Source of the DNA: an uncultured Dokdonia sp. | GTDB lineage: Bacteria; Bacteroidota; Bacteroidia; Flavobacteriales; Flavobacteriaceae | Reading direction: 5' to 3' | DNA length: 64,000 bases | Assembly: GCF_947496725.1 (NCBI RefSeq) | Contig: NZ_CANMDS010000001.1 | Coordinates: 434,001-498,000 of the forward strand | Part shown: piece after piece, positions 1-64,000 of the stretch | Numbering within the stretch: the first letter of the stretch is position 1 | Layout: the number at the start of each line of letters is the position of its first letter | The notes under the pieces: generated by a model | The model's database searches: none | Told to the model about the DNA's origin: nothing | The model's input: only the letters and a program-made list of their open reading frames with translations | Position numbers and translations under genes: made by a program

Positions 1-38
1 TATTATAAGAATTTTCATAAAATATGATTGTGATATAC

Positions 39-52
39 GCTTTCGCGAAAGC
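39..52. repeat. Iterated palindrome, copy 1
   Basis: Perfect 14-base palindrome GCTTTCGCGAAAGC, preceded by AC. It lies about 60 bp upstream of the xerD start; the gene to its left is outside the window. Confidence 0.9.
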
Positions 53-111
53 ATAAAAATACAGAATTTAGAAATTACAATTTGTGTAACAATAGTTGTA
101 TTTTCACTTGC

Positions 112-1014
112 GTGAAATGGGAGACCGCAATAACTAATTATAAGAATTATCTACGCATAGAGCGTGGCCTGTCTGACAATACTATAGACAATTATGCCCG
201 TGATCTAAAAAAGCTCACGCGCTACCTTGAGCAACTAGAAAACTCCATAAACCCGTTGCAAATTACTCGCGAAGACCTTCAAGAGTTTATTTATACTATC
301 GCAAAAGAAGTACAAGCAAGATCACAAGCACGTGTTATCTCTGGTCTTAAAGGTTTTTTTAATTATCTAGTTTTTGAAGATTATCGCACAGATAACCCTA
401 TAGATCTTATAGAATCGCCAAAAATAGGTCGCAAGCTACCAGACACCTTATCTGAAGAAGAAATAGATGCTCTTATAGATGCCATAGACCTAGGTAAACC
501 TCAAGGAGAACGCAATAGAGCAATGCTAGAGACGCTCTATTCTTGCGGGCTACGTGTGACAGAGCTTATCTCTCTTAAACTTTCTGATCTATACTTTGAA
601 GAAGGTTTTATAAACGTTGTAGGTAAAGGAGATAAGCAACGTTTTGTCCCCATAAGCGAGCATACCCAGAAGTATATTAATATCTATCGTAATGAATTGC
701 GCAATCACATAGATGTAAAACCAGAGCACGTAGATATTTTATTTTTAAATAGACGTGGGAGACAGCTCACCAGGGCAATGATTTTTACCATTATAAAAGA
801 TCTTGCGGTCAAGGCGGGTATAAAGAAAAATATAAGTCCGCATACGTTTAGACACAGCTTTGCTACGCACTTGTTACAGAATGGCGCCGACTTGAGAAGC
901 ATACAGCAAATGCTAGGTCACGAGAGTATCACCACCACAGAAATCTATATGCACGTAGACCGTAATGACCTCGCCCGTGAGATGGCAAAATTTCACCCAC
1001 GTGGTAAAGAATAG
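112..1014 (+). CDS. xerD: Site-specific tyrosine recombinase XerD
   Basis: XerD acts with a XerC-type partner at dif to resolve chromosome dimers. I start it at the GTG at 112 (300 aa, protein beginning MKWETAITNYKNY) rather than at the upstream TTG at 82. With this start the catalytic residues fall at R148, K172, H244, R247, H270 and the nucleophile Y279, the same numbers as in E. coli XerD. The N-terminal SAM-like DNA-binding domain spans about 1-100 and the catalytic domain about 108-295. The length matches the family. The gene stands alone and is convergent with the M24 peptidase gene. Family assignment is secure; XerD rather than XerC is by resemblance. Confidence 0.95.
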   Translation: MKWETAITNYKNYLRIERGLSDNTIDNYARDLKKLTRYLEQLENSINPLQITREDLQEFIYTIAKEVQARSQARVISGLKGFFNYLVFEDYRTDNPIDLIESPKIGRKLPDTLSEEEIDALIDAIDLGKPQGERNRAMLETLYSCGLRVTELISLKLSDLYFEEGFINVVGKGDKQRFVPISEHTQKYINIYRNELRNHIDVKPEHVDILFLNRRGRQLTRAMIFTIIKDLAVKAGIKKNISPHTFRHSFATHLLQNGADLRSIQQMLGHESITTTEIYMHVDRNDLAREMAKFHPRGKE

Positions 1015-1054
1015 CTAGAATTAGCAGTTATATTATATGAATGAGGTTTTATTA

Positions 1055-1070
1055 CGCTTTCGCGAAAGCG
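1055..1070. repeat. Iterated palindrome, copy 2
   Basis: CGCTTTCGCGAAAGCG in the 65-bp gap between the convergent stop codons of xerD and the M24 peptidase gene. Confidence 0.9.
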
Positions 1071-1079
1071 CACTTACAA

Positions 1080-2393
1080 CTAGTCTACAAGCATAAGTTC
1101 TTCTTGTCGTCCAGACACGTATCTAAAACCGTCTTCGCCCCAAAACCCCGCTTCTTCTAGCATAATACGTATGTCTTTATTCCACTCTGGTATTTTTACC
1201 GTCGTATTAAGCTCTATGGCGTAGCCCGTATTTTCATAAAGCGGATAATCACCCGTACCTGGCACACCTCCTTGAGAATCCCACATACCTATAGTAGGGC
1301 CCGCAGCGTGACCATACATCCCCAGCGGATGCGTATAAATAGATGGTCTCAAGCCTGCTTCTTTACCTTCTTTAAGTGCTTCGAGTAAAATCTCGTTACC
1401 AGATCTACCCGTCTCAAAATTTGAGGTAAGTATGTCTTGTATCTTATTACCGTCTTTAAAAGCTTTTATTAAGAAGTCTGGCGCTTTTGTCTCACCGTCT
1501 TTTGGCACATAAGCGTGCTGCTGGCAGTCTGTATTAAGACGTAAGTAAGTGATCCCAAAATCACAGTGTATTAAATCTCCCTTTTGTATAATCTTACCCT
1601 CTGGCCTGTTTGAGAAAGAAACGATGTGACTCTCTAGCTTCTCTTCTGAGCGCTGTATATCTACCGTAGGGTGAAACCAGGTCTCAAGTCCCATATCTGT
1701 TACGCGCTGTCTTAAATACCACACCACATCATCTGTACTAGTTACGCCTGGCGTTATAACCTTTGCGCTAAAGGCATCTTTAATAATATCGTGGGTGATA
1801 TCTACTAGCTGCTCAAAGTAGCCTACCTCTAAAGCAGTACGAGTTTCTAACCAGCCTACGGCAAGCTGCTCTGCAGAGACTACTTTTGCTTGTTGTGCAG
1901 CAGTTAGTCTACTTATGAAAGCATCATAATCTGTTTTTACAACACCATCTGCAAGTCCATAATTATCTGAGTAGTTAAGACCTATTTTAGAAGGGTTACG
2001 TTTTTCTATAATCTCTAGTAGTCGCTGCCACTGGTCTGGTTGCTTTTCTTTATCCCAAGCAGAGATAATATTTTTACCCACATTATAACGAGCTACTGCT
2101 AGTTTTTCTATCGTGTTTGCTTCTTTATCTCTGTAAAAAACTAAGATTGTTCTCCTACGGGCGTTGAGCCAAGTAGATGGTAACATTGTTTTAAGTACTG
2201 GATCTTCATTATACTCCCTAGAGATAACCACCCACATATCTATATCTGCACGATCCATAAGCTTAGGGAGTAAGTTATTAAACCTATCTGCCAGCACCTC
2301 ATCTATTACAGTTGCTCTATCTCTTTCTGATAAAACCTGACTGGTGCTAATGGTTGTTATAAATAAAAGCGCGAGTACTATTAATCTTCTCAT
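1080..2393 (-). CDS. Secreted M24-family metallopeptidase (Xaa-Pro aminopeptidase-like)
   Basis: 437 aa with a hydrophobic N-terminal signal peptide (about 1-20, ending ISTSQ). The C-terminal half has the pita-bread metallopeptidase fold with all five M24 metal ligands visible in order: the Asp of HCDFG, the Asp of LNTDCQQ, the His of YGHAAGP, the Glu of AIELNT and the Glu of MLEEAGFW. It probably removes residues from peptides in the periplasm or at the surface; proline specificity is not shown by the sequence. The gene begins just beyond the terminator that ends the upstream gene, so it has its own promoter. It ends next to a palindrome copy. Confidence 0.85.
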   Translation of the reverse strand: MRRLIVLALLFITTISTSQVLSERDRATVIDEVLADRFNNLLPKLMDRADIDMWVVISREYNEDPVLKTMLPSTWLNARRRTILVFYRDKEANTIEKLAVARYNVGKNIISAWDKEKQPDQWQRLLEIIEKRNPSKIGLNYSDNYGLADGVVKTDYDAFISRLTAAQQAKVVSAEQLAVGWLETRTALEVGYFEQLVDITHDIIKDAFSAKVITPGVTSTDDVVWYLRQRVTDMGLETWFHPTVDIQRSEEKLESHIVSFSNRPEGKIIQKGDLIHCDFGITYLRLNTDCQQHAYVPKDGETKAPDFLIKAFKDGNKIQDILTSNFETGRSGNEILLEALKEGKEAGLRPSIYTHPLGMYGHAAGPTIGMWDSQGGVPGTGDYPLYENTGYAIELNTTVKIPEWNKDIRIMLEEAGFWGEDGFRYVSGRQEELMLVD

Positions 2394-2431
2394 AAGGTGA
2401 TCTGTTTTATGGACTTAAATGTACTAAAAAC

Positions 2432-2465
2432 AAAAAGGAGCATTTTAAAAAAAATGCTCCTTTTT
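2432..2465 (-). terminator. Rho-independent terminator (symmetrical)
   Basis: A 15-bp perfect stem (2432-2446 with 2451-2465) and an AAAA loop; the stem base is A5/T5, so it can work in either direction. It sits 3' of the 163-aa secreted protein gene and upstream of the M24 gene. Confidence 0.85.
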
Positions 2466-2486
2466 ATAAACTTAGATTAATAAATA

Positions 2487-2978
2487 CTATTTACCATCGT
2501 CATCTTTATTCTTTTTACGCTTTTTCTTTTTGCGCTTCTCTTGTCTTTTCTCTTTATCGTATTTCTTTTTTTCTTTACCAAACTCCTCTTCGGTAAGGAT
2601 TTTTTCTACTTGCTCTTCTGTAAATACTTCTTTTAAAGAGTTTTCAAATTTTTTGCGTTCTGCATTAATAAGCTCTCTTTTTGCATCAAATTTGAGATTC
2701 TCATCATACCCTATATTTACAGTAGCTGTATAATAATCTTTGAGGTAACTTTTAAGTACTTCTTTTGTAAAGACATCTATATCTAGTATTTCTTGATACA
2801 TATCTGCACGTTCTATACTAAGTAAATTTACGTCTGGTTTTTCTGGTTCTCCAGCGTCTTGCTGTCTTGCAGGTGGTGAGTATCCACGTTGTCCTCTCTG
2901 TATGCTCCCGAGGTTTTGCGCGTATATGGTAGACGAGCCAGCGATTAAAAAGATAAGTGCGAATAAACGAAAATTCAT
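2487..2978 (-). CDS. Small secreted protein with Lys-rich tail, unknown function
   Basis: I place the start at 2978 because the following residues, MNFRLFALIFLIAGSSTIYAQ, form a clear signal peptide; the in-frame ATG at 3005 would put nine charged or polar residues in front of it. The mature 140 aa are hydrophilic. A central part, about 45-130, carries paired short helices (KEVLKSYLKDYYTATVNIGY, then FTEEQVEKILTEEEFGKEKK). The last 30 residues are almost all Lys, Glu, Arg and Asp. I do not recognise the family. A periplasmic chaperone-like or nucleic-acid-binding role would fit the charge but is a guess. Confidence 0.7.
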   Translation of the reverse strand: MNFRLFALIFLIAGSSTIYAQNLGSIQRGQRGYSPPARQQDAGEPEKPDVNLLSIERADMYQEILDIDVFTKEVLKSYLKDYYTATVNIGYDENLKFDAKRELINAERKKFENSLKEVFTEEQVEKILTEEEFGKEKKKYDKEKRQEKRKKKKRKKNKDDDGK

Positions 2979-3050
2979 TGTTCTATATTTTTTGCAAATA
3001 TGCATATTTATTTTTTCTTTTCTCTTTTCAATAATGATGCCTAACTATTT

Positions 3051-3764
3051 CTAATTCTTAATTACATCTAAAATTTCTGGTAAAATAGTAAGTGCCGTGA
3101 GTGCAATAGCACCCCCTAGATTTTTGTGCTCTGCTGCTTTTGCTTGCTTGCGTTGTGCTCTTTGTGCTTGTCTCTCTTCTTTTGGGGTTGTTGGAGCTTT
3201 GGCTACCTCAACTTCTTGTGCTACAAGATTTGTCTCACTTACTTTTTTATAAACGCTAGTAACAGACTTTGCTTGTGCTGGCTCTTGATGTACGCCACTA
3301 CCACGTATCATTATCACGTTACTCACTACATCTTCATCATAATTTGCTTCTGTAAGATCATATGCCAGAGCTATACCATCTGCCTTACTAACCTCTTTAA
3401 ATGAGCCAGAAAACAGCTTCTCTACTCCTTCCTCTATCACTTTGCCTACACTTACCTCTGTAAACGGTAACACAACTGCACTTACAGATCCGTAAGTTCC
3501 TATAGCAATTTTATCTTCTGGCTCAAGTCTCTTTGTGAGTAATTTTACACCTTGCTCAATATAAAATTTGTGATCTTGATGTATACCTGCACTGCCTGTC
3601 TCTACAAGTATATAAAGCTGAACCGGATCATCTGCCGGATAATTATCTGCCGCATAGGTGATTAATTGTTCGGCTTTGAGTACAGTTGTTTGGGTTTGAT
3701 CTTGAGTCTGCGCAGTCATTTGCATCATTACAAAAAGGACTACTGCCTGTGCTAGATATTTCAT
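3051..3764 (-). CDS. Secreted protein with a possible degenerate vWA-like fold
   Basis: 237 aa with an N-terminal signal peptide (about 1-18, ending MTAQ). Residues 45-150 alternate strands and helices in a way that recalls a von Willebrand A fold: a hydrophobic strand (PVQLYILVETGSAG), an amphipathic helix, then DKIAIGTYGS and NVIMIRGSG strands. The MIDAS DxSxS motif is missing, so metal binding is unlikely if the fold is right. There is a basic stretch near 195-210 and a hydrophobic C-terminal segment (GGAIALTALTILPEIL). Not confidently assigned to any family. Confidence 0.6.
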   Translation of the reverse strand: MKYLAQAVVLFVMMQMTAQTQDQTQTTVLKAEQLITYAADNYPADDPVQLYILVETGSAGIHQDHKFYIEQGVKLLTKRLEPEDKIAIGTYGSVSAVVLPFTEVSVGKVIEEGVEKLFSGSFKEVSKADGIALAYDLTEANYDEDVVSNVIMIRGSGVHQEPAQAKSVTSVYKKVSETNLVAQEVEVAKAPTTPKEERQAQRAQRKQAKAAEHKNLGGAIALTALTILPEILDVIKN

Positions 3765-3873
3765 ACTTGCTTGGTTTTAAATTCAGTATAAACTTATCTC
3801 AAATGTGATTTACACCCTATTAGTAATGAGTAAACGAGCCTTGGTGTTGAGTAAAGTGGTATGAATGTGATTA

Positions 3874-3889
3874 CGCTTTCGCGAAAGCG
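3874..3889. repeat. Iterated palindrome, copy 3
   Basis: CGCTTTCGCGAAAGCG, ending 10 bp after the stop codon of menE, between menE and the secreted protein gene downstream. Confidence 0.9.
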
Positions 3890-3899
3890 TACTAAAAAC

Positions 3900-5000
3900 C
3901 TATATCGTATCCAGATACTTTGTTAAGGTCTGACCTCGCTGAATTTTACCCGTATTAGTACGTTGAAATTGAGGAGTATAAATAATTTTTCGAGGAAACT
4001 CATAGGGCTTAAACACCTTCATGTCTTCCTCATTTATATCAAGTTCATAAGGTTGCTCTTGCTCTACAAAAAGAACTAGCTGTTCTCCCAGGCGATCATC
4101 TGGCATACCAGTGATGAAGTATGGCACATCAATAAAGCTTGCAAGTTTTGCCTCTATCTGTTCTGGATGTAGCTTCACCCCGCCACTATTTATAACATTA
4201 TCTATACGACCTAGCCAAATAAATTTTTTATAGGTAACAATCCTTATAATATCGTTAGTAACTACAGGGTCTGTACTTACATAAGGTGCTTTTATAACTA
4301 AACAACTGCGCTCATCTGCCTCAATGGTTACTTTATCTAACACTTTAAAGGGTATAAGGCTGTCTTTATTCTTTTTTGAATTAACACGTCTAGCGGCTAT
4401 ATGAGTTACGGTCTCTGTCATACCATAAGTCTCATAGATCTTAGTAGCAAGCCCCTGTACTCTCTGTTTTAATGCGGGAGAGATAGCTCCACCTCCTACA
4501 ATAAGTTTTGAAAGCAAATGCAGCCTAGATAAAGAGTTATCTAGTTGAAAAGGTGTCATTGCACAAAAATCATATCTCCTATATATATTATCTAATGGGT
4601 TTGATTTAGGCTGTGCCATATCAATACGCCAGCCTAAAACCATTGCTCTCACAAGCATCATTTTACCAGCTATGTAGTGAGCAGGTAGACATAGTAGCGC
4701 GGTGGTCTTTTCATACACATCAAAGTGCTTTGCCGTAGCTTTTGCACTATTTATCATATGAGACTTTGCTATTTTAATAGGCTTAGGATCTCCAGTAGAT
4801 CCAGAAGTTTGTACCGTTACATACTTCTTCTTGTCTAGCCATTCTAGTAAAAACTCACCTACAGACTCCTCATAAGGTTCTCCTTCTTTTATAAAACCAT
4901 AGGCCTGGGCTTTAAGCGTAGCCTTAGTATGAGAAGATCCGTTAAGTTTAAACTTAGGGTGCAAAAATTTATGTCTATCTGTTGCATATAACATATGCAT
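3900..5000 (-). CDS. menE: o-Succinylbenzoate-CoA ligase-like AMP-binding enzyme (MenE)
   Basis: 366 aa adenylate-forming enzyme. The ATP-binding loop VQTSGSTGDPKPI is at about 59-71, the YGMTETVTH motif near 195, and a C-terminal subdomain ends with a catalytic-Lys-type NTGKIQRGQ. It is shorter than typical acyl-CoA ligases, as Bacteroidetes MenE proteins are. MenE activates o-succinylbenzoate for menaquinone ring closure. It is the third gene of menC-CPBP-menE, 57 bp after the CPBP gene. The pathway context makes MenE the likely role. ATGs at 5000 and 4994 are both usable as starts. Confidence 0.88.
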   Translation of the reverse strand: MHMLYATDRHKFLHPKFKLNGSSHTKATLKAQAYGFIKEGEPYEESVGEFLLEWLDKKKYVTVQTSGSTGDPKPIKIAKSHMINSAKATAKHFDVYEKTTALLCLPAHYIAGKMMLVRAMVLGWRIDMAQPKSNPLDNIYRRYDFCAMTPFQLDNSLSRLHLLSKLIVGGGAISPALKQRVQGLATKIYETYGMTETVTHIAARRVNSKKNKDSLIPFKVLDKVTIEADERSCLVIKAPYVSTDPVVTNDIIRIVTYKKFIWLGRIDNVINSGGVKLHPEQIEAKLASFIDVPYFITGMPDDRLGEQLVLFVEQEQPYELDINEEDMKVFKPYEFPRKIIYTPQFQRTNTGKIQRGQTLTKYLDTI

Positions 5001-5057
5001 TAAAAATAAGTCTTACTTGTAAAATATAAGTTAGTAAGATGTAAACCTTATATTAAA

Positions 5058-5972
5058 TTATGAAATAGTAGTGGCTGGTGGATGCACTGCACCTGTTAAT
5101 TTTTCTTTCCAGTTAGACCATTTGTATTTTTTTGCTAAAATGAGTAGAAATATAGGGTAGACTATAAGTACCGGTAATACGAGCTCGATACCCGTATCTG
5201 CCTGCCCTACAGATTTAAAAATAGCATCTGTTTGTAACGCTGAGTACTCATAGGTGAGTAGTGTTGCTGCTAGTAAATTATTACCAAAATGAAAACCTAG
5301 AGCTAGCTCCATACCATCATCCATAAGTGTCATTATACCTAATAGTAAGCCTGTACCTATATAAAACACCATAGTGATAGGTCCTAACTCTGCCACTTCT
5401 GGATTTGCCCAGTGAAATACCCCAAAAAGTACTGATGTTAGTATGAGCGGGAACCACCTATTGCGCACCATCACCCCTACTTGTTGCATCACATACCCTC
5501 TAAAAAGGTACTCTTCTAAACCTATTTGAAATGGAAAGAATACCAAACCTATGAGAACTAGCACTAAGAATTTTGAACTATCAAACTGCAACACATAATC
5601 TTCTGGTGTCATATAATAGACTATTGCAAAACTTGCCACTGTATAAATAAACACCATCATAAAACTAAAGAAGATACGACTCCAGTCTACTTTCTTTCTT
5701 GCTGTTGTTAAGCTCAATATACTGCGTTTATGTAGTGCCCACACTAGTAAAAACAGCACTGCCAGAATGGGGATAAATACGGCAAGGTTAAATGCGAGCA
5801 ATAAGTTTTTTGACTTAAACAGTCGCATCATATCATCCATCGCAGCTTGTGGATCTACATCTACAAAAAGGAAAAACAACAGGTTTGCGATAAAAATACC
5901 CATTGTAAGTATGGAGGTTATGACAAATTTCCAAGTTTCGTTTTCTCCCTTATAGGCTTGTTCTATAAACAT
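5058..5972 (-). CDS. CPBP-family intramembrane metalloprotease
   Basis: 304 aa with about seven to eight membrane segments. The CPBP (CaaX protease, Abi) motifs are present: EEYLFRGY (EExxxR), FGVFHW (FxxxH) and HFGNN (HxxxN). It lies three bases after menC and upstream of menE, so it is probably co-transcribed with menaquinone genes. The substrate is unknown; a role in menaquinone biosynthesis is suggested only by position. Confidence 0.85.
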   Translation of the reverse strand: MFIEQAYKGENETWKFVITSILTMGIFIANLLFFLFVDVDPQAAMDDMMRLFKSKNLLLAFNLAVFIPILAVLFLLVWALHKRSILSLTTARKKVDWSRIFFSFMMVFIYTVASFAIVYYMTPEDYVLQFDSSKFLVLVLIGLVFFPFQIGLEEYLFRGYVMQQVGVMVRNRWFPLILTSVLFGVFHWANPEVAELGPITMVFYIGTGLLLGIMTLMDDGMELALGFHFGNNLLAATLLTYEYSALQTDAIFKSVGQADTGIELVLPVLIVYPIFLLILAKKYKWSNWKEKLTGAVHPPATTIS

Positions 5973-5975
5973 AAA

Positions 5976-7010
5976 TTATATTTTAAAATCCCAAGATAGC
6001 TCAGGGTTCATTTTTAAGGTTCCGTTTGTTACTTCTAGTGGCGAAGATATATTATTTGTAAATAGGCTGCCTGTACCTAGACCTTGAGGTCCTTTTGCAC
6101 CAATTTTATAGGTCCATTGTGCGATGGCATTAAGCCCTATATTACTCTCAAGAGCAGAGGTTATCCACCAGCCTATGTTGCGCTTTTTTGCCTCTTCTAT
6201 CCACTCCTCACTTCCTTTAAAACCTCCTACAAAGCTAGGTTTTAAAATTATATATTGTGGTTTAATACTGTCTAGTACCATACGCTTATCTTCCAGGTTT
6301 GTTACACCTATTAACTCTTCATCTAGCGCGATAGGTACTGGAGTACTCGCACAGAGTGCAGCCATATCATCCCACTGCTTTGTAGCGATAGGTTGCTCAA
6401 TAGAGTGTATATCAAGAGCTGCAAGTTCTTTTAATACGCTTTGAACCGTTTCCTTTGTAAAACCTCCATTTGCATCTACACGCAATGTGAGTTTACTAGC
6501 GTCGTGATCTTTACGTATAGAAGATAATATGGCAAGCTCTTCTTTAAAGTCTATGGCCCCTATTTTCATTTTAATGCAATTAAAGCCTTGCATTAATTTT
6601 TCTGAGACTTGCTCACGCATAAAGGACTCGTCTCCCATCCATACCAATCCATTAATGGAAATTGCATCTTTGCCTGTTCTAAATTCAGAAGAATATATAT
6701 GATAAGGGTCTTTTGCTTTAAGTGACATAAATGCCATTTCTATACCAGCTTGTATACTGGGAAAATCTCTTAGTGCTTCCCATAATTTATCTGGACCTTG
6801 TGAGATGTGATCACACGTCCATTTAAGCATAGACTCATACTCTGGAACGTCGTCGTAACTTAATCCTCTTAAAATACCACACTCACCTATCCCGTAAGAA
6901 GCGCCGTCCTTTATAATAATATACCAAGTCTCTTTTGTGCGTAATACACCTCTAGAGGTGCCACTAGGTCTTTTAAACTCTAGAATATGTTTTTTATAGC
7001 TTGCCGTCAA
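5976..7010 (-). CDS. menC: o-Succinylbenzoate synthase (MenC), enolase superfamily
   Basis: 344 aa enolase-superfamily enzyme. The active-site Lys pair is in CIKMKIG; metal ligands follow at the Asp of LRVDANGG, the Glu of SIEQPI and the Asp of ALDEEL; the second catalytic Lys is in IILKPSF. MenC dehydrates SHCHC to o-succinylbenzoate. Dipeptide epimerases share this fold, but the menE gene in the same transcription unit favours MenC. First gene of the unit; its promoter lies in the 283-bp gap shared with yqgE. Confidence 0.85.
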   Translation of the reverse strand: MTASYKKHILEFKRPSGTSRGVLRTKETWYIIIKDGASYGIGECGILRGLSYDDVPEYESMLKWTCDHISQGPDKLWEALRDFPSIQAGIEMAFMSLKAKDPYHIYSSEFRTGKDAISINGLVWMGDESFMREQVSEKLMQGFNCIKMKIGAIDFKEELAILSSIRKDHDASKLTLRVDANGGFTKETVQSVLKELAALDIHSIEQPIATKQWDDMAALCASTPVPIALDEELIGVTNLEDKRMVLDSIKPQYIILKPSFVGGFKGSEEWIEEAKKRNIGWWITSALESNIGLNAIAQWTYKIGAKGPQGLGTGSLFTNNISSPLEVTNGTLKMNPELSWDFKI

Positions 7011-7242
7011 TCTCTCAATTTTTTCTAGTAAAAATAGCTATTGTGTATGACTCTTGCGACTATAAGCAATCTTTAGCACTGTGTATATCTCGGTTATCTT
7101 CGTTTTTGACATCAATATACTGTGTATGCATAATTAAAAATACGGCCTATAATTCACTATATCTAAACAAATAAACCGCAAAATCCTAACAATCAGTATT
7201 TTATACCAATATTTTTTATAACTTTTTTTTAATACCTAAATA

Positions 7243-7273
7243 TTTGTCAAACTAAGAAAAATAGGTAGCTTTA
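7243..7273 (+). promoter_or_regulatory. Probable promoter of yqgE
   Basis: TTTG at 7243-7246 and TAGCTTTA at 7266-7273 match the Bacteroidetes -33 (TTTG) and -7 (TAnnTTTG) elements with 19 bp between them, ending 20 bp before the yqgE ATG. Confidence 0.5.
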
Positions 7274-7293
7274 TTAGACCAAAGGCGATAAAT

Positions 7294-7854
7294 ATGACTA
7301 AACTACCGACCAAAGGACAATTATTAGTTGCCGAGCCATCCGTATTAGGCGATGTTTCTTTCACGAGATCTGTAATCCTACTAGCAGATCATAATGAAGA
7401 GGGATCTGTAGGTTTTATACTTAACAAACCACTCGAAGTCACACTAGCAGATCTTATAGAGGGACTAGAAGATTGTGAGATGCCTATTTATAATGGAGGA
7501 CCTGTAGAGCAAGAAAATTTGTACTTTATACATACCGCACCAGAACTTATAGAAGGAAGCCAAGAAATCTCTTCTGGTATTTACTGGGGAGGAGACTTTC
7601 AACGAGCTATAGATTTAATTCTGGCCAAAAAAATAAGCTGTGAAAATATAAAGTTCTTTTTAGGCTACAGCGGCTGGGGAAGCAAGCAGCTAGACCAAGA
7701 AATAGACGAGCATACTTGGGTAATCACAAAAAATAATTTTCGCAAAGAACTCCTTAAAAGTAATCACGTTGCACTATGGAGTGATAAAATAAGGGAGTTA
7801 GGCGGCTCTTATGCCATATGGTCTAATGCTCCGGCAAATCCTCAATACAACTAG
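7294..7854 (+). CDS. YqgE/AlgH family protein (DUF179)
   Basis: 186 aa, full family length. The DUF179 pattern is clear: GQLLVAEPSVLGD..FTRSVILL at the N-terminus, GSVGFILNKP at about 38-47, YNGGPVEQ, IYWGGDF and FFLGYSGWGSKQLDQEI. The family is structurally known but its biochemical role is not settled. The gene stands alone, divergent from menC, and its last four bases overlap the 3' end of the convergent aminotransferase gene. Confidence 0.92.
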   Translation: MTKLPTKGQLLVAEPSVLGDVSFTRSVILLADHNEEGSVGFILNKPLEVTLADLIEGLEDCEMPIYNGGPVEQENLYFIHTAPELIEGSQEISSGIYWGGDFQRAIDLILAKKISCENIKFFLGYSGWGSKQLDQEIDEHTWVITKNNFRKELLKSNHVALWSDKIRELGGSYAIWSNAPANPQYN

Positions 7855-8696
7855 CCCAGGCGAGCCTTTACATTAAGCTTTTTGAGCAATGCAGTTGCTG
7901 TGTCTGATGTGTACTGCTTTTTGCGATACTTTGTAATAGGCTGTATTCCCTTAATCGTATTTGTTATAAAGAGCTCATCTGCCTTTTGCAGTTCAAAAGG
8001 AGAGATAGACGCTTCTTCTAGCGTATACTCATCCATAAGCTCAATAATACCCATTAACTGTTTTCTCACAATACCACGTAAACACCCATCTGTAAGTGGA
8101 GGTGTCTTTATAGTAGTTCCTTTTACAAGAAAGAGATTACCCTGTAAGGCTTCGGCAATATTTTTATCACTATTTACCAGCAGGCAGTTATCATAACCGT
8201 TTTCTTGCGCATAAATACTACCCGTCACGTGCACGATTTTATTAGTGGTTTTAAGTGTAGAGATAAGATCTGCGTTTATATAGTGATCTTTATAAAGCTC
8301 TACTTCATAAGGTGCATCATTGAGTAGGTAAAATGGTTCTGAGTGCGCTTTCGCGAAAGCGTAAAACCCCACACCTCTCTCTTCTGGGAGATAAGTGCCG
8401 CCTCCAGATCTATAGACTGTAATGCGCACACGTGCCGTCTCATTGATTAATCCGGCGGCGTCTATGGTGCTTTTGAGCTGTTCCTCTAGATACTCTGGTG
8501 TAAACTCCATAGGGATATCCATACGCAAGATGCGCATCGAGGCCATAAGCCTAAAATAATGATCTTCCCAAAAGAGAAGTTTACCATTTACTGCTTTTAT
8601 AGTTTCAAAGAGTCCATCACCATAAAGAAAACCTCTATTAAAAGGGTCTAGACTAGTTTGTGCTGCTGCCGATATTGTTCCGTTGTGATTAATCAT
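7851..8696 (-). CDS. Class IV (BCAT/aminodeoxychorismate lyase-like) PLP enzyme
   Basis: 281 aa fold-type IV PLP enzyme: FNRGFLYGDGLFET near the N-terminus, the PLP lysine in TLKTTNK, and ADELFITNTIKGIQPI near the C-terminus. It could be a branched-chain aminotransferase or aminodeoxychorismate lyase (PabC); the sequence alone does not decide. I start at 8696, not at the ATG at 8726, because the 30 bases in between form a terminator-type hairpin whose T-run touches the 8696 ATG. A palindrome copy lies inside the gene and encodes AFAKA. Confidence 0.85.
   Translation of the reverse strand: MINHNGTISAAAQTSLDPFNRGFLYGDGLFETIKAVNGKLLFWEDHYFRLMASMRILRMDIPMEFTPEYLEEQLKSTIDAAGLINETARVRITVYRSGGGTYLPEERGVGFYAFAKAHSEPFYLLNDAPYEVELYKDHYINADLISTLKTTNKIVHVTGSIYAQENGYDNCLLVNSDKNIAEALQGNLFLVKGTTIKTPPLTDGCLRGIVRKQLMGIIELMDEYTLEEASISPFELQKADELFITNTIKGIQPITKYRKKQYTSDTATALLKKLNVKARLG
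8346..8361. repeat. Iterated palindrome, copy 4 (intragenic)
   Basis: CGCTTTCGCGAAAGCG within the class IV aminotransferase gene, read as YAFAKAHSE. Confidence 0.9.
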
Positions 8697-8722
8697 AAAA
8701 AAACCGCCTATTGTAAGGCGGT
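8697..8722 (-). terminator. Terminator or attenuator hairpin abutting a start codon
   Basis: Stem ACCGCCT/AGGCGGT (8703-8709 with 8716-8722), a six-base loop, then a seven-T run on the minus strand that ends directly at the ATG at 8696. It ends the START-like gene's transcript, or works as an attenuator for the aminotransferase. Confidence 0.8.
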
Positions 8723-8746
8723 GCAAAGATATTAATTAGGCGCTAG

Positions 8747-9133
8747 TTAAACTGAGCCTATTACTTGTTTCAGTTCTGAAATTTGATTTTCCCAAAACAT
8801 TTTACCTTCATCTATTTCATCTTCTTCTGCATAGTCTGTAATCATAAGAGATACATCTTTTGTAATCTCGTCTACTTGTATGCGCAACTGGAAGAAATAC
8901 TCCTCTCCCTCGTCATCTAGCCACTGAAATTTTATGTAATCTCCGTTACGTTTACCTAAGAGTTTTGCTTTTTCTTCACTTCCGTCCCAAATAAAGGTAT
9001 AAAATTCTCCTCTTGAATTTACATTGTCTGCAAACCACTCACTCATTCCAGAAGGGGTTGCCATATATTGATATAGTAAAGATGGAGAGGCTCTTACAAC
9101 AAACTCAATCTCGTATTTTTTTTTCTCGCTCAT
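8747..9133 (-). CDS. START-like/SRPBCC-domain protein
   Basis: 128 aa from the ATG at 9133 (protein begins MSEKKKYEIEFVVRASPSLLYQYMATPSGMSEWFADNV). This opening is typical of START/AHSA1-type helix-grip proteins: a strand, then a PxxLYxYxxxPxGLxxWF helix. The rest is alternating strands with an acidic C-terminal helix. An in-frame ATG at 9157 adds MSIQLQVF and is less likely. The ligand is unknown. It sits upstream of the hairpin at 8697-8722, with tRNA-Met divergent on the other side. Confidence 0.8.
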   Translation of the reverse strand: MSEKKKYEIEFVVRASPSLLYQYMATPSGMSEWFADNVNSRGEFYTFIWDGSEEKAKLLGKRNGDYIKFQWLDDEGEEYFFQLRIQVDEITKDVSLMITDYAEEDEIDEGKMFWENQISELKQVIGSV

Positions 9134-9330
9134 AAAAACTTGTAATTGTATCGACAATATATTGATATTAATTTCGACAACAAAGCAATTAAATTGATTT
9201 TATTTGAGAAAGAGGTTTGCACTACCGCTATTATATTTTATATTTGCACCCGCTTAGACAAATGCTTTTATAGTTTATTCTCTTAAAAGTGATTTTTACT
9301 TAACCCGTAAATCTATGCTCTAAGTAAGAT

Positions 9331-9404
9331 GGCGAGGTAGCTCAGTTGGTTAGAGCGTCGGATTCATAACCCGGAGGTCGGGGGATCGTGCCCCCCTCTC
9401 GCTA
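9331..9404 (+). tRNA. tRNA-Met (anticodon CAT)
   Basis: 74-nt cloverleaf: acceptor GGCGAGG (9331-9337) pairs with TCTCGCT (9397-9403); D arm 9340-9356 (GCTC/GAGC); anticodon loop TTCATAA with CAT at 9365-9367; T arm GGGGG/CCCCC (9380-9396); discriminator A. CCA is not encoded. The first acceptor pair is G-T, not the mismatch typical of initiators, so it is an elongator. A lysidine-modified Ile2 tRNA also reads CAT and is not excluded. Confidence 0.93.
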
Positions 9405-9414
9405 CTTAAATATG

Positions 9415-9446
9415 AAGGCTTCACAATTATGTGAAGCCTTTTTTTT
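9415..9446 (+). terminator. Terminator of the tRNA-Met gene
   Basis: 10-bp stem AAGGCTTCAC/GTGAAGCCTT (9415-9424 with 9431-9440), followed by a run of Ts to 9446. Confidence 0.9.
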
Positions 9447-10091
9447 GAGATAAAATGAAATTTAAATTTACTTAGTCCTTATTACCTAAAGCTCTACACT
9501 TTATATAAATTATGTTAAGGTCTATTGTATTTACTCATTCTCTATTTTCAATTTTGTAATCATTACCAAATTCCTGTCTAACAAAATTAAATGGAAATCA
9601 ATAGCTGCTCTCCCAGAACTTATATAATCCATACACGATAACCACATAGTTAACAATAACAAGGCTTATATTGTAGCAATAACATTTACATTTAAACAGT
9701 TATTTGATATTGAAAATCCTTAGAAAGTATTTTTTACGTATTAAGCATCGTAAATCGTACAGGTCAAAATATCTAGATGATCTCTCTTCTGATCTAATCA
9801 CGCAGATAGTTAAGTTCAAAACTAGGTTGTTAAAAAACCTAACTAAGGTTGGCTTTTTGCTTTTCATAATTTCGTAACATTCTATCTATTCCGCTTTCGC
9901 GAAAACTTACTTCTGTACATTAAAACCTATCAAGAAATACCAAATATAGTTATGTTAAATTCTGACGATACAAATTGTAAACAATACACGTCTAACCATT
10001 GCTATTATCAGATGATTAGTAAGTAAAAATAAGCGCTTTTTTCAATCAAACTGATTGACCATACCATTAGTAATTTTAAGGTTTATTCAGT
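9447..10091. other. 645-bp non-coding, AT-rich gap after the tRNA
   Basis: No ORF here looks like a gene in any frame. The only structures seen are a decayed palindrome copy (CGCTTTCGCGAAAAC, 9892-9906) and weak short hairpins near 9820-9850. The gap starts directly after a tRNA and leads into genes of accessory type, so it may be a decayed integration site. No repeat of the tRNA 3' end was found. Confidence 0.5.
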
Positions 10092-10718
10092 CTATACAAA
10101 ACCTCCAAACAAGGCGTGACAGCCTATAAATGCGACTACAGATAAAATAATACCTAGTAAAAAAATGTTAAATGACTTACGAAGTAGTTTAAACTTTCTA
10201 TCCATAGTCTTACCAAGATGAAAAGTATCTTTGGCAATGGTTTTATATAACTCATCGCCCTCATTCATTAACGTAGTAATCTTTTCAACATATTCATTTT
10301 CTTCCATATTGTTAAAATTACCATAAAACATTAAATTTTTGGCTTCACTTTCTCCGTGGACGAGCTCAGGGCGTGTGGCAAAAATTGCGTAGGCAATTGA
10401 AGCTAGATTAGTTATTAAAATCATCACTACAGGATAAATAAGATGAGGGTCTGTACCTAATTGACTCATTACTGTACCCAAGACTAGGGAAAGAATTAGA
10501 GCGTTGATAGAAATCAAAATATTTGATTTTGTATCTATCATTGTATTCAATGTGTATTGATTTTTAGACAGCAGTCTAAACAGTGTTTCAACACCACGTT
10601 CAGACCGTGGTTCTAGCTTTGCGAGTTTCTTTTTCAACTGCTTTAAGGCTTCCTTATCTATGTTAAGCTCTGCCATCAAGTATTTATCTTCTTCTTTTTT
10701 CTCTTTTTTATCGCTCAT
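10092..10718 (-). CDS. Pycsar-effector-like (PycTM, DUF5706) membrane protein, orphan
   Basis: 208 aa. A charged, Lys-rich N-terminus (1-36) is followed by the family signature RGVETLFRLLSKNQYTLNTM, then MIDTKSNILISINALI. Predicted membrane segments lie at about 68-87, 94-114 and 184-205, with a cytoplasmic helical part between the last two. In Pycsar defence, PycTM is the membrane-disrupting effector that responds to cCMP or cUMP made by a pyrimidine cyclase. No cyclase gene is visible on either side. The next genes upstream on the strand are an ion antiporter and an ion channel. It may be a solitary signalling or stress protein rather than a defence effector. Confidence 0.75.
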   Translation of the reverse strand: MSDKKEKKEEDKYLMAELNIDKEALKQLKKKLAKLEPRSERGVETLFRLLSKNQYTLNTMIDTKSNILISINALILSLVLGTVMSQLGTDPHLIYPVVMILITNLASIAYAIFATRPELVHGESEAKNLMFYGNFNNMEENEYVEKITTLMNEGDELYKTIAKDTFHLGKTMDRKFKLLRKSFNIFLLGIILSVVAFIGCHALFGGFV

Positions 10719-10857
10719 AATTACCTTTAAAAAAATTACTCATCTCCTTAGATGAACCCTTATTACTAATCAAAAACACCTGCGACTCTTTTTATTGCGC
10801 TCATTTGGTGTCAAATATAACAATGACTCTGAATATGAAAACTAAGAGTTTATATCG

Positions 10858-12105
10858 TTAGTCATTTTTATATATCACCTTTGCAAAAACACCTATTGAA
10901 AGTCCTTGTACAATTATAGAAAACAAAACCACTATATATGTAATATGCAGTATCAAGTCTTTTGATAATTCATCACCCAAACTAAGTGCTAGAGCTATAG
11001 ATATACCACCTCTCAATCCACCCCAAGTCAGAATTGCAATAGTTTTGATAGGCTTTTTCTCATAATGTTTAAGTAATGAGTACGGTAAAAACACAGAGCA
11101 AAATCGTGCAAAAAGAACAATTAAAATAGCCATTACTCCTAATAAAAAGTAATTACTATTAAATTCTAATAAGTGAATAGCAAGCCCCATAAGGACAAAT
11201 AAAATACCATTAAAAACCTCGTCTAATATTTCCCAAAAAGAGTTGATTGCTTTCTGTATTGGATTTTTATCTTCATTTATATGTATTCTATTCCCTATCA
11301 ATAATCCTGCTACTACCATAGCTAATGGCGCAGAGACATTTAATAAAAAAGCACCAGATGTTCCTCCCATTACTACAGCTAGAGTTATTATTACGGCAAG
11401 TTGTGGGTTTTCTTTTAATGAGTTGATACACTTCAAACCTAGAAATCCAATAAGAAGTCCGTAAAGAATGCCTCCTACAGCTTCTTCTAGAAATAAGAGC
11501 CCAATCTCTGCACCAATCTGGGCAGCGCTATGATGCTCTGTTGCTGTAGCAATCAATAATATTCCAGAAAAAACAACAACGCCTATCCCATCGTTAAATA
11601 AAGATTCGCCTTCTATTTTTATACCTAAAGACTCTGCAATATTTGCCTTTTTGAGAATCGCCATTACAGCAATAGGATCAGTAGGTGATATCAACGCTCC
11701 AAATAAAAGTGCGTGTAAAAAGGGTAGCTCTACATCAATTAATTGCGCACCAAAAAAGACAAGGCCTCCTACTAAGAAAGTGGATATGAGGACACCTAAG
11801 GTGGCAAATAATAAAATTGATTTCCTCTGTTCTTTAAGTGCTGCAAGATTAACATGTAATGCTCCTGCAAATAATAAAAAACTTAAAATCCCGTCGAGTA
11901 GAAGCGTTTTAAAATCTGCCTTAACGATAATATCACAAAAGAATTTGTAAAATTCTGGGAATATAGTTTCACTTAATGTTAATGGAATAATTAGAAACAA
12001 GCTTAAAATCATCAACCCAATCGTTGTTGGTAATTTTAACCACTTGTAATTTATGTAACTAAAAAGAGCCGCAATTGTAAATACAATACTAAAAGATTCG
12101 AACAT
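10858..12105 (-). CDS. Sodium (or potassium)/proton antiporter, CPA1 family
   Basis: 415 aa from the ATG at 12105, with about 12 membrane segments. Ion-binding motifs of the NhaP/NHE group are present: [14 protein letters not shown] and [14 protein letters not shown]. It exchanges Na+ or K+ for protons. The ORF can be read from 12150, but that would overlap the channel gene; from 12105 the ATG comes one base after the channel's restored stop (12107), a typical operon join. The ion specificity cannot be read from the sequence. Confidence 0.88.
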
Positions 12106-12106
12106 A

Positions 12107-12761
12107 TTACTTTGATTTTGTATTAATATATTTCCCAACAAATACCCCAATCACAATAGCCAAGTAAAATTGGCCTATTATATTCATCACTAAATGTTAT
12201 AGATTGCGCAGGAGCAGTAAGAGGTGTGATATCACCATATCCAACAGTAGTGATACTTATAAAACTAAAATAGTAAAAGCTATAACCCGAGTAACCATCA
12301 ATTAATCTAAATGAACTATTGTTTAAAAAATTAATAGATTCAAATAGCACTCCTCCTAATATTCCTAGATAAAGAAACCCTAGTAAGGGCCCTAGTATAA
12401 ACTGTAAGTTTATCTCTTTTATAAGTAATAATTGTCTTACTAAGATGATGCAAAAACATACAAACAATAAAAAGGACGATACTAATCTATAAATTAATAT
12501 AACAACTGAACTGTCATTAGACAGCTCTAACCATATAGCGAGCAATGTAAAAAAGCCAATGATATAGGTGATAGATTTGGCGAGCTTGTTAGTTGCCAGC
12601 AAGGAGCTCCCTATGATTAATAAGGTATAATTTATGACAGTAACATAAGCCGGACTTATACCTGAAATAAGAATATGAAAAGGTGTCAAAAGAAAGTTGA
12701 ACACGCTTAAAATAGCAATTAGGTATTTATAATTTGCTATTATAGAATTAAGCCTACTCAT
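12107..12761 (-). pseudogene. Potassium channel with a frameshift after the selectivity filter
   Basis: The uninterrupted frame (12123-12761, 212 aa) has several hydrophobic segments, a pore helix and the selectivity filter TTVGYGDITPL near 176-186, then turns into [18 protein letters not shown], which is not channel-like. Dropping one base in the AAA run at 12192-12194 (TTT on the coding strand) restores [20 protein letters not shown], a normal inner pore helix, and a stop at 12107, one base before the antiporter ATG. So the gene carries a single-base insertion, either a real mutation, a switchable homopolymer or a sequencing error. Confidence 0.8.
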
Positions 12762-12844
12762 TTTTTTTAATATTTATACATTAACTATCCTCCTAGCAAT
12801 CAACCTCTACATACATCACTTTGATATAATTGCAAAACTGCTAT

Positions 12845-12878
12845 TACCTCTGAGAGATTTTTTCGTCTGTCAGAGGTA
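12845..12878. other. Inverted repeat, possible operator or terminator
   Basis: Perfect 9-bp arms TACCTCTGA/TCAGAGGTA separated by 16 bp, in the 167-bp gap between the Rieske-ThDP gene's 3' end and the channel gene's start. No strong T-run follows on either strand. Confidence 0.4.
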
Positions 12879-12928
12879 CTAGTTCCTTAACTATACCAAC
12901 TACTTATTTGCGTAACTCTATTTAGTAA

Positions 12929-14878
12929 TTAAATTAAATTTACGTCTGTAACTACTTCTAACAAGGCTGGGCCATTATGTTCATTAAGCTTTTTCATAGC
13001 TGGTAATAAATCCTCGAGTTTCTCAACGCGAATACCGAGAGCACCACAGTTTTGAGCATACTTTGCAAAGCTAGGATTTGTTAATGAGGTTTGCCATACA
13101 TCAACCTCTGCTGCACGTTGCTCCTTTGATATTTTACCTAGCTCAGAGTTATTGAGTACTATATGTTTAATATTCATATTATACTTTACTAAAGTATTTA
13201 TTTCGGCTAGGTATTGACCTAAACCAGCATCACCAGACACAGACCATATAGGTCTCTTATCACCTTCTGCTGCCCAGGCACCCATTGCCGCCGGTAAAGC
13301 AAAGCCTATAGAACCTAGATATCCAGACATCAATATAGACTGGTTTGTAGGCTCAAAATATCTACCAAATGAATACGTATTATTACCTACATCTACAGCT
13401 ATCACTGCATTTTCTGGTGTAACTTTATTCATTGCATCAAAAACAGAAATAGAGCTAAGCCCATCACCACAATCTTTAAGGCGGCTTTCTTTTTCTTCAC
13501 GCCATAGTCTCCAGCGTTCCTCTATTTCTCCACGTTGATCTACCGCCACAGTCATTTTATTAGTTTGAGCCTCAATAATTTTCATTGTTTCTGAAATTTC
13601 TCCCCATAAGGCAACATCTACTTTATGATGTTTACTAAGCGCCATAGGGTCATAATCAACTTGAATTATTGGCTTCTTTGGAGTGATACCTGTATGATTA
13701 GAAAATGAAGCTCCTAGTACAAATAACAAGTCACTTTCATTCATAAACCACGATGCTATAGGAGTACCACTTCTGCCTAAAACTCCACAACCTAAGGGAT
13801 GCTTATCTGCTATTAATCCTTTTGCTTTAAAAGTGGTGATGATTGGACAATTTAAAGCTTTCGCGAAAGCGGTAATAGCCTCCATCTCAAAACGTGCACC
13901 GTGCCCAACAATAATTACAGGTCTTTCTGCTTTCTTAAGAAGCTCTACTGCCTTATCAACCATCTCTTTTGGAGGGCTTATATTAAAAGGAGTAATTCTA
14001 TCTTCTGGAGTTTGTGCCTTTGCATTTTCTGGCTTCTCTGTAAATGCTACCTCATCTGGAAAGGTTAAATGCACTACATTTTTCTTTACAAGCGCCGTCT
14101 TTAATGCAAGTGACATTAACTCACTATGATTAGAATTTAAATGCACTGCGTGATTAAATTGAGTCACACTTTCAAAAGCTTTTACAAGATCTACTTCTTG
14201 AAAAGCACCAGTCCCAACTACCTGAGTATTAATTTGCCCTGAAAGCGCTAGCAATGGAGCTCTATCAACTTTTGCGTCCCACATTCCTGTATACATATTT
14301 GTAGCACCTGGACCAGCGATGCCAAAACAGGCTGCAGGTTTTCCTGTTAATTTTGCATAACCAGAGGCAGCAAATGCAGCAGCACCCTCGTGTCTAATAC
14401 CAAAAAACTGTAGTTTCCCCTTTTTCTCCTGCCTTCTCATAGCATCTGCAACCGCAAGATTACTATGTCCTACCATTCCAAAAACAGTATCAACACCCCA
14501 GTTTACCATAGTCTCAATCATCACATCAGATATAGTTTCTCTATGCGTTTCCTCTTCTGGGATTGCAACATAAATAGCCTCACCCTCTTCTTTCACTTCA
14601 AAATTCTTGATCCCGTCATCAAAGCCTCCAGGTGAGTTTCCCGTACACGGGTCATAATCCCAACCGTGCCAAGGACAGCGTAACATTCCATTTTCTATAG
14701 AACCTTCTCCAAGAGGTCCACCTTGATGTGGACATTTGTTATCTAATGCTGAAAATTTTCCTTTGTAATGCGTTAAACAGATACCTTGATGACCAGCAGT
14801 TACAGTCTGGACTCGTCCCTCAGGGAGCATTTTTCTATTGTCTAATACCTTGTACCACTTTTTACCCTTTGAGTCCAT
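12929..14878 (-). CDS. Rieske domain fused to a ThDP-dependent enzyme (pyruvate oxidase/acetolactate synthase-like)
   Basis: 649 aa. Residues 1-105 are a Rieske [2Fe-2S] domain with CPH (C49, H51) and CPWH (C68, H71). A complete ThDP enzyme follows: PYR domain with the catalytic Glu in RHEGAAAF (E164), a middle domain at about 300-430, and the PP domain with SGDAG (549-552) and NN (576-577), the ThDP/Mg motif at proper spacing. The best fit is a PoxB-like oxidative decarboxylase of a 2-oxo acid, with the Rieske domain as electron acceptor; the substrate is inferred. It lies upstream, in gene order, of another enzyme with an N-terminal Rieske domain. A palindrome copy inside it encodes AFAKA. 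Confidence 0.85.
   Translation of the reverse strand: MDSKGKKWYKVLDNRKMLPEGRVQTVTAGHQGICLTHYKGKFSALDNKCPHQGGPLGEGSIENGMLRCPWHGWDYDPCTGNSPGGFDDGIKNFEVKEEGEAIYVAIPEEETHRETISDVMIETMVNWGVDTVFGMVGHSNLAVADAMRRQEKKGKLQFFGIRHEGAAAFAASGYAKLTGKPAACFGIAGPGATNMYTGMWDAKVDRAPLLALSGQINTQVVGTGAFQEVDLVKAFESVTQFNHAVHLNSNHSELMSLALKTALVKKNVVHLTFPDEVAFTEKPENAKAQTPEDRITPFNISPPKEMVDKAVELLKKAERPVIIVGHGARFEMEAITAFAKALNCPIITTFKAKGLIADKHPLGCGVLGRSGTPIASWFMNESDLLFVLGASFSNHTGITPKKPIIQVDYDPMALSKHHKVDVALWGEISETMKIIEAQTNKMTVAVDQRGEIEERWRLWREEKESRLKDCGDGLSSISVFDAMNKVTPENAVIAVDVGNNTYSFGRYFEPTNQSILMSGYLGSIGFALPAAMGAWAAEGDKRPIWSVSGDAGLGQYLAEINTLVKYNMNIKHIVLNNSELGKISKEQRAAEVDVWQTSLTNPSFAKYAQNCGALGIRVEKLEDLLPAMKKLNEHNGPALLEVVTDVNLI
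13857..13870. repeat. Iterated palindrome, copy 5 (intragenic)
   Basis: GCTTTCGCGAAAGC inside the Rieske-ThDP gene, read as TAFAKALN at about residues 336-343. Confidence 0.9.
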
Positions 14879-14889
14879 AACTTGTGTAT

Positions 14890-15261
14890 TTAATTCAACT
14901 TATTTTTAAATTGTTGTTGGCGTATTTTTACTGCTCTATAGGAATAAGTTATTAAAGACAGAATCCCTATTAATGCTAAAACAATAGCAAGAACACTAGT
15001 ATATAATGAAGTTTTTTCTAAATCAAATAGCCCATTTATCACACTTGAGATCAATAGAAACCCTACTGCTGTATAAAGAAAAACCATAGCTGTATTTAAC
15101 AATTTTAACTGCACAAGCTTTTTTGTAATCATCTTCTTTTGCTTGGACTGCTCAATCATTTGGTTAATCTCATTACTCAAAGCTACCATTAAGGTAGATG
15201 TAGAAAGAATAAGTAATCCCAAACCTGGAACTATCGTTATAGGTAGGTACCAATTTTCCAT
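14890..15261 (-). CDS. Small membrane protein, possibly DUF2721-like
   Basis: 123 aa with three hydrophobic segments (about 5-29, 53-77 and 84-109) and a basic, Gln/Lys-rich loop (38-52) and tail. The pattern of a first helix, a basic helix and two further helices resembles DUF2721 membrane proteins, but no diagnostic motif makes this sure. It ends 11 bp before the Rieske-ThDP gene, so it is probably in the same transcript. Confidence 0.65.
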   Translation of the reverse strand: MENWYLPITIVPGLGLLILSTSTLMVALSNEINQMIEQSKQKKMITKKLVQLKLLNTAMVFLYTAVGFLLISSVINGLFDLEKTSLYTSVLAIVLALIGILSLITYSYRAVKIRQQQFKNKLN

Positions 15262-15320
15262 AGAGTTAAATAACGTTTGGATTACTTAAATATACAAAGC
15301 GTTGTAGACGGCCATACATT

Positions 15321-16073
15321 TTATACGGCTTGTAATTTACTAATCACTTCTTTAAAAAACTTTACACCATCTGCCTCCACAATTCCCCTAGCATCGAGTA
15401 TGGCTCCTTTAAAACCGTTAGATTTCCAATCACCTATGGTTAATGATTCTAATCCAGATGGATCTATAGCTTGACCTCCTTTGTAACCTGTGATGTATAA
15501 ATAGTGATTTTCGCAAAGGCTATCTGGAATAGCTAGTCCTAAGCCCACTGTTATATGTGAATCTGGAATTAGGCTATAAATGCCAGTGTCAAAATGGTGT
15601 GGCCAGATTCTTATAGATGTATTAAGATTATAGTGAATATCTATTCTTTCTAGAATAAATTGAGCTAGAATACGTAGATGCATCATCTCACTCAAATCCT
15701 CAACATCAGACAACTTAAAAGTAAAATCATCATCAATAGAGTAAGGCAATTCATAATGGAATTTATACGAATATTCTTTGTTGATAAATTCACGAGAGTT
15801 ACTAGAAATCCATTCTACAAGTCCTTTATGAGTAGCTCCATCTAAGTCTATTACTTTTGAAACTGCATCAGATCTCCATTCTAAACTAAAGTTTTTATAA
15901 TTCAAAATGAGCTTATCACTAGCATCAGACAGCGAGTGCGTCTCAAGGATAGCTTCCTCTGGGTTAAATCCTAGGTTTGTATGACTATCGTCTTCTTTTT
16001 TAGGCAAAAAACTTATTCCTGCTGCGGCTAGATATTGAGAAGCGATGTGTAATTGTTTTTCTATAGTGTCCAT
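15321..16073 (-). CDS. Conserved-looking protein with a WPHHFDTG motif (possibly DUF5996-related)
   Basis: 250 aa, soluble, no signal peptide. Residues 30-110 are strand-rich, and the second half carries IRIWPHHFDTGIYSLI, VGLGLAIPDSLCENHYLYITGY and a terminal AILDARGIVEADGVKFFKEV. The WPHHFD pair with a following GxGLAIPD stretch recalls DUF5996, from memory only. It starts 11 bp after the Rieske-glutamate synthase gene, suggesting joint function. Catalysis is not shown; the His pair could bind metal. Confidence 0.6.
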   Translation of the reverse strand: MDTIEKQLHIASQYLAAAGISFLPKKEDDSHTNLGFNPEEAILETHSLSDASDKLILNYKNFSLEWRSDAVSKVIDLDGATHKGLVEWISSNSREFINKEYSYKFHYELPYSIDDDFTFKLSDVEDLSEMMHLRILAQFILERIDIHYNLNTSIRIWPHHFDTGIYSLIPDSHITVGLGLAIPDSLCENHYLYITGYKGGQAIDPSGLESLTIGDWKSNGFKGAILDARGIVEADGVKFFKEVISKLQAV

Positions 16074-16084
16074 AATGTATCTTA

Positions 16085-17692
16085 TTAAATTCCAGCATAA
16101 TTAATTCCAGTCAAGAAATGTATATCTCTATCATATGTAGAAAGGTCATCTTGATTAAACTTTTCAATATTGTCATACCCACAAGCTCTCGCTACGACCT
16201 TAATTAAATTGTTTGTAGCTTCAAAGTAGTTCTGTAACTGCTTTGCCGATGAGTCAATAATTAAACGACTACGCAAAGATTCCTTTTGTGTAGCGATCCC
16301 TACTGGACAATTATTGCTTCCGCAGGCACGCATTCCTAAACACCCAATAGCTTGTAATGCAGAGTTTGAAACTGCTATTGCATCTGCTCCTAGCATTAAT
16401 GCTTTGGCAAAATCTTCTGCTACGCGTAAACCCCCTGTAATTATAAGGGTTACATCTTTTGCTCCTACTTTATCTAGATAAGTACGTGCTCTAGCAAGTG
16501 CTGGTATGGTAGGGACATTAATATGATCTCTTAATACTTTAGGTGCAGAGCCTGTACCTCCTCCTCTACCGTCTAGAATGATATAGTCTACCCCTACATC
16601 TAGAGCAAACTGGATATCCTTTTCTATATGACTAGCTGCAATTTTAAATCCTATAGGGATACCTCCTGTGCGTTCTCTTACCGCTTTCGCGAAAGCTTTA
16701 AAATCTTCAACACCGTGAAAATCTGGAAATGTCGCTGGTGATATTGCTGTCTCTCCTTCTTTTAACCCTCTCACCTCAGCAATTTCTTTACTTACTTTGC
16801 TACCTGGCAGGTGTCCTCCCGTACCAGTTTTGGCACCTTGCCCAGCTTTAAAGTGAAAAGCTTGAACGTTATCTAGTTTATCCCAAGAGAATCCAAATTT
16901 CGCGGAAGCGAGCTCATAAAAATATTTTGAATTATTAGCTTGCTCTTCTGGCAACATCCCTCCTTCTCCAGAACAAATACCTGTTCCTGCTAGTTGAGCA
17001 CCTTTAGATAAAGCTACTTTTGCTTCACGAGATAGTGCACCAAAGCTCATATCACTTACAAATAATGGTATATCAAGGATTAACGGCTTCTTTGCCTTTG
17101 CTCCTATAACGACTTTAGTAGCAACCGCATCTTCATCTAATAAGGGTCTTGAGGCTAGTTGCGCAGGTAAAAACTGAATATGATCCCATTTAGGAAGTGT
17201 GTTTCTATCTACACCCATCGATGCAGAAAACCCGTGATGACCTACATTCTTTAGTCCATTTTTTGCAAGTTCTTTTATATAACCCGTATAAGGTTCTGTG
17301 TCTTCTGGATGGGTATCTGCATAGGCTCCTAGATATTCATCTCTATTAAAAGGTTGTGGATTCTTTTTGAGATATGCATCTATCTCAAAAGCATCTACCA
17401 GGAGCTTCCCATCTTCTATTTTAGTAGAAAATTTATGTAGCACCTCACTATTATTATATTCTGAAACACCCGAGTCTACGCGATAATCCCATCCGTGAAC
17501 TCCACAAATTAAATTATCGCCATCTACGTGACCGTCAGACATTAAAGCTCCTCTATGATGACACCTTCCGTACAGAACAGAAATTTCTTCATCAAACTTC
17601 ACAATCACTAAATCTAATCCATTAACGAGTGCGTGCTCTGGTTCTTTATTCTTTAAGCTATCTACTTGAATTATTGCTACAGGTTGTTTCAT
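16085..17692 (-). CDS. Rieske domain fused to an FMN-binding glutamate synthase-type domain
   Basis: 535 aa. Residues 1-105 form a Rieske domain with CHH (C44, H46) and CGVH (C63, H66). The rest is the FMN (GltB central) domain: SDMSFGALSREAKVAL, CSGEGGMLPEE, FKAGQGAKTGTGGHLPG, DGRGGGTGSAP, and the cluster motif CLGMRACGSNNC with C451, C457 and C462 at the spacing of the glutamate synthase [3Fe-4S]. The glutaminase domain is absent. It may transfer amide nitrogen or oxidise another substrate; the Rieske centre probably replaces a separate ferredoxin. It is adjacent to the Rieske-ThDP gene cluster. A palindrome copy inside encodes AFAKA. Confidence 0.85.
   Translation of the reverse strand: MKQPVAIIQVDSLKNKEPEHALVNGLDLVIVKFDEEISVLYGRCHHRGALMSDGHVDGDNLICGVHGWDYRVDSGVSEYNNSEVLHKFSTKIEDGKLLVDAFEIDAYLKKNPQPFNRDEYLGAYADTHPEDTEPYTGYIKELAKNGLKNVGHHGFSASMGVDRNTLPKWDHIQFLPAQLASRPLLDEDAVATKVVIGAKAKKPLILDIPLFVSDMSFGALSREAKVALSKGAQLAGTGICSGEGGMLPEEQANNSKYFYELASAKFGFSWDKLDNVQAFHFKAGQGAKTGTGGHLPGSKVSKEIAEVRGLKEGETAISPATFPDFHGVEDFKAFAKAVRERTGGIPIGFKIAASHIEKDIQFALDVGVDYIILDGRGGGTGSAPKVLRDHINVPTIPALARARTYLDKVGAKDVTLIITGGLRVAEDFAKALMLGADAIAVSNSALQAIGCLGMRACGSNNCPVGIATQKESLRSRLIIDSSAKQLQNYFEATNNLIKVVARACGYDNIEKFNQDDLSTYDRDIHFLTGINYAGI
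16683..16696. repeat. Iterated palindrome, copy 6 (intragenic)
   Basis: GCTTTCGCGAAAGC inside the Rieske-glutamate synthase gene, read as FKAFAKAVRE (residues 331-340). After this copy none occurs for over 10 kb. Confidence 0.9.
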
Positions 17693-17719
17693 ATTTGATA
17701 TAATTTTTGAAGTTTAATA

Positions 17720-20700
17720 TTAAAAGACAAAGCCTAAGGAAAACACAATCCTTCCACCATCTGTACTTGAGTAATACCCTAGATTAGTAGTAAATGTTTC
17801 TAAGCCACTTACCCAAAAGGAGCCACCAACGCTATTATGCCATTTATCTGAATTATCGTTTTCTACCCATACTCTCCCGTAGTCAAAACCTCCAGTTACA
17901 CCATACTTAAGTGGTATAAAACTGGTTTTAAATTTACCTAACAGCAATCTCAAGTCTGTATTTTGATATACTGAGTACTTACCAATAAAACGTTCTTTTC
18001 TAAACCCTCGCAGACTGTGATTACCGCCTAAAGAAGCCCCGTGGTAAAACTCAAAATTATCACCAAGAATAGCTTCTCCACCTATCTTTGTTGCTAGTAC
18101 AAGACTGGCACTTTTGTTTAATCTATGGTCTATTGCTATGTGAGGACGTACATATCCAAAATTATTGTCGATGTCTTCTCCATCAATATTAGCTTTATAA
18201 CCTGCCGTGATACTCGCATCTAATCCTAATGTAGGGTAAGCGATATCATCCTTGTTTTTAAAACTGTAATTAACTTCTGCACCTGCATAGGTTTGTTTTT
18301 CAAAAACTGAAGCCGTCGCAGGTAGAAAGTTTATGAATCTATCTTCTACATTTTCTACTTCAAAAGATTCTATTAAAGGTTTGAAGTAAAACGAACCTCC
18401 ATCTCTACCATTCCAAATCAAGGAAATAGCTACATTCCATTCTTTTATACTTACCCTATTAAAATCAATCTCCACTTCATCTTTATCATAAAGCGTTTCA
18501 TTCCCAAAACCAAAAAAGTTTTGTGCAAAATTTGGACTCGTATATTTCCCCTCTACTCCAAAATTCCAGTTATGAAATATATTTGCAAACTCTCCTTTAT
18601 AAGAAACATCATAACCGGAATTACCAGTATAATATGAAGCACTCACCGAATGCTTTGTAGTAAATGGATTGCGCTGAATCCCATATGTTGTAAAATTATT
18701 TACAAAACCTATACGTAATCCATCGTCAGGGTTTGCGCCTATGATGGGCAAAAATTGATTAATACTATATTTACGTTTTTTATAATCGTAGTTATTTATC
18801 TCATAATCATCTACTAGCCATTTTTTTGACTTGTTATTAACGATGGTATTATTCTTCCCTTTATAATCATAGAGTTTCACTTTTTTTGTATTCTCAAAAT
18901 TATAAATGTCATTTTTCTTTCCTCCTAAAACCTTTATAGTGATGTGATTGTTTCCTTCTCCTGTTACGTTGAAGGTATCATTACCATCTAAACCATAAAT
19001 CCAAATTTCTTTAGTTTCATCTTTATTAAATATTCTTTCAAAGATTTCTAGGTCTTTTCTTTGAGCGGTAATTTTAGTTTGCCCGTTTGGAAGCCTTGTG
19101 ATATCAAAGACATCATCTTTCTGTGTTCCAGTAATAACTTCGTGTTTGTTTACATAATCATAGTATCTGCGAGCGATATCTATAATATTACCTCTTCTTC
19201 CTCTAAGACTTTTCTTAATTTCTTCAATTGTTTGACCTTCAACTTCTGCTGGTAGATTTTGGAATGCATTTTCTATTACCTCATCTGTTAATCCAGTTTG
19301 TAAGGTTATTGCTTCTCTTTCCCAATCTTCCCAATTAGATTGATTAATAAAAGTCATATCTAATGGGTATGGCTCAAAACTAAACCACTTAGGGCTTGGT
19401 AATTCCTCATCAAACGACTGCATCATACGTAAGCTCGGAACTGCACAACGCAAAAATCCCAATATACTTCCATCAAAAACTGAAAACGCTTGGTCTCTGT
19501 CTCTTGGAATAGGTTTACATATTTCCGAACCGTCTTCATTTTCAAAAAGTGCCCAACGCCATTGATCTTCGTGCCTGTCCCAGTCGCCTATGAGCATATC
19601 AAAAAGCCTTGCTCTAATGTATGATGGTTCATCTACTATAGACTTTCCCGTTTTATTTATTTCTAAGAGTACGTCGCTTGTGCTTAAAATATCTTTTGGC
19701 TTTCCAAAACTTTCTAAGTCTTTATGTCCAGATTCTACGCGTTCTTCAATAAGATACAATTCATCACCATACTCGTCATTAAACTCACCGAGACCTTTTT
19801 GTTTAGGGATGTAGTACAGCTCTGGATTTGTATGAAATATATCAACTGCATCTGCCAGTGTTCCTATTGTGGTAGGTGTATAAGGATGGGCTGTTGTATA
19901 AAAGTCTAATAAGAAATTATCTGCAAAACTTCCTTCTAGTTCTTCTTCAACATACTTATCTTGAAATGCTGTGGACTGTAGAAATTTAATCGCACTTTTT
20001 CTTAGTGCTCTCATTACATATTCTCTACCATCTTTAGTTTCTAATCGTAAAGATTTCGATTGGTGTCCACCACCTCGTCTTGTAGGTGTAAGCCCTCCTT
20101 TTAAGGTATCTACAAAAGCTACTTTAGCATTTACTGATTTACTATAGTATTCTCTATAATGGTCTCCCCAAAGCCCTTTATATACTTTGCTTTTCTCCGT
20201 CTCATCTACAGAGTAAACAGAAGAACTAAATGTTGAACCAAAGCTACTTTTATCTTTAAAGTTGTTAAATAATTCTTCTTGAACTGGCACAATAACTTCG
20301 GCTGTATAAGGTGATGCCGTGCCTTGAAATGTAACACTTATTCTACCTCCTTTAAAAAAATCAATTCGTGCATAACCATTTTCGCTTGAAGCGAAATCTT
20401 TACTACTTTTTACAGAAGCATTTCTCGTTTGACCTGCAGCTCCACTTATTATTTGAGGAACTCCATATTTATTAATGTATTGTAAATTTTTATCGTGTCC
20501 AGAAACAAAGAAAATATCCTTTGTCTGCCTTGCAAGAGTGACTAGACGATTCCTAAATTTTCTGTTTTGCTTGTTTTGAAAATCGTGTAGAGAAGTTCCA
20601 CCTGTTCTAGCTATTAATCCTTCATTAGTATTTGAAAAAACAGGATGATGCATTGCTACCATTATTATTTTTCCTTGCGACTTTTTAAGCATACTCTCAA

Positions 20701-21238
20701 AAGCTAGAAAAAACTCTGTCCTGTTTTTAATATCACAATCTTCGTTTAGATAGATATGCTCATTCCAATCTTCTAGATACCATTGAGAATCAACTGTAAT
20801 TAAAACGACATCATCTGTGATATCCGTTTTTTTTATAGGACAACCCTCATCTGGGTAGAATTTTGCTTTACTCTTTTTTTGAATAAATTTTTCTATATCT
20901 CTTACATCTCTATGACCGTCAACAACCCATTCGTGGTGTCCTGGTGTAAAAACCACTTTGCCATTAAATGATTTTAAGATATCTAATTGGGATATTATTT
21001 TAGTTTTTGCCTCCCTAGAATAACCATCTTTAGAAACAGCATTACCAAGTATGAGTAATTTTGAATCTTTTAATGTTTTAGCTTCCTCATTAATTTGAGA
21101 TAAGACATTATTGTTATCTGCAGTTCCAGTATTTGCAGTAACAAAAACTGAAGTTTCTAATTGTTGTGCAGTTGCAAAAAAACTAAATAATAGTAGCCCG
21201 CATAAAACACTAATTCTGGTTGGATTAGAAGTTTTCAT
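17720..21238 (-). CDS. Inactive-looking calcineurin-type phosphoesterase fused to a surface-antigen (BamA/TamA-like) beta-barrel
   Basis: 1172 aa. Signal peptide 1-25. Residues 26-330 have the layout of a metallophosphoesterase, but the ligands are eroded: the first DxH is TAN, GDN is GNA (65-67), GNHE is GHHE (100-103) and the last GHxH is GHDK (247-250); only AMHHP (196-199) and H248 remain. The middle part (about 370-760) contains RALRKSAIKFLQ and RDRDQAF, like a kinase-type fold or CotH-like region. From about 830 to the end there is a 16-strand-type barrel with RGFRKERF near 1090 and a terminal aromatic (LGFVF), as in Omp85/surface-antigen barrels. Probably an outer-membrane protein with a non-catalytic periplasmic domain. 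Confidence 0.75.
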   Translation of the reverse strand: MKTSNPTRISVLCGLLLFSFFATAQQLETSVFVTANTGTADNNNVLSQINEEAKTLKDSKLLILGNAVSKDGYSREAKTKIISQLDILKSFNGKVVFTPGHHEWVVDGHRDVRDIEKFIQKKSKAKFYPDEGCPIKKTDITDDVVLITVDSQWYLEDWNEHIYLNEDCDIKNRTEFFLAFESMLKKSQGKIIMVAMHHPVFSNTNEGLIARTGGTSLHDFQNKQNRKFRNRLVTLARQTKDIFFVSGHDKNLQYINKYGVPQIISGAAGQTRNASVKSSKDFASSENGYARIDFFKGGRISVTFQGTASPYTAEVIVPVQEELFNNFKDKSSFGSTFSSSVYSVDETEKSKVYKGLWGDHYREYYSKSVNAKVAFVDTLKGGLTPTRRGGGHQSKSLRLETKDGREYVMRALRKSAIKFLQSTAFQDKYVEEELEGSFADNFLLDFYTTAHPYTPTTIGTLADAVDIFHTNPELYYIPKQKGLGEFNDEYGDELYLIEERVESGHKDLESFGKPKDILSTSDVLLEINKTGKSIVDEPSYIRARLFDMLIGDWDRHEDQWRWALFENEDGSEICKPIPRDRDQAFSVFDGSILGFLRCAVPSLRMMQSFDEELPSPKWFSFEPYPLDMTFINQSNWEDWEREAITLQTGLTDEVIENAFQNLPAEVEGQTIEEIKKSLRGRRGNIIDIARRYYDYVNKHEVITGTQKDDVFDITRLPNGQTKITAQRKDLEIFERIFNKDETKEIWIYGLDGNDTFNVTGEGNNHITIKVLGGKKNDIYNFENTKKVKLYDYKGKNNTIVNNKSKKWLVDDYEINNYDYKKRKYSINQFLPIIGANPDDGLRIGFVNNFTTYGIQRNPFTTKHSVSASYYTGNSGYDVSYKGEFANIFHNWNFGVEGKYTSPNFAQNFFGFGNETLYDKDEVEIDFNRVSIKEWNVAISLIWNGRDGGSFYFKPLIESFEVENVEDRFINFLPATASVFEKQTYAGAEVNYSFKNKDDIAYPTLGLDASITAGYKANIDGEDIDNNFGYVRPHIAIDHRLNKSASLVLATKIGGEAILGDNFEFYHGASLGGNHSLRGFRKERFIGKYSVYQNTDLRLLLGKFKTSFIPLKYGVTGGFDYGRVWVENDNSDKWHNSVGGSFWVSGLETFTTNLGYYSSTDGGRIVFSLGFVF

Positions 21239-21239
21239 A

Positions 21240-21620
21240 TTATTTGTTGTTGATGGGTTTTAGATAATAAATTTTCAAAATAGTTAAACTACTGAAAAGT
21301 AATAGAGAGTAATAACACATTGGCGTGCTTGAAGCTGTTTTAGGGCATTGTGCAGTTCCTGCAAATTGCATCATAGAAGCCACTAAAGCTATAGTACCTG
21401 CCAATACTGTAAATAGAAAGTACACGACATTCCATTTTTTTATGAGATGCGCTATGAGTGGAAGAATAAAACAGATTAGGATAACCAAACACATTGGTAT
21501 GTACATTATTTTGGGACACCCAACGCCAGTTTTAAATTCTTCAATTACGAGACCTCCAGCTCCATTAATTCCTATTATTAGAATTACCAAAATGAGATAA
21601 TATGTGAACTGTTTAGCCAT
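21240..21620 (-). CDS. Four-helix membrane protein with duplicated CPK...PMC motif
   Basis: 126 aa with four hydrophobic segments. Each half contains the same pattern: GVGCPKIMYIPMC (about 32-44) and TAQCPKTASSTPMC (about 91-104), each leading into a membrane helix. The four Cys on the same side of the membrane could form disulphides or bind a metal or haem. Family not recognised. Its 3' end is one base from the start of the 1172-aa gene and its start touches the zinc-ribbon gene, so the three probably form one unit. Confidence 0.7.
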   Translation of the reverse strand: MAKQFTYYLILVILIIGINGAGGLVIEEFKTGVGCPKIMYIPMCLVILICFILPLIAHLIKKWNVVYFLFTVLAGTIALVASMMQFAGTAQCPKTASSTPMCYYSLLLFSSLTILKIYYLKPINNK

Positions 21621-21889
21621 TACTTTTTATACACCACCTTACAAGTAGGACACTCAGGTCCCTTTACAGTGCTCTTAAGTTTTATCCCATTCATTTGTGT
21701 TACTATAAAATCTTGTACAAATGCATAATTTGCACTATGATTGTTAACACTTATTTGAGTGTCCTTATACTTTTCTCTTATAAGATTATCATATTCCTGG
21801 TCTCCCCAACAGTTAGGACAATAGTCACTAGATAATTCCGAAATTTCTTTCTCATTTCTATTACCGAATAGTTCTTTTATAAATTTCAT
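21620..21889 (-). CDS. Small zinc-ribbon-like protein
   Basis: 89 aa, soluble, with two Cys pairs, CPNCW (24-28) and CPTCK (about 80-84), separated by a 50-residue helical part. This spacing suits one zinc site bringing both ends together. Its stop overlaps the next gene's start codon, indicating translational coupling with the CPK...PMC membrane protein. Function unknown. Confidence 0.65.
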   Translation of the reverse strand: MKFIKELFGNRNEKEISELSSDYCPNCWGDQEYDNLIREKYKDTQISVNNHSANYAFVQDFIVTQMNGIKLKSTVKGPECPTCKVVYKK

Positions 21890-22077
21890 TTTTGAGCTAT
21901 TTTATTCCTAATTTGTGATAATCTTTTCTAGACAGCCTTATTTCTGCTGGGTTCTAAACTATAATAAGGCAAAATAATTAACCTATCGTATCATATAAAT
22001 ATTATAGAAATTTACTATCAGTAAGTTATGAGGCAATTTAGTGCCTTATATTAATTTGGGAAAGCTTTAGTTTTTCA

Positions 22078-22097
22078 ATAGTTACTCTAGGCGACAC
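22078..22097. repeat. 20-bp direct repeat, left copy
   Basis: ATAGTTACTCTAGGCGACAC, identical to 25444-25463. It is intergenic, 3' of the FG-GAP gene. The pair frames a 3.3-kb AT-rich segment. Confidence 0.8.
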
Positions 22098-22144
22098 GTT
22101 GTAGTAGTTTTATATAACTTCTTCACGAAGTATGATTTAAAAAC

Positions 22145-23797
22145 TCATATATTTTCTTCAGGTTTTCCTATAGTTGCATTCTGTTTTTCAACTTCAGCTT
22201 TCAAATCAATAATTCTATTAATTTCTGGATTATCAACCGTAATTTCTTTATCGTTTGCTAACCAAACTTTAATATTGAAAACAGTAGACTCTTTGCCTAA
22301 TCCAAATTGAATCAGTGATGTTTGATCACTAGCTAAACCTTCACCAGTTACTAGCCATTCGGTTAGTGTTCTTGTAGGTGTAGTTACTGTTACTTTTGCC
22401 CCTTGTACATTAACCGATTCTCCTAAATCTACTTGTAGATAGTTGTTAGTTCCGCCTTTATTAATATATGCTAACGAAGGTGTATCAATATTTACCCAAA
22501 TCATATCCAAATATCCGTCTTGATTAAAATCGCTTACTAACGAAGTAATGGCAAAATAAGGATTGACAACACCGCTTTTCTCTTCGGTTGGTGCAAACGT
22601 TCCATCTTCTTTTTGGATTAATAATCTACTAGGTAATCTAAAGAGTTTATTAGGTGCTAAATCCACATAATTTTCGGCAACCATTAAATCTTGTAAACCA
22701 TCGTTATTCATATCGCCAAAGGTGCAACCCCAAGAAAATTCGTAATCTGCTATTTTAGTTTCTTCAGCTGTATCTGTAAATTTAAAGTTACCATCATTTT
22801 TAAAGAGAATCCATTTCTCATTAAATAAGGATGCATCTTTTATATCTCCTTTTGCTAATGCTCTAGGCAAAGTACTTCCTGTATTAGAAAACATAAAATC
22901 TACCAAACCATCATTATTATAATCACCAACTGCTAAGCCCATTGGATAGGCGAATTTTTTGGTTAATGGGTTAGGTTTCATTGTATAGGTAAGATCTCCA
23001 TTATTTTTATAGGTTCTGGCTTCACCTGTATCGTGTACAACCACTAAATCTAACCAAGAATCATTATCTATATCTATTAATACGCCTTGAAATGTATTAT
23101 GGATATAATCTAAACCTGCCTGTTTTGTAATGCTTATGTAATTTTCGTTGCCTGTATTTAAAAGTAACTCACTTGTAGAACCATAGGTGTAATCTTCAAA
23201 AATGGTTTGTCCTTCCATTAACTCCTTTTTAAGGTAGGTTGCCATAAAAATATCTAAATCACCATCTTTATCTATATCGCCAACAGTTAATCCTGCAGGA
23301 GTAGATTTTTCGTTTATTGGTGTGTCAATTTTTTTAGCTGTGAATTTTCCATCGGTATTATAATAAATGGTTAATCCATCTTCTCTACCTAGAATAATAT
23401 CTGTAAATCCGTTATTGTCAAAATCTGCAGAGACAACACCAACTGTAGTGGTTGTTTTTCCCTTCTTAGGCAAATTCACCTCTCCTGATATATTGACAAA
23501 CTCGTTATTTCTATAGGCAAAAATGGCATCTTCTTGATTCATTCCGCCACCAAAAAATACTTCATCAATATTATCGTTATCGATATCTATTAAAGCTGAC
23601 GGTGCAATAGGCAACGATTTATCACCATTATATTGATGCTTGAAATCGAGTGCTACTTCCTCAAATAAAGGAATTTTACTCTCATCTATTGTGATGTCAT
23701 ATTTATCTGAAACTGAATCTCTCCAGAAAAAACCAAGAACTAGTAAGATTAATAAAAGGATGAGTATTCCAACGAATTTTAGAATTTTTTTAAGCAT
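22145..23797 (-). CDS. Membrane-anchored FG-GAP/VCBS repeat protein with ASPIC/UnbV C-terminus
   Basis: 550 aa. An N-terminal hydrophobic anchor (about 5-26) is followed by 6-7 FG-GAP/VCBS repeats with calcium-binding DxDxDG-type loops (DIDNDNID, DFDNNGFTD, DIDKDGDLD, DIDNDSWLD, DYNNDGLVD, DMNNDGLQD, DFNQDGYLD), a seven-bladed propeller. The C-terminus (about 450-530) resembles the ASPIC/UnbV domain (YLQVDLGESVNVQGAKV). Likely anchored in the periplasm or on the surface with a binding role. Its start overlaps the end of the next gene upstream by 8 bp. Confidence 0.85.
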   Translation of the reverse strand: MLKKILKFVGILILLLILLVLGFFWRDSVSDKYDITIDESKIPLFEEVALDFKHQYNGDKSLPIAPSALIDIDNDNIDEVFFGGGMNQEDAIFAYRNNEFVNISGEVNLPKKGKTTTTVGVVSADFDNNGFTDIILGREDGLTIYYNTDGKFTAKKIDTPINEKSTPAGLTVGDIDKDGDLDIFMATYLKKELMEGQTIFEDYTYGSTSELLLNTGNENYISITKQAGLDYIHNTFQGVLIDIDNDSWLDLVVVHDTGEARTYKNNGDLTYTMKPNPLTKKFAYPMGLAVGDYNNDGLVDFMFSNTGSTLPRALAKGDIKDASLFNEKWILFKNDGNFKFTDTAEETKIADYEFSWGCTFGDMNNDGLQDLMVAENYVDLAPNKLFRLPSRLLIQKEDGTFAPTEEKSGVVNPYFAITSLVSDFNQDGYLDMIWVNIDTPSLAYINKGGTNNYLQVDLGESVNVQGAKVTVTTPTRTLTEWLVTGEGLASDQTSLIQFGLGKESTVFNIKVWLANDKEITVDNPEINRIIDLKAEVEKQNATIGKPEENI

Positions 23798-24455
23798 TTT
23801 GATGGTTTTTAGTGTATCTGTTTAGTTGATATAAGGATAATCCAAAGAGGATAAAATGTGTTACATTCATCAATATTGGTAACATATGCTTACCGATAGA
23901 CGGAACTAATTTCCCCAAAACGACTAACAAAATAAGTATAACAATTGGGTTGAAAATGGCCATCCATTTTTTATAAAATGTACCACCTTTTAAAATGGCG
24001 ATTGCAAAAACTACAGAAAGTGAAGCTATAACTATACGTAAAGCTTTAACTAAAACTTCCATATGGTCTGTATAATGCACTAATAGATTTTGGTAGGTTG
24101 ATGCATCTATAGTATCCTTTAAATGTACAATATTGCCTATAGAAGCTCGTGAGCCAATCCAAATCCCACCTACTGCAAATGCTATAAAACCTATTGCTAA
24201 AACAATTCTAGCTAAAGTTTCACTTCCAGATTTTAGCATTCTATAAATATGTATGTAGCCAGCGAAATAAAAAGGTAAACCAATAATGGCTAAAAAATGA
24301 CCTATGGTAAGGTTTTCTAATGGTACAAATTTGAAAAATTCATAATCATTAGAATGTTCTAAAATTGAGGATGAATAGTGTAGTAAATATTCGCCTAGTC
24401 CTACTATAATAGAAGCTATTAGACCTAAGTAGCCTAAAATATTGGTTATTTTCAT
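23790..24455 (-). CDS. Six-helix membrane protein of unknown function (possibly DUF6796)
   Basis: 221 aa with about six membrane segments (7-25, 52-72, 80-104, 138-158, 165-186, 192-212). Notable residues are YLLHYSS, GHFLAIIGLPFYFAGYIHIYR and a late HMLPILMNVTHF; several His lie near helix ends. The layout recalls proteins named DUF6796, from memory only. It is the first gene of a two-gene unit with the FG-GAP protein. A long inverted repeat lies 18-48 bp upstream of its start. Confidence 0.65.
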   Translation of the reverse strand: MKITNILGYLGLIASIIVGLGEYLLHYSSSILEHSNDYEFFKFVPLENLTIGHFLAIIGLPFYFAGYIHIYRMLKSGSETLARIVLAIGFIAFAVGGIWIGSRASIGNIVHLKDTIDASTYQNLLVHYTDHMEVLVKALRIVIASLSVVFAIAILKGGTFYKKWMAIFNPIVILILLVVLGKLVPSIGKHMLPILMNVTHFILFGLSLYQLNRYTKNHQNA

Positions 24456-24472
24456 TATGTTGATAGTTGGTT

Positions 24473-24503
24473 AGTTTTAACTTTGTCGATATATGTTAAA
24501 ACT
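24473..24503. promoter_or_regulatory. Inverted repeat, candidate operator
   Basis: Perfect 9-bp arms AGTTTTAAC/GTTAAAACT separated by 13 bp (22 bp between arm centres, two helical turns), 18 bp upstream of the membrane-protein start. A Crp-family regulator is encoded next door. No T-run follows, so it is not a terminator. Confidence 0.5.
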
Positions 24504-24709
24504 CCTTTCAAAATAAAATAAAGAACTACTTCATAGGCATTTCAATTAGTGTCTAACCCAGCCTTTCATAAAAAAATTGGTGAGATAGTTTTAATGTAGT
24601 ATAACCCCTATCTTATATCCATTACTATAACTTTCTATTGGTCCCATTATATAGATGATTTAAATTTTTGTAATTAACCACCCAATACAAAAAATATTAG
24701 TTATTACTC

Positions 24710-25369
24710 CTATTTATTTTTTGAAATAAACTCAACATTATAGTCTATTACTCCTTCTTTACGCATATTGCTCATAACATTACTGACCGTTTGTCTGGAT
24801 GTATTAGTAAGGTTTGCGATATCTTTATGAGAAAGTAGATTCTTTGCTATTATTTTCCCTGTTTTATCATCCTCCCCAAAATCCTCCAGATAATCTGAAA
24901 CAAATTCTTTAATCCTCGTAGCACTATCTTTAAATAACAAATCGTTCAATCTTCTCTCTAGCTTTTGAATACGTAATCCGTAAACTTTTAATAATCCATT
25001 TTTAAGTGATTTATGTTTTTCAATTAGAGATTCCATTTGTTTAGACTCAATGTAACAAATCACACAATTTTCTAAGGCATAAGCAACCTCCTCTGCAGCA
25101 GCCTCTTCATCATAAAGCGCAAGTTCTCCAAAAACATTACCGCGTTTGACAATATATTTTACAGTACCACTATTACTGTCAACAATTTTGACACTACCTC
25201 TTTTTAAGAAAAATACACTGTCTTTATATTCATCTTTAAGTTCTATACGCTTGCCTTTCTCTATATTATCCATTTCAAGAATTTCACAGATTTTCATCAT
25301 ATTGAGAATTCCGAGTTTTTTAAAAAGGTTGAAACCTTCTAAGAACCAATATTTTGTAATTACTTTCAA
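24710..25369 (-). CDS. Crp/Fnr-family transcription regulator
   Basis: 219 aa. Cyclic-nucleotide-type jelly roll at about 15-120 (RGNVFGELALYDEE matches the GEL phosphate-binding loop in part), dimer helix 120-150, winged helix at about 170-212 with LLSHKDIANLTNTSRQTVSNVMSNMRKEGVI. The recognition helix reads RQTVSN and lacks the E...R pair of FNR, so its DNA site should differ from TGA-type palindromes. No Cys cluster. Probably controls the two-gene unit next to it. Lies inside the direct-repeat segment. Confidence 0.88.
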   Translation of the reverse strand: MKVITKYWFLEGFNLFKKLGILNMMKICEILEMDNIEKGKRIELKDEYKDSVFFLKRGSVKIVDSNSGTVKYIVKRGNVFGELALYDEEAAAEEVAYALENCVICYIESKQMESLIEKHKSLKNGLLKVYGLRIQKLERRLNDLLFKDSATRIKEFVSDYLEDFGEDDKTGKIIAKNLLSHKDIANLTNTSRQTVSNVMSNMRKEGVIDYNVEFISKNK

Positions 25370-25443
25370 TTAATATCTATATGTTAATTTGTAATAAAGT
25401 AAAGCTAATCAAATAAACATTGTGCTAATATTTTATTTTCTTC

Positions 25444-25463
25444 ATAGTTACTCTAGGCGACAC
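25444..25463. repeat. 20-bp direct repeat, right copy
   Basis: Same 20 bases as 22078-22097, upstream of the Crp-family gene and before the hemN promoter. Confidence 0.8.
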
Positions 25464-25586
25464 TCAATTTTAGTAAAATTAGTTGATTGATAGAAATAAC
25501 AAATTAATTAGACTTTAAACAGGCCCACTTTTTTCTAAGTAATTTCTTCTTCTTTTTGTCTAAAGCCATTTACTATTTTCTCCATA

Positions 25587-25629
25587 TGACAATTGTCATA
25601 AACTAGATCTTGCTCACATATTATTTTTG
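25587..25629 (+). promoter_or_regulatory. FNR-type operator plus -7 box for hemN
   Basis: TGACAATTGTCA at 25587-25598 (the palindrome extends to 16 bp, TATGACAATTGTCATA) and TATTTTTG at 25622-25629, with 23 bp between. The hemN ATG is 16 bp further on. Confidence 0.85.
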
Positions 25630-25645
25630 AAAAAAAATATTTTTT

Positions 25646-27007
25646 ATGTGCACACTTATATCAAAATACAACGTTGCTGGACCCAGATATACGAGTTACC
25701 CTACGGTTCCTTACTGGGATAAAGAGCTATTTACCCTTAAAGGATGGAAAGAAACCTTAGTAAAAAGTTTTAATGAAAGTAACACTACAGAAGGTATAAG
25801 TCTTTATATACATTTACCCTATTGCGAGAGTATGTGCACCTTTTGTGGCTGTAATAAACGTATTACAAAAAATCACAGTGTGGAGATTCCTTACATACAA
25901 TCTGTACTCAAAGAGCTCACACTTTATGTAAAGCTTTTAGGTAGCACTCCCCTAGTTAAGCAATTACATCTAGGTGGTGGTACTCCTACTTTTTTCTCTC
26001 CAGAGCACTTAGATAGACTACTAGATGGAGTCTTTAGCCTCACCAACAAAGCAACAGAGTTTGAGCTAAGTTTTGAAGGACATCCTAACAATACCACAAA
26101 AAAACATCTTAAAACATTACATAAACAAGGCTTTACCAGAGTTTGCTACGGTGTACAAGATTATAATGAAACTGTTCAAAAAGCTATAAACAGAGTACAG
26201 CCATATCACAATGTAAAAACGGCAACCACAACCGCAAGAGAAGTAGGATACAGCTCTGTAGGTCACGATATTATTTATGGTCTACCTTTCCAAACGCAAG
26301 ATGATGTGATAAGTACAATCTTAAAAACCATAAATTTACGACCAGACCGCATCGCTTTTTATAGCTATGCCCACGTACCGTGGATGAAGGGGAACGGCCA
26401 GCGTGGCTTTTCTGATCAAGATTTACCCTCTGCAGAGCAAAAGAGAATGCAATATGAGATAGGTAAAAAAATGCTAGTCGAGGCAGGTTATGTAGAGATA
26501 GGTATGGATCATTTTGCGCTAGTAAATGACAGCCTTCACACCTCACAACAAGCAGGAAAAATACATCGCAATTTTATGGGGTATACCTCTAGTAAGACAC
26601 AAGTAATGATAGGTCTAGGTGTATCTGCTATAAGCGATAGCTGGTACAGCTTTGCTCAAAATGTAAAAAACATTGAGGAGTACCAGCAGCTAGTAGAAGA
26701 CGGTATTCTCCCTATCTTTAGAGGGCATTTACTTACAGATGAAGACCTTATTATAAGACAGCATATTCTTAACTTAATGTGTGAGTTTAAAACCTCGTGG
26801 GCAGATCAAAAACTACACTTCCCAGAAATACCTGATGTACTTATAAAACTTAAGGAGTTAGAAAATGATGGTTTAGTAGTAATAGATGCAACTGGTATCG
26901 AAATTACAGAAAAAGGAAGACCTTTTGTGCGTAATATTTGCCTACCATTTGACCTACGCCTACAGCGCAAAAAGCCAGAGACACAATTATTCTCTATGAC
27001 TGTATAA
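25646..27007 (+). CDS. hemN: Oxygen-independent coproporphyrinogen III oxidase (HemN)
   Basis: 453 aa radical SAM enzyme with YIHLPYCESMCTFCGCNK: C60, C64 and C67 bind the [4Fe-4S], and C69 completes the HemN-type CxxxCxxCxC motif. HLGGGTPTF follows. The N-terminal KYNVAGPRYTSYPT is typical of true HemN rather than HemW. It makes protoporphyrinogen IX without oxygen, which is needed for the haems of the cbb3 oxidase under low oxygen. The promoter has the same operator as the oxidase genes and an experimentally familiar parallel exists in FNR control of hemN in other bacteria. Confidence 0.95.
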   Translation: MCTLISKYNVAGPRYTSYPTVPYWDKELFTLKGWKETLVKSFNESNTTEGISLYIHLPYCESMCTFCGCNKRITKNHSVEIPYIQSVLKELTLYVKLLGSTPLVKQLHLGGGTPTFFSPEHLDRLLDGVFSLTNKATEFELSFEGHPNNTTKKHLKTLHKQGFTRVCYGVQDYNETVQKAINRVQPYHNVKTATTTAREVGYSSVGHDIIYGLPFQTQDDVISTILKTINLRPDRIAFYSYAHVPWMKGNGQRGFSDQDLPSAEQKRMQYEIGKKMLVEAGYVEIGMDHFALVNDSLHTSQQAGKIHRNFMGYTSSKTQVMIGLGVSAISDSWYSFAQNVKNIEEYQQLVEDGILPIFRGHLLTDEDLIIRQHILNLMCEFKTSWADQKLHFPEIPDVLIKLKELENDGLVVIDATGIEITEKGRPFVRNICLPFDLRLQRKKPETQLFSMTV

Positions 27008-27025
27008 TCTAAAAGTCATAATAAT

Positions 27026-27068
27026 AAAAAAAGGAGGAATCACCTATTAAGATGATTCCTCCTTTTTT
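27026..27068. terminator. Terminator after hemN
   Basis: Stem AAGGAGGAATCA/TGATTCCTCCTT around a loop near 27043-27050, with A-run on one side and T-run on the other, so it can act in both directions: for hemN and for the cco transcription unit. Confidence 0.88.
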
Positions 27069-27082
27069 GTTTTTTTAAATAA

Positions 27083-27098
27083 CGCTTTCGCGAAAGCG
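27083..27098. repeat. Iterated palindrome, copy 7
   Basis: CGCTTTCGCGAAAGCG between the hemN terminator and the 53-aa membrane protein gene, first copy after a 10.4-kb empty stretch. Confidence 0.9.
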
Positions 27099-27197
27099 GT
27101 CTAAACCTAAGCCCCTCTTTGCACTTTAATAAACATTAAAGCAATGCGTATATCTATCACTTTATAGACTACTCGGGTACATAAAGCGCTCAATATA

Positions 27198-27359
27198 CTA
27201 GCCATTATTTGTATCATCTTCTTCTTGGTTTGTAGCAGATTTACCGTTGCGAGACATACTATATACGATAAGTACCATCGCAATACACACCACGGCAAAA
27301 ACGCCTATTAACATTGCTCCCATTCCCCAGTCTACGAGTAGTAATAATGAATTTTTCAT
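27198..27359 (-). CDS. 53-aa single-pass membrane protein at the end of the cco cluster
   Basis: ATG at 27357-27359, stop at 27198-27200. The protein begins MKNSLLLLVDWGMGAMLIGV; a hydrophobic segment runs from about 15 to 34, followed by a polar, acidic tail (SMSRNGKSATNQEEDD). The same strand order and short spacing (49 bp) after the DsbD/UreH-like gene suggest it is part of the cco unit. A minus-strand ORF in another frame (27107-27298) overlaps it but lacks any protein-like pattern. Could be an oxidase assembly or stability peptide; function unproven. Confidence 0.65.
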   Translation of the reverse strand: MKNSLLLLVDWGMGAMLIGVFAVVCIAMVLIVYSMSRNGKSATNQEEDDTNNG

Positions 27360-27408
27360 AAGTTTAAAGTTTAGAGGTTGTAAAAAAATCTATGTTTAGT
27401 AATATCTC

Positions 27409-28116
27409 TTAGTGACACGCGTGCTGCGCGGCTATTTTTTCTATACGCACATTTTCTGAGGGAGATATATAAGGAATCCCTAAGCCCATACCACGCAGTA
27501 TAAACAGCACTCCTATTATAACTACAAATACAGGAATCGCTTTTACTATGCGCTGTTTAATCGTTCCTTTTAAAAAGTTACCTAAGTAAATAGCCGTTGT
27601 CATAAGTGGTATGGTCCCTAGTCCAAAAATGGCCATATAAAGACCACCCTGTAAAGCATCTCCAGAAGCCAGCGCTCCAAAAACTGCCATATACACAAGT
27701 CCGCAAGGCAACAACCCATTAAGATACCCGATGGTAAAAAACGTTGCTGGATCTTTCTTTTTAAGCGCAGCTCCCATATTACTTTTTACTTTTCCCACTA
27801 TTTTATATATGGGTTTTGAGATGCTATATTTACTTAAAAATCGTGAAGGAATAAGTATTACAGCGATCATTAAAACACCTATAGCAATAGACAAATTTTG
27901 CTGAAAACCAAAGAGATTAAGACTCTTCCCCACTACCCCAAAAATGAGACCTATCACGCTGTAGGTAAGAATTCTTCCTGCGTGATAGCTTGATAATTGA
28001 AAAAAGCGCTTTACGGGGTTTTTACGATCTACAGGTAACATAAACGCAATAGGCCCACACATCCCTACACAGTGAAAACTCCCTAATAAACCGAATATGA
28101 GTGCAGACCAAAGCAT
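27409..28116 (-). CDS. DsbD/UreH-type (SafE-like) membrane transporter of the cco cluster
   Basis: 235 aa with six membrane segments. Duplicated motifs GLLGSFHCVGMCGPIAF (about 9-25) and GYLNGLLPCGLVYMAVFGAL (about 128-147) place it in the DsbD_2/UreH-like group often labelled sulphite exporter TauE/SafE. The CxxxC and LPC cysteines could handle copper or thiols. In other bacteria a related gene lies beside ccoGHIS and is needed for copper delivery to the oxidase; here that role is inferred from position directly after ccoH (adjacent, no gap). The last residues AAQHACH offer a metal-binding end. Confidence 0.8.
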   Translation of the reverse strand: MLWSALIFGLLGSFHCVGMCGPIAFMLPVDRKNPVKRFFQLSSYHAGRILTYSVIGLIFGVVGKSLNLFGFQQNLSIAIGVLMIAVILIPSRFLSKYSISKPIYKIVGKVKSNMGAALKKKDPATFFTIGYLNGLLPCGLVYMAVFGALASGDALQGGLYMAIFGLGTIPLMTTAIYLGNFLKGTIKQRIVKAIPVFVVIIGVLFILRGMGLGIPYISPSENVRIEKIAAQHACH

Positions 28117-28563
28117 TTAATAACTTATTGATTTTTTATACATATAATCTTGATCACCATCACTCCAGGTGATTGTGATATTCCATCTTCCAGCAATGAG
28201 TTTATGATCTGGTATAAGCTGTTTACCATCTGTGATAGCAAGCGGTATTTCAAAATCTAACAGCTCATTAGACGGTCTATATAAGGAGACAGTACCCTTT
28301 ATAGAACTAGCATCTATAGATGCTGGAAATGTAAGTAACCACCCCTCTGGAGTAAGTATTCCATTAATTTTACCTTCAAGAAGATTTGCATTAGTTTCGG
28401 CATCTATTTCGGTTTGATACTTCATTTCTTTTGCATAATACTCTTCGGTTACCAGATCGTGACTATACTTCTTATCTGTGCTCATTGTGATGACCATATA
28501 CAGTATGAAAGCCATAAATGAGATCATTCCCACTACAATACCTTTTCCCCAGTTCCACTTCAT
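28117..28563 (-). CDS. ccoH: FixH/CcoH family protein
   Basis: 148 aa: one N-terminal membrane segment (about 8-27), then a periplasmic domain typical of FixH, beginning DLVTEEYYAKEMKYQTEID, a classic FixH stretch. It is an assembly factor of cbb3 oxidase that interacts with the copper ATPase CcoI. Follows ccoG by 35 bp, with a palindrome copy in that gap. Confidence 0.9.
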   Translation of the reverse strand: MKWNWGKGIVVGMISFMAFILYMVITMSTDKKYSHDLVTEEYYAKEMKYQTEIDAETNANLLEGKINGILTPEGWLLTFPASIDASSIKGTVSLYRPSNELLDFEIPLAITDGKQLIPDHKLIAGRWNITITWSDGDQDYMYKKSISY

Positions 28564-28578
28564 AATTGTTCTTTTTTT

Positions 28579-28592
28579 GCTTTCGCGAAAGC
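28579..28592. repeat. Iterated palindrome, copy 8
   Basis: GCTTTCGCGAAAGC squeezed between ccoG (ends 28599) and ccoH (starts 28563), inside the operon. Confidence 0.9.
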
Positions 28593-28598
28593 GTTATA

Positions 28599-30020
28599 CT
28601 ATCTATATGTTCTTGGTCCTAAAAATGAGGTAACCGTTGTCTCTATTAGCTCATCACCGCTATACACCTCAACCTCTAGTTGTTCTTTATCACTCTTAAT
28701 AGCGCTTGCATTTATCTCAATAAACAGTGTGCCTTCTGCAAGACCTTGACCGCTTATATCAAAAAAATTGCCTGAGACAACCTCTATAGTCCCTTTATGA
28801 GAAGCAAGTTTAAAGTGTACATCATTTATATCTTCTATGGTTTTATTAACTAGTTTAAAGGTGTACACATTGCTTATCATATTATCTGCCTTGTGCTCAT
28901 AAAGTTGGCCTGGTAATCTTAAGATACGTGCCTCTACATCGTTACGTAAAAAGAGCATCCCTATAAGTACCGCTATGAGAATACCTAGTACAGCTGTATA
29001 GCCCTTGAGTCTAGGTGTAAATTTGAACTTTTCTTTTTTCTCAATATTATCTTCACTTGCATAGCGTATAAGCCCTGTGGGAAGATTTACAGCCTCCATC
29101 ATATGGTCACAGGCGTCTATACAAGCAGTACAGTTTACACACTCTAGCTGGGTGCCATTACGTATATCTATACCTGTAGGACATACGTGCACACAGGCAA
29201 AACAGTCTATACAATCACCTTTACCTGTAGTGGCGCGTTCTTCATTTTTTTTAAATTTTGCGCGACCTTCTTCCTTTTCTCCTCGTTTGTGATCATAAGC
29301 CACTACAATAGATTTATTATCTAGCAGCACACCTTGTAGACGACCATAAGGACAAGCGATAATGCATACTTGCTCTCTAAACCACGCAAATATGAAATAG
29401 AATACACCTGTAAAAATAAGTAATGATACTAGTGTGCTTATGTGCTTAGACGGTCCATCTGTGATATATCTTATAAGCTGGTCACTGCCTATGAGATAGG
29501 CAAGAAACACATTTGCTATAAGAAAAGAGATGATAAAAAATATAGACCACTTAAGGGCTCTTTTTTTTATTTTCTCCTTTGTCCACGGCATTTTTTTAAG
29601 TCGTATTTGTTTCCCTCTATCACCATCTATCCAGTACTCAATACGACGAAAAACCATTTCCATAAATATGGTCTGTGGGCATACCCAGCCACAAAATAAT
29701 CTACCAAAGGCAACGGTAAACAAAATCACAAAAACCACCCCAATAATCATCATTATTACAAACAGGTGAAAATCTTGTGGCCAAAATGGGTAGCCAAAAA
29801 TATTAAAGCGACGCTCTAATACGTTAAACATCAAAAACTGGTTACCACCTATTTTAATAAAAGGCGCACTAAATAAAAATAAGAGCAATACATAGCTTAC
29901 ATACTTGCGGTACTCGTACCACTTACCGTCTGGCTTTTTAGGAAAAACCCAAGCACGTTTACCCTCCTCATTAAGAGTGCCTATAGTGTCTCTAAAGTTA
30001 TCTTGTCCTTGCTCTGCCAT
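28599..30020 (-). CDS. ccoG: Cytochrome c oxidase accessory protein CcoG (FixG)
   Basis: 473 aa membrane ferredoxin. It has about five membrane segments, GRLFCGWVCPQTIFMEMVFRRIE (about 108-130), IACPYGRLQG, and two [4Fe-4S] motifs, CIDCFACVHVCP and CVNCTACIDACD (about 272-306). A C-terminal periplasmic Ig-like FixG domain follows. CcoG reduces Cu(II) for delivery to the cbb3 copper site. Lies between ccoP and ccoH. Confidence 0.95.
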   Translation of the reverse strand: MAEQGQDNFRDTIGTLNEEGKRAWVFPKKPDGKWYEYRKYVSYVLLLFLFSAPFIKIGGNQFLMFNVLERRFNIFGYPFWPQDFHLFVIMMIIGVVFVILFTVAFGRLFCGWVCPQTIFMEMVFRRIEYWIDGDRGKQIRLKKMPWTKEKIKKRALKWSIFFIISFLIANVFLAYLIGSDQLIRYITDGPSKHISTLVSLLIFTGVFYFIFAWFREQVCIIACPYGRLQGVLLDNKSIVVAYDHKRGEKEEGRAKFKKNEERATTGKGDCIDCFACVHVCPTGIDIRNGTQLECVNCTACIDACDHMMEAVNLPTGLIRYASEDNIEKKEKFKFTPRLKGYTAVLGILIAVLIGMLFLRNDVEARILRLPGQLYEHKADNMISNVYTFKLVNKTIEDINDVHFKLASHKGTIEVVSGNFFDISGQGLAEGTLFIEINASAIKSDKEQLEVEVYSGDELIETTVTSFLGPRTYR

Positions 30021-30048
30021 ACTGAGTATTATAAGGTGCTTTTTTTTA

Positions 30049-31005
30049 CTAATTACTTGCTGCTACGGTAATCTCTTCTACCACTAGAGAGTCTACTTCT
30101 TTTACAGGTACAGTTACAGGTGCTGCGTCTGGGTCTATCCAGATCTCACCTTCTGCTTGCTTAGGCTCTGCCGGAGTAGTACCCTGTAATGAGAGTACAA
30201 AGCTGGCTACTTGAGCCATTTCTGCAGGTTTAAGTTCAGATTTCCAAGAGATCATACCCTTACCATCACGACCACCTTCTGAAATGGTTTTAAATACATT
30301 TTTTATACCTCCACCTAGAATCCAGTGTTGATCTGTAAGGTTAGGACCTATACCTCCTCCACCATCTGCTTTATGACAGGCAATACAGTTATTTGTGAAA
30401 ATGGCTTTACCAGCATTGATATCACTAGCATCTGTAAGTAGTGTTACTGTATTAATATCTACAAGATCCTTAGCTGTTTTTTTCCATTCTTCTATTTCTG
30501 CTTTTGCCTCTGCAACCGCAACCTGATATTCTTCTTCTTGGTCATAGTCGTTAAACACTTCAAATCGTACTAGGTATATTACCGCAAAGACAATCGTTGC
30601 ATAAAACATATATACCCACCAAGGCGGTAAATTATTATCAAGCTCCTTGATCCCATCATAATTATGGTCAAGTATGATCTCGTGCTCCTCCTCTACTGCT
30701 TTACTTCCTAGAGAGGCTTTATACTTCTCCTTAAACCACTTAAACTGGTTTTCTTTTGCGAGAGCTGCCTCTTTATCATATACTTTTTGTGCGTCTGGCT
30801 TGAGGCTTTTATATAGAATACTTCTTAGGGCTTCTATGCTTATCTCACCAGCGGTATAAAAAAGAATGATTACTCCCAGTACTGCCCAGATCCAAGGTTC
30901 TTGTAAAAAAATAGATATCTCTCCAGTAGACCCTGCAATATCTATGATAAAATAACCCAGTATCGAGAAGCCTAAGATTCTTAAAAATGATGCTACTGTT
31001 CTCAT
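30049..31005 (-). CDS. ccoP: cbb3 oxidase subunit CcoP (single haem)
   Basis: 318 aa. Membrane segments at about 8-25, 40-52 and 130-148 precede a cytochrome c domain with CIACH (C207, C210, H211) and Met251 as likely axial ligand. Proteobacterial CcoP has two haem c; this one has only one CxxCH, so the electron path is shorter. The two extra N-terminal segments are typical of Bacteroidetes CcoP. It follows ccoQ by 4 bp. Confidence 0.92.
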   Translation of the reverse strand: MRTVASFLRILGFSILGYFIIDIAGSTGEISIFLQEPWIWAVLGVIILFYTAGEISIEALRSILYKSLKPDAQKVYDKEAALAKENQFKWFKEKYKASLGSKAVEEEHEIILDHNYDGIKELDNNLPPWWVYMFYATIVFAVIYLVRFEVFNDYDQEEEYQVAVAEAKAEIEEWKKTAKDLVDINTVTLLTDASDINAGKAIFTNNCIACHKADGGGGIGPNLTDQHWILGGGIKNVFKTISEGGRDGKGMISWKSELKPAEMAQVASFVLSLQGTTPAEPKQAEGEIWIDPDAAPVTVPVKEVDSLVVEEITVAASN

Positions 31006-31009
31006 AGAT

Positions 31010-31198
31010 TTAATTATTTGAATTAAGTGTATTGTCGTTAAGTGGTATGTTGCTCACCTCTGCTATGTGGCTCTTCTTTGCTGTAAACACCCACCAGAAA
31101 AGGGCTGCAAAGAAGACAAAGAATATAAGTAGTGAGATGATAGGGTATATTTCAACCCCATCAATATTTTCTAGATTTCCTTTTACAAATTTTAACAT
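31010..31198 (-). CDS. ccoQ: cbb3 oxidase small subunit CcoQ
   Basis: 62 aa with one membrane segment (about 18-40, PIISLLIFFVFFAALFWWVF) and a soluble tail. The size, position between ccoNO and ccoP (3 and 4 bp gaps) and FWWVFTAKKSH pattern match CcoQ/FixQ, which stabilises the complex. Confidence 0.9.
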   Translation of the reverse strand: MLKFVKGNLENIDGVEIYPIISLLIFFVFFAALFWWVFTAKKSHIAEVSNIPLNDNTLNSNN

Positions 31199-31201
31199 CG
31201 C

Positions 31202-33406
31202 TTAGTCGTTTATGATGGTTGTTGTACCGTCTGTGTTTTTAACTTTTATATCTGTTCCTAATCGTTGTATGTAAGCTATAAGAGCTACCACTTCACGATT
31301 GCGCATCTCTATAAAATCTAGCCCATTCTCTTCGGCATATTTTTTATCTGCTTCATAGGTATTTGCAAAGTCTGGATCTGCATAAAGATTTTTCTCTATT
31401 TGCGTTCCTTGTGCCGTCATAAGCTCTTGAGCATTATCTATCTCCTCTTGAGTATAGGGTACACCTAGCGTGACCATTGCTTCCATTTTCTTTTCTGTAA
31501 GGTCTTTATCTAACTCATTTTTGATAAGCCATTTATAAGATGGCATTATTGAACCTGACGATGTACTCTGCGGATCGTAAAAGTGGTTTAAGTGCCAGTT
31601 GTCACTATACTTACCCCCTACACGCATAAGGTCTGGTCCCGTACGTTTACTTCCCCATAAAAATGGATGATCATACACATACTCTCCTGCCTTTGAGTAC
31701 TCACCATAACGCTCTACCTCACTTCTAAAAGGTCGTATCATTTGTGAGTGACACGATACACAGCTCTCTCGTATATAAATATCTCTACCCTCGAGTTCTA
31801 GTGGTGTGTATGGTTTTACACTTGAGATTACAGGTACATAATCATCTACCATAAGTGATGGTATAATTTGTACCATACCACCTATAAGGATGGCAATAGT
31901 TGCAAAAATGGTAAGCTTTACCGGGCGTCTTTCTAACCAAGTGTGGTATCCCTCTTTTGAGGTACGTTTTCTAGTTACTTTTTGAAGTGGCGCAGCCTCT
32001 GCGAGCTCATCTGTTACTTCATTACCCGAGCGTGCTGTCATTATTAAGTTATACACTCCTATAAGCGCTCCTACTATAAACATACTTCCTCCTATAGCAC
32101 GCATCCAGTACATCGGGATGATCTCACTCACTGTCTCAAGAAAGTTACCGTAAGTAAGTGTACCATCTGGATTAAATTGTTTCCACATAGATGCTTGTAC
32201 AAAACCAGCAACATACATAGGTAAAGCATAAAGTATAATACCTAATGTACCTACCCAGAAGTGTACGTTTGCAAGCTTAGTAGACCACAGTGTAGTTTTA
32301 AATAACCTAGGCACCATCCAGTATACCATACCAAATGTTAAGAAACCATTCCAAGCAAGTGCTCCTACGTGTACGTGTGCAATAACCCAGTCACTAAAGT
32401 GAGCGATGGCATTTACATTTTTAAGCGATAACATAGGCCCCTCAAAGGTTGCCATACCGTAGCCTGTAATTGCCACTACCATAAATTTAAGAACAGGATC
32501 CGTACGTACTTTATCCCAAGCCCCTCTTAGTGTGAGTAGTCCATTAATCATACCTCCCCAAGATGGAGCAATAAGCATAATAGAGAAGGCTACTCCTAAG
32601 TTTTGTGCCCAGTCTGGTAGTGCAGAGTATAACAGGTGGTGTGGCCCTGCCCAGATGTAAATAAAAATAAGAGACCAGAAGTGTACAATAGATAATCTGT
32701 ATGAGTATACCGGTCTATTTGCCGCCTTAGGCACAAAGTAGTACATAAGACCTAAAAATGGTGTTGTTAAAAAGAAAGCCACCGCATTGTGACCATACCA
32801 CCACTGTACTAGTGCATCTTGCACCCCAGCATACATAGAGTAACTCTTAAGCGCGCTTACTGGCAGCTCCATACTGTTTACAATATGTAATACCGCTACA
32901 GTTACAAATGTTCCTAAATAAAACCAGATTGCCACATAAAGGTGTCGCTGTCTTCTTTTAAGAATAGTACCTATTAAGTTTGCCCCAAAAGCAACCCAAA
33001 TTAATGCGATAGCAATGTCAAAAGGCCACTCTAGCTCTGCATACTCCTTTGAGGTAGTAAAACCTAAAGGCAGCGTGATTGCAGCACCTACAATGATAGC
33101 CTGCCATCCCCAGAAGTTAAGATTACTAAGCCAGTCTTTCCACATACGAGCTTTGAGAAGTCGTTGTGTAGAGTAATAAACACCAGCAAAAATAGCGTTA
33201 CCTACAAAGGCAAAAATCACAGCATTAGTATGCAGCGGACGCAAACGACCAAAACTTAACCAAGAGATGCCGTCTGTAAGGTTAGGAAAAAGAAACATAA
33301 AAGCTAGAAGAAGCCCCACACTCATCCCTATAATGCCCCAAAACATCGTCGCGATTATAAACTTACGTACGATTTTATTATCGTAATAGAATTTTTGTAT
33401 TTCCAT
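31202..33406 (-). CDS. ccoNO: cbb3 oxidase CcoN-CcoO fusion (subunits I and II)
   Basis: 734 aa. Residues 1-470 are the haem-copper subunit I with 12 or more helices: H59 and H346 for the low-spin and H344 for the high-spin haem by position, H206 and H256/H257 for CuB. A linker (460-500) leads to CcoO (500-734), one membrane anchor and a cytochrome c domain with CVSCH (C549, C552, H553) and Met in SIMPSYKW. This fusion is usual in Bacteroidetes. It reduces oxygen with high affinity and pumps protons. Confidence 0.96.
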   Translation of the reverse strand: MEIQKFYYDNKIVRKFIIATMFWGIIGMSVGLLLAFMFLFPNLTDGISWLSFGRLRPLHTNAVIFAFVGNAIFAGVYYSTQRLLKARMWKDWLSNLNFWGWQAIIVGAAITLPLGFTTSKEYAELEWPFDIAIALIWVAFGANLIGTILKRRQRHLYVAIWFYLGTFVTVAVLHIVNSMELPVSALKSYSMYAGVQDALVQWWYGHNAVAFFLTTPFLGLMYYFVPKAANRPVYSYRLSIVHFWSLIFIYIWAGPHHLLYSALPDWAQNLGVAFSIMLIAPSWGGMINGLLTLRGAWDKVRTDPVLKFMVVAITGYGMATFEGPMLSLKNVNAIAHFSDWVIAHVHVGALAWNGFLTFGMVYWMVPRLFKTTLWSTKLANVHFWVGTLGIILYALPMYVAGFVQASMWKQFNPDGTLTYGNFLETVSEIIPMYWMRAIGGSMFIVGALIGVYNLIMTARSGNEVTDELAEAAPLQKVTRKRTSKEGYHTWLERRPVKLTIFATIAILIGGMVQIIPSLMVDDYVPVISSVKPYTPLELEGRDIYIRESCVSCHSQMIRPFRSEVERYGEYSKAGEYVYDHPFLWGSKRTGPDLMRVGGKYSDNWHLNHFYDPQSTSSGSIMPSYKWLIKNELDKDLTEKKMEAMVTLGVPYTQEEIDNAQELMTAQGTQIEKNLYADPDFANTYEADKKYAEENGLDFIEMRNREVVALIAYIQRLGTDIKVKNTDGTTTIIND

Positions 33407-33418
33407 AAAAAAAATGGG

Positions 33419-33625
33419 TTACTGTTTTAAATTGGTTGAATTTGCTTGATCTTTATTATCACTCTCAGAAGCCTTAGTTGTAATTACCTCATCTTCAAAA
33501 AGCATACGCACAGATGGCGTATAAGTGTCGTCATATTGCCCTTTTTTTACAGACAGTATAAAAGCTGCAAAAAAGATGAGTGCGACAACCACACTTATTG
33601 CAAGAAGCATATAAATAATACTCAT
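33419..33625 (-). CDS. ccoS: cbb3 oxidase maturation protein CcoS
   Basis: 68 aa with an N-terminal membrane segment (about 4-27) followed by KKGQYDDTYTPSVRMLFED, the typical CcoS layout. It is needed for cofactor insertion into CcoN. First gene of the long cco operon; only 12 bp separate it from ccoNO, and the operator lies 51 bp upstream. Confidence 0.9.
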   Translation of the reverse strand: MSIIYMLLAISVVVALIFFAAFILSVKKGQYDDTYTPSVRMLFEDEVITTKASESDNKDQANSTNLKQ

Positions 33626-33644
33626 ACCTGATAGGATTATGGTG

Positions 33645-33687
33645 TAAAACTACGTGTGAACTTCAAGGTGAAATATGACAAATGTCA
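33645..33687 (-). promoter_or_regulatory. FNR-type operator plus -7 box for the ccoS-NOQPGH operon
   Basis: TGACAAATGTCA at 33676-33687; on the minus strand TAGTTTTA begins at 33652 and ends at 33645, 23 bp from the operator and 19 bp before the ccoS ATG. Confidence 0.85.
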
Positions 33688-33711
33688 GTTACTGTTAAAT
33701 AGTTTTAAATG

Positions 33712-33727
33712 CGCTTTCGCGAAAGCG
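33712..33727. repeat. Iterated palindrome, copy 9
   Basis: CGCTTTCGCGAAAGCG, 24 bp after the stop of the 125-aa gene that follows ccoI and just upstream of the cco operator. Confidence 0.9.
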
Positions 33728-33751
33728 TAAAACAACTCATATACACACCTT

Positions 33752-34129
33752 TTACACGATCACTTTTTGAAGTCTTTTTGATACTTTCTGTAGCGATGAA
33801 AGCAGCACTCCAGCCCCTTGTACAGCACAAGGACAACTCATCATAAACTGATGCTCAAATCTTGTAATGGCTTGCAATGTGGTTTTAAATTCTTGTAAAA
33901 TGGCACCGTGAGCCTCTAGATAAAAAGCTTGATCTCTAGATGGTAATTGCTCTACTACTGAGAGTTGATTTTGCACAGCGCTTAACCAGCTATCAAAACC
34001 CTCTTGTAGCTCATTGTGGTGCACAGATTTGTAAAACATAGTTATAAGCTGTCTCTCTGTATACACAGGTAATACTGCTATATTATGAGACGGACCTACT
34101 GCCGAAGGGATGTGTAAATGTGTAATCAT
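33752..34129 (-). CDS. 125-aa protein translationally coupled to ccoI
   Basis: The start codon overlaps the ccoI stop (ATGA), so the two are co-translated. Mostly helical, no membrane segment. His residues cluster at the N-terminus (ITHLHIP, PSHN, SVHHN), and an MSCPCAV motif occurs near 98-104. Helical bundle with His and Cys suggests possible metal or haem binding, perhaps linked to copper or to redox state; this is inference. Family not recognised. Confidence 0.7.
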   Translation of the reverse strand: MITHLHIPSAVGPSHNIAVLPVYTERQLITMFYKSVHHNELQEGFDSWLSAVQNQLSVVEQLPSRDQAFYLEAHGAILQEFKTTLQAITRFEHQFMMSCPCAVQGAGVLLSSLQKVSKRLQKVIV

Positions 34130-36570
34130 ATTGTTTTAAGTTTTTTACCTAAAATTGAGGTGGATATCGTCGTAAATACAACGATACTTATAGAACTAAG
34201 CGGCATTAATATAGCTGCCACCACTGGTGCTAGATTACCTGTCACAGCAAAACCTAGACCTATGAGGTTATAAAATATTGAGAAAATAAAGGCATATTTA
34301 ATGACCTCTACTCCCTTACGTGATAAGCTCATAAAAGTGGGTATATCTTTAAATCTTTGTGCGTCTAGTATACCATCACAAGCAGGAGAAAAGACATTTA
34401 CATTTTCTGATATAGAAATACCTACATCACTTTGTGCTAGAGCTCCTGCGTCATTAAGACCGTCTCCTATCATCAATACTTTGCGATTACTATCTTGAAG
34501 GGACTTTATGAATTGTAACTTATCTTCTGGCTTTTGATTAAATAGTAACGTAGCATCTTGTGGCAATAATTCTGCAAGATGCTCACGCTCTCCATCATTA
34601 TCACCAGAGAGAATAATAACCTTAGCTTTTTTACCTATTTGATCAAAAACGGTTTGTACACCAGACCTGTAGTCATTATAAAATAAATAACACCCCTTAT
34701 ACATACTGTCTGTACTTATATGAACCGCAGTACGGGTATGTGGTTGTGCAGTTTTATGAGCCGCATTATCACTTACAAAACCGTAAGACCCTATCTTAAT
34801 CTGGTGGTTGTTTATTGTCCCTGTGATACCCTGGCCTACATCTTCTGTATATTCATCCAGCGTTTGGATATTGTGGGTATTTAATAGTTCATATAGCGAT
34901 CTACTTAAAGGGTGGTTTGAAGCTCTAAGTGTGCTGGTGAGAAGTGATTTTTCTTGCGTACTAAGTGCAATACCTTCATAGGTTATTGTGTTCTTTACAC
35001 TTGTTGTGAGCGTACCTGTTTTATCAAAAACAACGGTGTCTATGTGTGACATACGCTCTATGACTGAGCTATCTTTCATATATAGCTTATGACGCCCAAA
35101 AATGCGCAGTAAATTACCTAGTGTAAAGGGTGCAGCAAGAGCTATCGCACAAGGACAGGCAACAATGAGCACTGCTGTAAACACATTAAGCGCTGTACTT
35201 ATATCTATAAAAACCCAAACTAAGGTTGCAATAACAGCAATAGCAAGCAGTGATATGGTGAACCTCCTGCTTATACGGTCTGTTAGATTTTCAAACGGAC
35301 TTTGATTTTTTGAACTAAAGATTTCATTAGACCATAACTGAGTAAGATAGCTCTGCTCTACAGGCTTGAGCACCTCAACCTCGATAGGACCTGCTTGCTG
35401 TCTCCCTCCAGCAAAAAGTTGATCACCAGATTGCTTTGTAACTGGAGCTGCTTCACCCGTCACAAAACTATAGTCTATAAGAGCATTTCCTTTAATAAGG
35501 ATAGCATCTACTGGTAAAAGCTCTCCATTTCTTATAAGTATGCGATCCTTAGTCTTGAGCTCATAGACTTGTGCTTGCTCTTCTATAACCTTAGACTGGT
35601 CTTGCTCGTTACGATCGTGAGTAACTGAATTTTCGGTTTTATTTTGAACTTGTTTTATAAGTCTAGTAACAGCAATAGGAAAGTAAGATTTATAATCTCT
35701 CTCAAATGATAGAAAGGCATACGTTTTCTGCTGGAAAAATCTCCCTAATAATAAAAAGAAGACCAGCCCCGCCATACTGTCAAAAAAGCCAGTACCCCAG
35801 TCCATCATAATCTCAACACTTGACCTTACAAATAGTACCGTAATACCTATGGCTATAGGTACATCTATATTTAAAACTTTAGATCGTAATCCTTTATATG
35901 CAGATATAAAATAATCACGACCAGAATAAAAAACTACCGGCAGAGCAAAGAGGAACATCAACCATCTAAAAACGTACTTAAACTTATCTAACCAGAATTC
36001 ACCTACCTCAAAATACTCTGGAAAGGATAAGAACATAATATTACCAAAGGCAAAGCCAGCAACACCAAGTTTATAGATAAGGCTTCTATCTACCGTTGTC
36101 TTCTTCTCTGTTGCGTCCTCTAGCGAGATATATGGCTCATACCCTATTCTTGATAAAAGTATGGCCAGATCTTTAAGTGTAATCTCTGATGAGTTATATG
36201 TAATACGAACGGTCTTTTCTGGAAAATTTACTTGTGCCGTCTTTACTGCCGCATTAAGTTTATTGAGATTCTCAAGAACCCATATGCAAGAACTGCAGTG
36301 TATAGAAGGTATTAATAAAGAGACAACCTGAGTATCTTGCTCATCAAACTCTATGAGCTTTGTTACTATATCCTTATTTTCTAAAAAGTCAAACTTTGCT
36401 TCTTGATCTAATGGAGATATACCTGGAGCACGCTCAATATCATAATAGTAGGTAAGGTCATTATCATTTAAGATATCAAAGACAGTCTTACAGCCGTGAC
36501 AGCAAAAAGATTTTTCTTGATGTATGATTTCTGTCTCACAAACATCACCACAATGATAACAACTTGACAT
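34126..36570 (-). CDS. ccoI: Copper-transporting P1B-type ATPase CcoI (FixI)
   Basis: 814 aa. N-terminal Cys-rich motif (CYHCGDVC and FCCHGC, about 4-27), an HMA domain with CSSC (C92, C95), eight membrane segments with the CPC translocation motif, DKTGTLT phosphorylation loop, HP motif (SNHPLSRSL) and GDGLNDAGAL hinge. The N-terminal extra domain is typical of CcoI. It exports copper to the periplasm for assembly of the cbb3 CuB site. It has its own FNR-type promoter. Confidence 0.95.
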   Translation of the reverse strand: MSSCYHCGDVCETEIIHQEKSFCCHGCKTVFDILNDNDLTYYYDIERAPGISPLDQEAKFDFLENKDIVTKLIEFDEQDTQVVSLLIPSIHCSSCIWVLENLNKLNAAVKTAQVNFPEKTVRITYNSSEITLKDLAILLSRIGYEPYISLEDATEKKTTVDRSLIYKLGVAGFAFGNIMFLSFPEYFEVGEFWLDKFKYVFRWLMFLFALPVVFYSGRDYFISAYKGLRSKVLNIDVPIAIGITVLFVRSSVEIMMDWGTGFFDSMAGLVFFLLLGRFFQQKTYAFLSFERDYKSYFPIAVTRLIKQVQNKTENSVTHDRNEQDQSKVIEEQAQVYELKTKDRILIRNGELLPVDAILIKGNALIDYSFVTGEAAPVTKQSGDQLFAGGRQQAGPIEVEVLKPVEQSYLTQLWSNEIFSSKNQSPFENLTDRISRRFTISLLAIAVIATLVWVFIDISTALNVFTAVLIVACPCAIALAAPFTLGNLLRIFGRHKLYMKDSSVIERMSHIDTVVFDKTGTLTTSVKNTITYEGIALSTQEKSLLTSTLRASNHPLSRSLYELLNTHNIQTLDEYTEDVGQGITGTINNHQIKIGSYGFVSDNAAHKTAQPHTRTAVHISTDSMYKGCYLFYNDYRSGVQTVFDQIGKKAKVIILSGDNDGEREHLAELLPQDATLLFNQKPEDKLQFIKSLQDSNRKVLMIGDGLNDAGALAQSDVGISISENVNVFSPACDGILDAQRFKDIPTFMSLSRKGVEVIKYAFIFSIFYNLIGLGFAVTGNLAPVVAAILMPLSSISIVVFTTISTSILGKKLKTI

Positions 36571-36615
36571 ATATACTATTAATTTATACAGGCTTTACAG
36601 CCATTATACTTATAG

Positions 36616-36658
36616 CAAATGTGTGATTATGTAAGTGCTTTTACTATGACATATATCA
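36616..36658 (-). promoter_or_regulatory. FNR-type operator plus -7 box for ccoI
   Basis: TGACATATATCA at 36647-36658 and CACATTTG (minus strand, 36623 to 36616) with the standard 23-bp gap. The -7 box has one mismatch (C for T). The ATG is 45 bp downstream, a longer leader than at the other promoters. Confidence 0.78.
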
Positions 36659-36686
36659 GCTTTATGATAATAGTTGCTAGGGATTA

Positions 36687-36702
36687 CGCTTTCGCGAAAG
36701 CG
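36687..36702. repeat. Iterated palindrome, copy 10
   Basis: CGCTTTCGCGAAAGCG, 13 bp after the stop of the lipoprotein gene and upstream of the ccoI operator. Confidence 0.9.
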
Positions 36703-36715
36703 TTCTAAAAAATAT

Positions 36716-37363
36716 TTACTGCTCCATAGACACAAGTACATCTTGCTCCTCAAGAACCCACACCAGAAGGTTTATGTAGTCCTTTATAGCCTTGCGATCA
36801 CTATCTGGTTCTGTCACATCTATAGAGCCCTTCCAGATAATCTCTCTATCCTTTGTGGGGCAAATACAATAGAGTGCGCTCTCTGCGTGATAGACGGTAA
36901 ACTTCTCTACTCTCTCGTCTTCTACATAGATGTTTTGACTTGTGTAGTAATCGTCTTCAAAACCGTTGAATCTTTTATCCCAGTTACGATAGGATTGCAC
37001 GAGTGTCACCTTATCTTCGGCACCTAGCACTTTTGACACCAGTATGGCATCATAGCCCTCTGTGAGCATCTCTCTTTCTAGGTTATCGAGCTCCTCTTCT
37101 GTTCTAGGTCTTGAGGTAAACTCTGAGTTAAAAAATGCTGTACTATTATAGGCGTTTACTCCTTTTTCTTGCAGCTTGTCAACAAGCTTTTTTTCAAAGA
37201 GCTCTCTATTTTTGACATCGCTAGTCATAGCTAGTACGAGCACTTTTTGAGCTTCAAAAGTCTCTATATCTGGGTTTTTCCAGTTTTCTATAAGTTCTGA
37301 GCTATTGCAACTCCCAAGTAGTAATGTTGTTGCTAGTATGCATAAAGTGTAGAAGTATTTCAT
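36716..37363 (-). CDS. Lipoprotein of unknown function
   Basis: 215 aa with a type II signal peptide; the lipobox is LLLGSC with Cys19. Mature region: ENWKNPDIETFEAQKVLVLAMTSDVKNRELFEKKLVDKLQEKG, then a mixed alpha/beta domain in which a helix follows DLEREML and strand TEGYDAILVSKV. This is the fold pattern of TolB-N/LpoB-like lipoproteins that respond to envelope, but no assignment is safe. No operator lies upstream, so it is not obviously part of the regulon. Confidence 0.75.
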   Translation of the reverse strand: MKYFYTLCILATTLLLGSCNSSELIENWKNPDIETFEAQKVLVLAMTSDVKNRELFEKKLVDKLQEKGVNAYNSTAFFNSEFTSRPRTEEELDNLEREMLTEGYDAILVSKVLGAEDKVTLVQSYRNWDKRFNGFEDDYYTSQNIYVEDERVEKFTVYHAESALYCICPTKDREIIWKGSIDVTEPDSDRKAIKDYINLLVWVLEEQDVLVSMEQ

Positions 37364-37385
37364 TGCTTACATATTAGGTTATTTA

Positions 37386-37427
37386 ATAAAAAAAACAACT
37401 CCCATTACCCTCTCTAATGGGAGTTGT
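37386..37427 (-). terminator. Terminator of the 138-aa gene
   Basis: 13-bp stem ACAACTCCCATTA/TAATGGGAGTTGT (37395-37407 with 37415-37427), seven-base loop and an eight-T run on the minus strand. Confidence 0.9.
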
Positions 37428-37505
37428 GTAAGACATTACATAAAGAATTAGTAATGCCAGTAAGTGCTTAATGAGTCCAACTGTATAAACTCACTAAGAC
37501 TTACA

Positions 37506-37922
37506 TTACTTATTATCTTGACATTTATTGCTTTTCAAAATAGTGCCGCAATAGTTAAAAATCTCAGTTTTAACTTCATTATAAGTATCTATAAAATCGC
37601 GATAGTCTTCTTTTATAGATAGATGTTTTGTCTCAAAAAACACATCACAAGAAACGGTATCACATTCTAACATTCCGCTTAGTTCTGCATCGTGCTTTGT
37701 AAGTGATTGCACGAGTGTATCAAGTCTATTTTTAATTTTTCTTATATGAGTTTTAAAGTGCTCTAACTTTTCAAATAAGTTAGGTGTACGAGGCTCAAAA
37801 ATGTATGAATTAGTTAAGTTTTCTATAAAGGTTATCTCGTGAGTGATAAGAGAAATATTAGATTTCCAAACCTTTACATCATTGTGATAAAGATCTATTG
37901 AGAGTGGCAATGAAGTTTCCAT
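37506..37922 (-). CDS. 138-aa helical protein of the regulon, unknown function
   Basis: All-helical by pattern, no signal or membrane segment: long helices at about 20-40, 48-80 (LFEKLEHFKTHIRKIKNRLDTLVQSL) and 105-128. Three Cys near 87-92 and 125 (LECDTVSCD, NYCG). It resembles small helical-bundle proteins in general but no family is recognised. It has its own FNR-type promoter and its own terminator, so it is a single-gene member of the low-oxygen regulon. Confidence 0.7.
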   Translation of the reverse strand: METSLPLSIDLYHNDVKVWKSNISLITHEITFIENLTNSYIFEPRTPNLFEKLEHFKTHIRKIKNRLDTLVQSLTKHDAELSGMLECDTVSCDVFFETKHLSIKEDYRDFIDTYNEVKTEIFNYCGTILKSNKCQDNK

Positions 37923-37949
37923 AAAACTGATTTTTAATTAATTACACTA

Positions 37950-37992
37950 TAAATGTAAGACCAGATATAATGGTAGACTATGACAATTATCA
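37950..37992 (-). promoter_or_regulatory. FNR-type operator plus -7 box for the 138-aa gene
   Basis: TGACAATTATCA at 37981-37992 and TACATTTA (minus, 37957 to 37950), 23 bp apart, 27 bp before the ATG. Confidence 0.85.
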
Positions 37993-38037
37993 GTCCTATA
38001 TATTTTTAAAACATCAAAAAATAGGGTGCGTGTATTA

Positions 38038-38053
38038 CGCTTTCGCGAAAGCG
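38038..38053. repeat. Iterated palindrome, copy 11
   Basis: CGCTTTCGCGAAAGCG, 14 bp after the stop of the first universal stress gene. Confidence 0.9.
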
Positions 38054-38067
38054 TAGTTAAAAACTAC

Positions 38068-38919
38068 CTATACCTGTATATCGTGCATAACCAGCAGTGG
38101 CACCCTAGTAAACATACCGAGCTCTTTTACTAGAGGCGTGGTAAAGACACTGCCAAAGAATGCGTGCTTCCTATTTATGATAGCAAGCATATCACTATCG
38201 TGACTCTTTGTAAAATCACGCACACCAGCAGTAACGTCTGTGCCGTGTACGTGATGAAAACTATAGGTAGCCCCTTCAAGACACTCTTCTAGTAGTGTTT
38301 TACTTTTTTCTTGTTTTTCTGTTAAAACCTCTGTTGTATTTACGTGTATGACAGAGATGGTTGCATCGTGCAATCTAGCAATCTCTACGAGGTGCGTAAG
38401 TTCTCTTCTTTTGTAATATGTTTTATAACTGGTAGGCATTACGATTTCTTTTACATAAGCCACTCTCGCATCTAGCGGGACTCCCATTACTGGGCAAGCT
38501 CTTAGTTTTTCCATCGCCATTATGGTATTACTGCCAAATAATGATCCGCGGGAGTTTGAAGCGCCTTTTGTACCCATTACCACAAGTTCTATATCACGCT
38601 GCTCAATAAAATTTTTCATAGCAGTAAGTGGGTCATTAAGCTCTGCTATAAACTCATATGTATGTTTATGGTTAGTCTCCCTAAAGTCTAGCATATCCAT
38701 AATTTTTGCGAGTCCATTTACGGCTTGATCTTTTGCACTCTCATAAGATGGAGATCCTGGCTCTGGCACCATTAAGTCTCCTATACTGTAAGGTTTTGCA
38801 TCATATGCATTAAGTACATAAAACACACACTCTACGTGCTCAAAAAGATCTGAAGCATAGGTAAGTGCATTCCAAGCATTTTTTGAAAAATCTGTTGGAA
38901 TAAGTATTTTCTTTTTCAT
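38068..38919 (-). CDS. Tandem universal stress protein (Usp-1)
   Basis: 283 aa, two UspA domains (about 1-145 and 150-283). The N-terminal domain has MKKKILIPTDFSKNAWNAL and the ATP-binding motif G-x2-G-x9-G-S (GTKGASNSRGSLFGS). The C-terminal domain lacks the motif. I start at the ATG at 38919 since the ORF's first codon (38922) is GTG. Usp proteins bind ATP and support survival during arrest of respiration. Its promoter has a degenerate operator at the standard position. Confidence 0.88.
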   Translation of the reverse strand: MKKKILIPTDFSKNAWNALTYASDLFEHVECVFYVLNAYDAKPYSIGDLMVPEPGSPSYESAKDQAVNGLAKIMDMLDFRETNHKHTYEFIAELNDPLTAMKNFIEQRDIELVVMGTKGASNSRGSLFGSNTIMAMEKLRACPVMGVPLDARVAYVKEIVMPTSYKTYYKRRELTHLVEIARLHDATISVIHVNTTEVLTEKQEKSKTLLEECLEGATYSFHHVHGTDVTAGVRDFTKSHDSDMLAIINRKHAFFGSVFTTPLVKELGMFTRVPLLVMHDIQV

Positions 38920-38942
38920 CACAATAGTTTTTAATTATACAA

Positions 38943-38985
38943 TAAATCTAGCTTAACAAAACTGGAATAACTATGATAAAGACTA
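38943..38985 (-). promoter_or_regulatory. Degenerate FNR-type operator plus -7 box for Usp-1
   Basis: TGATAAAGACTA at 38974-38985 keeps only the promoter-proximal half (TATCA on the minus strand); TAGATTTA (38950 to 38943) lies at the exact 23-bp distance. Confidence 0.65.
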
Positions 38986-39831
38986 GTAGCTTTCAGGTAA
39001 TACAAGGAGTGGTATATGGGTATGAAAGCAGCTTGTTTCTACAAATGATTTTTTAAAAATCTTTTTGAGGAACCCACTTTTATGGAACATTAAAACTAGT
39101 AAATCAATTTTATGCTCTGAGACAAAGATTGTAACGGCAGTCTCCATACCAGTCTCACTAGATAACCAGTGTGTATTATACTCTACATCTGCCAGTTTAT
39201 CTTTAAGTTTTCTGTAATTATTCTCTACCGTGTTACCTGGACTTATTTGATTATAAATGTGCGTGATATGTAGTTTTGCCTTATGAGCTCGCATTACCTC
39301 TTTTACAATTTCTAGAGGATATTGTGCATAGTCTATCTTAAGATCTGTGGCATAAGCAATATTTGAAGGCAAGCCTTGTTGAGCGCCTGCGGGCACTAAA
39401 AACAATGGAATAGGTTTTACATTATTAATGAGCTTTACAGCTTGCGTGCCCACAAAAACTTCTTTTAATCCAGAAGCTCCTTTTGTACCCATCGCTACAA
39501 AATCAATATTTCTATCTGCTATTATACGATTTACCATTTTATGTAATGGCTGGGCGCTTGTAACAATAGCTACATCGATGTTTAATGACTCACTATCCTC
39601 TTCTATCTTCTTTTTTACGGCAGATAATTTTTGCAGGGCATTGCGTTCTAAATCTTCATAGAGCTTTTCATTACGGCCTATATCAACCCGACTTGTAGAT
39701 GAAGAAAATTGGTCTTCAAAAGTGTGTATTAAAGTAATCTCGCACTTCTCATTAGGATATAATCGAGTTGCATAGTATAGTGCATTATACGCATTATCTG
39801 AAAAGTCTGTGGGTACTAGTATATGTGCCAT
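38983..39831 (-). CDS. Tandem universal stress protein (Usp-2)
   Basis: 282 aa, two UspA domains. The N-terminal domain has AHILVPTDFSDNAYNAL and a full ATP motif (GTKGASGLKEVFVGT). The C-terminal domain ends TSCFHTHIPLLVLP without the motif. Its stop lies near the operator of Usp-1. It has its own operator and promoter. Similar enough to Usp-3 and Usp-4 to suggest tandem duplication. Confidence 0.88.
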   Translation of the reverse strand: MAHILVPTDFSDNAYNALYYATRLYPNEKCEITLIHTFEDQFSSSTSRVDIGRNEKLYEDLERNALQKLSAVKKKIEEDSESLNIDVAIVTSAQPLHKMVNRIIADRNIDFVAMGTKGASGLKEVFVGTQAVKLINNVKPIPLFLVPAGAQQGLPSNIAYATDLKIDYAQYPLEIVKEVMRAHKAKLHITHIYNQISPGNTVENNYRKLKDKLADVEYNTHWLSSETGMETAVTIFVSEHKIDLLVLMFHKSGFLKKIFKKSFVETSCFHTHIPLLVLPESY

Positions 39832-39850
39832 CCTTTTTTGTTTTATGAGT

Positions 39851-39893
39851 TAAAACTACGTGCATATATCTACCCATTCTATGACATTAGTCA
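39851..39893 (-). promoter_or_regulatory. FNR-type operator plus -7 box for Usp-2
   Basis: TGACATTAGTCA at 39882-39893 and TAGTTTTA (minus, 39858 to 39851), 23 bp apart, 19 bp before the ATG. Confidence 0.85.
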
Positions 39894-40736
39894 GCTATGA
39901 GCAGGAAGCACTAAAAAAGGTAGAGAGGTATGAAAGGACATTTTTTTAATAACAGGCTCTCTCATTACCTCTTCAAAAAATGATTTTGGGTATTCTATCA
40001 TTACAAGTAAGTCTATTTCCAATTCTTCATCAAAAATATGAATGCAGTTTTCGAGCGTTGAAAACTTTGGAATTACGTGAAAACGATATTTCATTTCCTG
40101 TAATAAGGACTCAAGATCTTGTATATGTTCTTTCTGCTTTTGATTAAGATTATGTTCTTCATAAACCTCAACCATTCTTATAGTAGCCTGCCATAATCGA
40201 GTGAGTAATAATAAAGGCTCAAACTCTTCTTTGTGATACGGTTTTTCAAAATCTGTCGCAAAGCCTATACTTTTAGGAATGACAAATGTTGCCTTCTCTG
40301 GCACAATAAGCAATGGTATGTTATGGCGATGACTTATCACACTGTGAGTTATTGTCCCTATAAATATCTCCTTAAGCCCTGTTGCGCCTTTACTGCCCAT
40401 AACGATGTAATCATTTTTTTGATCACTCATACTCTTAATTGCATCATTGAGATGACCACCATATGCCACTACCTCATAGCTGTGATGTGCTATTTCATTT
40501 TTAATTAATATCTCTTCTTTAAGCGACTCAAGCTCATCTATAGCTTTTACTTTAAGACTATGATATAAAGATGCTAGCCTTACAGGGGTCTGGTGTCCTA
40601 ATATTTGTAGCGCAGTAGGTTCATAAGCGTGCAATAATGTAAAAGTTACGGGCTCTTCTTGAAAAAGCATATGTGCATAGGTCAATGCATTGAGACTATT
40701 TACACTAAAATCTGTAGGAATTAAAACTCGTATCAT
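39891..40736 (-). CDS. Tandem universal stress protein (Usp-3)
   Basis: 281 aa with two UspA domains. IRVLIPTDFSVNSLNAL opens the first; its ATP motif is GSKGATGLKEIFIGT. The second half has MSFHTSLPFLVLP at the end and no motif. It begins 5 bp after Usp-4 and is the last gene of a three-Usp transcript; its final bases overlap the operator of Usp-2. Confidence 0.88.
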   Translation of the reverse strand: MIRVLIPTDFSVNSLNALTYAHMLFQEEPVTFTLLHAYEPTALQILGHQTPVRLASLYHSLKVKAIDELESLKEEILIKNEIAHHSYEVVAYGGHLNDAIKSMSDQKNDYIVMGSKGATGLKEIFIGTITHSVISHRHNIPLLIVPEKATFVIPKSIGFATDFEKPYHKEEFEPLLLLTRLWQATIRMVEVYEEHNLNQKQKEHIQDLESLLQEMKYRFHVIPKFSTLENCIHIFDEELEIDLLVMIEYPKSFFEEVMREPVIKKMSFHTSLPFLVLPAHS

Positions 40737-40741
40737 AACTG

Positions 40742-41590
40742 TTATTTCTGAGGTGGAAGTATCATAAATGGTGTTGTAGTATGGTGCACAATCTTACTTA
40801 CTAAAGGAGTAAATAATAAGTTTTCAAAAAAGTTATATTTGTTATGTACCAGCGCTAGTAAATCTACTTTATGCCTAGATTGAAAATCATCTATAGCCTC
40901 CAGCACATCCATACCATTTGCCATCTCATTGATATGAGCATCTCTTTCAAAATAGGTATCTAACGCCGTTTTATTACTTAATTGTTCAGTATCTAACTCA
41001 ACTCCATAATATGCATTAAGAAATATTAAACGAGATATATGTGTACGACAGATTTCTTCTAGTAATTTGAGACCTGGTTGTGTAACTCCAGACCTGTAAT
41101 CTGTAGCAAAGAGTATGTCTTTAAGTTGGGTATAGTTATACCCCGAAGGCACACCTATAACGGGTACAGTAGCACTTTTTATAACCTGCATAGTTTGTGA
41201 GCCTATAAATACTTCTTTAAGACCAGAAGCGCCTTTTGTACCCATAATTATACAGTCAATATGATGACTCTCTACCAGATGTGCTATTTCTTGACTGAGG
41301 ATATTATAACTAGAGATAGCCTCAAAAGTGTGCAATTTATTAGGATATGCATCTGTTACTTTTTCTATAATCTGAGTTAGATTACTCTCAGAGCTATTTT
41401 TATACATCTCACCTATATCTACATTAAGTGATGACTGGTGCTCATAAATTGTAGTGGTATATAAAGCTACAGGTGTATATGTGTTAAGCACATAAAATGT
41501 ACACTCTTCATTAATAAATAATTGAACCGCATACGTTATTGCTTCATATGACGTGTCAGAAAAGTCGGTAGGTAGTAAGATATGTTTCAT
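40742..41590 (-). CDS. Tandem universal stress protein (Usp-4)
   Basis: 282 aa. KHILLPTDFSDTSYEAI at the start, ATP motif GTKGASGLKEVFIGS in the first domain. The second domain ends VHHTTTPFMILP and lacks the motif. Middle gene of the three-Usp unit, 6 bp after Usp-5. Confidence 0.88.
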   Translation of the reverse strand: MKHILLPTDFSDTSYEAITYAVQLFINEECTFYVLNTYTPVALYTTTIYEHQSSLNVDIGEMYKNSSESNLTQIIEKVTDAYPNKLHTFEAISSYNILSQEIAHLVESHHIDCIIMGTKGASGLKEVFIGSQTMQVIKSATVPVIGVPSGYNYTQLKDILFATDYRSGVTQPGLKLLEEICRTHISRLIFLNAYYGVELDTEQLSNKTALDTYFERDAHINEMANGMDVLEAIDDFQSRHKVDLLALVHNKYNFFENLLFTPLVSKIVHHTTTPFMILPPQK

Positions 41591-41596
41591 AACGTT

Positions 41597-42442
41597 TTAT
41601 CTAGGTAAATTTTGTAAAATAAGGAAGGGTATTTTGGTATTAAGCCCCACTGTATCTATAGCAGATGTATGAAGTAAGGTTTCCATATACGTATGCTTTG
41701 AGTTTACCATAACCAGTAGGTTTACACCTTGGTCTTTAATGTATTCGTTTATAATAGAAGCTACATTGCCCTCGTCTTTTCTAGTGTAGTTTATTACGCT
41801 TTCGCGAAAGCGGTATTCCCACAACGTTTTTACATCTTCTTGTCGTAAGGAGAGTCTATCATAGTTTGAAATATAAAGTAAATCTACCGTTGACCTGAAA
41901 CTACGTGCTAGGCAACTCACAAGTTTGAGCTCTCTATTTTTATAAGGAATCATAAGTGCCGAAGGGAATAATATACGATCTGGTCTCTGGTGCTTATAAT
42001 CAAGTGGAATTCCTAAAACCGGACACTTTACATATCGTATTACTTGTAATGTATTACTGCCGTAGGTGATGTTTCTGTCTGCAGTTTTACCCTGTGTACC
42101 CATAACAACGAGGTCTGCATTTTCTTTATTAACCAGTATATTAACCTCATCTAGCAGCGTCCCAAAAAGTGCGAGAGTCTCAAAGGTGTGCTTTGGGTTT
42201 GGAGATACTTGGCGTGCATTTTCAACGGTAGTGCTCAGTTTTACCTCGCTTTCTTTGCGTTTAATCTCTTTATACTCATCAAGTATGTCTCGAGAGATTA
42301 CCTCTTTATTTTCATACACCTCATCTGCATACGTATGTAATAAAACAAACTTGCTCCTCTCATACTTAAAGTATTCCATCGCACAGGTAAGTGCATTAAA
42401 AGCATTTTCTGAAAAATCTGTTGGTACTATAATTACTCGCAT
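41597..42442 (-). CDS. Tandem universal stress protein (Usp-5), first of a three-gene unit
   Basis: 281 aa from the ATG at 42442 (MRVIIVPTDFSENAFNALT). The ORF can be read from 42466, but that codon lies within the promoter region: the -7 box is at 42464-42471. ATP motif GTQGKTADRNITYGS is intact in the first domain. A palindrome copy inside the second domain encodes YRFRES. Unit order is Usp-5, Usp-4, Usp-3. Confidence 0.88.
   Translation of the reverse strand: MRVIIVPTDFSENAFNALTCAMEYFKYERSKFVLLHTYADEVYENKEVISRDILDEYKEIKRKESEVKLSTTVENARQVSPNPKHTFETLALFGTLLDEVNILVNKENADLVVMGTQGKTADRNITYGSNTLQVIRYVKCPVLGIPLDYKHQRPDRILFPSALMIPYKNRELKLVSCLARSFRSTVDLLYISNYDRLSLRQEDVKTLWEYRFRESVINYTRKDEGNVASIINEYIKDQGVNLLVMVNSKHTYMETLLHTSAIDTVGLNTKIPFLILQNLPR
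41797..41812. repeat. Iterated palindrome, copy 12 (intragenic)
   Basis: CGCTTTCGCGAAAGCG within Usp-5, read as RFRES. Confidence 0.9.
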
Positions 42443-42463
42443 AACGTATCCTTTTTTGATACT

Positions 42464-42506
42464 CAAATCTATGCGCTTTACTAGCCTTAAACTATGATTT
42501 ATGTCA
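42464..42506 (-). promoter_or_regulatory. FNR-type operator plus -7 box for the three-Usp unit
   Basis: TGATTTATGTCA at 42495-42506 and a perfect TAGATTTG (minus, 42471 to 42464), 23 bp apart, 21 bp before the ATG at 42442. It fixes the gene start. Confidence 0.85.
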
Positions 42507-42516
42507 CCTCACAGAT

Positions 42517-43323
42517 CTATTCGTGTACGATGAGAAAGGGAATATTTTTATGATAGTCCTTTTCTGTTTGTAGTGAGGGAGAGAAAAGTATATTTTCTGA
42601 TAGGTTTATATTTTTTGCAAATAATATTACCATATCTACCTGCTGTACATCTATAAAAAACTGTAATGCCTCATCCATAGTTTTTTGAATCACAAAGTGA
42701 AAACTATGCTGTATGCTATCTAGTGCTCCTTTAAGTATAGACTTATTAGCCTGTTGTGCCGTTGTAAGGGCATTTCCTTTTTTTGATAATTGAAGTACAT
42801 TGAGGTGAGCTCTGGTGCGATTTACAAACTCTGTTATACGATTTGTAGCCTCTGTACGGTGCTTAAAATTATAGTCTGTGAGTAAGACAACTTGCTGGGG
42901 AGTTATACAGTTAAAGTCTCTAGGCACGATAAGTACCGGACATTTTACTCTCGCTATAATGTGGCGCACGTGACTATCACTCAACTCCTCACAAAATATA
43001 TTAGGATACCTTGTGCTCATTACAATAAGATCTATTTGATTTTCTGACACGGCAGATCGTACACCAGCTATAAACTCACCTTCCCATTTGAGAGGTAACA
43101 TTGTTTGACCACTAGCTATTTTTTTTTCTAACTTTTTTACCCAAGATGAAAGTCTTACTAATGGTGTTTGAGTAATCACATCACCATCATCTGTACAATG
43201 ATCGTGCTCTTCAGAAAAAAACAAATAAAAATGTACTCCCGCATTTTTATATAGATTGAGCGCGCACAGGGCAGCTTGCCAAGATTGCTCAGAAAAATCA
43301 ACAGGAATAAGAATATGCTTCAT
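42517..43323 (-). CDS. Tandem universal stress protein with degenerate ATP motif (Usp-6)
   Basis: 268 aa (a second ATG directly upstream, 43326, is also possible). KHILIPVDFSEQSWQAAL opens the first domain, but the ATP-binding loop reads MSTRYPNIFCEELSDSH, with no G-x2-G-x9-G. It should not bind ATP in the usual manner and may act as a non-binding partner of the other Usp proteins. Own operator and promoter. Confidence 0.85.
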   Translation of the reverse strand: MKHILIPVDFSEQSWQAALCALNLYKNAGVHFYLFFSEEHDHCTDDGDVITQTPLVRLSSWVKKLEKKIASGQTMLPLKWEGEFIAGVRSAVSENQIDLIVMSTRYPNIFCEELSDSHVRHIIARVKCPVLIVPRDFNCITPQQVVLLTDYNFKHRTEATNRITEFVNRTRAHLNVLQLSKKGNALTTAQQANKSILKGALDSIQHSFHFVIQKTMDEALQFFIDVQQVDMVILFAKNINLSENILFSPSLQTEKDYHKNIPFLIVHE

Positions 43324-43343
43324 CATAAATACATTGAGTGGGA

Positions 43344-43386
43344 CAAATGTATTTTATGAAAAGTGGTTAAAGAATGATAAAAATCA
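43344..43386 (-). promoter_or_regulatory. FNR-type operator plus -7 box for Usp-6
   Basis: TGATAAAAATCA at 43375-43386 and a perfect TACATTTG (minus, 43351 to 43344), 23 bp apart. The operator lies 14 bp from the 3' end of the regulator gene. Confidence 0.85.
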
Positions 43387-43399
43387 GTTTTAGAATAAA

Positions 43400-44446
43400 T
43401 TACTCTACACTCTGTAAGCCATCTACATCAAGTAGCCTGATATTACGCCCCTCTATGGCTATGAGTCCGTCTTTTTTAAATCCAGACAGCGTTCTTATTA
43501 AACTCTCTGTAGCAATACCTGCAACACTTGCGAGATCATTTCTCGCTATTTTTATCCCTTCTTGTGGCGTTTTATTAAGAATTTCTGCGAACTGTAAAAT
43601 AGTTTGAGCCGTTTTTTTGCGCACAGAGCTATATGCCATTTGTAAAAGCTGGTCTTTAATATCTGCAAGATTATCTGTGAGGAGCTCCATAAGCTCTAAT
43701 GAGACATTTTTACTTTTTTCTAGAATGGCTTTGAGCTCTTTTTTACTCACTCCTACTACTGTCACTTCCTCCATTGCTGTGGCAGACTCTTGATATGCAA
43801 GGTTATCTAAAAATGAAGTAAAGCCTAAAAAATCATCTGCCTTAAAGAGAGCCGTAATAAGTTCTTTACCACTCTCATCCATTTTATGGGTCTTTACTAT
43901 GCCCTTGAGTATGAGGTATACCATATTAGAATGTCCCCCTTCTTTATAGATTTCTTCACCCTTCTTAAATGTAAACTCCTCACCCTCATCATCAAAAAAA
44001 TTCTTGAGCTCATTAAGACTTCTCAGTGACTCATCATTTGCAGTTTGAGATTGCTCCTTAGTTTTTGCATTAAGTATAGTAGCTTTTGCTATACGGCTCT
44101 CTATAGCGCTTATTAATTCTTCCTCCTCAAAAGGTTTGGTGAGATAATCATCTGCACCCATATCCATTCCTTTTCTTATTTCCTTGTGCTCAGTTTTGGC
44201 AGAGAGAAATATGAATGGAATGTGGCTTGTAGTAGTATCACTAGAGAGTGCCTCTAACACGCCATAACCATCTACCTCTGGCATCATAATATCACAGACA
44301 ATCACATCTGGTGGTGATGACTTTGCATACTCAATACCCACACGGCCATTGGGCGCAGCTGTTACATCATAATTTGATAACTCAAGCAGCTCTGCTGTGT
44401 TTTCGCGTAAAGCGGCATCATCTTCTATAATAAGTACTCTTTTCAT
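43400..44446 (-). CDS. Response regulator with Crp/Fnr output domain (FixJ/FixK-like fusion)
   Basis: 348 aa. REC domain 1-120 with acidic pocket E8/D9/D10 region, phospho-acceptor D52 and K104. After a linker, a cyclic-nucleotide-type jelly roll covers about 145-260, a dimer helix about 260-290 and a winged helix 298-342. The recognition helix TESLIRTLSGFKK has E314 and R318, the E-x3-R pair that reads TGA/TCA half-sites in FNR proteins. There is no N-terminal Cys cluster, so oxygen must be sensed elsewhere, presumably by the PAS kinase gene 4 bp away. The likely master regulator of the twelve operators in this region; this link is inferred. Confidence 0.9.
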   Translation of the reverse strand: MKRVLIIEDDAALRENTAELLELSNYDVTAAPNGRVGIEYAKSSPPDVIVCDIMMPEVDGYGVLEALSSDTTTSHIPFIFLSAKTEHKEIRKGMDMGADDYLTKPFEEEELISAIESRIAKATILNAKTKEQSQTANDESLRSLNELKNFFDDEGEEFTFKKGEEIYKEGGHSNMVYLILKGIVKTHKMDESGKELITALFKADDFLGFTSFLDNLAYQESATAMEEVTVVGVSKKELKAILEKSKNVSLELMELLTDNLADIKDQLLQMAYSSVRKKTAQTILQFAEILNKTPQEGIKIARNDLASVAGIATESLIRTLSGFKKDGLIAIEGRNIRLLDVDGLQSVE

Positions 44447-44450
44447 AAAA

Positions 44451-45680
44451 TCAGTTTTGAGTGGTAGGTATCATAATGGTAAAGGTAGAACCTTGATTTA
44501 AAATACTTTTAAAGGTAAGGCTACCTCCCAGGTTTTCTATATGGCTTTTTACAATATTAAGCCCTATACCTGTACCCGCATTAAGTAATGCATTTTCTGC
44601 TCTAAAATAACGGTTGAATATAAACTTTTGTTCGTGCTCTGGTATTCCTATTCCTTGATCTCTTATAGTTATAAAAAGTTGCTTTTCGTCCTGTTGTATA
44701 TCTATATAGACGTTTGTGTTTTCTCCAGAATATTTTACAGCATTATGGACCAGATTTGTAAGAGCAAGTTCTAGTATTTTTTCATCAAACTCAATCACAA
44801 TATCATCTGCCTCTTTTGGGTAATGTATTTGCTGTCCATCTTTAAGGTGCATATTTGCATCATAAATCACCTCGCTTAGCACTTTACTTAAGTAAACTTC
44901 TGTAAACTTATAGTTAGTTTTACCAGTATCTAATCGCTCTACAGATAAGAAATCATCAATTATAGTATTAAGATATTTAACCTTACTCTTTATAATATTG
45001 AGATGTTTTTCTCTCTTGTCTTGCTGGTCTTCTCTTGTATATTTTCCAGCTAGTGTGGCAGAGGTAAGTATACCGCTTATAGGGGTTTTGAACTCGTGAG
45101 ACACTAGCGATAAAAACTTAGTCTTAAGCTCATTAAGCTCTTTCTCTTTTTGAAGTGCTTCTTTTGCATTATTCTCTGCTTCTACTCGCAGTTGCACCTC
45201 ATCTTTAAGCTTATTTACCGCTTCTCTAAGAGATTCTGTTCTTGCAGAAATTTTTTCTTCTAGGGTGCTATTAAGGTTTAAGATTTGCGCCTCTTGTGAT
45301 TTACGTACTGTAATATCTGTAACCAGAGCCATCACATATTGCTTATCGTGTAGTACAAATGGATTGAGTCCAGCCTCTACAGGGATTTGTGATCCATCTT
45401 TACGCAAGCCGTATAAGTCTCTCCCAGTACCCATCTCGCGCTTGTCACTATGGTCCATAAATTTTTTAAAATGACCACCGTGAGAACCGTGATAACGCAT
45501 AGGTATAAGAGTCTCAAGCTTGCTACCTTCTAGCTCATTTGACTCATACCCAAAAATAGTTCTAGCAGACTCATTTGTAGCGACTATAATCTGGGAAGAA
45601 TCTACAACCACAATTCCCTCTGAAGCACCTTCAAATAGAATAAAAAATGCCTCTTCTATACTCTCTTCTAAAAATTTCAT
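44451..45680 (-). CDS. PAS-domain histidine kinase, FixL-like
   Basis: 409 aa, soluble. The PAS domain (about 10-125) aligns with the FixL haem PAS: H67 stands seven residues after the LIP motif, as does FixL H200 after LMP, and R87 follows 20 residues later, as FixL R220. A generic sensory PAS shares part of this pattern, so haem binding is only likely. A coiled linker (130-185) leads to HisKA with the phospho-His in SLVSHEFKTP (H195), then an HATPase with LVHNAVKYSG (N box), DQGIGIP and GTGIGLNIV. It sits 4 bp from the REC-Crp gene and is surely its partner. Sensor for oxygen or redox is inferred. Confidence 0.9.
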   Translation of the reverse strand: MKFLEESIEEAFFILFEGASEGIVVVDSSQIIVATNESARTIFGYESNELEGSKLETLIPMRYHGSHGGHFKKFMDHSDKREMGTGRDLYGLRKDGSQIPVEAGLNPFVLHDKQYVMALVTDITVRKSQEAQILNLNSTLEEKISARTESLREAVNKLKDEVQLRVEAENNAKEALQKEKELNELKTKFLSLVSHEFKTPISGILTSATLAGKYTREDQQDKREKHLNIIKSKVKYLNTIIDDFLSVERLDTGKTNYKFTEVYLSKVLSEVIYDANMHLKDGQQIHYPKEADDIVIEFDEKILELALTNLVHNAVKYSGENTNVYIDIQQDEKQLFITIRDQGIGIPEHEQKFIFNRYFRAENALLNAGTGIGLNIVKSHIENLGGSLTFKSILNQGSTFTIMIPTTQN

Positions 45681-45750
45681 AAACTAAAAATACAACTATT
45701 ACAGCAATCACCTATTCCCTATTTAAATACTTCATAAAAGTCTTTGTAAA

Positions 45751-45793
45751 TGACATATATCATAGTTAAAAATTAATGTCAAAAGTATTTTTA
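45751..45793 (+). promoter_or_regulatory. FNR-type operator plus -7 box for the TerB-like gene
   Basis: TGACATATATCA at 45751-45762 and TATTTTTA at 45786-45793, 23 bp apart, 18 bp before the ATG at 45812. It lies in the gap to the kinase gene, for which no such -7 box is seen on the other strand. Confidence 0.83.
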
Positions 45794-45811
45794 ACATTTA
45801 AAACTAACACT

Positions 45812-46222
45812 ATGGAAATTACTAATAATAAAGATGTTACTTTCTATCATAACCTAGGCAAACTTTTTTATGCCATCGCTGCAGCAGATAAGGTTGTACG
45901 AGATGAAGAGTTTTCTAGGTTGCAATATTGCGTTTTAAATTACTGGTTAGAAATAGATGATTTACAAGATGCTTTTGGGGCAGATGCGGCATATCTCATC
46001 GAGATTGTATTTGAAGGAGTCGAAGCTTTTAATGAAGACCCTCAAAAAATGTTCAGTGACTTTCTAGATTATAAAAATGAGCATCCTCATTTTTTTACCA
46101 TTGAGATTAAAAATATCATTTTACAAACAGCTTGGACCATAGGGCGTGCATTTTCTGGTCTAAATAAATCAGAACTCATAATGCTAGGTAAGTTAGAACT
46201 AGTTCTTAGTGAGGCTGCTTGA
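45812..46222 (+). CDS. TerB-like helical protein of the regulon
   Basis: 136 aa from the ATG at 45812 (MEITNNKDVTFYHNLGKLFY). An upstream in-frame ATG at 45776 is ruled out because the -7 box (45786-45793) lies inside that reading. All-helical; the FYAIAAADKVVRDEEFSRLQ stretch resembles the TerB fold (helix, acidic turn, helix), which binds metal in tellurite-resistance proteins. No Cys or His cluster. Function unknown; induced with the low-oxygen genes if the promoter works as proposed. Confidence 0.7.
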   Translation: MEITNNKDVTFYHNLGKLFYAIAAADKVVRDEEFSRLQYCVLNYWLEIDDLQDAFGADAAYLIEIVFEGVEAFNEDPQKMFSDFLDYKNEHPHFFTIEIKNIILQTAWTIGRAFSGLNKSELIMLGKLELVLSEAA

Positions 46223-46266
46223 AGTTAAATAGATTTTTTTTCTAATTCTTACCAAATGAGTTTACA

Positions 46267-46282
46267 CGCTTTCGCGAAAGCG
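46267..46282. repeat. Iterated palindrome, copy 13
   Basis: CGCTTTCGCGAAAGCG between the TerB-like gene and the DinB-like gene, 44 bp after the former's stop. Confidence 0.9.
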
Positions 46283-46308
46283 TTATCAAAATAAAAATAA
46301 ATCTTGCT

Positions 46309-46764
46309 ATGGATACAAAAACACAACTCCTATATGAGTTATGGCTGGAAGCTCGCTCGAGACTTGAAGAAAAAATAAATTATATAACCCCAGAAGATCT
46401 TACAAAGACCTTAGCTCCCTCAAAAAATTCTATTGGTTTTTTATTGCGCCATATAGCAGAGGTAGAACTGCTGTTTGCAAAAAACGTTTTTGGTGCAAGT
46501 AGCATAAAAATTATTGCAAAAACAGTTATTGCAAAACGTGACACAGGTGAGTGGACAAACCTTGAAAGTATCACAAATTTACTAGCACAAGCAAGGTATG
46601 ATCTTGGTGCTATTATAGAATCTCAAACCGAAGAAGACTGGGAGGCAGAGATTGAAACTACTGAGTTTGGTATCAAAACAAAGGCAGAAGCACTGGGTCG
46701 CATTGTATCTCATACGGCTTATCACGCCGGGCAAATAGGTATCATTAAGAAATATGGAATCTAA
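46309..46764 (+). CDS. DinB-family protein
   Basis: 151 aa four-helix protein: LLRHIAEVELLFAKNV around 43-58 and SHTAYHAGQIGIIKKYG at the C-terminus provide the three His typical of the DinB/YfiT-like metal site (H46, then H and H of SHTAYH). Members include thiol transferases that use mycothiol or bacillithiol; the substrate here is unknown. No FNR-type operator upstream. Confidence 0.85.
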   Translation: MDTKTQLLYELWLEARSRLEEKINYITPEDLTKTLAPSKNSIGFLLRHIAEVELLFAKNVFGASSIKIIAKTVIAKRDTGEWTNLESITNLLAQARYDLGAIIESQTEEDWEAEIETTEFGIKTKAEALGRIVSHTAYHAGQIGIIKKYGI

Positions 46765-46865
46765 TTACACAAAGAATTAATTACAATTAGAAACCTTAAG
46801 ACACTTTTACTTAAATGGTCAATATAGCTCCCTATTGAGCATAGAGCTATTAATTATATCAAAAT

Positions 46866-46891
46866 CTAAAAAGGCTCTCGATTGAGAGCCT
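46866..46891. terminator. Terminator, probably shared by convergent genes
   Basis: Stem AAGGCTCTC/GAGAGCCTT with a four-base loop, A-run on the left and T-rich on the right; serves the Usp-7 gene (minus) and perhaps DinB (plus). Confidence 0.8.
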
Positions 46892-46920
46892 TCCTTTTTG
46901 TTTGAATAGATAATTTACAA

Positions 46921-47757
46921 TTACATTTTAAACGTAAACACTGGCATTTTAGAGTGATTAACTAACGCCTCTGCAACGCTACCTCTAAAAAAGTGCGACA
47001 AGCCCTTACGACCGTGGGTAGGCATTGCAAGTGCATCTGCATTAACCTTTTGAGCATATTCATAAAGCCCACTCTCAATAGTATAACCATTAATAATAAC
47101 AAGGTCTTCTTGATGTAACGGTTTACCGAACTCTGCTAGACGCATAAAAGATGTCATATCTTCTTCTATCTCTTTAGAGCTTCTAAAACGATCTGCAGGT
47201 AGATTTACATATACCAGGTGTACCCTTGCTCCTAGCTTTTCAAATAATGGGATAGCTTCTCTATATGCTGTCACATTTTCTGTTTTAAAATCGCAAGCAA
47301 ACACTATATTTTGTGGTATGTACTCCCCTGCTCTATCTTTTATTACCAGCACAGGTATTTCTGAGCTTCTTACTACTTTTTCTGTGTTTGATCCTACAAA
47401 CTCTTCTCGCAATCCCTTTGCTCCGTGTGAACCCATAATGATGAGATCTATCTCCTGCTCTTTTGCAAGTTTATTTACTTCTTCAAAAATCTTATAATTT
47501 TGAACAACCTCTGTGACCTTTACCCCCTCCATATAAGGTTTATCAAGAAAGGTTTGAAACTGCTTTTCGGCTAGTTTCATATGGTACACTCCTTGAGCAA
47601 TATTATCACCTTCACTGTGAGTGAGTACCGCATCAGATAGGCCCATCATATGAAGAACTAAAATCTCTGCATTGTACGCTTTCGCGAAAGCGGAAGCCGT
47701 CTCAAGTGCATTTTCTGACTGTGTTGAAAAATCAACGGGAACTAAAATCTTTTTCAT
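46921..47757 (-). CDS. Tandem universal stress protein (Usp-7), canonical ATP motif
   Basis: 278 aa, two UspA domains. KKILVPVDFSTQSENAL and the full motif GSHGAKGLREEFVGS in the first; the second has AMPTHGRKGLSHFFRGS, so both domains keep the motif (the best preserved of the eight). Its start overlaps the end of the hibernation factor gene by one base, so it is translated together with it. A palindrome copy in the first domain encodes AFAKA. Confidence 0.9.
   Translation of the reverse strand: MKKILVPVDFSTQSENALETASAFAKAYNAEILVLHMMGLSDAVLTHSEGDNIAQGVYHMKLAEKQFQTFLDKPYMEGVKVTEVVQNYKIFEEVNKLAKEQEIDLIIMGSHGAKGLREEFVGSNTEKVVRSSEIPVLVIKDRAGEYIPQNIVFACDFKTENVTAYREAIPLFEKLGARVHLVYVNLPADRFRSSKEIEEDMTSFMRLAEFGKPLHQEDLVIINGYTIESGLYEYAQKVNADALAMPTHGRKGLSHFFRGSVAEALVNHSKMPVFTFKM
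47677..47692. repeat. Iterated palindrome, copy 14 (intragenic)
   Basis: CGCTTTCGCGAAAGCG within Usp-7, read as SAFAKAYN. Confidence 0.9.
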
Positions 47758-48068
47758 TATGAGCTTATTTTTTGGTTAGTAAATTGTGCTTTGCGTTTTT
47801 TGAGCTGCACATCCAGATCTGAAATGGTTTCCTTTACAGCCATCTCAAAATTTTTCTCTTGTGATTGAGCAAATATGGTTGGGCCAGGTAGACTAAGCTC
47901 TATCTCACAGATAGCGTTATGGTGTGTTTGCCCAGTTTCTTTTTTGATAAAAACATTTGCCTTTATGAGCCAGTCATACCTCTTAAAAAGTTTGACTAGT
48001 TTATCTTCTATATATGTCGTGAGTGCTTCACTGCTATCTATCTTAACATATGCTATCTGTACATCCAT
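47757..48068 (-). CDS. Ribosome hibernation promoting factor (HPF/RaiA, short form)
   Basis: 103 aa, with the beta-alpha-beta-beta-beta-alpha layout: EALTTYIEDKLVKLFKRYD, AICEIELSLPG and MAVKETISDLDVQLKKRKAQF, all characteristic of HPF. It lies upstream of Usp-7 in one unit with an FNR-type promoter, linking ribosome hibernation to low oxygen. Length matches the short HPF type, not the long dimer-forming form. Confidence 0.9.
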   Translation of the reverse strand: MDVQIAYVKIDSSEALTTYIEDKLVKLFKRYDWLIKANVFIKKETGQTHHNAICEIELSLPGPTIFAQSQEKNFEMAVKETISDLDVQLKKRKAQFTNQKISS

Positions 48069-48096
48069 ATTTACTTATTTTTAAAAGATTATGAGT

Positions 48097-48139
48097 TAAA
48101 AGTACGGCTCATTTATAAGGTATAATATGATATATATCA
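48097..48139 (-). promoter_or_regulatory. FNR-type operator plus -7 box for HPF-Usp-7
   Basis: TGATATATATCA at 48128-48139 and TACTTTTA (minus, 48104 to 48097), 23 bp apart, 28 bp before the ATG. Confidence 0.83.
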
Positions 48140-48140
48140 G

Positions 48141-48737
48141 CTACAATGATCTTCTTATAGCTACTGTAATGGCGATTGTATTAAACGATAATAAGTCATT
48201 TCCAGAGGTAACATCTATGCGGTGAGAAGAACTACTGTATCTTAACTCTGGTAGTATGGACCAATGCCCCAGACTCTTTATACTCATACCTAAACCTACT
48301 TGCGTACCTATGGCATTTTTTGACTCGAAATTTGCAGTTTCAATAACGCTACTAGAAGCAACATTTGAGTAGGTTAATCCTGTCCTTACATAAAACAAAT
48401 GCTTCTGCTTCTCTATAATTTTAAAATTGAAAAGTGCACCTAAGACAACCCCCTTTTGAGTATATTCTATATCTTCTTCATTGCGAGACTCATCGGTATC
48501 AAAACGATTCCATAATACACCTGCATATACATCTGTACGATTACTTACATTATAGACACCAGCGAGTTCTATACCATTACCTATACGTAAGTTTTGATCT
48601 AGTACTGTGCGTGTAGGAAAATGAAGTGTAGGACGTAACTCTACATTATATTGTTGCCCATAGGTTTTTAATACAGTAAGACTACACAGTATCAAAAAAC
48701 CAATTTTTATAACGAGACGATGGCGTGATATTTTCAT
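48141..48737 (-). CDS. Small outer-membrane beta-barrel protein
   Basis: 198 aa from the ATG at 48737 (MKISRHRLVIKIGFLILCSL) with a signal peptide to about 28 (TYGQ). The remaining alternating aromatic strands (YNVELRPTLHF, RTDVYAGVLWNRF, GVVLGALFNFKI, HLFYVRTGLTYS, WSILPELRYSS) and a short C-terminal strand (AITVAIRRSL) form an 8-strand-type barrel. The ATG at 48770 falls outside because the -7 box is at 48741-48748. Induced with the regulon by promoter logic; substrate unknown. Confidence 0.8.
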   Translation of the reverse strand: MKISRHRLVIKIGFLILCSLTVLKTYGQQYNVELRPTLHFPTRTVLDQNLRIGNGIELAGVYNVSNRTDVYAGVLWNRFDTDESRNEEDIEYTQKGVVLGALFNFKIIEKQKHLFYVRTGLTYSNVASSSVIETANFESKNAIGTQVGLGMSIKSLGHWSILPELRYSSSSHRIDVTSGNDLLSFNTIAITVAIRRSL

Positions 48738-48740
48738 ACT

Positions 48741-48783
48741 CAAATCTATATGGTGTCGCTTAATAAGCAAATGATATTTATCA
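48741..48783 (-). promoter_or_regulatory. FNR-type operator plus -7 box for the barrel protein
   Basis: TGATATTTATCA at 48772-48783 and a perfect TAGATTTG (minus, 48748 to 48741), 23 bp apart. It fixes the gene start. On the plus strand toward the patatin gene the nearest TAnnTTTA is off by 3 bp. Confidence 0.83.
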
Positions 48784-48856
48784 TAATCAAGATCCCTCCA
48801 CTGGCCTTATAATTTTAACCATAATCTACTATCTTGCATACTCAATCCCATATGTT

Positions 48857-49615
48857 ATGAAAATAGGACTTGCACTATCTGGAGGCGGTATAAAAGGAGT
48901 TGCTCACGTAGGATTACTCAAGGCTCTAGATGAATATAACATCAAACCTTCTTATGTTACGGGCACAAGTGCTGGCGCCATTGTAGGCGGACTTTATGCT
49001 GCAGGTTATGACTGGGAGACAATTTTAAACTTTTTTAGAAACACATCTATTTTTAAACTAAGTAGATATGCTCGCAGTAAACCCGGAATACTAGATTCCT
49101 TAAAATTTGCAAATGATCTAGCTGCATTTTTTCCAGATGATCGTTTTGAGGCTTTAAAGCTCCCATTATCCATAACAGCAACCACCGTTGTGAGTGGTGA
49201 GCAACATATTTTTAATAGTGGTAGCCTCATTAAACCTATTATTGCATCGGCATCTTTTCCTGGAGTGTTTACTCCTATAGATATAGATGGGACTCTATAC
49301 TTTGACGGCGGGGTGATAGATGATTTTCCCGTGGAGCCTTTAATAAATAATTGCAACCGTATTATAGGTAGTTATGTAAACCCTCTCAGTGCTATAAATA
49401 TCACTTCCTTAAAACATTCTTACCAAGTTCTTAATAGAGCTTATGAGATTAATTTACACCATCGTATTAAGAATAAATTTACTATGTGTGATATCCTTGT
49501 TTGCCCAGATGAGCTCTCTAAGTTTGGCACTTTTAGTATGCGCAATGTTGAGCGTATTTTTCAAATAGGTTATGAGTCTGCTTGCAAGGAGCTTGAGAAG
49601 CATTACAAATTATAA
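48857..49615 (+). CDS. Patatin-like phospholipase
   Basis: 252 aa. GGGIKG oxyanion loop (9-14), GTSAG with nucleophile S38 and the DGG motif with catalytic D150. It hydrolyses acyl esters of phospholipids. No signal peptide, so it is intracellular. It lies between Usp genes, with the operator of the barrel gene 79 bp upstream. Confidence 0.92.
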   Translation: MKIGLALSGGGIKGVAHVGLLKALDEYNIKPSYVTGTSAGAIVGGLYAAGYDWETILNFFRNTSIFKLSRYARSKPGILDSLKFANDLAAFFPDDRFEALKLPLSITATTVVSGEQHIFNSGSLIKPIIASASFPGVFTPIDIDGTLYFDGGVIDDFPVEPLINNCNRIIGSYVNPLSAINITSLKHSYQVLNRAYEINLHHRIKNKFTMCDILVCPDELSKFGTFSMRNVERIFQIGYESACKELEKHYKL

Positions 49616-49651
49616 TAAGACCACTCTTAAGGGCTTAATGGTTGTTATTAC

Positions 49652-49665
49652 GCTTTCGCGAAAGC
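49652..49665. repeat. Iterated palindrome, copy 15
   Basis: GCTTTCGCGAAAGC between the convergent stops of the patatin gene (49615) and Usp-8 (49682). Confidence 0.9.
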
Positions 49666-49681
49666 ATAATTTATCCATCTA

Positions 49682-50530
49682 CTACTTCTCACAGTCTCGT
49701 AAAATAAACACTGGTAAACTAGAGGAATTTACAATGTCACTTAAGTGCGAGTTTGAAAAAACACGTTCTAAAAAGGTTTGCTTTTTTACAGAAATCACTT
49801 GCATCTGCACGTCATTTTTTTCTACAAATTCATCAATCTCATTTATAGGTTGCTCTGTCGAGAGTATGTGATAATCTAGCGGTACGCGAGGATATAAACT
49901 CTTTATTTCCTCCTCTTCTGCATCACACTCTATGGGGTGCATCTCTAAAGCAAAGGTTAATCTAAGCACGCTTACCTTAGGTTTATACTTTAGTATAAGC
50001 TCATCAAATAGATCCTTACCACAAGTGTCAAAAGAGTCATCATAGTCTAGGAGGTATTGAACTCGCTTAGGTACTTCATAAGTATAATGTTCTGGCACGA
50101 CAAGCACAGAGCAGTCTGATGTATGTATCACACGTAAGGTGTGTGAGCTAAAAATTGCTTCCATAACGCCCGTATTACCATCTGTACCACATACCACGAC
50201 ATCTATCTTATAATTTAGCACGGCTTGAGAAATAGCATCTGTAAAGATGTCATAATCTACGTGACTCTTAAAGGTGTACGTCCCGTTGCTATAAATACTA
50301 GTGTATTTTATTATGAGCGATGCTAGGTCACTGCGATTATCTTCTAGTAAGGCATTATCTACACTACTTTTTGAGCTGGCAACCATAAGGTCATCCATAG
50401 TAAAGTCCCAAGCTTTCTGAATACTTAATAAATGAAAGGTGCACTCTTGACCTTTAAAATACTTAAAGGCATATTGATGTGCATTTTCAGACTTGGCTGT
50501 AAAATCTGTAAGGAGGAGGATATTTTTCAT
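49682..50530 (-). CDS. Tandem universal stress protein (Usp-8)
   Basis: 282 aa, two UspA domains; KNILLLTDFTAKSENAH starts the first. The ATP loop is GTDGNTGVMEAIFSS, with Ser for the last Gly, so binding may be weakened. The second half is divergent (EEEIKSLYPRVPLDYHIL). Single gene with its own operator and promoter. Confidence 0.87.
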   Translation of the reverse strand: MKNILLLTDFTAKSENAHQYAFKYFKGQECTFHLLSIQKAWDFTMDDLMVASSKSSVDNALLEDNRSDLASLIIKYTSIYSNGTYTFKSHVDYDIFTDAISQAVLNYKIDVVVCGTDGNTGVMEAIFSSHTLRVIHTSDCSVLVVPEHYTYEVPKRVQYLLDYDDSFDTCGKDLFDELILKYKPKVSVLRLTFALEMHPIECDAEEEEIKSLYPRVPLDYHILSTEQPINEIDEFVEKNDVQMQVISVKKQTFLERVFSNSHLSDIVNSSSLPVFILRDCEK

Positions 50531-50549
50531 AGCACCTATTTTAGTTACC

Positions 50550-50592
50550 TAAAACTAATAGGTTTTATTTGCTATAACTATGACATATGTCA
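50550..50592 (-). promoter_or_regulatory. FNR-type operator plus -7 box for Usp-8
   Basis: TGACATATGTCA at 50581-50592 (a perfect palindrome) and TAGTTTTA (minus, 50557 to 50550), 23 bp apart, 19 bp before the ATG. Confidence 0.86.
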
Positions 50593-50655
50593 GCCTTTGT
50601 GAGCTATGTAATTTTATCTCAACTTTTTTTGACAAGAAACTTTTGAGCTAAGTTT

Positions 50656-50669
50656 GCTTTCGCGAAAGC
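50656..50669. repeat. Iterated palindrome, copy 16
   Basis: GCTTTCGCGAAAGC, 36 bp after the stop of the haloperoxidase-like gene and upstream of the Usp-8 operator. Confidence 0.9.
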
Positions 50670-50705
50670 GTACTCAGACATCTTTTTATAACAACAGCTA
50701 TACAA

Positions 50706-52097
50706 CTAGTTAGTCAAGTCATATGCATTTATCGCATCTGAAATTTCATACCCTAGTCGTAGTCCCTCTGTACAATCCATCTCAATATGCACACCTAGCG
50801 GAATTCTAGAATATCCATTTTCTTGTGCCATATCTGTAAAGGATGTAAACTCTCTAGGTGCTCCTCTAAAGGCTGTTCTTCCCTCGTGGGTTCTATCTGT
50901 AAAATTAATATTGTTCCCAAACGCATCAATAAATACACCCGCTGCCGCCGAAGCAAAAGCAGAGTGCCCCGATGGATACCCAGGAAATGACGGATTAGGC
51001 CAGTTTATAAATCTATAAAGGTTAGTTTCATAAGAGGGATCTATATGTTCTTGTATATAGACACTAGGTCGCATAACCATATACTCATACTTATCTGCCC
51101 AAGTAGATACTGCAGCATCATTAAGTGAGAATCCTAATTTGAGTAATAATACGAGAGACGCCGTGGGACTTGTATCATACTGCCCTATGATTTGGTTTGC
51201 AATAGAGACTTGATGACCTGGAGGGCTGGTCATAAGTCCCTCTACATCATCAGACCAAAACTCTGCAATCCAGAGGTTCTCATTATTCTCTTCTCTAGCT
51301 GCATTATTAGTAGTGTATACTTCCATCATTTGAGTATAAAAATCGCTCCCTACTTCTGTACTATATGCTATAGGTGGTGCAACGGTAGTAGTCTCTTCTG
51401 GAGAAATTATAAAAGTTCTTGCTTGCTCCCAGTATGGAAACCAAGCTCTCTCCTCATCTGCACTATAGGTCCAGTAGCCTTCTCCTACTGGAGGCTCATA
51501 ACTAAATGGCTGCGGGTCTGTTATTTGAGCTTCGGCAGCTGCATCTGTCTCGCTATATGCAATAACTTGTTGCGCCACATAGGCTCCCCAGCTTTTTGAA
51601 TTTGCAATGGTCTCTGCATTAAGACCTTCTCCTAGCTGTGCTTCTTGGGCATCCCTATATTGAGTAATTTTAACATCATAATCTGCTTGTACATTATACA
51701 TAAAATGGTCAAAAACGAGACCGTAACACGTATTGAGTGCAAGATTGAGAGATATATTACTAGCTCTTTCTGAGTTGTTTATAGTGAGACCACTTAGGTT
51801 ATCTGCATTTGACATATAACCCTCCATACTAAAGACTGCCGTCTCATACCCTGCAAGATGTATATATGCGAGTGCTCTTGAGGTGGCTGTAGGTCGCATA
51901 CCGTACGCATACTGATCTATCTCTAGCCAAAGGTTAGTCCAATCTGAAACAAGCTGTGTAGTAGGATTACTTACTGTAATTTGATTGAAAATAATGTCTG
52001 AAGGTTCTAGTACCTCTGGCAATATTACCTCCTCATCAGAACAAGATTGTAACGCTAATAAAATAACTACCACAGCACTAAAAATTCTAAGTTTCAT
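50706..52097 (-). CDS. Vanadium haloperoxidase/PAP2-like lipoprotein
   Basis: 463 aa; lipobox LLALQSC (Cys19). The C-terminal half has the vanadate/phosphate-site motifs of the PAP2-haloperoxidase superfamily: WPNPSFPGYPSGHSAFASAAAG and, further on, SRIPLGVHIEMDCTEGLRLGYEI with the active-site R and H. YEYMVMRPSVY may supply the first-motif region. It could oxidise halides with hydrogen peroxide or be a phosphatase; the sequence does not decide. Attached to the outer or inner membrane by lipid. Confidence 0.87.
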   Translation of the reverse strand: MKLRIFSAVVVILLALQSCSDEEVILPEVLEPSDIIFNQITVSNPTTQLVSDWTNLWLEIDQYAYGMRPTATSRALAYIHLAGYETAVFSMEGYMSNADNLSGLTINNSERASNISLNLALNTCYGLVFDHFMYNVQADYDVKITQYRDAQEAQLGEGLNAETIANSKSWGAYVAQQVIAYSETDAAAEAQITDPQPFSYEPPVGEGYWTYSADEERAWFPYWEQARTFIISPEETTTVAPPIAYSTEVGSDFYTQMMEVYTTNNAAREENNENLWIAEFWSDDVEGLMTSPPGHQVSIANQIIGQYDTSPTASLVLLLKLGFSLNDAAVSTWADKYEYMVMRPSVYIQEHIDPSYETNLYRFINWPNPSFPGYPSGHSAFASAAAGVFIDAFGNNINFTDRTHEGRTAFRGAPREFTSFTDMAQENGYSRIPLGVHIEMDCTEGLRLGYEISDAINAYDLTN

Positions 52098-52139
52098 TCC
52101 CTCTATTTATTACTCTATTAGCTCTATTTTAATTCTAAA

Positions 52140-52167
52140 AAGTTGAATTATACCTAGAATTCAACTT
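52140..52167. other. Inverted repeat upstream of the haloperoxidase-like gene
   Basis: Perfect 10-bp arms AAGTTGAATT/AATTCAACTT with an 8-bp spacer, 43 bp upstream of the start. No T-run; possible operator. Confidence 0.4.
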
Positions 52168-52353
52168 AAAATACGGGTAAATATAGACTTAAATCTATTT
52201 TTATTTAAAAATCAGAGAGACATTTTGTTTTATAAAAAAACATTTAACACTCTATGAGAACCACCCTAAACAAACCACTCTATACCAAACAGTTAGAACC
52301 TAATTAACTTTAAAATTAAGAAGTGTCCAGAAGGAAAAAAAACAATCCGTTTT

Positions 52354-52412
52354 ATCGATGAAATACACTAAAGCATCTGTGAAATACACAATTTTAACAT
52401 TTATATTAAGGG
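52354..52412 (+). promoter_or_regulatory. Shared upstream element of the giant T9SS genes, copy A
   Basis: Contains ATCGATGAAATACA, then CTGTGAAATACAC and ATTTTAACATTT; nearly the same order of motifs occurs at 58958-59010. A TAGTTTTA box follows at 52431-52438, 40 bp after ATTTTAA. Presumably an activator site. Confidence 0.6.
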
Positions 52413-52498
52413 TGCATTAAGATATTTGTCTAGTTTTACGCGTCTAAAATCCCCAAGATTTTAAACAACCCAAATTAAAAACTAAACCTACTTAAATT

Positions 52499-55400
52499 AT
52501 GAAACAAACCTACCTCAAGGTTTTAACCCTTTTTTCTTTACTCATAATTACAACTACTTACAGTAAAGCCCAAGAAGTTCATTCACCTACTGAATCTCAC
52601 AATCATAGTGCTCTTGAGCATAATGGTAAGCGTATTAAAATTATAAACCCCTCTCATACGCAATTACAAAATATAGCAACCACCGGTATTGATTTAAAAT
52701 GTGGTGCAAGCTTTATAGGTACAGATCTTTTTTTAGAACTTTCTGATACTGAGGTTGCCGAAATTGAAAGCCAAGGCGTTCCATTTACTACGATCATAGA
52801 AGATACAAGAGCCTACTATCAAGAACTTAATGATGTAGATCTTCCTAAGGCTATGCAGGAGCTTGAACTTTTAAAAGTCCAAGGTGCCTCTGGAGATGTA
52901 TCCCGTTCTGTAAGCACGGTAGAAACTTCTATCTCAAATATTATACAATACGAAGGAGAATCTGAAGTAAACTGGCAAACGCCCCAAAATTTTGAGTTAG
53001 GCTCTATGAATGGATGTCTTACTTATACTGAGATGCTTGCCGAACTTGATAGAATGAGACAACTATACCCACACCTCATATCGGTACGTAAAGATGCTTC
53101 ACTTGCCGAAGATGGCTCAGGAACACCTATAAAAACTCACGGTAACCAGTTTACTAATGGTGGGCAATACGATACTTGGGAACCCCAAACTATTTACTAC
53201 GTACGTATTTCTGACAATCCTAATACTGACGAACCTAATGAGCCAGAATCTTTTTATAGTGGTATGACTCACTCTCGTGAGGTAAGCAGTATGATGAATA
53301 TCATATACTATATGTGGTATGTACTAGAAAACTATGAGTCTGATGCAGATATTAAAAACCTCGTAGATAATCACGAGATGTATTTTGTACCAGTAGCAAA
53401 TCCTGATGGTCTCTTATGGAATGAGCAAACTAACCCTAATGGTGGTGGTCTACAACGTAAGAATCTCAACCCTTCTGCAAATACAGGTAATAACTCTTCA
53501 AGAGGTGTAGACCTTAATAGAAACTATGAATACTTCTGGGGGTCAAATACTACTTATACTGGTAATGGTGCGGGTTCTAGTGGCACGCCTTCTTCAAATG
53601 TATACCGAGGAACAACGCCTTTTTCTGAACCAGAAACTCAAATAGTTAGAGCCTTTACAGCAAATCACGAGACCAAGACAGCATTAAACCATCACGCGAC
53701 CTCAAACCTATTACCACACGCTTACAATGCATACCCAGGGTCTCCATCTTCTGGGCGTGAAGACGATTATGTAAAATTTTGCCACGACCTAACACACTTT
53801 AATAGGTACATATATGGTGAAGCACCAAATATTCTTACAGTTGCAAATGGAGATATGAGCGACTGGATGCTGGGTGGAGCACCAGACCCACTTAACAGTA
53901 ACTCTGTAGGATCTGGTAAGGGCATACTAGCACTAGCTCCAGAAAACGGTGATCCTACTGGTGCCGAGGCAGATTCACAATATGGAACAGGCTTCTGGCC
54001 ATTACCTTCACAAATTGTGTCTATTGCAGCTAGAGCAACACGTATGAACTTAGTAAATGCTTTATATGCAGGTAAACTAGCTCAACTACACGATGAAACG
54101 CCTTCTAATATTACAAGCACTACGGGAGACCTCAAATTTGGAATCGAGTATTTAGGAATGACAGCCAGCCCTGTAACCTTAACAGTTACACCAGTATCAA
54201 GTAATATTACTTCAATAGGCACAGTACCTACTCTAAACATCAATAAACAAGAACAATCTGATGTTACCGTGACTTACACTTTAGACAATAGTATAGCAAG
54301 TGGAGACACCATTGAGTATGAGGTTACTTTGAGTAATGATACTCATATCATTTATCAAGCAACTATTCAAAAAACATATCAAACCACAACTCTCTTTGCA
54401 GAAGATTTAAATCCGACAAGCTTAAATAACTGGACAAGCTCTGGAACAACAGGAGAGTGGGTAACTACATCTACAAGTGGTTTTGAAAACTCAAGGGGAA
54501 TAACCTTTGATGCGACGCCTCCTTATGCAAATAATAAGAATGTAAATCTAGCTCTTAATCAAAGTTTCGATATATCAGACCTTTCTAAAACTACTCTTAT
54601 TCAGTTTTTTGCTAAATGGGATTTAGAGCGTAGTTTTGACTACGTACAATTGCAAGGTCGAGATGGTAATACAGGGCAATGGATGGCTCTAAGCGGCAAG
54701 TACACAAAACCAGGAACCACTCTTGGTTCAAATAGGTATAGTCCTGCAAGCGGCTCTGGAGGAACTACAAAATCAACTGCAGATAGAGAAAACCAACCAG
54801 GATTAGAACCTGTTTTTGAAGGATTTAAAGGTGAAAAGTGGGTTCTTGAAGAAATTGAAATAAGCCCAGCTGCAAATACATTTTTATCTGGAGCTCAAGA
54901 TTTACAACTACGTTTTGTGTTTGATAGTGACTCTTCAAACAATGATGATGGTTATACAACATCATTTGCTGGATTTTCTTTTGATGAATTTAAAATACTT
55001 AGTATAGATAATGATAGATCTTGTGTTGCAGGTACCTCACCCGTTAATCACGAAGATTTTGAAGTAGGTCTAGGTGCGTGGACTCAAAACGTAGGAGATG
55101 ACGGTGACCTTTCAAGAGGTTCTGGAAACACCCCTGATAATAATACAGGACCATCTATTGCCTCACAAGGCACTTACTATTACTTTGTTGAGGCTACTGA
55201 TAATACGATAGGTGTAGGAGCTAATGCAGAGGTGATTATAACAAGCCCTTGTATAGACTGGAATGGCGGCCTTACTGGTACATTTGATTTTGACTATCAT
55301 ATGAGAGGTTCAAATACAGGATCTCTTATTGTCGAAGCAAAACCGAGTACTAGTAATAACTGGACAACTGTGTTCTCAAGAAATGGTGCACAAAGTGCAA

Positions 55401-58400
55401 ATGGTACAGATTGGAAAAACGGTTCTGTTAACCTTAATGCATACACAAACCAAGTATTTCAATTAAGATTTAGAATCATAACTGGAAATGGTGCCCTTAG
55501 TGATATTGCTATAGATAATTTGAGAATTGACCCTAATGACACAACTAGCCCTACTGCTGTATGCCAAGATGTTACTATCGGTTTAGGGTATGATGGAATA
55601 GCTGTACTTCAAGCAAATCAAATTGAGAATGGTTCTACAGATAATATTGGAATTGAGACCTATGCCTTAGATATTGACACTTTTGATTGTTCAAATATTG
55701 GTACTAACACAGTCACACTTACGGTTACTGATTTTAAGGGAAATACAGATACTTGTACAGCTACAGTAACAGTTGTTAATGATGAGGCTCCTATAGATAT
55801 AATCGCAAGTAATATTTTTGAAACTACAGCTACAATAAGCTGGTTTCAGGCAGAAAGTGGTTCATATAGAGTACGCTTTCGCGAAAGCGGAACAACTACC
55901 TGGACAGCAAGTAATGTCACAACAAACTCTATAGACCTAACAGGTTTAACCGGTGTCACTACCTACGATGTGCAAGTAAGAACAAACTGTTCGGGTGGAA
56001 ATTCTCCGTACAGTGATATAGTAAACTTTACTACAAGCTCTATATGTCCCGGAACGGAAGTTACACCTACAGAGGCTACACCGTATACCGAAAGTTTTGA
56101 AACAGGATTTGGAGACTGGACACAAATAAATGAAAGTAACGCTGCCATAGATATAGACTGGACGCGCATATCTGGACTTACCCCATCAAATACTGGAGGA
56201 AACCCTGCAGATACTACAGGACCGGATCAAGCATCTGATGGTAGTGTATATATCTACACAGAAGCATCTGGTGGTGATAATAACAAGACCGCAACATTAG
56301 AGTCTCCTTGTATAAACTTGCTTACTCCAGCGAGTGCGACTTTAACATTTGATTATCACAGATTTGGTGCAGAAATAGGAAATTTACATATAGATATAAG
56401 TGAAGATGGCGGAGCAACTTGGACTAGAGAGTTATCCAGAACAGGAGCTCAAGAACAAACTGCAAATGCAGATCCGTTTACTACCGTAGATGTGAACCTA
56501 GACACTTACGTAGGAGGTATTATTAAAGTGCGTATCATAGGAGAAACAGGAGACTCATTTGCTAGTGATATTGCGATAGATAATGTTATAATTAGTGTGA
56601 GTAATGATTTTATTTATGACGCAGGTACTTGGTCTCCTTTTGACCCAAGTGGCTTATCAAGTATAGATCATAATATTCAAGTCTTATCTGGAACCACATC
56701 CTTAACGGCAAATACTTTTATAAATAACGTAACTATAAGTCCAGGGGCAACACTTGATCTAGGTACTACTACTCTATCTACAACTGGTAATATTATAAAT
56801 ACCGGTACGCTTACAGCTAGTGATGCAACTGTAGAACTAAATGGTACAGGCCCTCAAAGTATTTTTGGTAATGAGTTTGAACTAGGTTCACTTACCTTAA
56901 ATAATCCAGCAGGCGCTATACTATCTGCACCATTAAAACTTACAACACTACTAACACTTACAAATGGTCAACTTAACACAAGTAACCTACTTACTCTAGG
57001 CAGTGATGTTAATGGCACGGCTATGGTAGATGTTATTACTGGAGGAAGCATTGTAGGTAACGTTACAACAGAACGTTATATACCAGCAAGAAGAGCCTTT
57101 AGATTACTATCAAGTTCTGTTACTTCTACAACAAGTATTAATACAAACTGGCAAGAAGGTGGTAACAACACAGGTATTACCTACCCAGCAGATAATGTAA
57201 ATCTTAATCCAGGTTATGGTACGCATATAACAGGTTCTACCACTGGAGAAAATGGTTTTGACGCTACAGGTTCTGGTAATCCTTCACTCTTTGCTCTTAA
57301 TAATGGAGCACAAGCTTGGGAAGCGATTTCAAATACAGATGCGACAACACTTACAGCAGGAACTCCATTACGACTTATGGTACGAGGTGACAGAAGCATA
57401 GACCTTACGACTAACGCAGCAACACCTTCTAACACGACACTTAGAAGTACTGGAACGCTGGCAACGGCGACTATACAAACTACTGGAGCAGAGCTAAACC
57501 ATAATGCAGGTGCTTTTAACTTTATTGGTAATCCGTATCAGGCATCTGTAAACGTAAACGATGTACTTGCTGGATCTAATAACATAAAAGCAAGTGAAGT
57601 ATGGGTATGGGACGCCACACTTGGTGCAAGAGGACAATATGTAACCGTATTACTAGATGGAACTGGCTCTAGCAATGGTGCTACTTCAAAAAGCTACCAT
57701 TACATACAACCAGGACAGTCATTCTTTACAGCTACTGAAAATACTGTAGGTGATAACTCTACCTCTGTTGTGTTTAACGAGACAGATAAGGCTGTTGGTA
57801 ACGATGTAGCTGTTTTTAACAATAACGCAACCACATTTGCTAGCTCGTCACAACTTATCGCAAAACTTTATAGAACTGACAGGTACGGTACAGATGCAGG
57901 TTTACAAGATAACTTTGTAATTCTTTATGATAACAATTTTAGTAATGAATTAACTAGTGAAGATGTATCAAAGTTTTATAACATCGACGAAAATATGGGA
58001 ATCTTAAAAGAAGGTACCCTACTTAGTGTAGATAAACTGGCTATGCCTACAGAAAATGATGAAGTACAACTTTATAATGCCTTGTACAGAGTATCTAATT
58101 ATACATTAGATATTACGGCAAGTGGTTTTAATGAAGTTACACCTTATCTAGAGGACACCTACACAGGAGAGCTTACAATGCTAGAGAATGGTCTTAACAC
58201 GATAACTTTTTCTGTAGACCAAACTATAGATGCAAGTATAGAAGCTACTCGATTTAAAATTGTTTATCAAGCTCAAGCTTTATCTACAGAAGGTAATGAT
58301 ACCATAGATTTTGCAATGTACCCTAACCCAGTAACAGATGGAATATTATCTCTTACAGCTACAAAACTTGCAGGATTAACTGTAGATGTTACCATTACAA

Positions 58401-58552
58401 ATCTCTTAGGTCAGCAAGTTATTGCACAACCCCTATTATTTGACGGAGCGACAGCTACCATCACAAATTTACATAACCTAAAAGCAGGTGTTTATATCCT
58501 AAACATTACAAGTCAAGATGTAGCAATATCGCACAGAATTGTAATTCAATAA
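52499..58552 (+). CDS. T9SS-secreted M14 zinc carboxypeptidase, multidomain
   Basis: 2017 aa. Signal peptide 1-24. M14 domain about 170-560: zinc ligands H258 and E261 (THSRE), His398 or 399 (NHHATS), arginines of GVDLNRNYEYFWG near 341, catalytic Glu482 (LAPENGD). Then two MAM/choice-of-anchor-type beta-sandwiches, a HYR-like piece near 1020-1090 (TAVCQDVTI..), a fibronectin III domain near 1100-1180 (ISWFQAESGSYRVRF), another beta-sandwich and a long middle region. The last 80 residues (MYPNPVTDG..VYILNI) are a T9SS type A sorting tail. It probably acts on proteins at the cell surface. A palindrome copy encodes RFRES. Confidence 0.9.
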   Translation: MKQTYLKVLTLFSLLIITTTYSKAQEVHSPTESHNHSALEHNGKRIKIINPSHTQLQNIATTGIDLKCGASFIGTDLFLELSDTEVAEIESQGVPFTTIIEDTRAYYQELNDVDLPKAMQELELLKVQGASGDVSRSVSTVETSISNIIQYEGESEVNWQTPQNFELGSMNGCLTYTEMLAELDRMRQLYPHLISVRKDASLAEDGSGTPIKTHGNQFTNGGQYDTWEPQTIYYVRISDNPNTDEPNEPESFYSGMTHSREVSSMMNIIYYMWYVLENYESDADIKNLVDNHEMYFVPVANPDGLLWNEQTNPNGGGLQRKNLNPSANTGNNSSRGVDLNRNYEYFWGSNTTYTGNGAGSSGTPSSNVYRGTTPFSEPETQIVRAFTANHETKTALNHHATSNLLPHAYNAYPGSPSSGREDDYVKFCHDLTHFNRYIYGEAPNILTVANGDMSDWMLGGAPDPLNSNSVGSGKGILALAPENGDPTGAEADSQYGTGFWPLPSQIVSIAARATRMNLVNALYAGKLAQLHDETPSNITSTTGDLKFGIEYLGMTASPVTLTVTPVSSNITSIGTVPTLNINKQEQSDVTVTYTLDNSIASGDTIEYEVTLSNDTHIIYQATIQKTYQTTTLFAEDLNPTSLNNWTSSGTTGEWVTTSTSGFENSRGITFDATPPYANNKNVNLALNQSFDISDLSKTTLIQFFAKWDLERSFDYVQLQGRDGNTGQWMALSGKYTKPGTTLGSNRYSPASGSGGTTKSTADRENQPGLEPVFEGFKGEKWVLEEIEISPAANTFLSGAQDLQLRFVFDSDSSNNDDGYTTSFAGFSFDEFKILSIDNDRSCVAGTSPVNHEDFEVGLGAWTQNVGDDGDLSRGSGNTPDNNTGPSIASQGTYYYFVEATDNTIGVGANAEVIITSPCIDWNGGLTGTFDFDYHMRGSNTGSLIVEAKPSTSNNWTTVFSRNGAQSANGTDWKNGSVNLNAYTNQVFQLRFRIITGNGALSDIAIDNLRIDPNDTTSPTAVCQDVTIGLGYDGIAVLQANQIENGSTDNIGIETYALDIDTFDCSNIGTNTVTLTVTDFKGNTDTCTATVTVVNDEAPIDIIASNIFETTATISWFQAESGSYRVRFRESGTTTWTASNVTTNSIDLTGLTGVTTYDVQVRTNCSGGNSPYSDIVNFTTSSICPGTEVTPTEATPYTESFETGFGDWTQINESNAAIDIDWTRISGLTPSNTGGNPADTTGPDQASDGSVYIYTEASGGDNNKTATLESPCINLLTPASATLTFDYHRFGAEIGNLHIDISEDGGATWTRELSRTGAQEQTANADPFTTVDVNLDTYVGGIIKVRIIGETGDSFASDIAIDNVIISVSNDFIYDAGTWSPFDPSGLSSIDHNIQVLSGTTSLTANTFINNVTISPGATLDLGTTTLSTTGNIINTGTLTASDATVELNGTGPQSIFGNEFELGSLTLNNPAGAILSAPLKLTTLLTLTNGQLNTSNLLTLGSDVNGTAMVDVITGGSIVGNVTTERYIPARRAFRLLSSSVTSTTSINTNWQEGGNNTGITYPADNVNLNPGYGTHITGSTTGENGFDATGSGNPSLFALNNGAQAWEAISNTDATTLTAGTPLRLMVRGDRSIDLTTNAATPSNTTLRSTGTLATATIQTTGAELNHNAGAFNFIGNPYQASVNVNDVLAGSNNIKASEVWVWDATLGARGQYVTVLLDGTGSSNGATSKSYHYIQPGQSFFTATENTVGDNSTSVVFNETDKAVGNDVAVFNNNATTFASSSQLIAKLYRTDRYGTDAGLQDNFVILYDNNFSNELTSEDVSKFYNIDENMGILKEGTLLSVDKLAMPTENDEVQLYNALYRVSNYTLDITASGFNEVTPYLEDTYTGELTMLENGLNTITFSVDQTIDASIEATRFKIVYQAQALSTEGNDTIDFAMYPNPVTDGILSLTATKLAGLTVDVTITNLLGQQVIAQPLLFDGATATITNLHNLKAGVYILNITSQDVAISHRIVIQ
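55874..55889. repeat. Iterated palindrome, copy 17 (intragenic)
   Basis: CGCTTTCGCGAAAGCG inside the M14 peptidase gene, in the fibronectin III-like domain, read as VRFRESG. Confidence 0.9.
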
Positions 58553-58576
58553 AAACACCAACTTAAATTTATAAAA

Positions 58577-58771
58577 ATGAAAAATTCAATATTCAAAAAA
58601 TATATATTAAGTACTTTATTTGTAGTTTTTATATCAACAAGTGCTTCCTCGCAAATAACATTTGCAAATGATGTAAATGATCAAGCACCTGTTGCACCTA
58701 TAGATGGTTTTGTAACCGTAGGTATTGTAGCTGGAGCATTCCTAGGCTTACGGAAAAGGTTTAAAGATTAA
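58577..58771 (+). CDS. Small PID-CTERM-like sorted protein
   Basis: 64 aa. Signal peptide 1-26 (ends SASSQ), a short polar linker, then PIDGFVTVGIVAGAFLGLRKRF: a Pro-Ile-Asp motif, a hydrophobic helix and a basic end. This tripartite end is that of PID-CTERM proteins, the Bacteroidetes counterpart of PEP-CTERM exosortase substrates. It follows the giant peptidase by 24 bp and is probably co-transcribed. Apart from signal and sorting tail only about 15 residues remain, so the product may be a tiny surface or matrix peptide. A terminator follows. Confidence 0.7.
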   Translation: MKNSIFKKYILSTLFVVFISTSASSQITFANDVNDQAPVAPIDGFVTVGIVAGAFLGLRKRFKD

Positions 58772-58788
58772 TGTTATTTATCATTAGA

Positions 58789-58830
58789 AAAAGGGGAGGT
58801 TATCTTAGGGTAACTTCTCCTTTTTTTTTG
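58789..58830 (+). terminator. Terminator after the PID-CTERM-like gene
   Basis: GGGGAGGTTA pairs with TAACTTCTCC (with G-T wobbles), followed by nine Ts. Confidence 0.8.
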
Positions 58831-58846
58831 CGCTTTCGCGAAAGCG
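58831..58846. repeat. Iterated palindrome, copy 18
   Basis: CGCTTTCGCGAAAGCG directly after the T-run of the terminator. Confidence 0.9.
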
Positions 58847-58957
58847 TAAACACTCTAATTGTAAAATTTAACTGGAATATATATGTATTTCGTCGATGGT
58901 AAAATGCACCTTATCTGAAATAAACAAGTAAAAATTAAGTGTGATTTCTTTAAAAAC

Positions 58958-59010
58958 ATCGATGAAATACATAAATCACAGTTGAATTACGCTATTTTAA
59001 CACTTTTTAA
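58958..59010 (+). promoter_or_regulatory. Shared upstream element of the giant T9SS genes, copy B
   Basis: ATCGATGAAATACAT, then GTTGAATTACGC and ATTTTAACACTT, in the order seen at 52354-52412. A TAATTTAG box at 59033-59040 lies 39 bp after ATTTTAA, matching the other gene within 1 bp. Confidence 0.6.
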
Positions 59011-59096
59011 CGCTTTACACCGTAAAATTTAGTAATTTAGCAATCCCAACTATTTTTAAAGATCCTAAGGTCCCTTTAAAAGACAATATTTACATT

Positions 59097-62000
59097 ATGA
59101 AAAAAACTACTCTAAGCCAAGCAATTGGCTTAATGTCCCTCATTCTTTTCATTACCACATTTGCGCACACGAGTAGTGCCCAAACCGTACTCTTCGATGC
59201 AGATTTTAATGATACTGTAGGAGATAATGCTTGGACTAATAGTGCTGGAAATACTAATGGATCATTTTTAATTCAAACTGGACCCGGCTATGTTATTAAC
59301 ACACCACACAATAACTATAATAATAACACACGTATTGGTATAGAGAGCCCATCCATAGACTTCTCTGGTTATAATAACCTTACTTTTGATATAGAGCGAT
59401 ATATAAATACAGAAGCTGGTTGGGATGGTGCTCAAATACAATACAGCATAGGCGGAAGCGCTTGGACTGTTCTTGGCTCTGCGGCAACAGGATATTATAA
59501 TGATACAGATGTAGATGGTATTGCAAATAATGCTGATGGCTGGTCTGGTAATGTAAATGCTTTTACGCCTGCAAATCAATTAAACTTAAGCGCTTTAGAC
59601 CCTGCTTTTGACGGGGCTACAAACGTGAGATTTAGAATATTCTTTGCCTCAGATGGTGCATTTAATGATGACGGAGTAGCATTTAGAAGTGTAATTGTAA
59701 GAGGAACATTAAGTACCCCTCAACCAGAGATAGCCATCTCTGGTCAAGGCATTGTAATACCTGATGGAGATACAACTCCAGCTATTAATGACGATACAGA
59801 CTACGGGACAATAACTGCAGGAACTACACTTAATCGTACATTTACTATTACTAATTCTGGTACAGCGGTGCTCAACTTGTCTGGCTGGACATTAGGAGGA
59901 GCAAACCCAGGTGAATTTAGCATTACCACTCCTCCACCATCGACTATCGCAGCTGGAGCATCTGCAACATTTGTAATCACATATAACCCAACTTTAGGAG
60001 GTACACATAATGCCACTTTTACTGTGGCTAATAATGATAGTAATGAAAACCCTTATAGTTTTAGCATAACAGGTGAATCAGAGGGTCCCCAACCGGAAAT
60101 AGCCATTGATGGTCTAGGAAACCAAGTTACTGATGGAAGCACAACCCCTGCAGTAAGTAATGCAACAGATTTTGGCACAAGCCTTATAGGTAACTCTAAG
60201 GTGAGCACATTTAATATAAATAATATAGGCTCTGCAAATCTACTACTTACTGGAGCTTCTCCATATGTTCAGATTACCGGTTCTGGCTACTTCTCATTAA
60301 CTCAGGTACCTGTTAATAGTATTATACCAGGTGGAGGTTCAACTACTTTTGAAATCACATATACTCCCGCACTACCTGGAGTCCACACAGCAACTGTAAG
60401 TATTACAAATAACGATAGTGATGAAAACCCATTTAACTTTACAATTACTGGACAAGGAGTGATTACTACTTCTCCAGAAATCGATATATCTGGAAATGGC
60501 GTAACGATAACAGATGGCGATACAACACCATCTACAGCAGATAATACTGACTATGGTAATACTTTTATAGGTTCTTCTACTACAAGAGATTTTTTAATAA
60601 CAAACTCTGGTACAAGTGACCTTGTTTTAAACGGTACACCCTTAGTTGAAATAACGGGTGCCGGGAGTGGAGATTTTAGTGTATCTGCATTACCTAATAA
60701 TATTATCCCTGCTGGAGGAACATCTAGTTTTCAAATCACATATTTCCCAGGAGCTGTGGGGTCTGGTAATCCAACGATAACAGTAAGTTCTAATGATGCA
60801 AATGAAGGAGTTTATACATTTGAACTTTTAGCCACTTCCTCCATAGATCCAACTCCACAATATACAATATACCACGAGGCCTTTGACAGCACTGACGGAG
60901 GATGGACTGTAACAAATCCTGGAGGACAAACGGTATGGACTTATGGAATGAATCCAGATGAACCAGCTAGTGAAGGAAATTTTTGGTACACAGATAATTA
61001 CAACAACTACGTACCTAATAGTAATACGTATGTTACTAGCCCTATAATAGATTGTTCTGGTTATACTGATCTTAGATTACAGATAGATGTACGATACAAT
61101 CTAGATAATGATCCTGATGATGCAATGAATATTGAGTACTCACCAGATGGAGGTACTAATTGGGTTATTTTAGGAACTGTAGCCGAACTCGCCGAAAAAA
61201 GATGGTATACCGAAACAGATGCAGATGGCTTAGGAAACAATATTGATGGATGGTCTGGAATTAATTATAACGGAAATGACATTAATAAATCAGATTTTAG
61301 TAAGTCGTTCATAGAATTACCTGCTACGCTATATGATAATAATCAAGTTCGAGTTCGAGTTCGTTTTGCTTCAGACGGCGATACAACTGTTGACGATGGT
61401 GCAAACTTTGACAACATAATAATTTCTGGGAATCCAATGGTTATTCCGCCAAATCCTTCTCTTGGGCCTGGTGATGTAACTGGAAATTTAAAACTGTGGT
61501 TAAAATCAGATTATGGAATAGCTGCCACAAGCGGTGCAGCAACCCAGACTTGGAGTGACCAAGCTTCAGATAATGATGCACTCTTAACTCACGAAAATGC
61601 CCCTATTTATTACAATACATTTGATGAAAATATTAATCATAATCCGGTAATAAAATTTACCGAAGCCGATAGAACACAACTAAAGGGAAAAGGTGGTCTA
61701 TATAGTAGAGAGTATTGGGTAGTTATGCAACAAGAAGGAACCATAGACGGTACCACGGCTAGTGCTTATGAAGGAATCATTGGAGGCCGAGCTGGTGATA
61801 CTCAATTTTCCGAAGATGGTAGTGGTTTTTGGACAGGAAAAATTTCTGTAAGATTTAATGGTAGTGATAATATGTTATCTCATATGGTAGGTACAACGCC
61901 TCAAACTGTTAGTGCTACTACTACAGAATCTTATGGAAGAGCATATTCTAGCCCTACAGATTCTTATACTGATGAAGTAATTATTGTAAACATCAAAGCT

Positions 62001-64000
62001 AATAACCTAGGTAATGTCACTGAAATATATAAGAATGGAATCCAAGTAGATAACGTTACTGCCAGATCATCTAATAGTAATGAAATTTTACCTTATGATG
62101 ATTTTATTAACTCAACATACTCACTAGGTGTAAGTAGAGCTGGACTTAACAGAACAGATATTTCCACTTGGATGAATGGTAAAATAACAGAAGTTATTAG
62201 TTTTTCTTCGCCAAACTCTGATTATGACCAAAAGAGAATACAATCATACCTTGCTCTTAAAAATGGCGTAACCTTACATAGTACAAACAGCACAACTCAA
62301 ACAAGAGAAGGTGATGAAAACTATGTTGATAGTGATGGTTCTATTATTTGGGATACCGCTATACATACAGGATATACATATGACATAGCTGGTATAGGTA
62401 GAGATGACGATGCAACACTTAACCAAAAGCAATCAACGTCAAGTAACCCAGGTGCGATTATTACAATGGGACTTACGGATATTTATGATACAAATTCTGA
62501 CAATATCGCAAGCAACGCAAATACTGTAGCAGATAAAAACTTCCTTATGTGGGGTAATAATAACGAATCGCTAGCAGCAGCAGCACCTATATCTGTAGAT
62601 ATGAGTAATGGTATTGCTGGTTTATCTACGCTAGTGGATTTTACCGCGATTAGAAGAACTTGGAAGGTAGTCGAGACTGGATCTGTAGGAGATGTTAAGA
62701 TCTCAATTCCAGAAGTGAGCTTAACTGCTACTATTACTCCGCCTGGTGATTTCTTAATGTTTGTATCTGACACACCTTCATTTAGTCCAACTTCAGAATA
62801 CAGAATTATGAACGTCGTAGGTGATAATCTTGAGACTACCTATGATTTTGAAGGAACTAAGTACATAACCTTCGGCTATGCTCCAGAATACTACTATGAG
62901 CGCTCTATCACCTTTGATGGAGTACAAGATTATATGGACGCAGAAGATGTTGCAGATCTCACAGGACCATTTACTATATCTGCTTGGGTAAAAAGAGGAC
63001 CCAACTCTGGTAACAGAGAGATTATTTCAAAGCGTAATGTTCCTTTTACAGAAGGCTACTCTTTAAGATTAAACGCGGCTTTTAGACCACGTATACAGTG
63101 GAAAGATGCTGGTGGCACAACTCGTGCTCACAATGCTTCTACAACACTACCACTAGATGAATGGCATCACGTTGCTGTAATCTACAATGGTACTAGAGTA
63201 ACATTTTATATTGATGGAGTTGAAGATACAGGTCGTAATCTACCTGCTCCCGCGGCTTCTAGTCAACACCTGCTTATAGCGGCTACAGACCACGCAAGTC
63301 CTTCAAACTTTTTTGATGGAACCATTGATGAAGTACGAATATGGAATGATGACCTTACACAACAGCAATTACAGTTCATTATGAACCAAGAAATTGAAAG
63401 GTTTACAGATGCCTCTGTAGTAGGGAAAATTATACCTCAAAATATTTCTAAAAATGAAGTAGCTACTATTCCTTGGAGCAATCTAGAGTTATATCTACCT
63501 ATGAATAGGTACACGTTTACAAATGTTAAAGATGAGTCTGACAATAACCACGTGGCAGCTATAAAAAATCTAGAAACTGTAGATTTCCAAACAGCTCCTC
63601 TACCATATGTTTCTGAAACTAATGGGGACTGGACTAATAGCAACACTTGGGAGAATGGTAGTACACAACAGATACCTGGCGCTGTTTCCATAGTAGATTC
63701 TAATGAGACTATAGACTGGAACATTGTTCAAACTTCACATAATGTAACTACTAATGAAAATAACACAGTCTTAGGCCTAGATGTTATAACGAATGAATTA
63801 AGTATTGAGAATGATAGTAAAATTGAAGTTTCTCACTATTTAAAATTAGATGGTTTAATGGATTTAGTTGGCGAGTCTCAACTTATCCAAACGGAAAATA
63901 GTGATATTGACCTAGCTAGTTCTGGTAGGCTAGAAAAAGATCAACAAGGAACATCAGACACCTACTCGTATAACGTTTGGTCTTCGCCAGTTGGTCTTGT
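59097..64000 (+). CDS. Giant secreted multidomain protein, cut by the window end
   Basis: Open from the ATG at 59097 to the window edge, about 1634 codons without a stop. Signal peptide 1-29 (MKKTTLSQAIGL..SSAQ). Then a choice-of-anchor-type sandwich, three tandem HYDIN-like choice-of-anchor D domains (each opening PEIAISGQG or PEIDISGNG and closing with NNDSNENPYSFSITG-like text), a MAM-like domain, a DUF8202-type region (LKLWLKSDYGI..GIGRDDDATLNQKQS) and a LamG domain (SITFDGVQDYMDAED..FDGTIDEVRIW). Probably a T9SS cargo; the C-terminus is outside. Function: surface adhesin or polysaccharide binding by domain content. Confidence 0.88.
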   Translation, partial: MKKTTLSQAIGLMSLILFITTFAHTSSAQTVLFDADFNDTVGDNAWTNSAGNTNGSFLIQTGPGYVINTPHNNYNNNTRIGIESPSIDFSGYNNLTFDIERYINTEAGWDGAQIQYSIGGSAWTVLGSAATGYYNDTDVDGIANNADGWSGNVNAFTPANQLNLSALDPAFDGATNVRFRIFFASDGAFNDDGVAFRSVIVRGTLSTPQPEIAISGQGIVIPDGDTTPAINDDTDYGTITAGTTLNRTFTITNSGTAVLNLSGWTLGGANPGEFSITTPPPSTIAAGASATFVITYNPTLGGTHNATFTVANNDSNENPYSFSITGESEGPQPEIAIDGLGNQVTDGSTTPAVSNATDFGTSLIGNSKVSTFNINNIGSANLLLTGASPYVQITGSGYFSLTQVPVNSIIPGGGSTTFEITYTPALPGVHTATVSITNNDSDENPFNFTITGQGVITTSPEIDISGNGVTITDGDTTPSTADNTDYGNTFIGSSTTRDFLITNSGTSDLVLNGTPLVEITGAGSGDFSVSALPNNIIPAGGTSSFQITYFPGAVGSGNPTITVSSNDANEGVYTFELLATSSIDPTPQYTIYHEAFDSTDGGWTVTNPGGQTVWTYGMNPDEPASEGNFWYTDNYNNYVPNSNTYVTSPIIDCSGYTDLRLQIDVRYNLDNDPDDAMNIEYSPDGGTNWVILGTVAELAEKRWYTETDADGLGNNIDGWSGINYNGNDINKSDFSKSFIELPATLYDNNQVRVRVRFASDGDTTVDDGANFDNIIISGNPMVIPPNPSLGPGDVTGNLKLWLKSDYGIAATSGAATQTWSDQASDNDALLTHENAPIYYNTFDENINHNPVIKFTEADRTQLKGKGGLYSREYWVVMQQEGTIDGTTASAYEGIIGGRAGDTQFSEDGSGFWTGKISVRFNGSDNMLSHMVGTTPQTVSATTTESYGRAYSSPTDSYTDEVIIVNIKANNLGNVTEIYKNGIQVDNVTARSSNSNEILPYDDFINSTYSLGVSRAGLNRTDISTWMNGKITEVISFSSPNSDYDQKRIQSYLALKNGVTLHSTNSTTQTREGDENYVDSDGSIIWDTAIHTGYTYDIAGIGRDDDATLNQKQSTSSNPGAIITMGLTDIYDTNSDNIASNANTVADKNFLMWGNNNESLAAAAPISVDMSNGIAGLSTLVDFTAIRRTWKVVETGSVGDVKISIPEVSLTATITPPGDFLMFVSDTPSFSPTSEYRIMNVVGDNLETTYDFEGTKYITFGYAPEYYYERSITFDGVQDYMDAEDVADLTGPFTISAWVKRGPNSGNREIISKRNVPFTEGYSLRLNAAFRPRIQWKDAGGTTRAHNASTTLPLDEWHHVAVIYNGTRVTFYIDGVEDTGRNLPAPAASSQHLLIAATDHASPSNFFDGTIDEVRIWNDDLTQQQLQFIMNQEIERFTDASVVGKIIPQNISKNEVATIPWSNLELYLPMNRYTFTNVKDESDNNHVAAIKNLETVDFQTAPLPYVSETNGDWTNSNTWENGSTQQIPGAVSIVDSNETIDWNIVQTSHNVTTNENNTVLGLDVITNELSIENDSKIEVSHYLKLDGLMDLVGESQLIQTENSDIDLASSGRLEKDQQGTSDTYSYNVWSSPVGL

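Follow-up and report, generated by a model that had tools for sequence, protein, structure and literature searches.

In the FixL–FixJ–FixK cascade, FixJ drives transcription of fixK, and class II promoters of FNR carry the operator TTGAT-N4-ATCAA centered at −41.5. Published cascades of the Fix type include FixLJ–FixK2 and hFixL–FxkR–FixK. In alphaproteobacteria, according to PMC2908626, the FnrL/FNR core regulon includes cbb3 oxidase subunits, FixG/FixH-type genes, a heavy-metal P-type ATPase, a cco maturation protein, hemN, UspA and the outer-membrane protein OmpW, and the FNR regulator gene often lies beside cbb3 genes. HcpR2, found in Bacteroides and others, is assigned the motif GTAACnnnnGTTAC in PMC1274295, with predicted regulons that in most Bacteroides consist of hcp genes only. 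Among the matches listed from the open-access literature we found little about how Bacteroidota adjust their respiration to oxygen, and no description in that phylum of the receiver–Crp fusion regulator (REC-Crp) discussed below.

The DNA analyzed here is a 64,000-nucleotide stretch of an uncultured Dokdonia sp. (the window), for which an original prediction had proposed twelve promoters sharing one operator design. The window letters contain all twelve operators at the predicted places, and in 12/12 cases exactly 23 bp separate the 12-bp operator from an 8-bp −7 box, read on the strand of the gene that follows (plus at 25587 and 45751, minus at the remaining ten). The palindrome TGAYANNTRTCA, said to be intact everywhere but at 38974, is matched exactly by only eight of the twelve; the operators at 39882, 42495 and 43375, which had not been flagged, depart from it at inner positions and that at 38974 in one half, while TGA-N6-TCA is retained in 11/12. 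Similarly, the predicted TAnnTTTG-type box is TAnnTTT at 11 of the 12 sites but CACATTTG at 36647. In Flavobacterium psychrophilum the −7 box spans −12 to −5 (PMC9723704). With this placement, from which the transcription starts of the present promoters are predicted, the palindrome center falls at −41.5, as originally proposed, and the operator overlaps the place of the −33 element. Judged by this center and its fixed phase to the −7 element, the promoters would have class II FNR/CRP geometry. They resemble FNR class II promoters in the TGA-N6-TCA core and the −41.5 center, but their half-site begins with A or C rather than T, and as −7 box they have TAnnTTTG of the flavobacterial type.

On the plus strand, operator 25587–25598 (−7 box 25622–25629) precedes hemN (25646–27007; TIGR00538, 431 bits, above cut-off) and operator 45751–45762 (−7 box 45786–45793) precedes a TerB-like gene (45812–46222). 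On the minus strand, operator 33676–33687 (−7 box 33645–33652) forms the promoter of the cco operon, which begins with ccoS (33419–33625; TIGR00847 and PF03597) and contains a ccoNO fusion (31202–33406; NF011053 above cut-off) with, downstream of it, ccoP (30049–31005; Pfam FixP_N, the NCBIfam ccoP model scoring below cut-off), ccoG (28599–30020; TIGR02745 above cut-off) and FixH/CcoH (28117–28563; Pfam). Operator 36647–36658 (−7 box 36616–36623) serves a gene at 34126–36570 that had been called ccoI; it does encode a heavy-metal P-type ATPase (TIGR01525 just above cut-off), but it matched general models of such ATPases only and is referred to here as ccoI-like. Operator 37981–37992 (−7 box 37950–37957) precedes the gene of a 138-aa protein (37506–37922) with no Pfam or NCBIfam match. 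Single Usp genes follow the half-degenerate operator 38974–38985 (TAGTCTTTATCA; −7 box 38943–38950; gene 38068–38919) and operators 39882–39893 (−7 box 39851–39858; gene 38983–39831), 43375–43386 (−7 box 43344–43351; gene 42517–43326) and 50581–50592 (−7 box 50550–50557; gene 49682–50530), while operator 42495–42506 (−7 box 42464–42471) heads a putative three-gene Usp operon running from 42442 down to 39891, an extent suggested by spacers of 5–6 bp devoid of sites. An HPF–Usp operon lies behind operator 48128–48139 (−7 box 48097–48104), its HPF gene (47757–48068; ribosome hibernation) matching PF02482 at 2e-15 and TIGR00741 above cut-off, and an outer-membrane barrel gene with a predicted start at 48737 lies behind operator 48772–48783 (−7 box 48741–48748). 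Family models confirmed the barrel and the eight Usp genes of the island, and the names hemN, ccoS, ccoNO, ccoP, ccoG, FixH and HPF also stood. The TerB-like name fared less well: Pfam TerB gave weak matches in 11 of 34 homologues but not in the window protein, for which a fold search found nothing at E 0.001; its most plausible row was Porphyromonas gingivalis PG1108 (2h5n; probability 0.95, TM ~0.52).

The island shares with the alphaproteobacterial FNR core, as given in PMC2908626, the cco genes, the heavy-metal ATPase, hemN, uspA, FixG, FixH and an outer-membrane protein. It differs in its phylum, in the −7 box, in the base with which the operator begins, in having a receiver–Crp fusion with a kinase as its proposed regulator, and in its additional genes (eight Usp genes, HPF and the TerB-like gene); the alphaproteobacterial core in turn contains genes not seen in the island. 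HcpR2 is likewise of the Crp/Fnr family with a palindromic operator, but its motif and predicted regulon content are different.

All operator starts lie in spacers, occupying 12 of the 23 between listed genes when three gene starts are moved to a later ATG; the operators at 38974 and 39882 share 3 bp with a neighboring gene's stop codon. With start codons as assigned here, predicted leaders measure 12–41 nt at 11 sites, two of which, 36647 and 43375, have another ATG before the assigned one. The exception is 48772, where the predicted +1 and the ATG lie one base apart and the barrel mRNA would be leaderless. The design would also fix three starts: ATG 45812 rather than 45776 for the TerB-like gene, 42442 rather than 42466 for the Usp gene and 48737 rather than 48770 for the outer-membrane protein.

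The original claim that the spacing exceeds chance was borne out. The pattern TGAY-N4-RTCA-N23-TANNTTT occurs ten times in the window, compared with a mean of 0.04 and a maximum of 1 in 200 dinucleotide shuffles, and each other gap from 0 to 60 with TA..TT-type boxes occurs at most twice. The genome-wide scan that had been suggested returned 14 strict matches, 10 of them inside the island, against three for a reversed-pattern control. A search of the window's own genome allowing up to two mismatches revealed no wider regulon (93 matches versus 81 in the control). Outside the island the genome holds 16 exact palindromes, 12 of which are inside ORFs, and none of the other four, scored as intergenic, is followed by TAnnTTT at 23 bp.

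The proposed activator, REC-Crp (43400–44446, minus strand), combines a receiver (PF00072, 4.5e-29), a cNMP-binding fold (PF00027, 9.4e-17) and a Crp-type HTH (PF13545, 3.4e-11). The latter two place it in the Crp/Fnr superfamily, and its conserved Asp pocket (D9, D10, D52 and K104, each in at least 97% of 81 REC-Crp rows), together with the adjoining kinase gene, marks it as a two-component response regulator. Among the Crp-type models listed for the Crp half, the NCBIfam FixK model scored highest, with 79 bits against a cut-off of 300. Every letter of the recognition helix GIATESLIRTLS is present in 80 or 81 of the 81 rows. The Crp part of the window protein contains no cysteine, which excludes an Fe-S sensor of the FNR type. 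Directly upstream in 79/80 loci lies the gene of its proposed partner, a PAS-HisKA-HATPase kinase (44451–45680, minus strand; domain models) and putative oxygen or redox sensor. Compared with the PDB by sequence, the kinase PAS gave 14 matches at E 1e-5 or better, every one of them a heme-PAS chain; in the fold comparison, LOV domains come close behind the heme-PAS rows. In FixL, DosP and the heme-PAS 10jx, the residue aligned with H67 is a His, the proximal heme ligand; H67 itself is conserved in 80/80 rows. On the distal side, residue 87 is R in 74/80 rows and position 82 is mostly polar; as far as the alignment indicates, the distal-pocket residues are not FixL-like throughout, and 10jx has no Arg at the place of R87. 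Residues 67–86 of the PAS are weakly modeled (pLDDT < 50). Autoregulation of the kinase–regulator operon by the same design was sought at 45751, where the minus side reads TTTAAATA with no −7 box at 23 bp.

The rigid spacing recurs in relatives. In 80 relatives' loci a gap of 23 was found in 432 pairs, compared with 64 at gap 0 and 21 and 18 at gaps 24 and 25, and three Markov shuffles yielded 0. For 121 of the 432 pairs, none of the window genes has a relative downstream; the operator of the TerB-like gene is retained most often (59/80 loci). The consensus operator is (A/C)TGAY-N4-RTCAT, 23 bp upstream of the −7 box, and a 430-site logo has C at 62% and A at 28% at −48, and T at 97% at −35.

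We surveyed co-occurrence of regulators and sites in 199 family genomes. Exclusive reading by REC-Crp was dropped, since some REC-negative genomes are rich in sites (25, 24 and 24 in G017, G033 and G005). These many sites led to a stand-alone FNR, a second regulator that the original prediction had not foreseen; its class comprises 116 of 125 matched genomes, nine having only weak matches (E 1e-30 to 1e-46) being excluded. In raw counts from genomes at least 90% complete, with phylogeny ignored, the median number of sites is 28 with both regulators (n = 47), 16 with REC-Crp only (n = 36), 11 with FNR only (n = 56) and 2 with neither (n = 27; close to background at 0.89 per Mb, control 0.51), many of the last genomes being small. 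Since the design is also present in FNR-only genomes, the operator alone does not name its reader. In the window's genome REC-Crp is present and the stand-alone FNR gave no match at E 1e-30. The survey and the helix conservation support the earlier choice of REC-Crp as candidate reader.

CRP/FNR proteins read TGA through E and R. The stand-alone FNR helix, GTATESAIR in 8/8 proteins, is nearly the same as that of REC-Crp and both carry E and R; in CRP, R180 and E181 are named as specificity positions by PMC1274295. The stand-alone FNR has C4, C7, C53, C59 and C106 in 8/8 rows and C29 in 7/8; C4, C7 and C106 align with FNR cysteines, and the third N-terminal Cys of FNR is unaligned. In a tree of 15 of the 81 REC-Crp rows and the eight stand-alone FNRs, deep support is weak and sisterhood of the two groups is unsupported. 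From these sequences, this Cys-containing FNR appears to recognize the same operator in relatives, either by itself or next to REC-Crp.

It is probable that these twelve promoters constitute a regulon, clustered locally and turned on by a single activator, REC-Crp phosphorylated by the PAS kinase. As oxygen falls, the kinase would phosphorylate REC-Crp, and the REC-Crp dimer would then bind the operator and recruit RNA polymerase in the manner of a class II FNR/CRP activator. Genes turned on would be those for the cbb3 oxidase and its assembly, hemN, the eight Usp genes, HPF, the TerB-like protein and the outer-membrane barrel. The original prediction was of a low-oxygen and dormancy regulon, and its first part is well supported, though indirectly: many of the targets recur in the FNR core regulon of alphaproteobacteria (PMC2908626); in F. 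psychrophilum, expression of cbb3 and heme genes increases when oxygen is limiting (PMC9723704); and the kinase has what looks like a FixL/Dos-like PAS. A dormancy role would be suggested by HPF and the Usp genes only.

The signal of the PAS kinase could instead be nitric oxide, redox or energy state, which we think unlikely. Heme PAS domains are able to bind NO or CO, the distal pocket is not FixL-like throughout, and Usp and HPF suggest energy stress. However, the targets are a cbb3 oxidase and the oxygen-independent hemN, the same design is linked in sister genomes to an FNR with CxxC cysteines, and no denitrification enzyme was named among the island proteins scanned against family models. 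As to the reader, four Crp/Fnr genes besides that of REC-Crp have HTH_Crp_2 above cut-off and a fifth match is weak; one of these regulators, encoded at 24710–25369 beside hemN or on contigs C3, C4 and C7, might read the operators in its place, and the C7 helix GTAREVVSRIL does have E and R. This is quite improbable, because the 24710 helix (SRQTVSN) has no E/R pair, the window's other Crp proteins stand apart from REC-Crp and the stand-alone FNRs in the tree (a weakly supported split), and REC-Crp sits amid the sites, with all 36 of the 36 REC-only genomes at least 90% complete having at least six.

Very doubtful, too, is the view that the operators are repressor sites or that the regulator works in both directions. 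CRP/FNR proteins are able to repress, operator position alone is no proof of activation, and several of the −7 boxes come close to consensus. Against this, repressor sites are usually variable in position whereas a fixed −41.5 center is class II activating geometry, and in the 430-site logo TTG is absent and T-richness at −33 to −30 does not exceed 0.35 bits, as expected for activator-dependent promoters. Chance, or duplication of Usp paralogues (six neighboring Usp genes are such) together with their promoters, is negligible and already contradicted by the identical spacing at the unrelated hemN, ccoS, P-type ATPase, TerB-like, HPF and barrel genes and by an operator–box interval of at most 0.35 bits per position over the 430 sites, in addition to the shuffles described above.

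Returning to activation by phosphorylated REC-Crp, the island is comparable, at the level of sequence, to FixL–FixJ–FixK in its heme-PAS-like kinase, receiver and Crp/FNR-type DNA binding on cbb3 genes. It differs in that receiver and Crp parts are in one protein, and the FixJ-to-fixK transcription step would therefore be absent. One operator and nearly one helix served by two regulators suggest a conserved output (operator, spacing, recognition helix and core genes) coupled to differing sensing parts. We give an even chance to a further reading, a single-step Fix cascade in which a FixL-like heme-PAS kinase acts on a FixJ-type receiver fused to a FixK/FNR-type activator that works directly on cbb3 and stress promoters. 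Across Flavobacteriaceae, the phospho-activator and the cysteine-type FNR would share helix and rigid operator geometry, the input being exchanged or doubled and the output staying the same; the window's lineage would keep the phospho-input only, with nearly all sites in one 25-kb island. The rigid design would allow promoters, gene starts and regulon members to be predicted across flavobacterial genomes from sequence alone, and two regulators alternating on one operator would constitute a natural experiment in which the sensor is changed and the output kept.

All twelve 12-bp operators lie where the original prediction placed them (25587, 33676, 36647, 37981, 38974, 39882, 42495, 43375, 45751, 48128, 48772 and 50581), and every one is separated from the −7 box, on the strand of the downstream gene, by exactly 23 bp. 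The elements themselves are less uniform than proposed: the exact palindrome TGAYANNTRTCA is present at eight of the twelve, the other four deviate and TGA-N6-TCA is kept at 11, while TAnnTTT is found at 11 sites and 36647 has CACATTTG. Each operator starts inside a spacer, so that 12 of the 23 spacers between listed genes are occupied, and two operators overlap the stop codon of the neighboring gene by 3 bp. The operator at 45751 lies in the spacer that separates the kinase gene from the divergent TerB-like gene (45681-45811), with a box at 23 bp on the TerB side only. A separate 14-bp palindrome, GCTTTCGCGAAAGC, occurs in 18 copies in the window (for example at 33713, 36688, 38039 and 50656), several of them adjoining operators or gene ends; it is present in just four of 80 relatives' loci (L016, L043, L062 and L074).

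The spacing is, as claimed, beyond chance: TGAY-N4-RTCA-N23-TANNTTT occurs ten times in the window, whereas 200 dinucleotide shuffles averaged 0.04 occurrences and never gave more than 1. Across the window's 3.29-Mb genome (G000, Flavobacteriaceae) the strict design has 14 matches, 10 of them in the island that holds the twelve operators, and the reversed pattern has three. With a tighter operator and at most one mismatch, 11 of 15 genome matches fall inside the island; allowing two mismatches gives 93 matches genome-wide versus 81 for the control, which is near control. Exact palindromes number 24 in the genome; 12 of the 16 outside the island are within ORFs and the four scored as intergenic have no box at 23 bp. 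Since so few designs lie beyond the island, the regulon of this genome is almost limited to 25 kb. One exact operator-like palindrome, TGACATTTGTCA (L105:1604-1615; contig position C4:206603 of the same genome), likewise without a −7 box at 23 bp, is flanked by putative metallo-beta-lactamase-like and TauE-like genes (named by eye) and lies near another Crp gene, with helix SRVVISR.

The design is retained in relatives. We searched the best 80 of 560 relatives' loci by homology to REC-Crp, the proposed activator (1.59 Mb, flanks of at most 10 kb), and found 432 operator-box pairs at gap 23, compared with 64 at gap 0, 21 at gap 24, 18 at gap 25 and a median of 5 at the remaining gaps; three first-order Markov shuffles of these loci gave no pairs. 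Every locus has at least one gap-23 pair. The logo of 430 distinct sites, in which the search pattern dictates the core letters but not the flanking ones, reads (A/C)TGAY-N4-RTCAT, followed by 22 bases none of which exceeds 0.35 bits and by TAnnTTT(G/A). The commonest retained target is the TerB-like gene (59 of the 80 loci), the four commonest Usp best matches are retained in 51, 39, 37 and 30 loci, HPF in 27 and ccoNO in 19; the short flanks lead to undercounting of distant genes, hemN among them. For 121 of the 432 pairs no downstream gene is related to window genes. Among 198 genomes sampled across the phylum, the strict design outnumbered its reversed control by 336 to 32 in the same family (18 genomes besides the window's), 25 to 3 in the same order (two genomes) and 174 to 18 in the same class (28 genomes), and was sparse in the rest of the phylum (202 to 55; 149 genomes). 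The promoter design first observed is right, and stronger than could have been known from the window.

The operators had been placed near −41.5, the class II FNR/CRP position. A study of Flavobacterium psychrophilum (PMC9723704) puts its sigma-A box TAnnTTTG at −12 to −5; with a 23-bp gap the operator therefore spans −47 to −36, centered at −41.5, in agreement with that placement. With start codons as assigned here, 11 of the sites would give leaders of 12-41 nt. At the barrel gene (box 48741-48748, ATG at 48737) the −7 box ends three bases ahead of the ATG, and its mRNA is predicted to be leaderless. The gene divergent from it, 48857-49615 (+), is patatin-like, matching several patatin-type NCBIfam models, all below cut-offs.

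Family models confirm hemN, ccoS, the ccoNO fusion, ccoG, ccoP and FixH among the named targets and agree for HPF, the outer-membrane barrel and eight Usp genes; heavy-metal P-type ATPase models match 34126-36570. The 138-aa protein has no family-model match, and the TerB-like name is weak, with weak TerB matches in 11 of 34 homologues. The FNR core regulon of Alphaproteobacteria (PMC2908626, Table 1) has cco genes, hemN, Usp, FixG and FixH in common with the window, along with a heavy-metal ATPase and an outer-membrane protein; it also includes further genes that were not seen in the window. PMC9723704 also reports cbb3 oxidase and heme genes up under oxygen limitation in F. psychrophilum. 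The low-oxygen signal originally proposed is probably right, but the evidence does not stretch to "dormancy": HPF together with the many Usp genes is suggestive of survival when energy is low.

The island encodes the receiver-cNMP-HTH protein REC-Crp (43400-44446, −), whose closest named relative among the matches listed is from a Dokdonia MAG (98% identity), adjoining a PAS kinase (44451-45680, −) that lies directly upstream of it in 79 of 80 loci. In an alignment of 81 rows, D9, D10, D52 and K104 of the receiver and helix GIATESLIRTLS are each kept in at least 97%. When the kinase PAS domain was searched by sequence, every one of the 14 PDB matches reaching E 1e-5 was a heme-PAS chain, from FixL, E. 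coli DosP/Dos or 10jx, an entry whose title reads heme-binding PAS. In a fold search the first 18 rows were heme-PAS chains; since LOV domains come close behind them and 436 chains score E <0.001, the PAS fold alone is not specific, and model confidence is low over residues 67-86. The histidine that serves as proximal heme ligand in FixL and DosP aligns with H67, which all 80 rows share; position 87 is R in 74 of 80 rows and position 82 is mostly polar. The kinase PAS likely binds heme.

REC-Crp is found at E 1e-60 or better in 86 of 199 family genomes, and sites persist in many family genomes without it. All eight such genomes examined carry a stand-alone FNR, a Crp/Fnr protein of ~225 aa with an N-terminal CxxC and helix GTATESAIR, with a listed site <4 kb from its gene in seven; in the eighth, G009, the closest listed site is 31 kb away. 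This protein was not found in three site-less genomes (G039, G073 and G087), the first two of which list only other kinds of Crp. When the 116 genomes with an orthologue of this stand-alone FNR (E 1e-57 or better) are counted as its carriers, the median number of sites among genomes at least 90% complete is 16 with REC-Crp only, the class of the window's genome (36 genomes, none below six), 28 with both regulators (47), 11 with FNR only (56) and two with neither (27; 0.89 per Mb versus 0.51 in the control), four of the last 27 having at least five. In the full set of 199, the 45 genomes with neither have 1.35 sites per Mb versus 0.53; the exceptions G048 (31 sites) and G147 (18) are each <90% complete. 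Both genes lie on one strand, 971-997 bp apart, in eight of 48 genomes carrying both, and two of the 80 loci (L060 and L069) carry both.

In the window's REC-Crp the Crp part lacks cysteines altogether, and the stand-alone FNR keeps five in eight of eight rows, three aligning with FNR cysteines. We infer that two kinds of input drive the same output. In a tree with weak deep support, these two proteins and a second FNR-like group stand apart from most other Crp proteins. Another FNR-like paralogue (~250 aa, CxxC-x4-C, helix TTEEQVIRVF; L127, L128 and L137) occurs in three of 11 family genomes examined. A second Crp/Fnr-type gene of the window, 24710-25369 (−), is divergent from hemN; the E/R pair found in TGA readers is missing from its helix, SRQTVSN, so its product probably reads a different site.

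The system is a variant form of FNR/FixK-type control, and is of interest because the regulator is a fusion, because one operator has two alternative readers and because of the phylum in which it is found.
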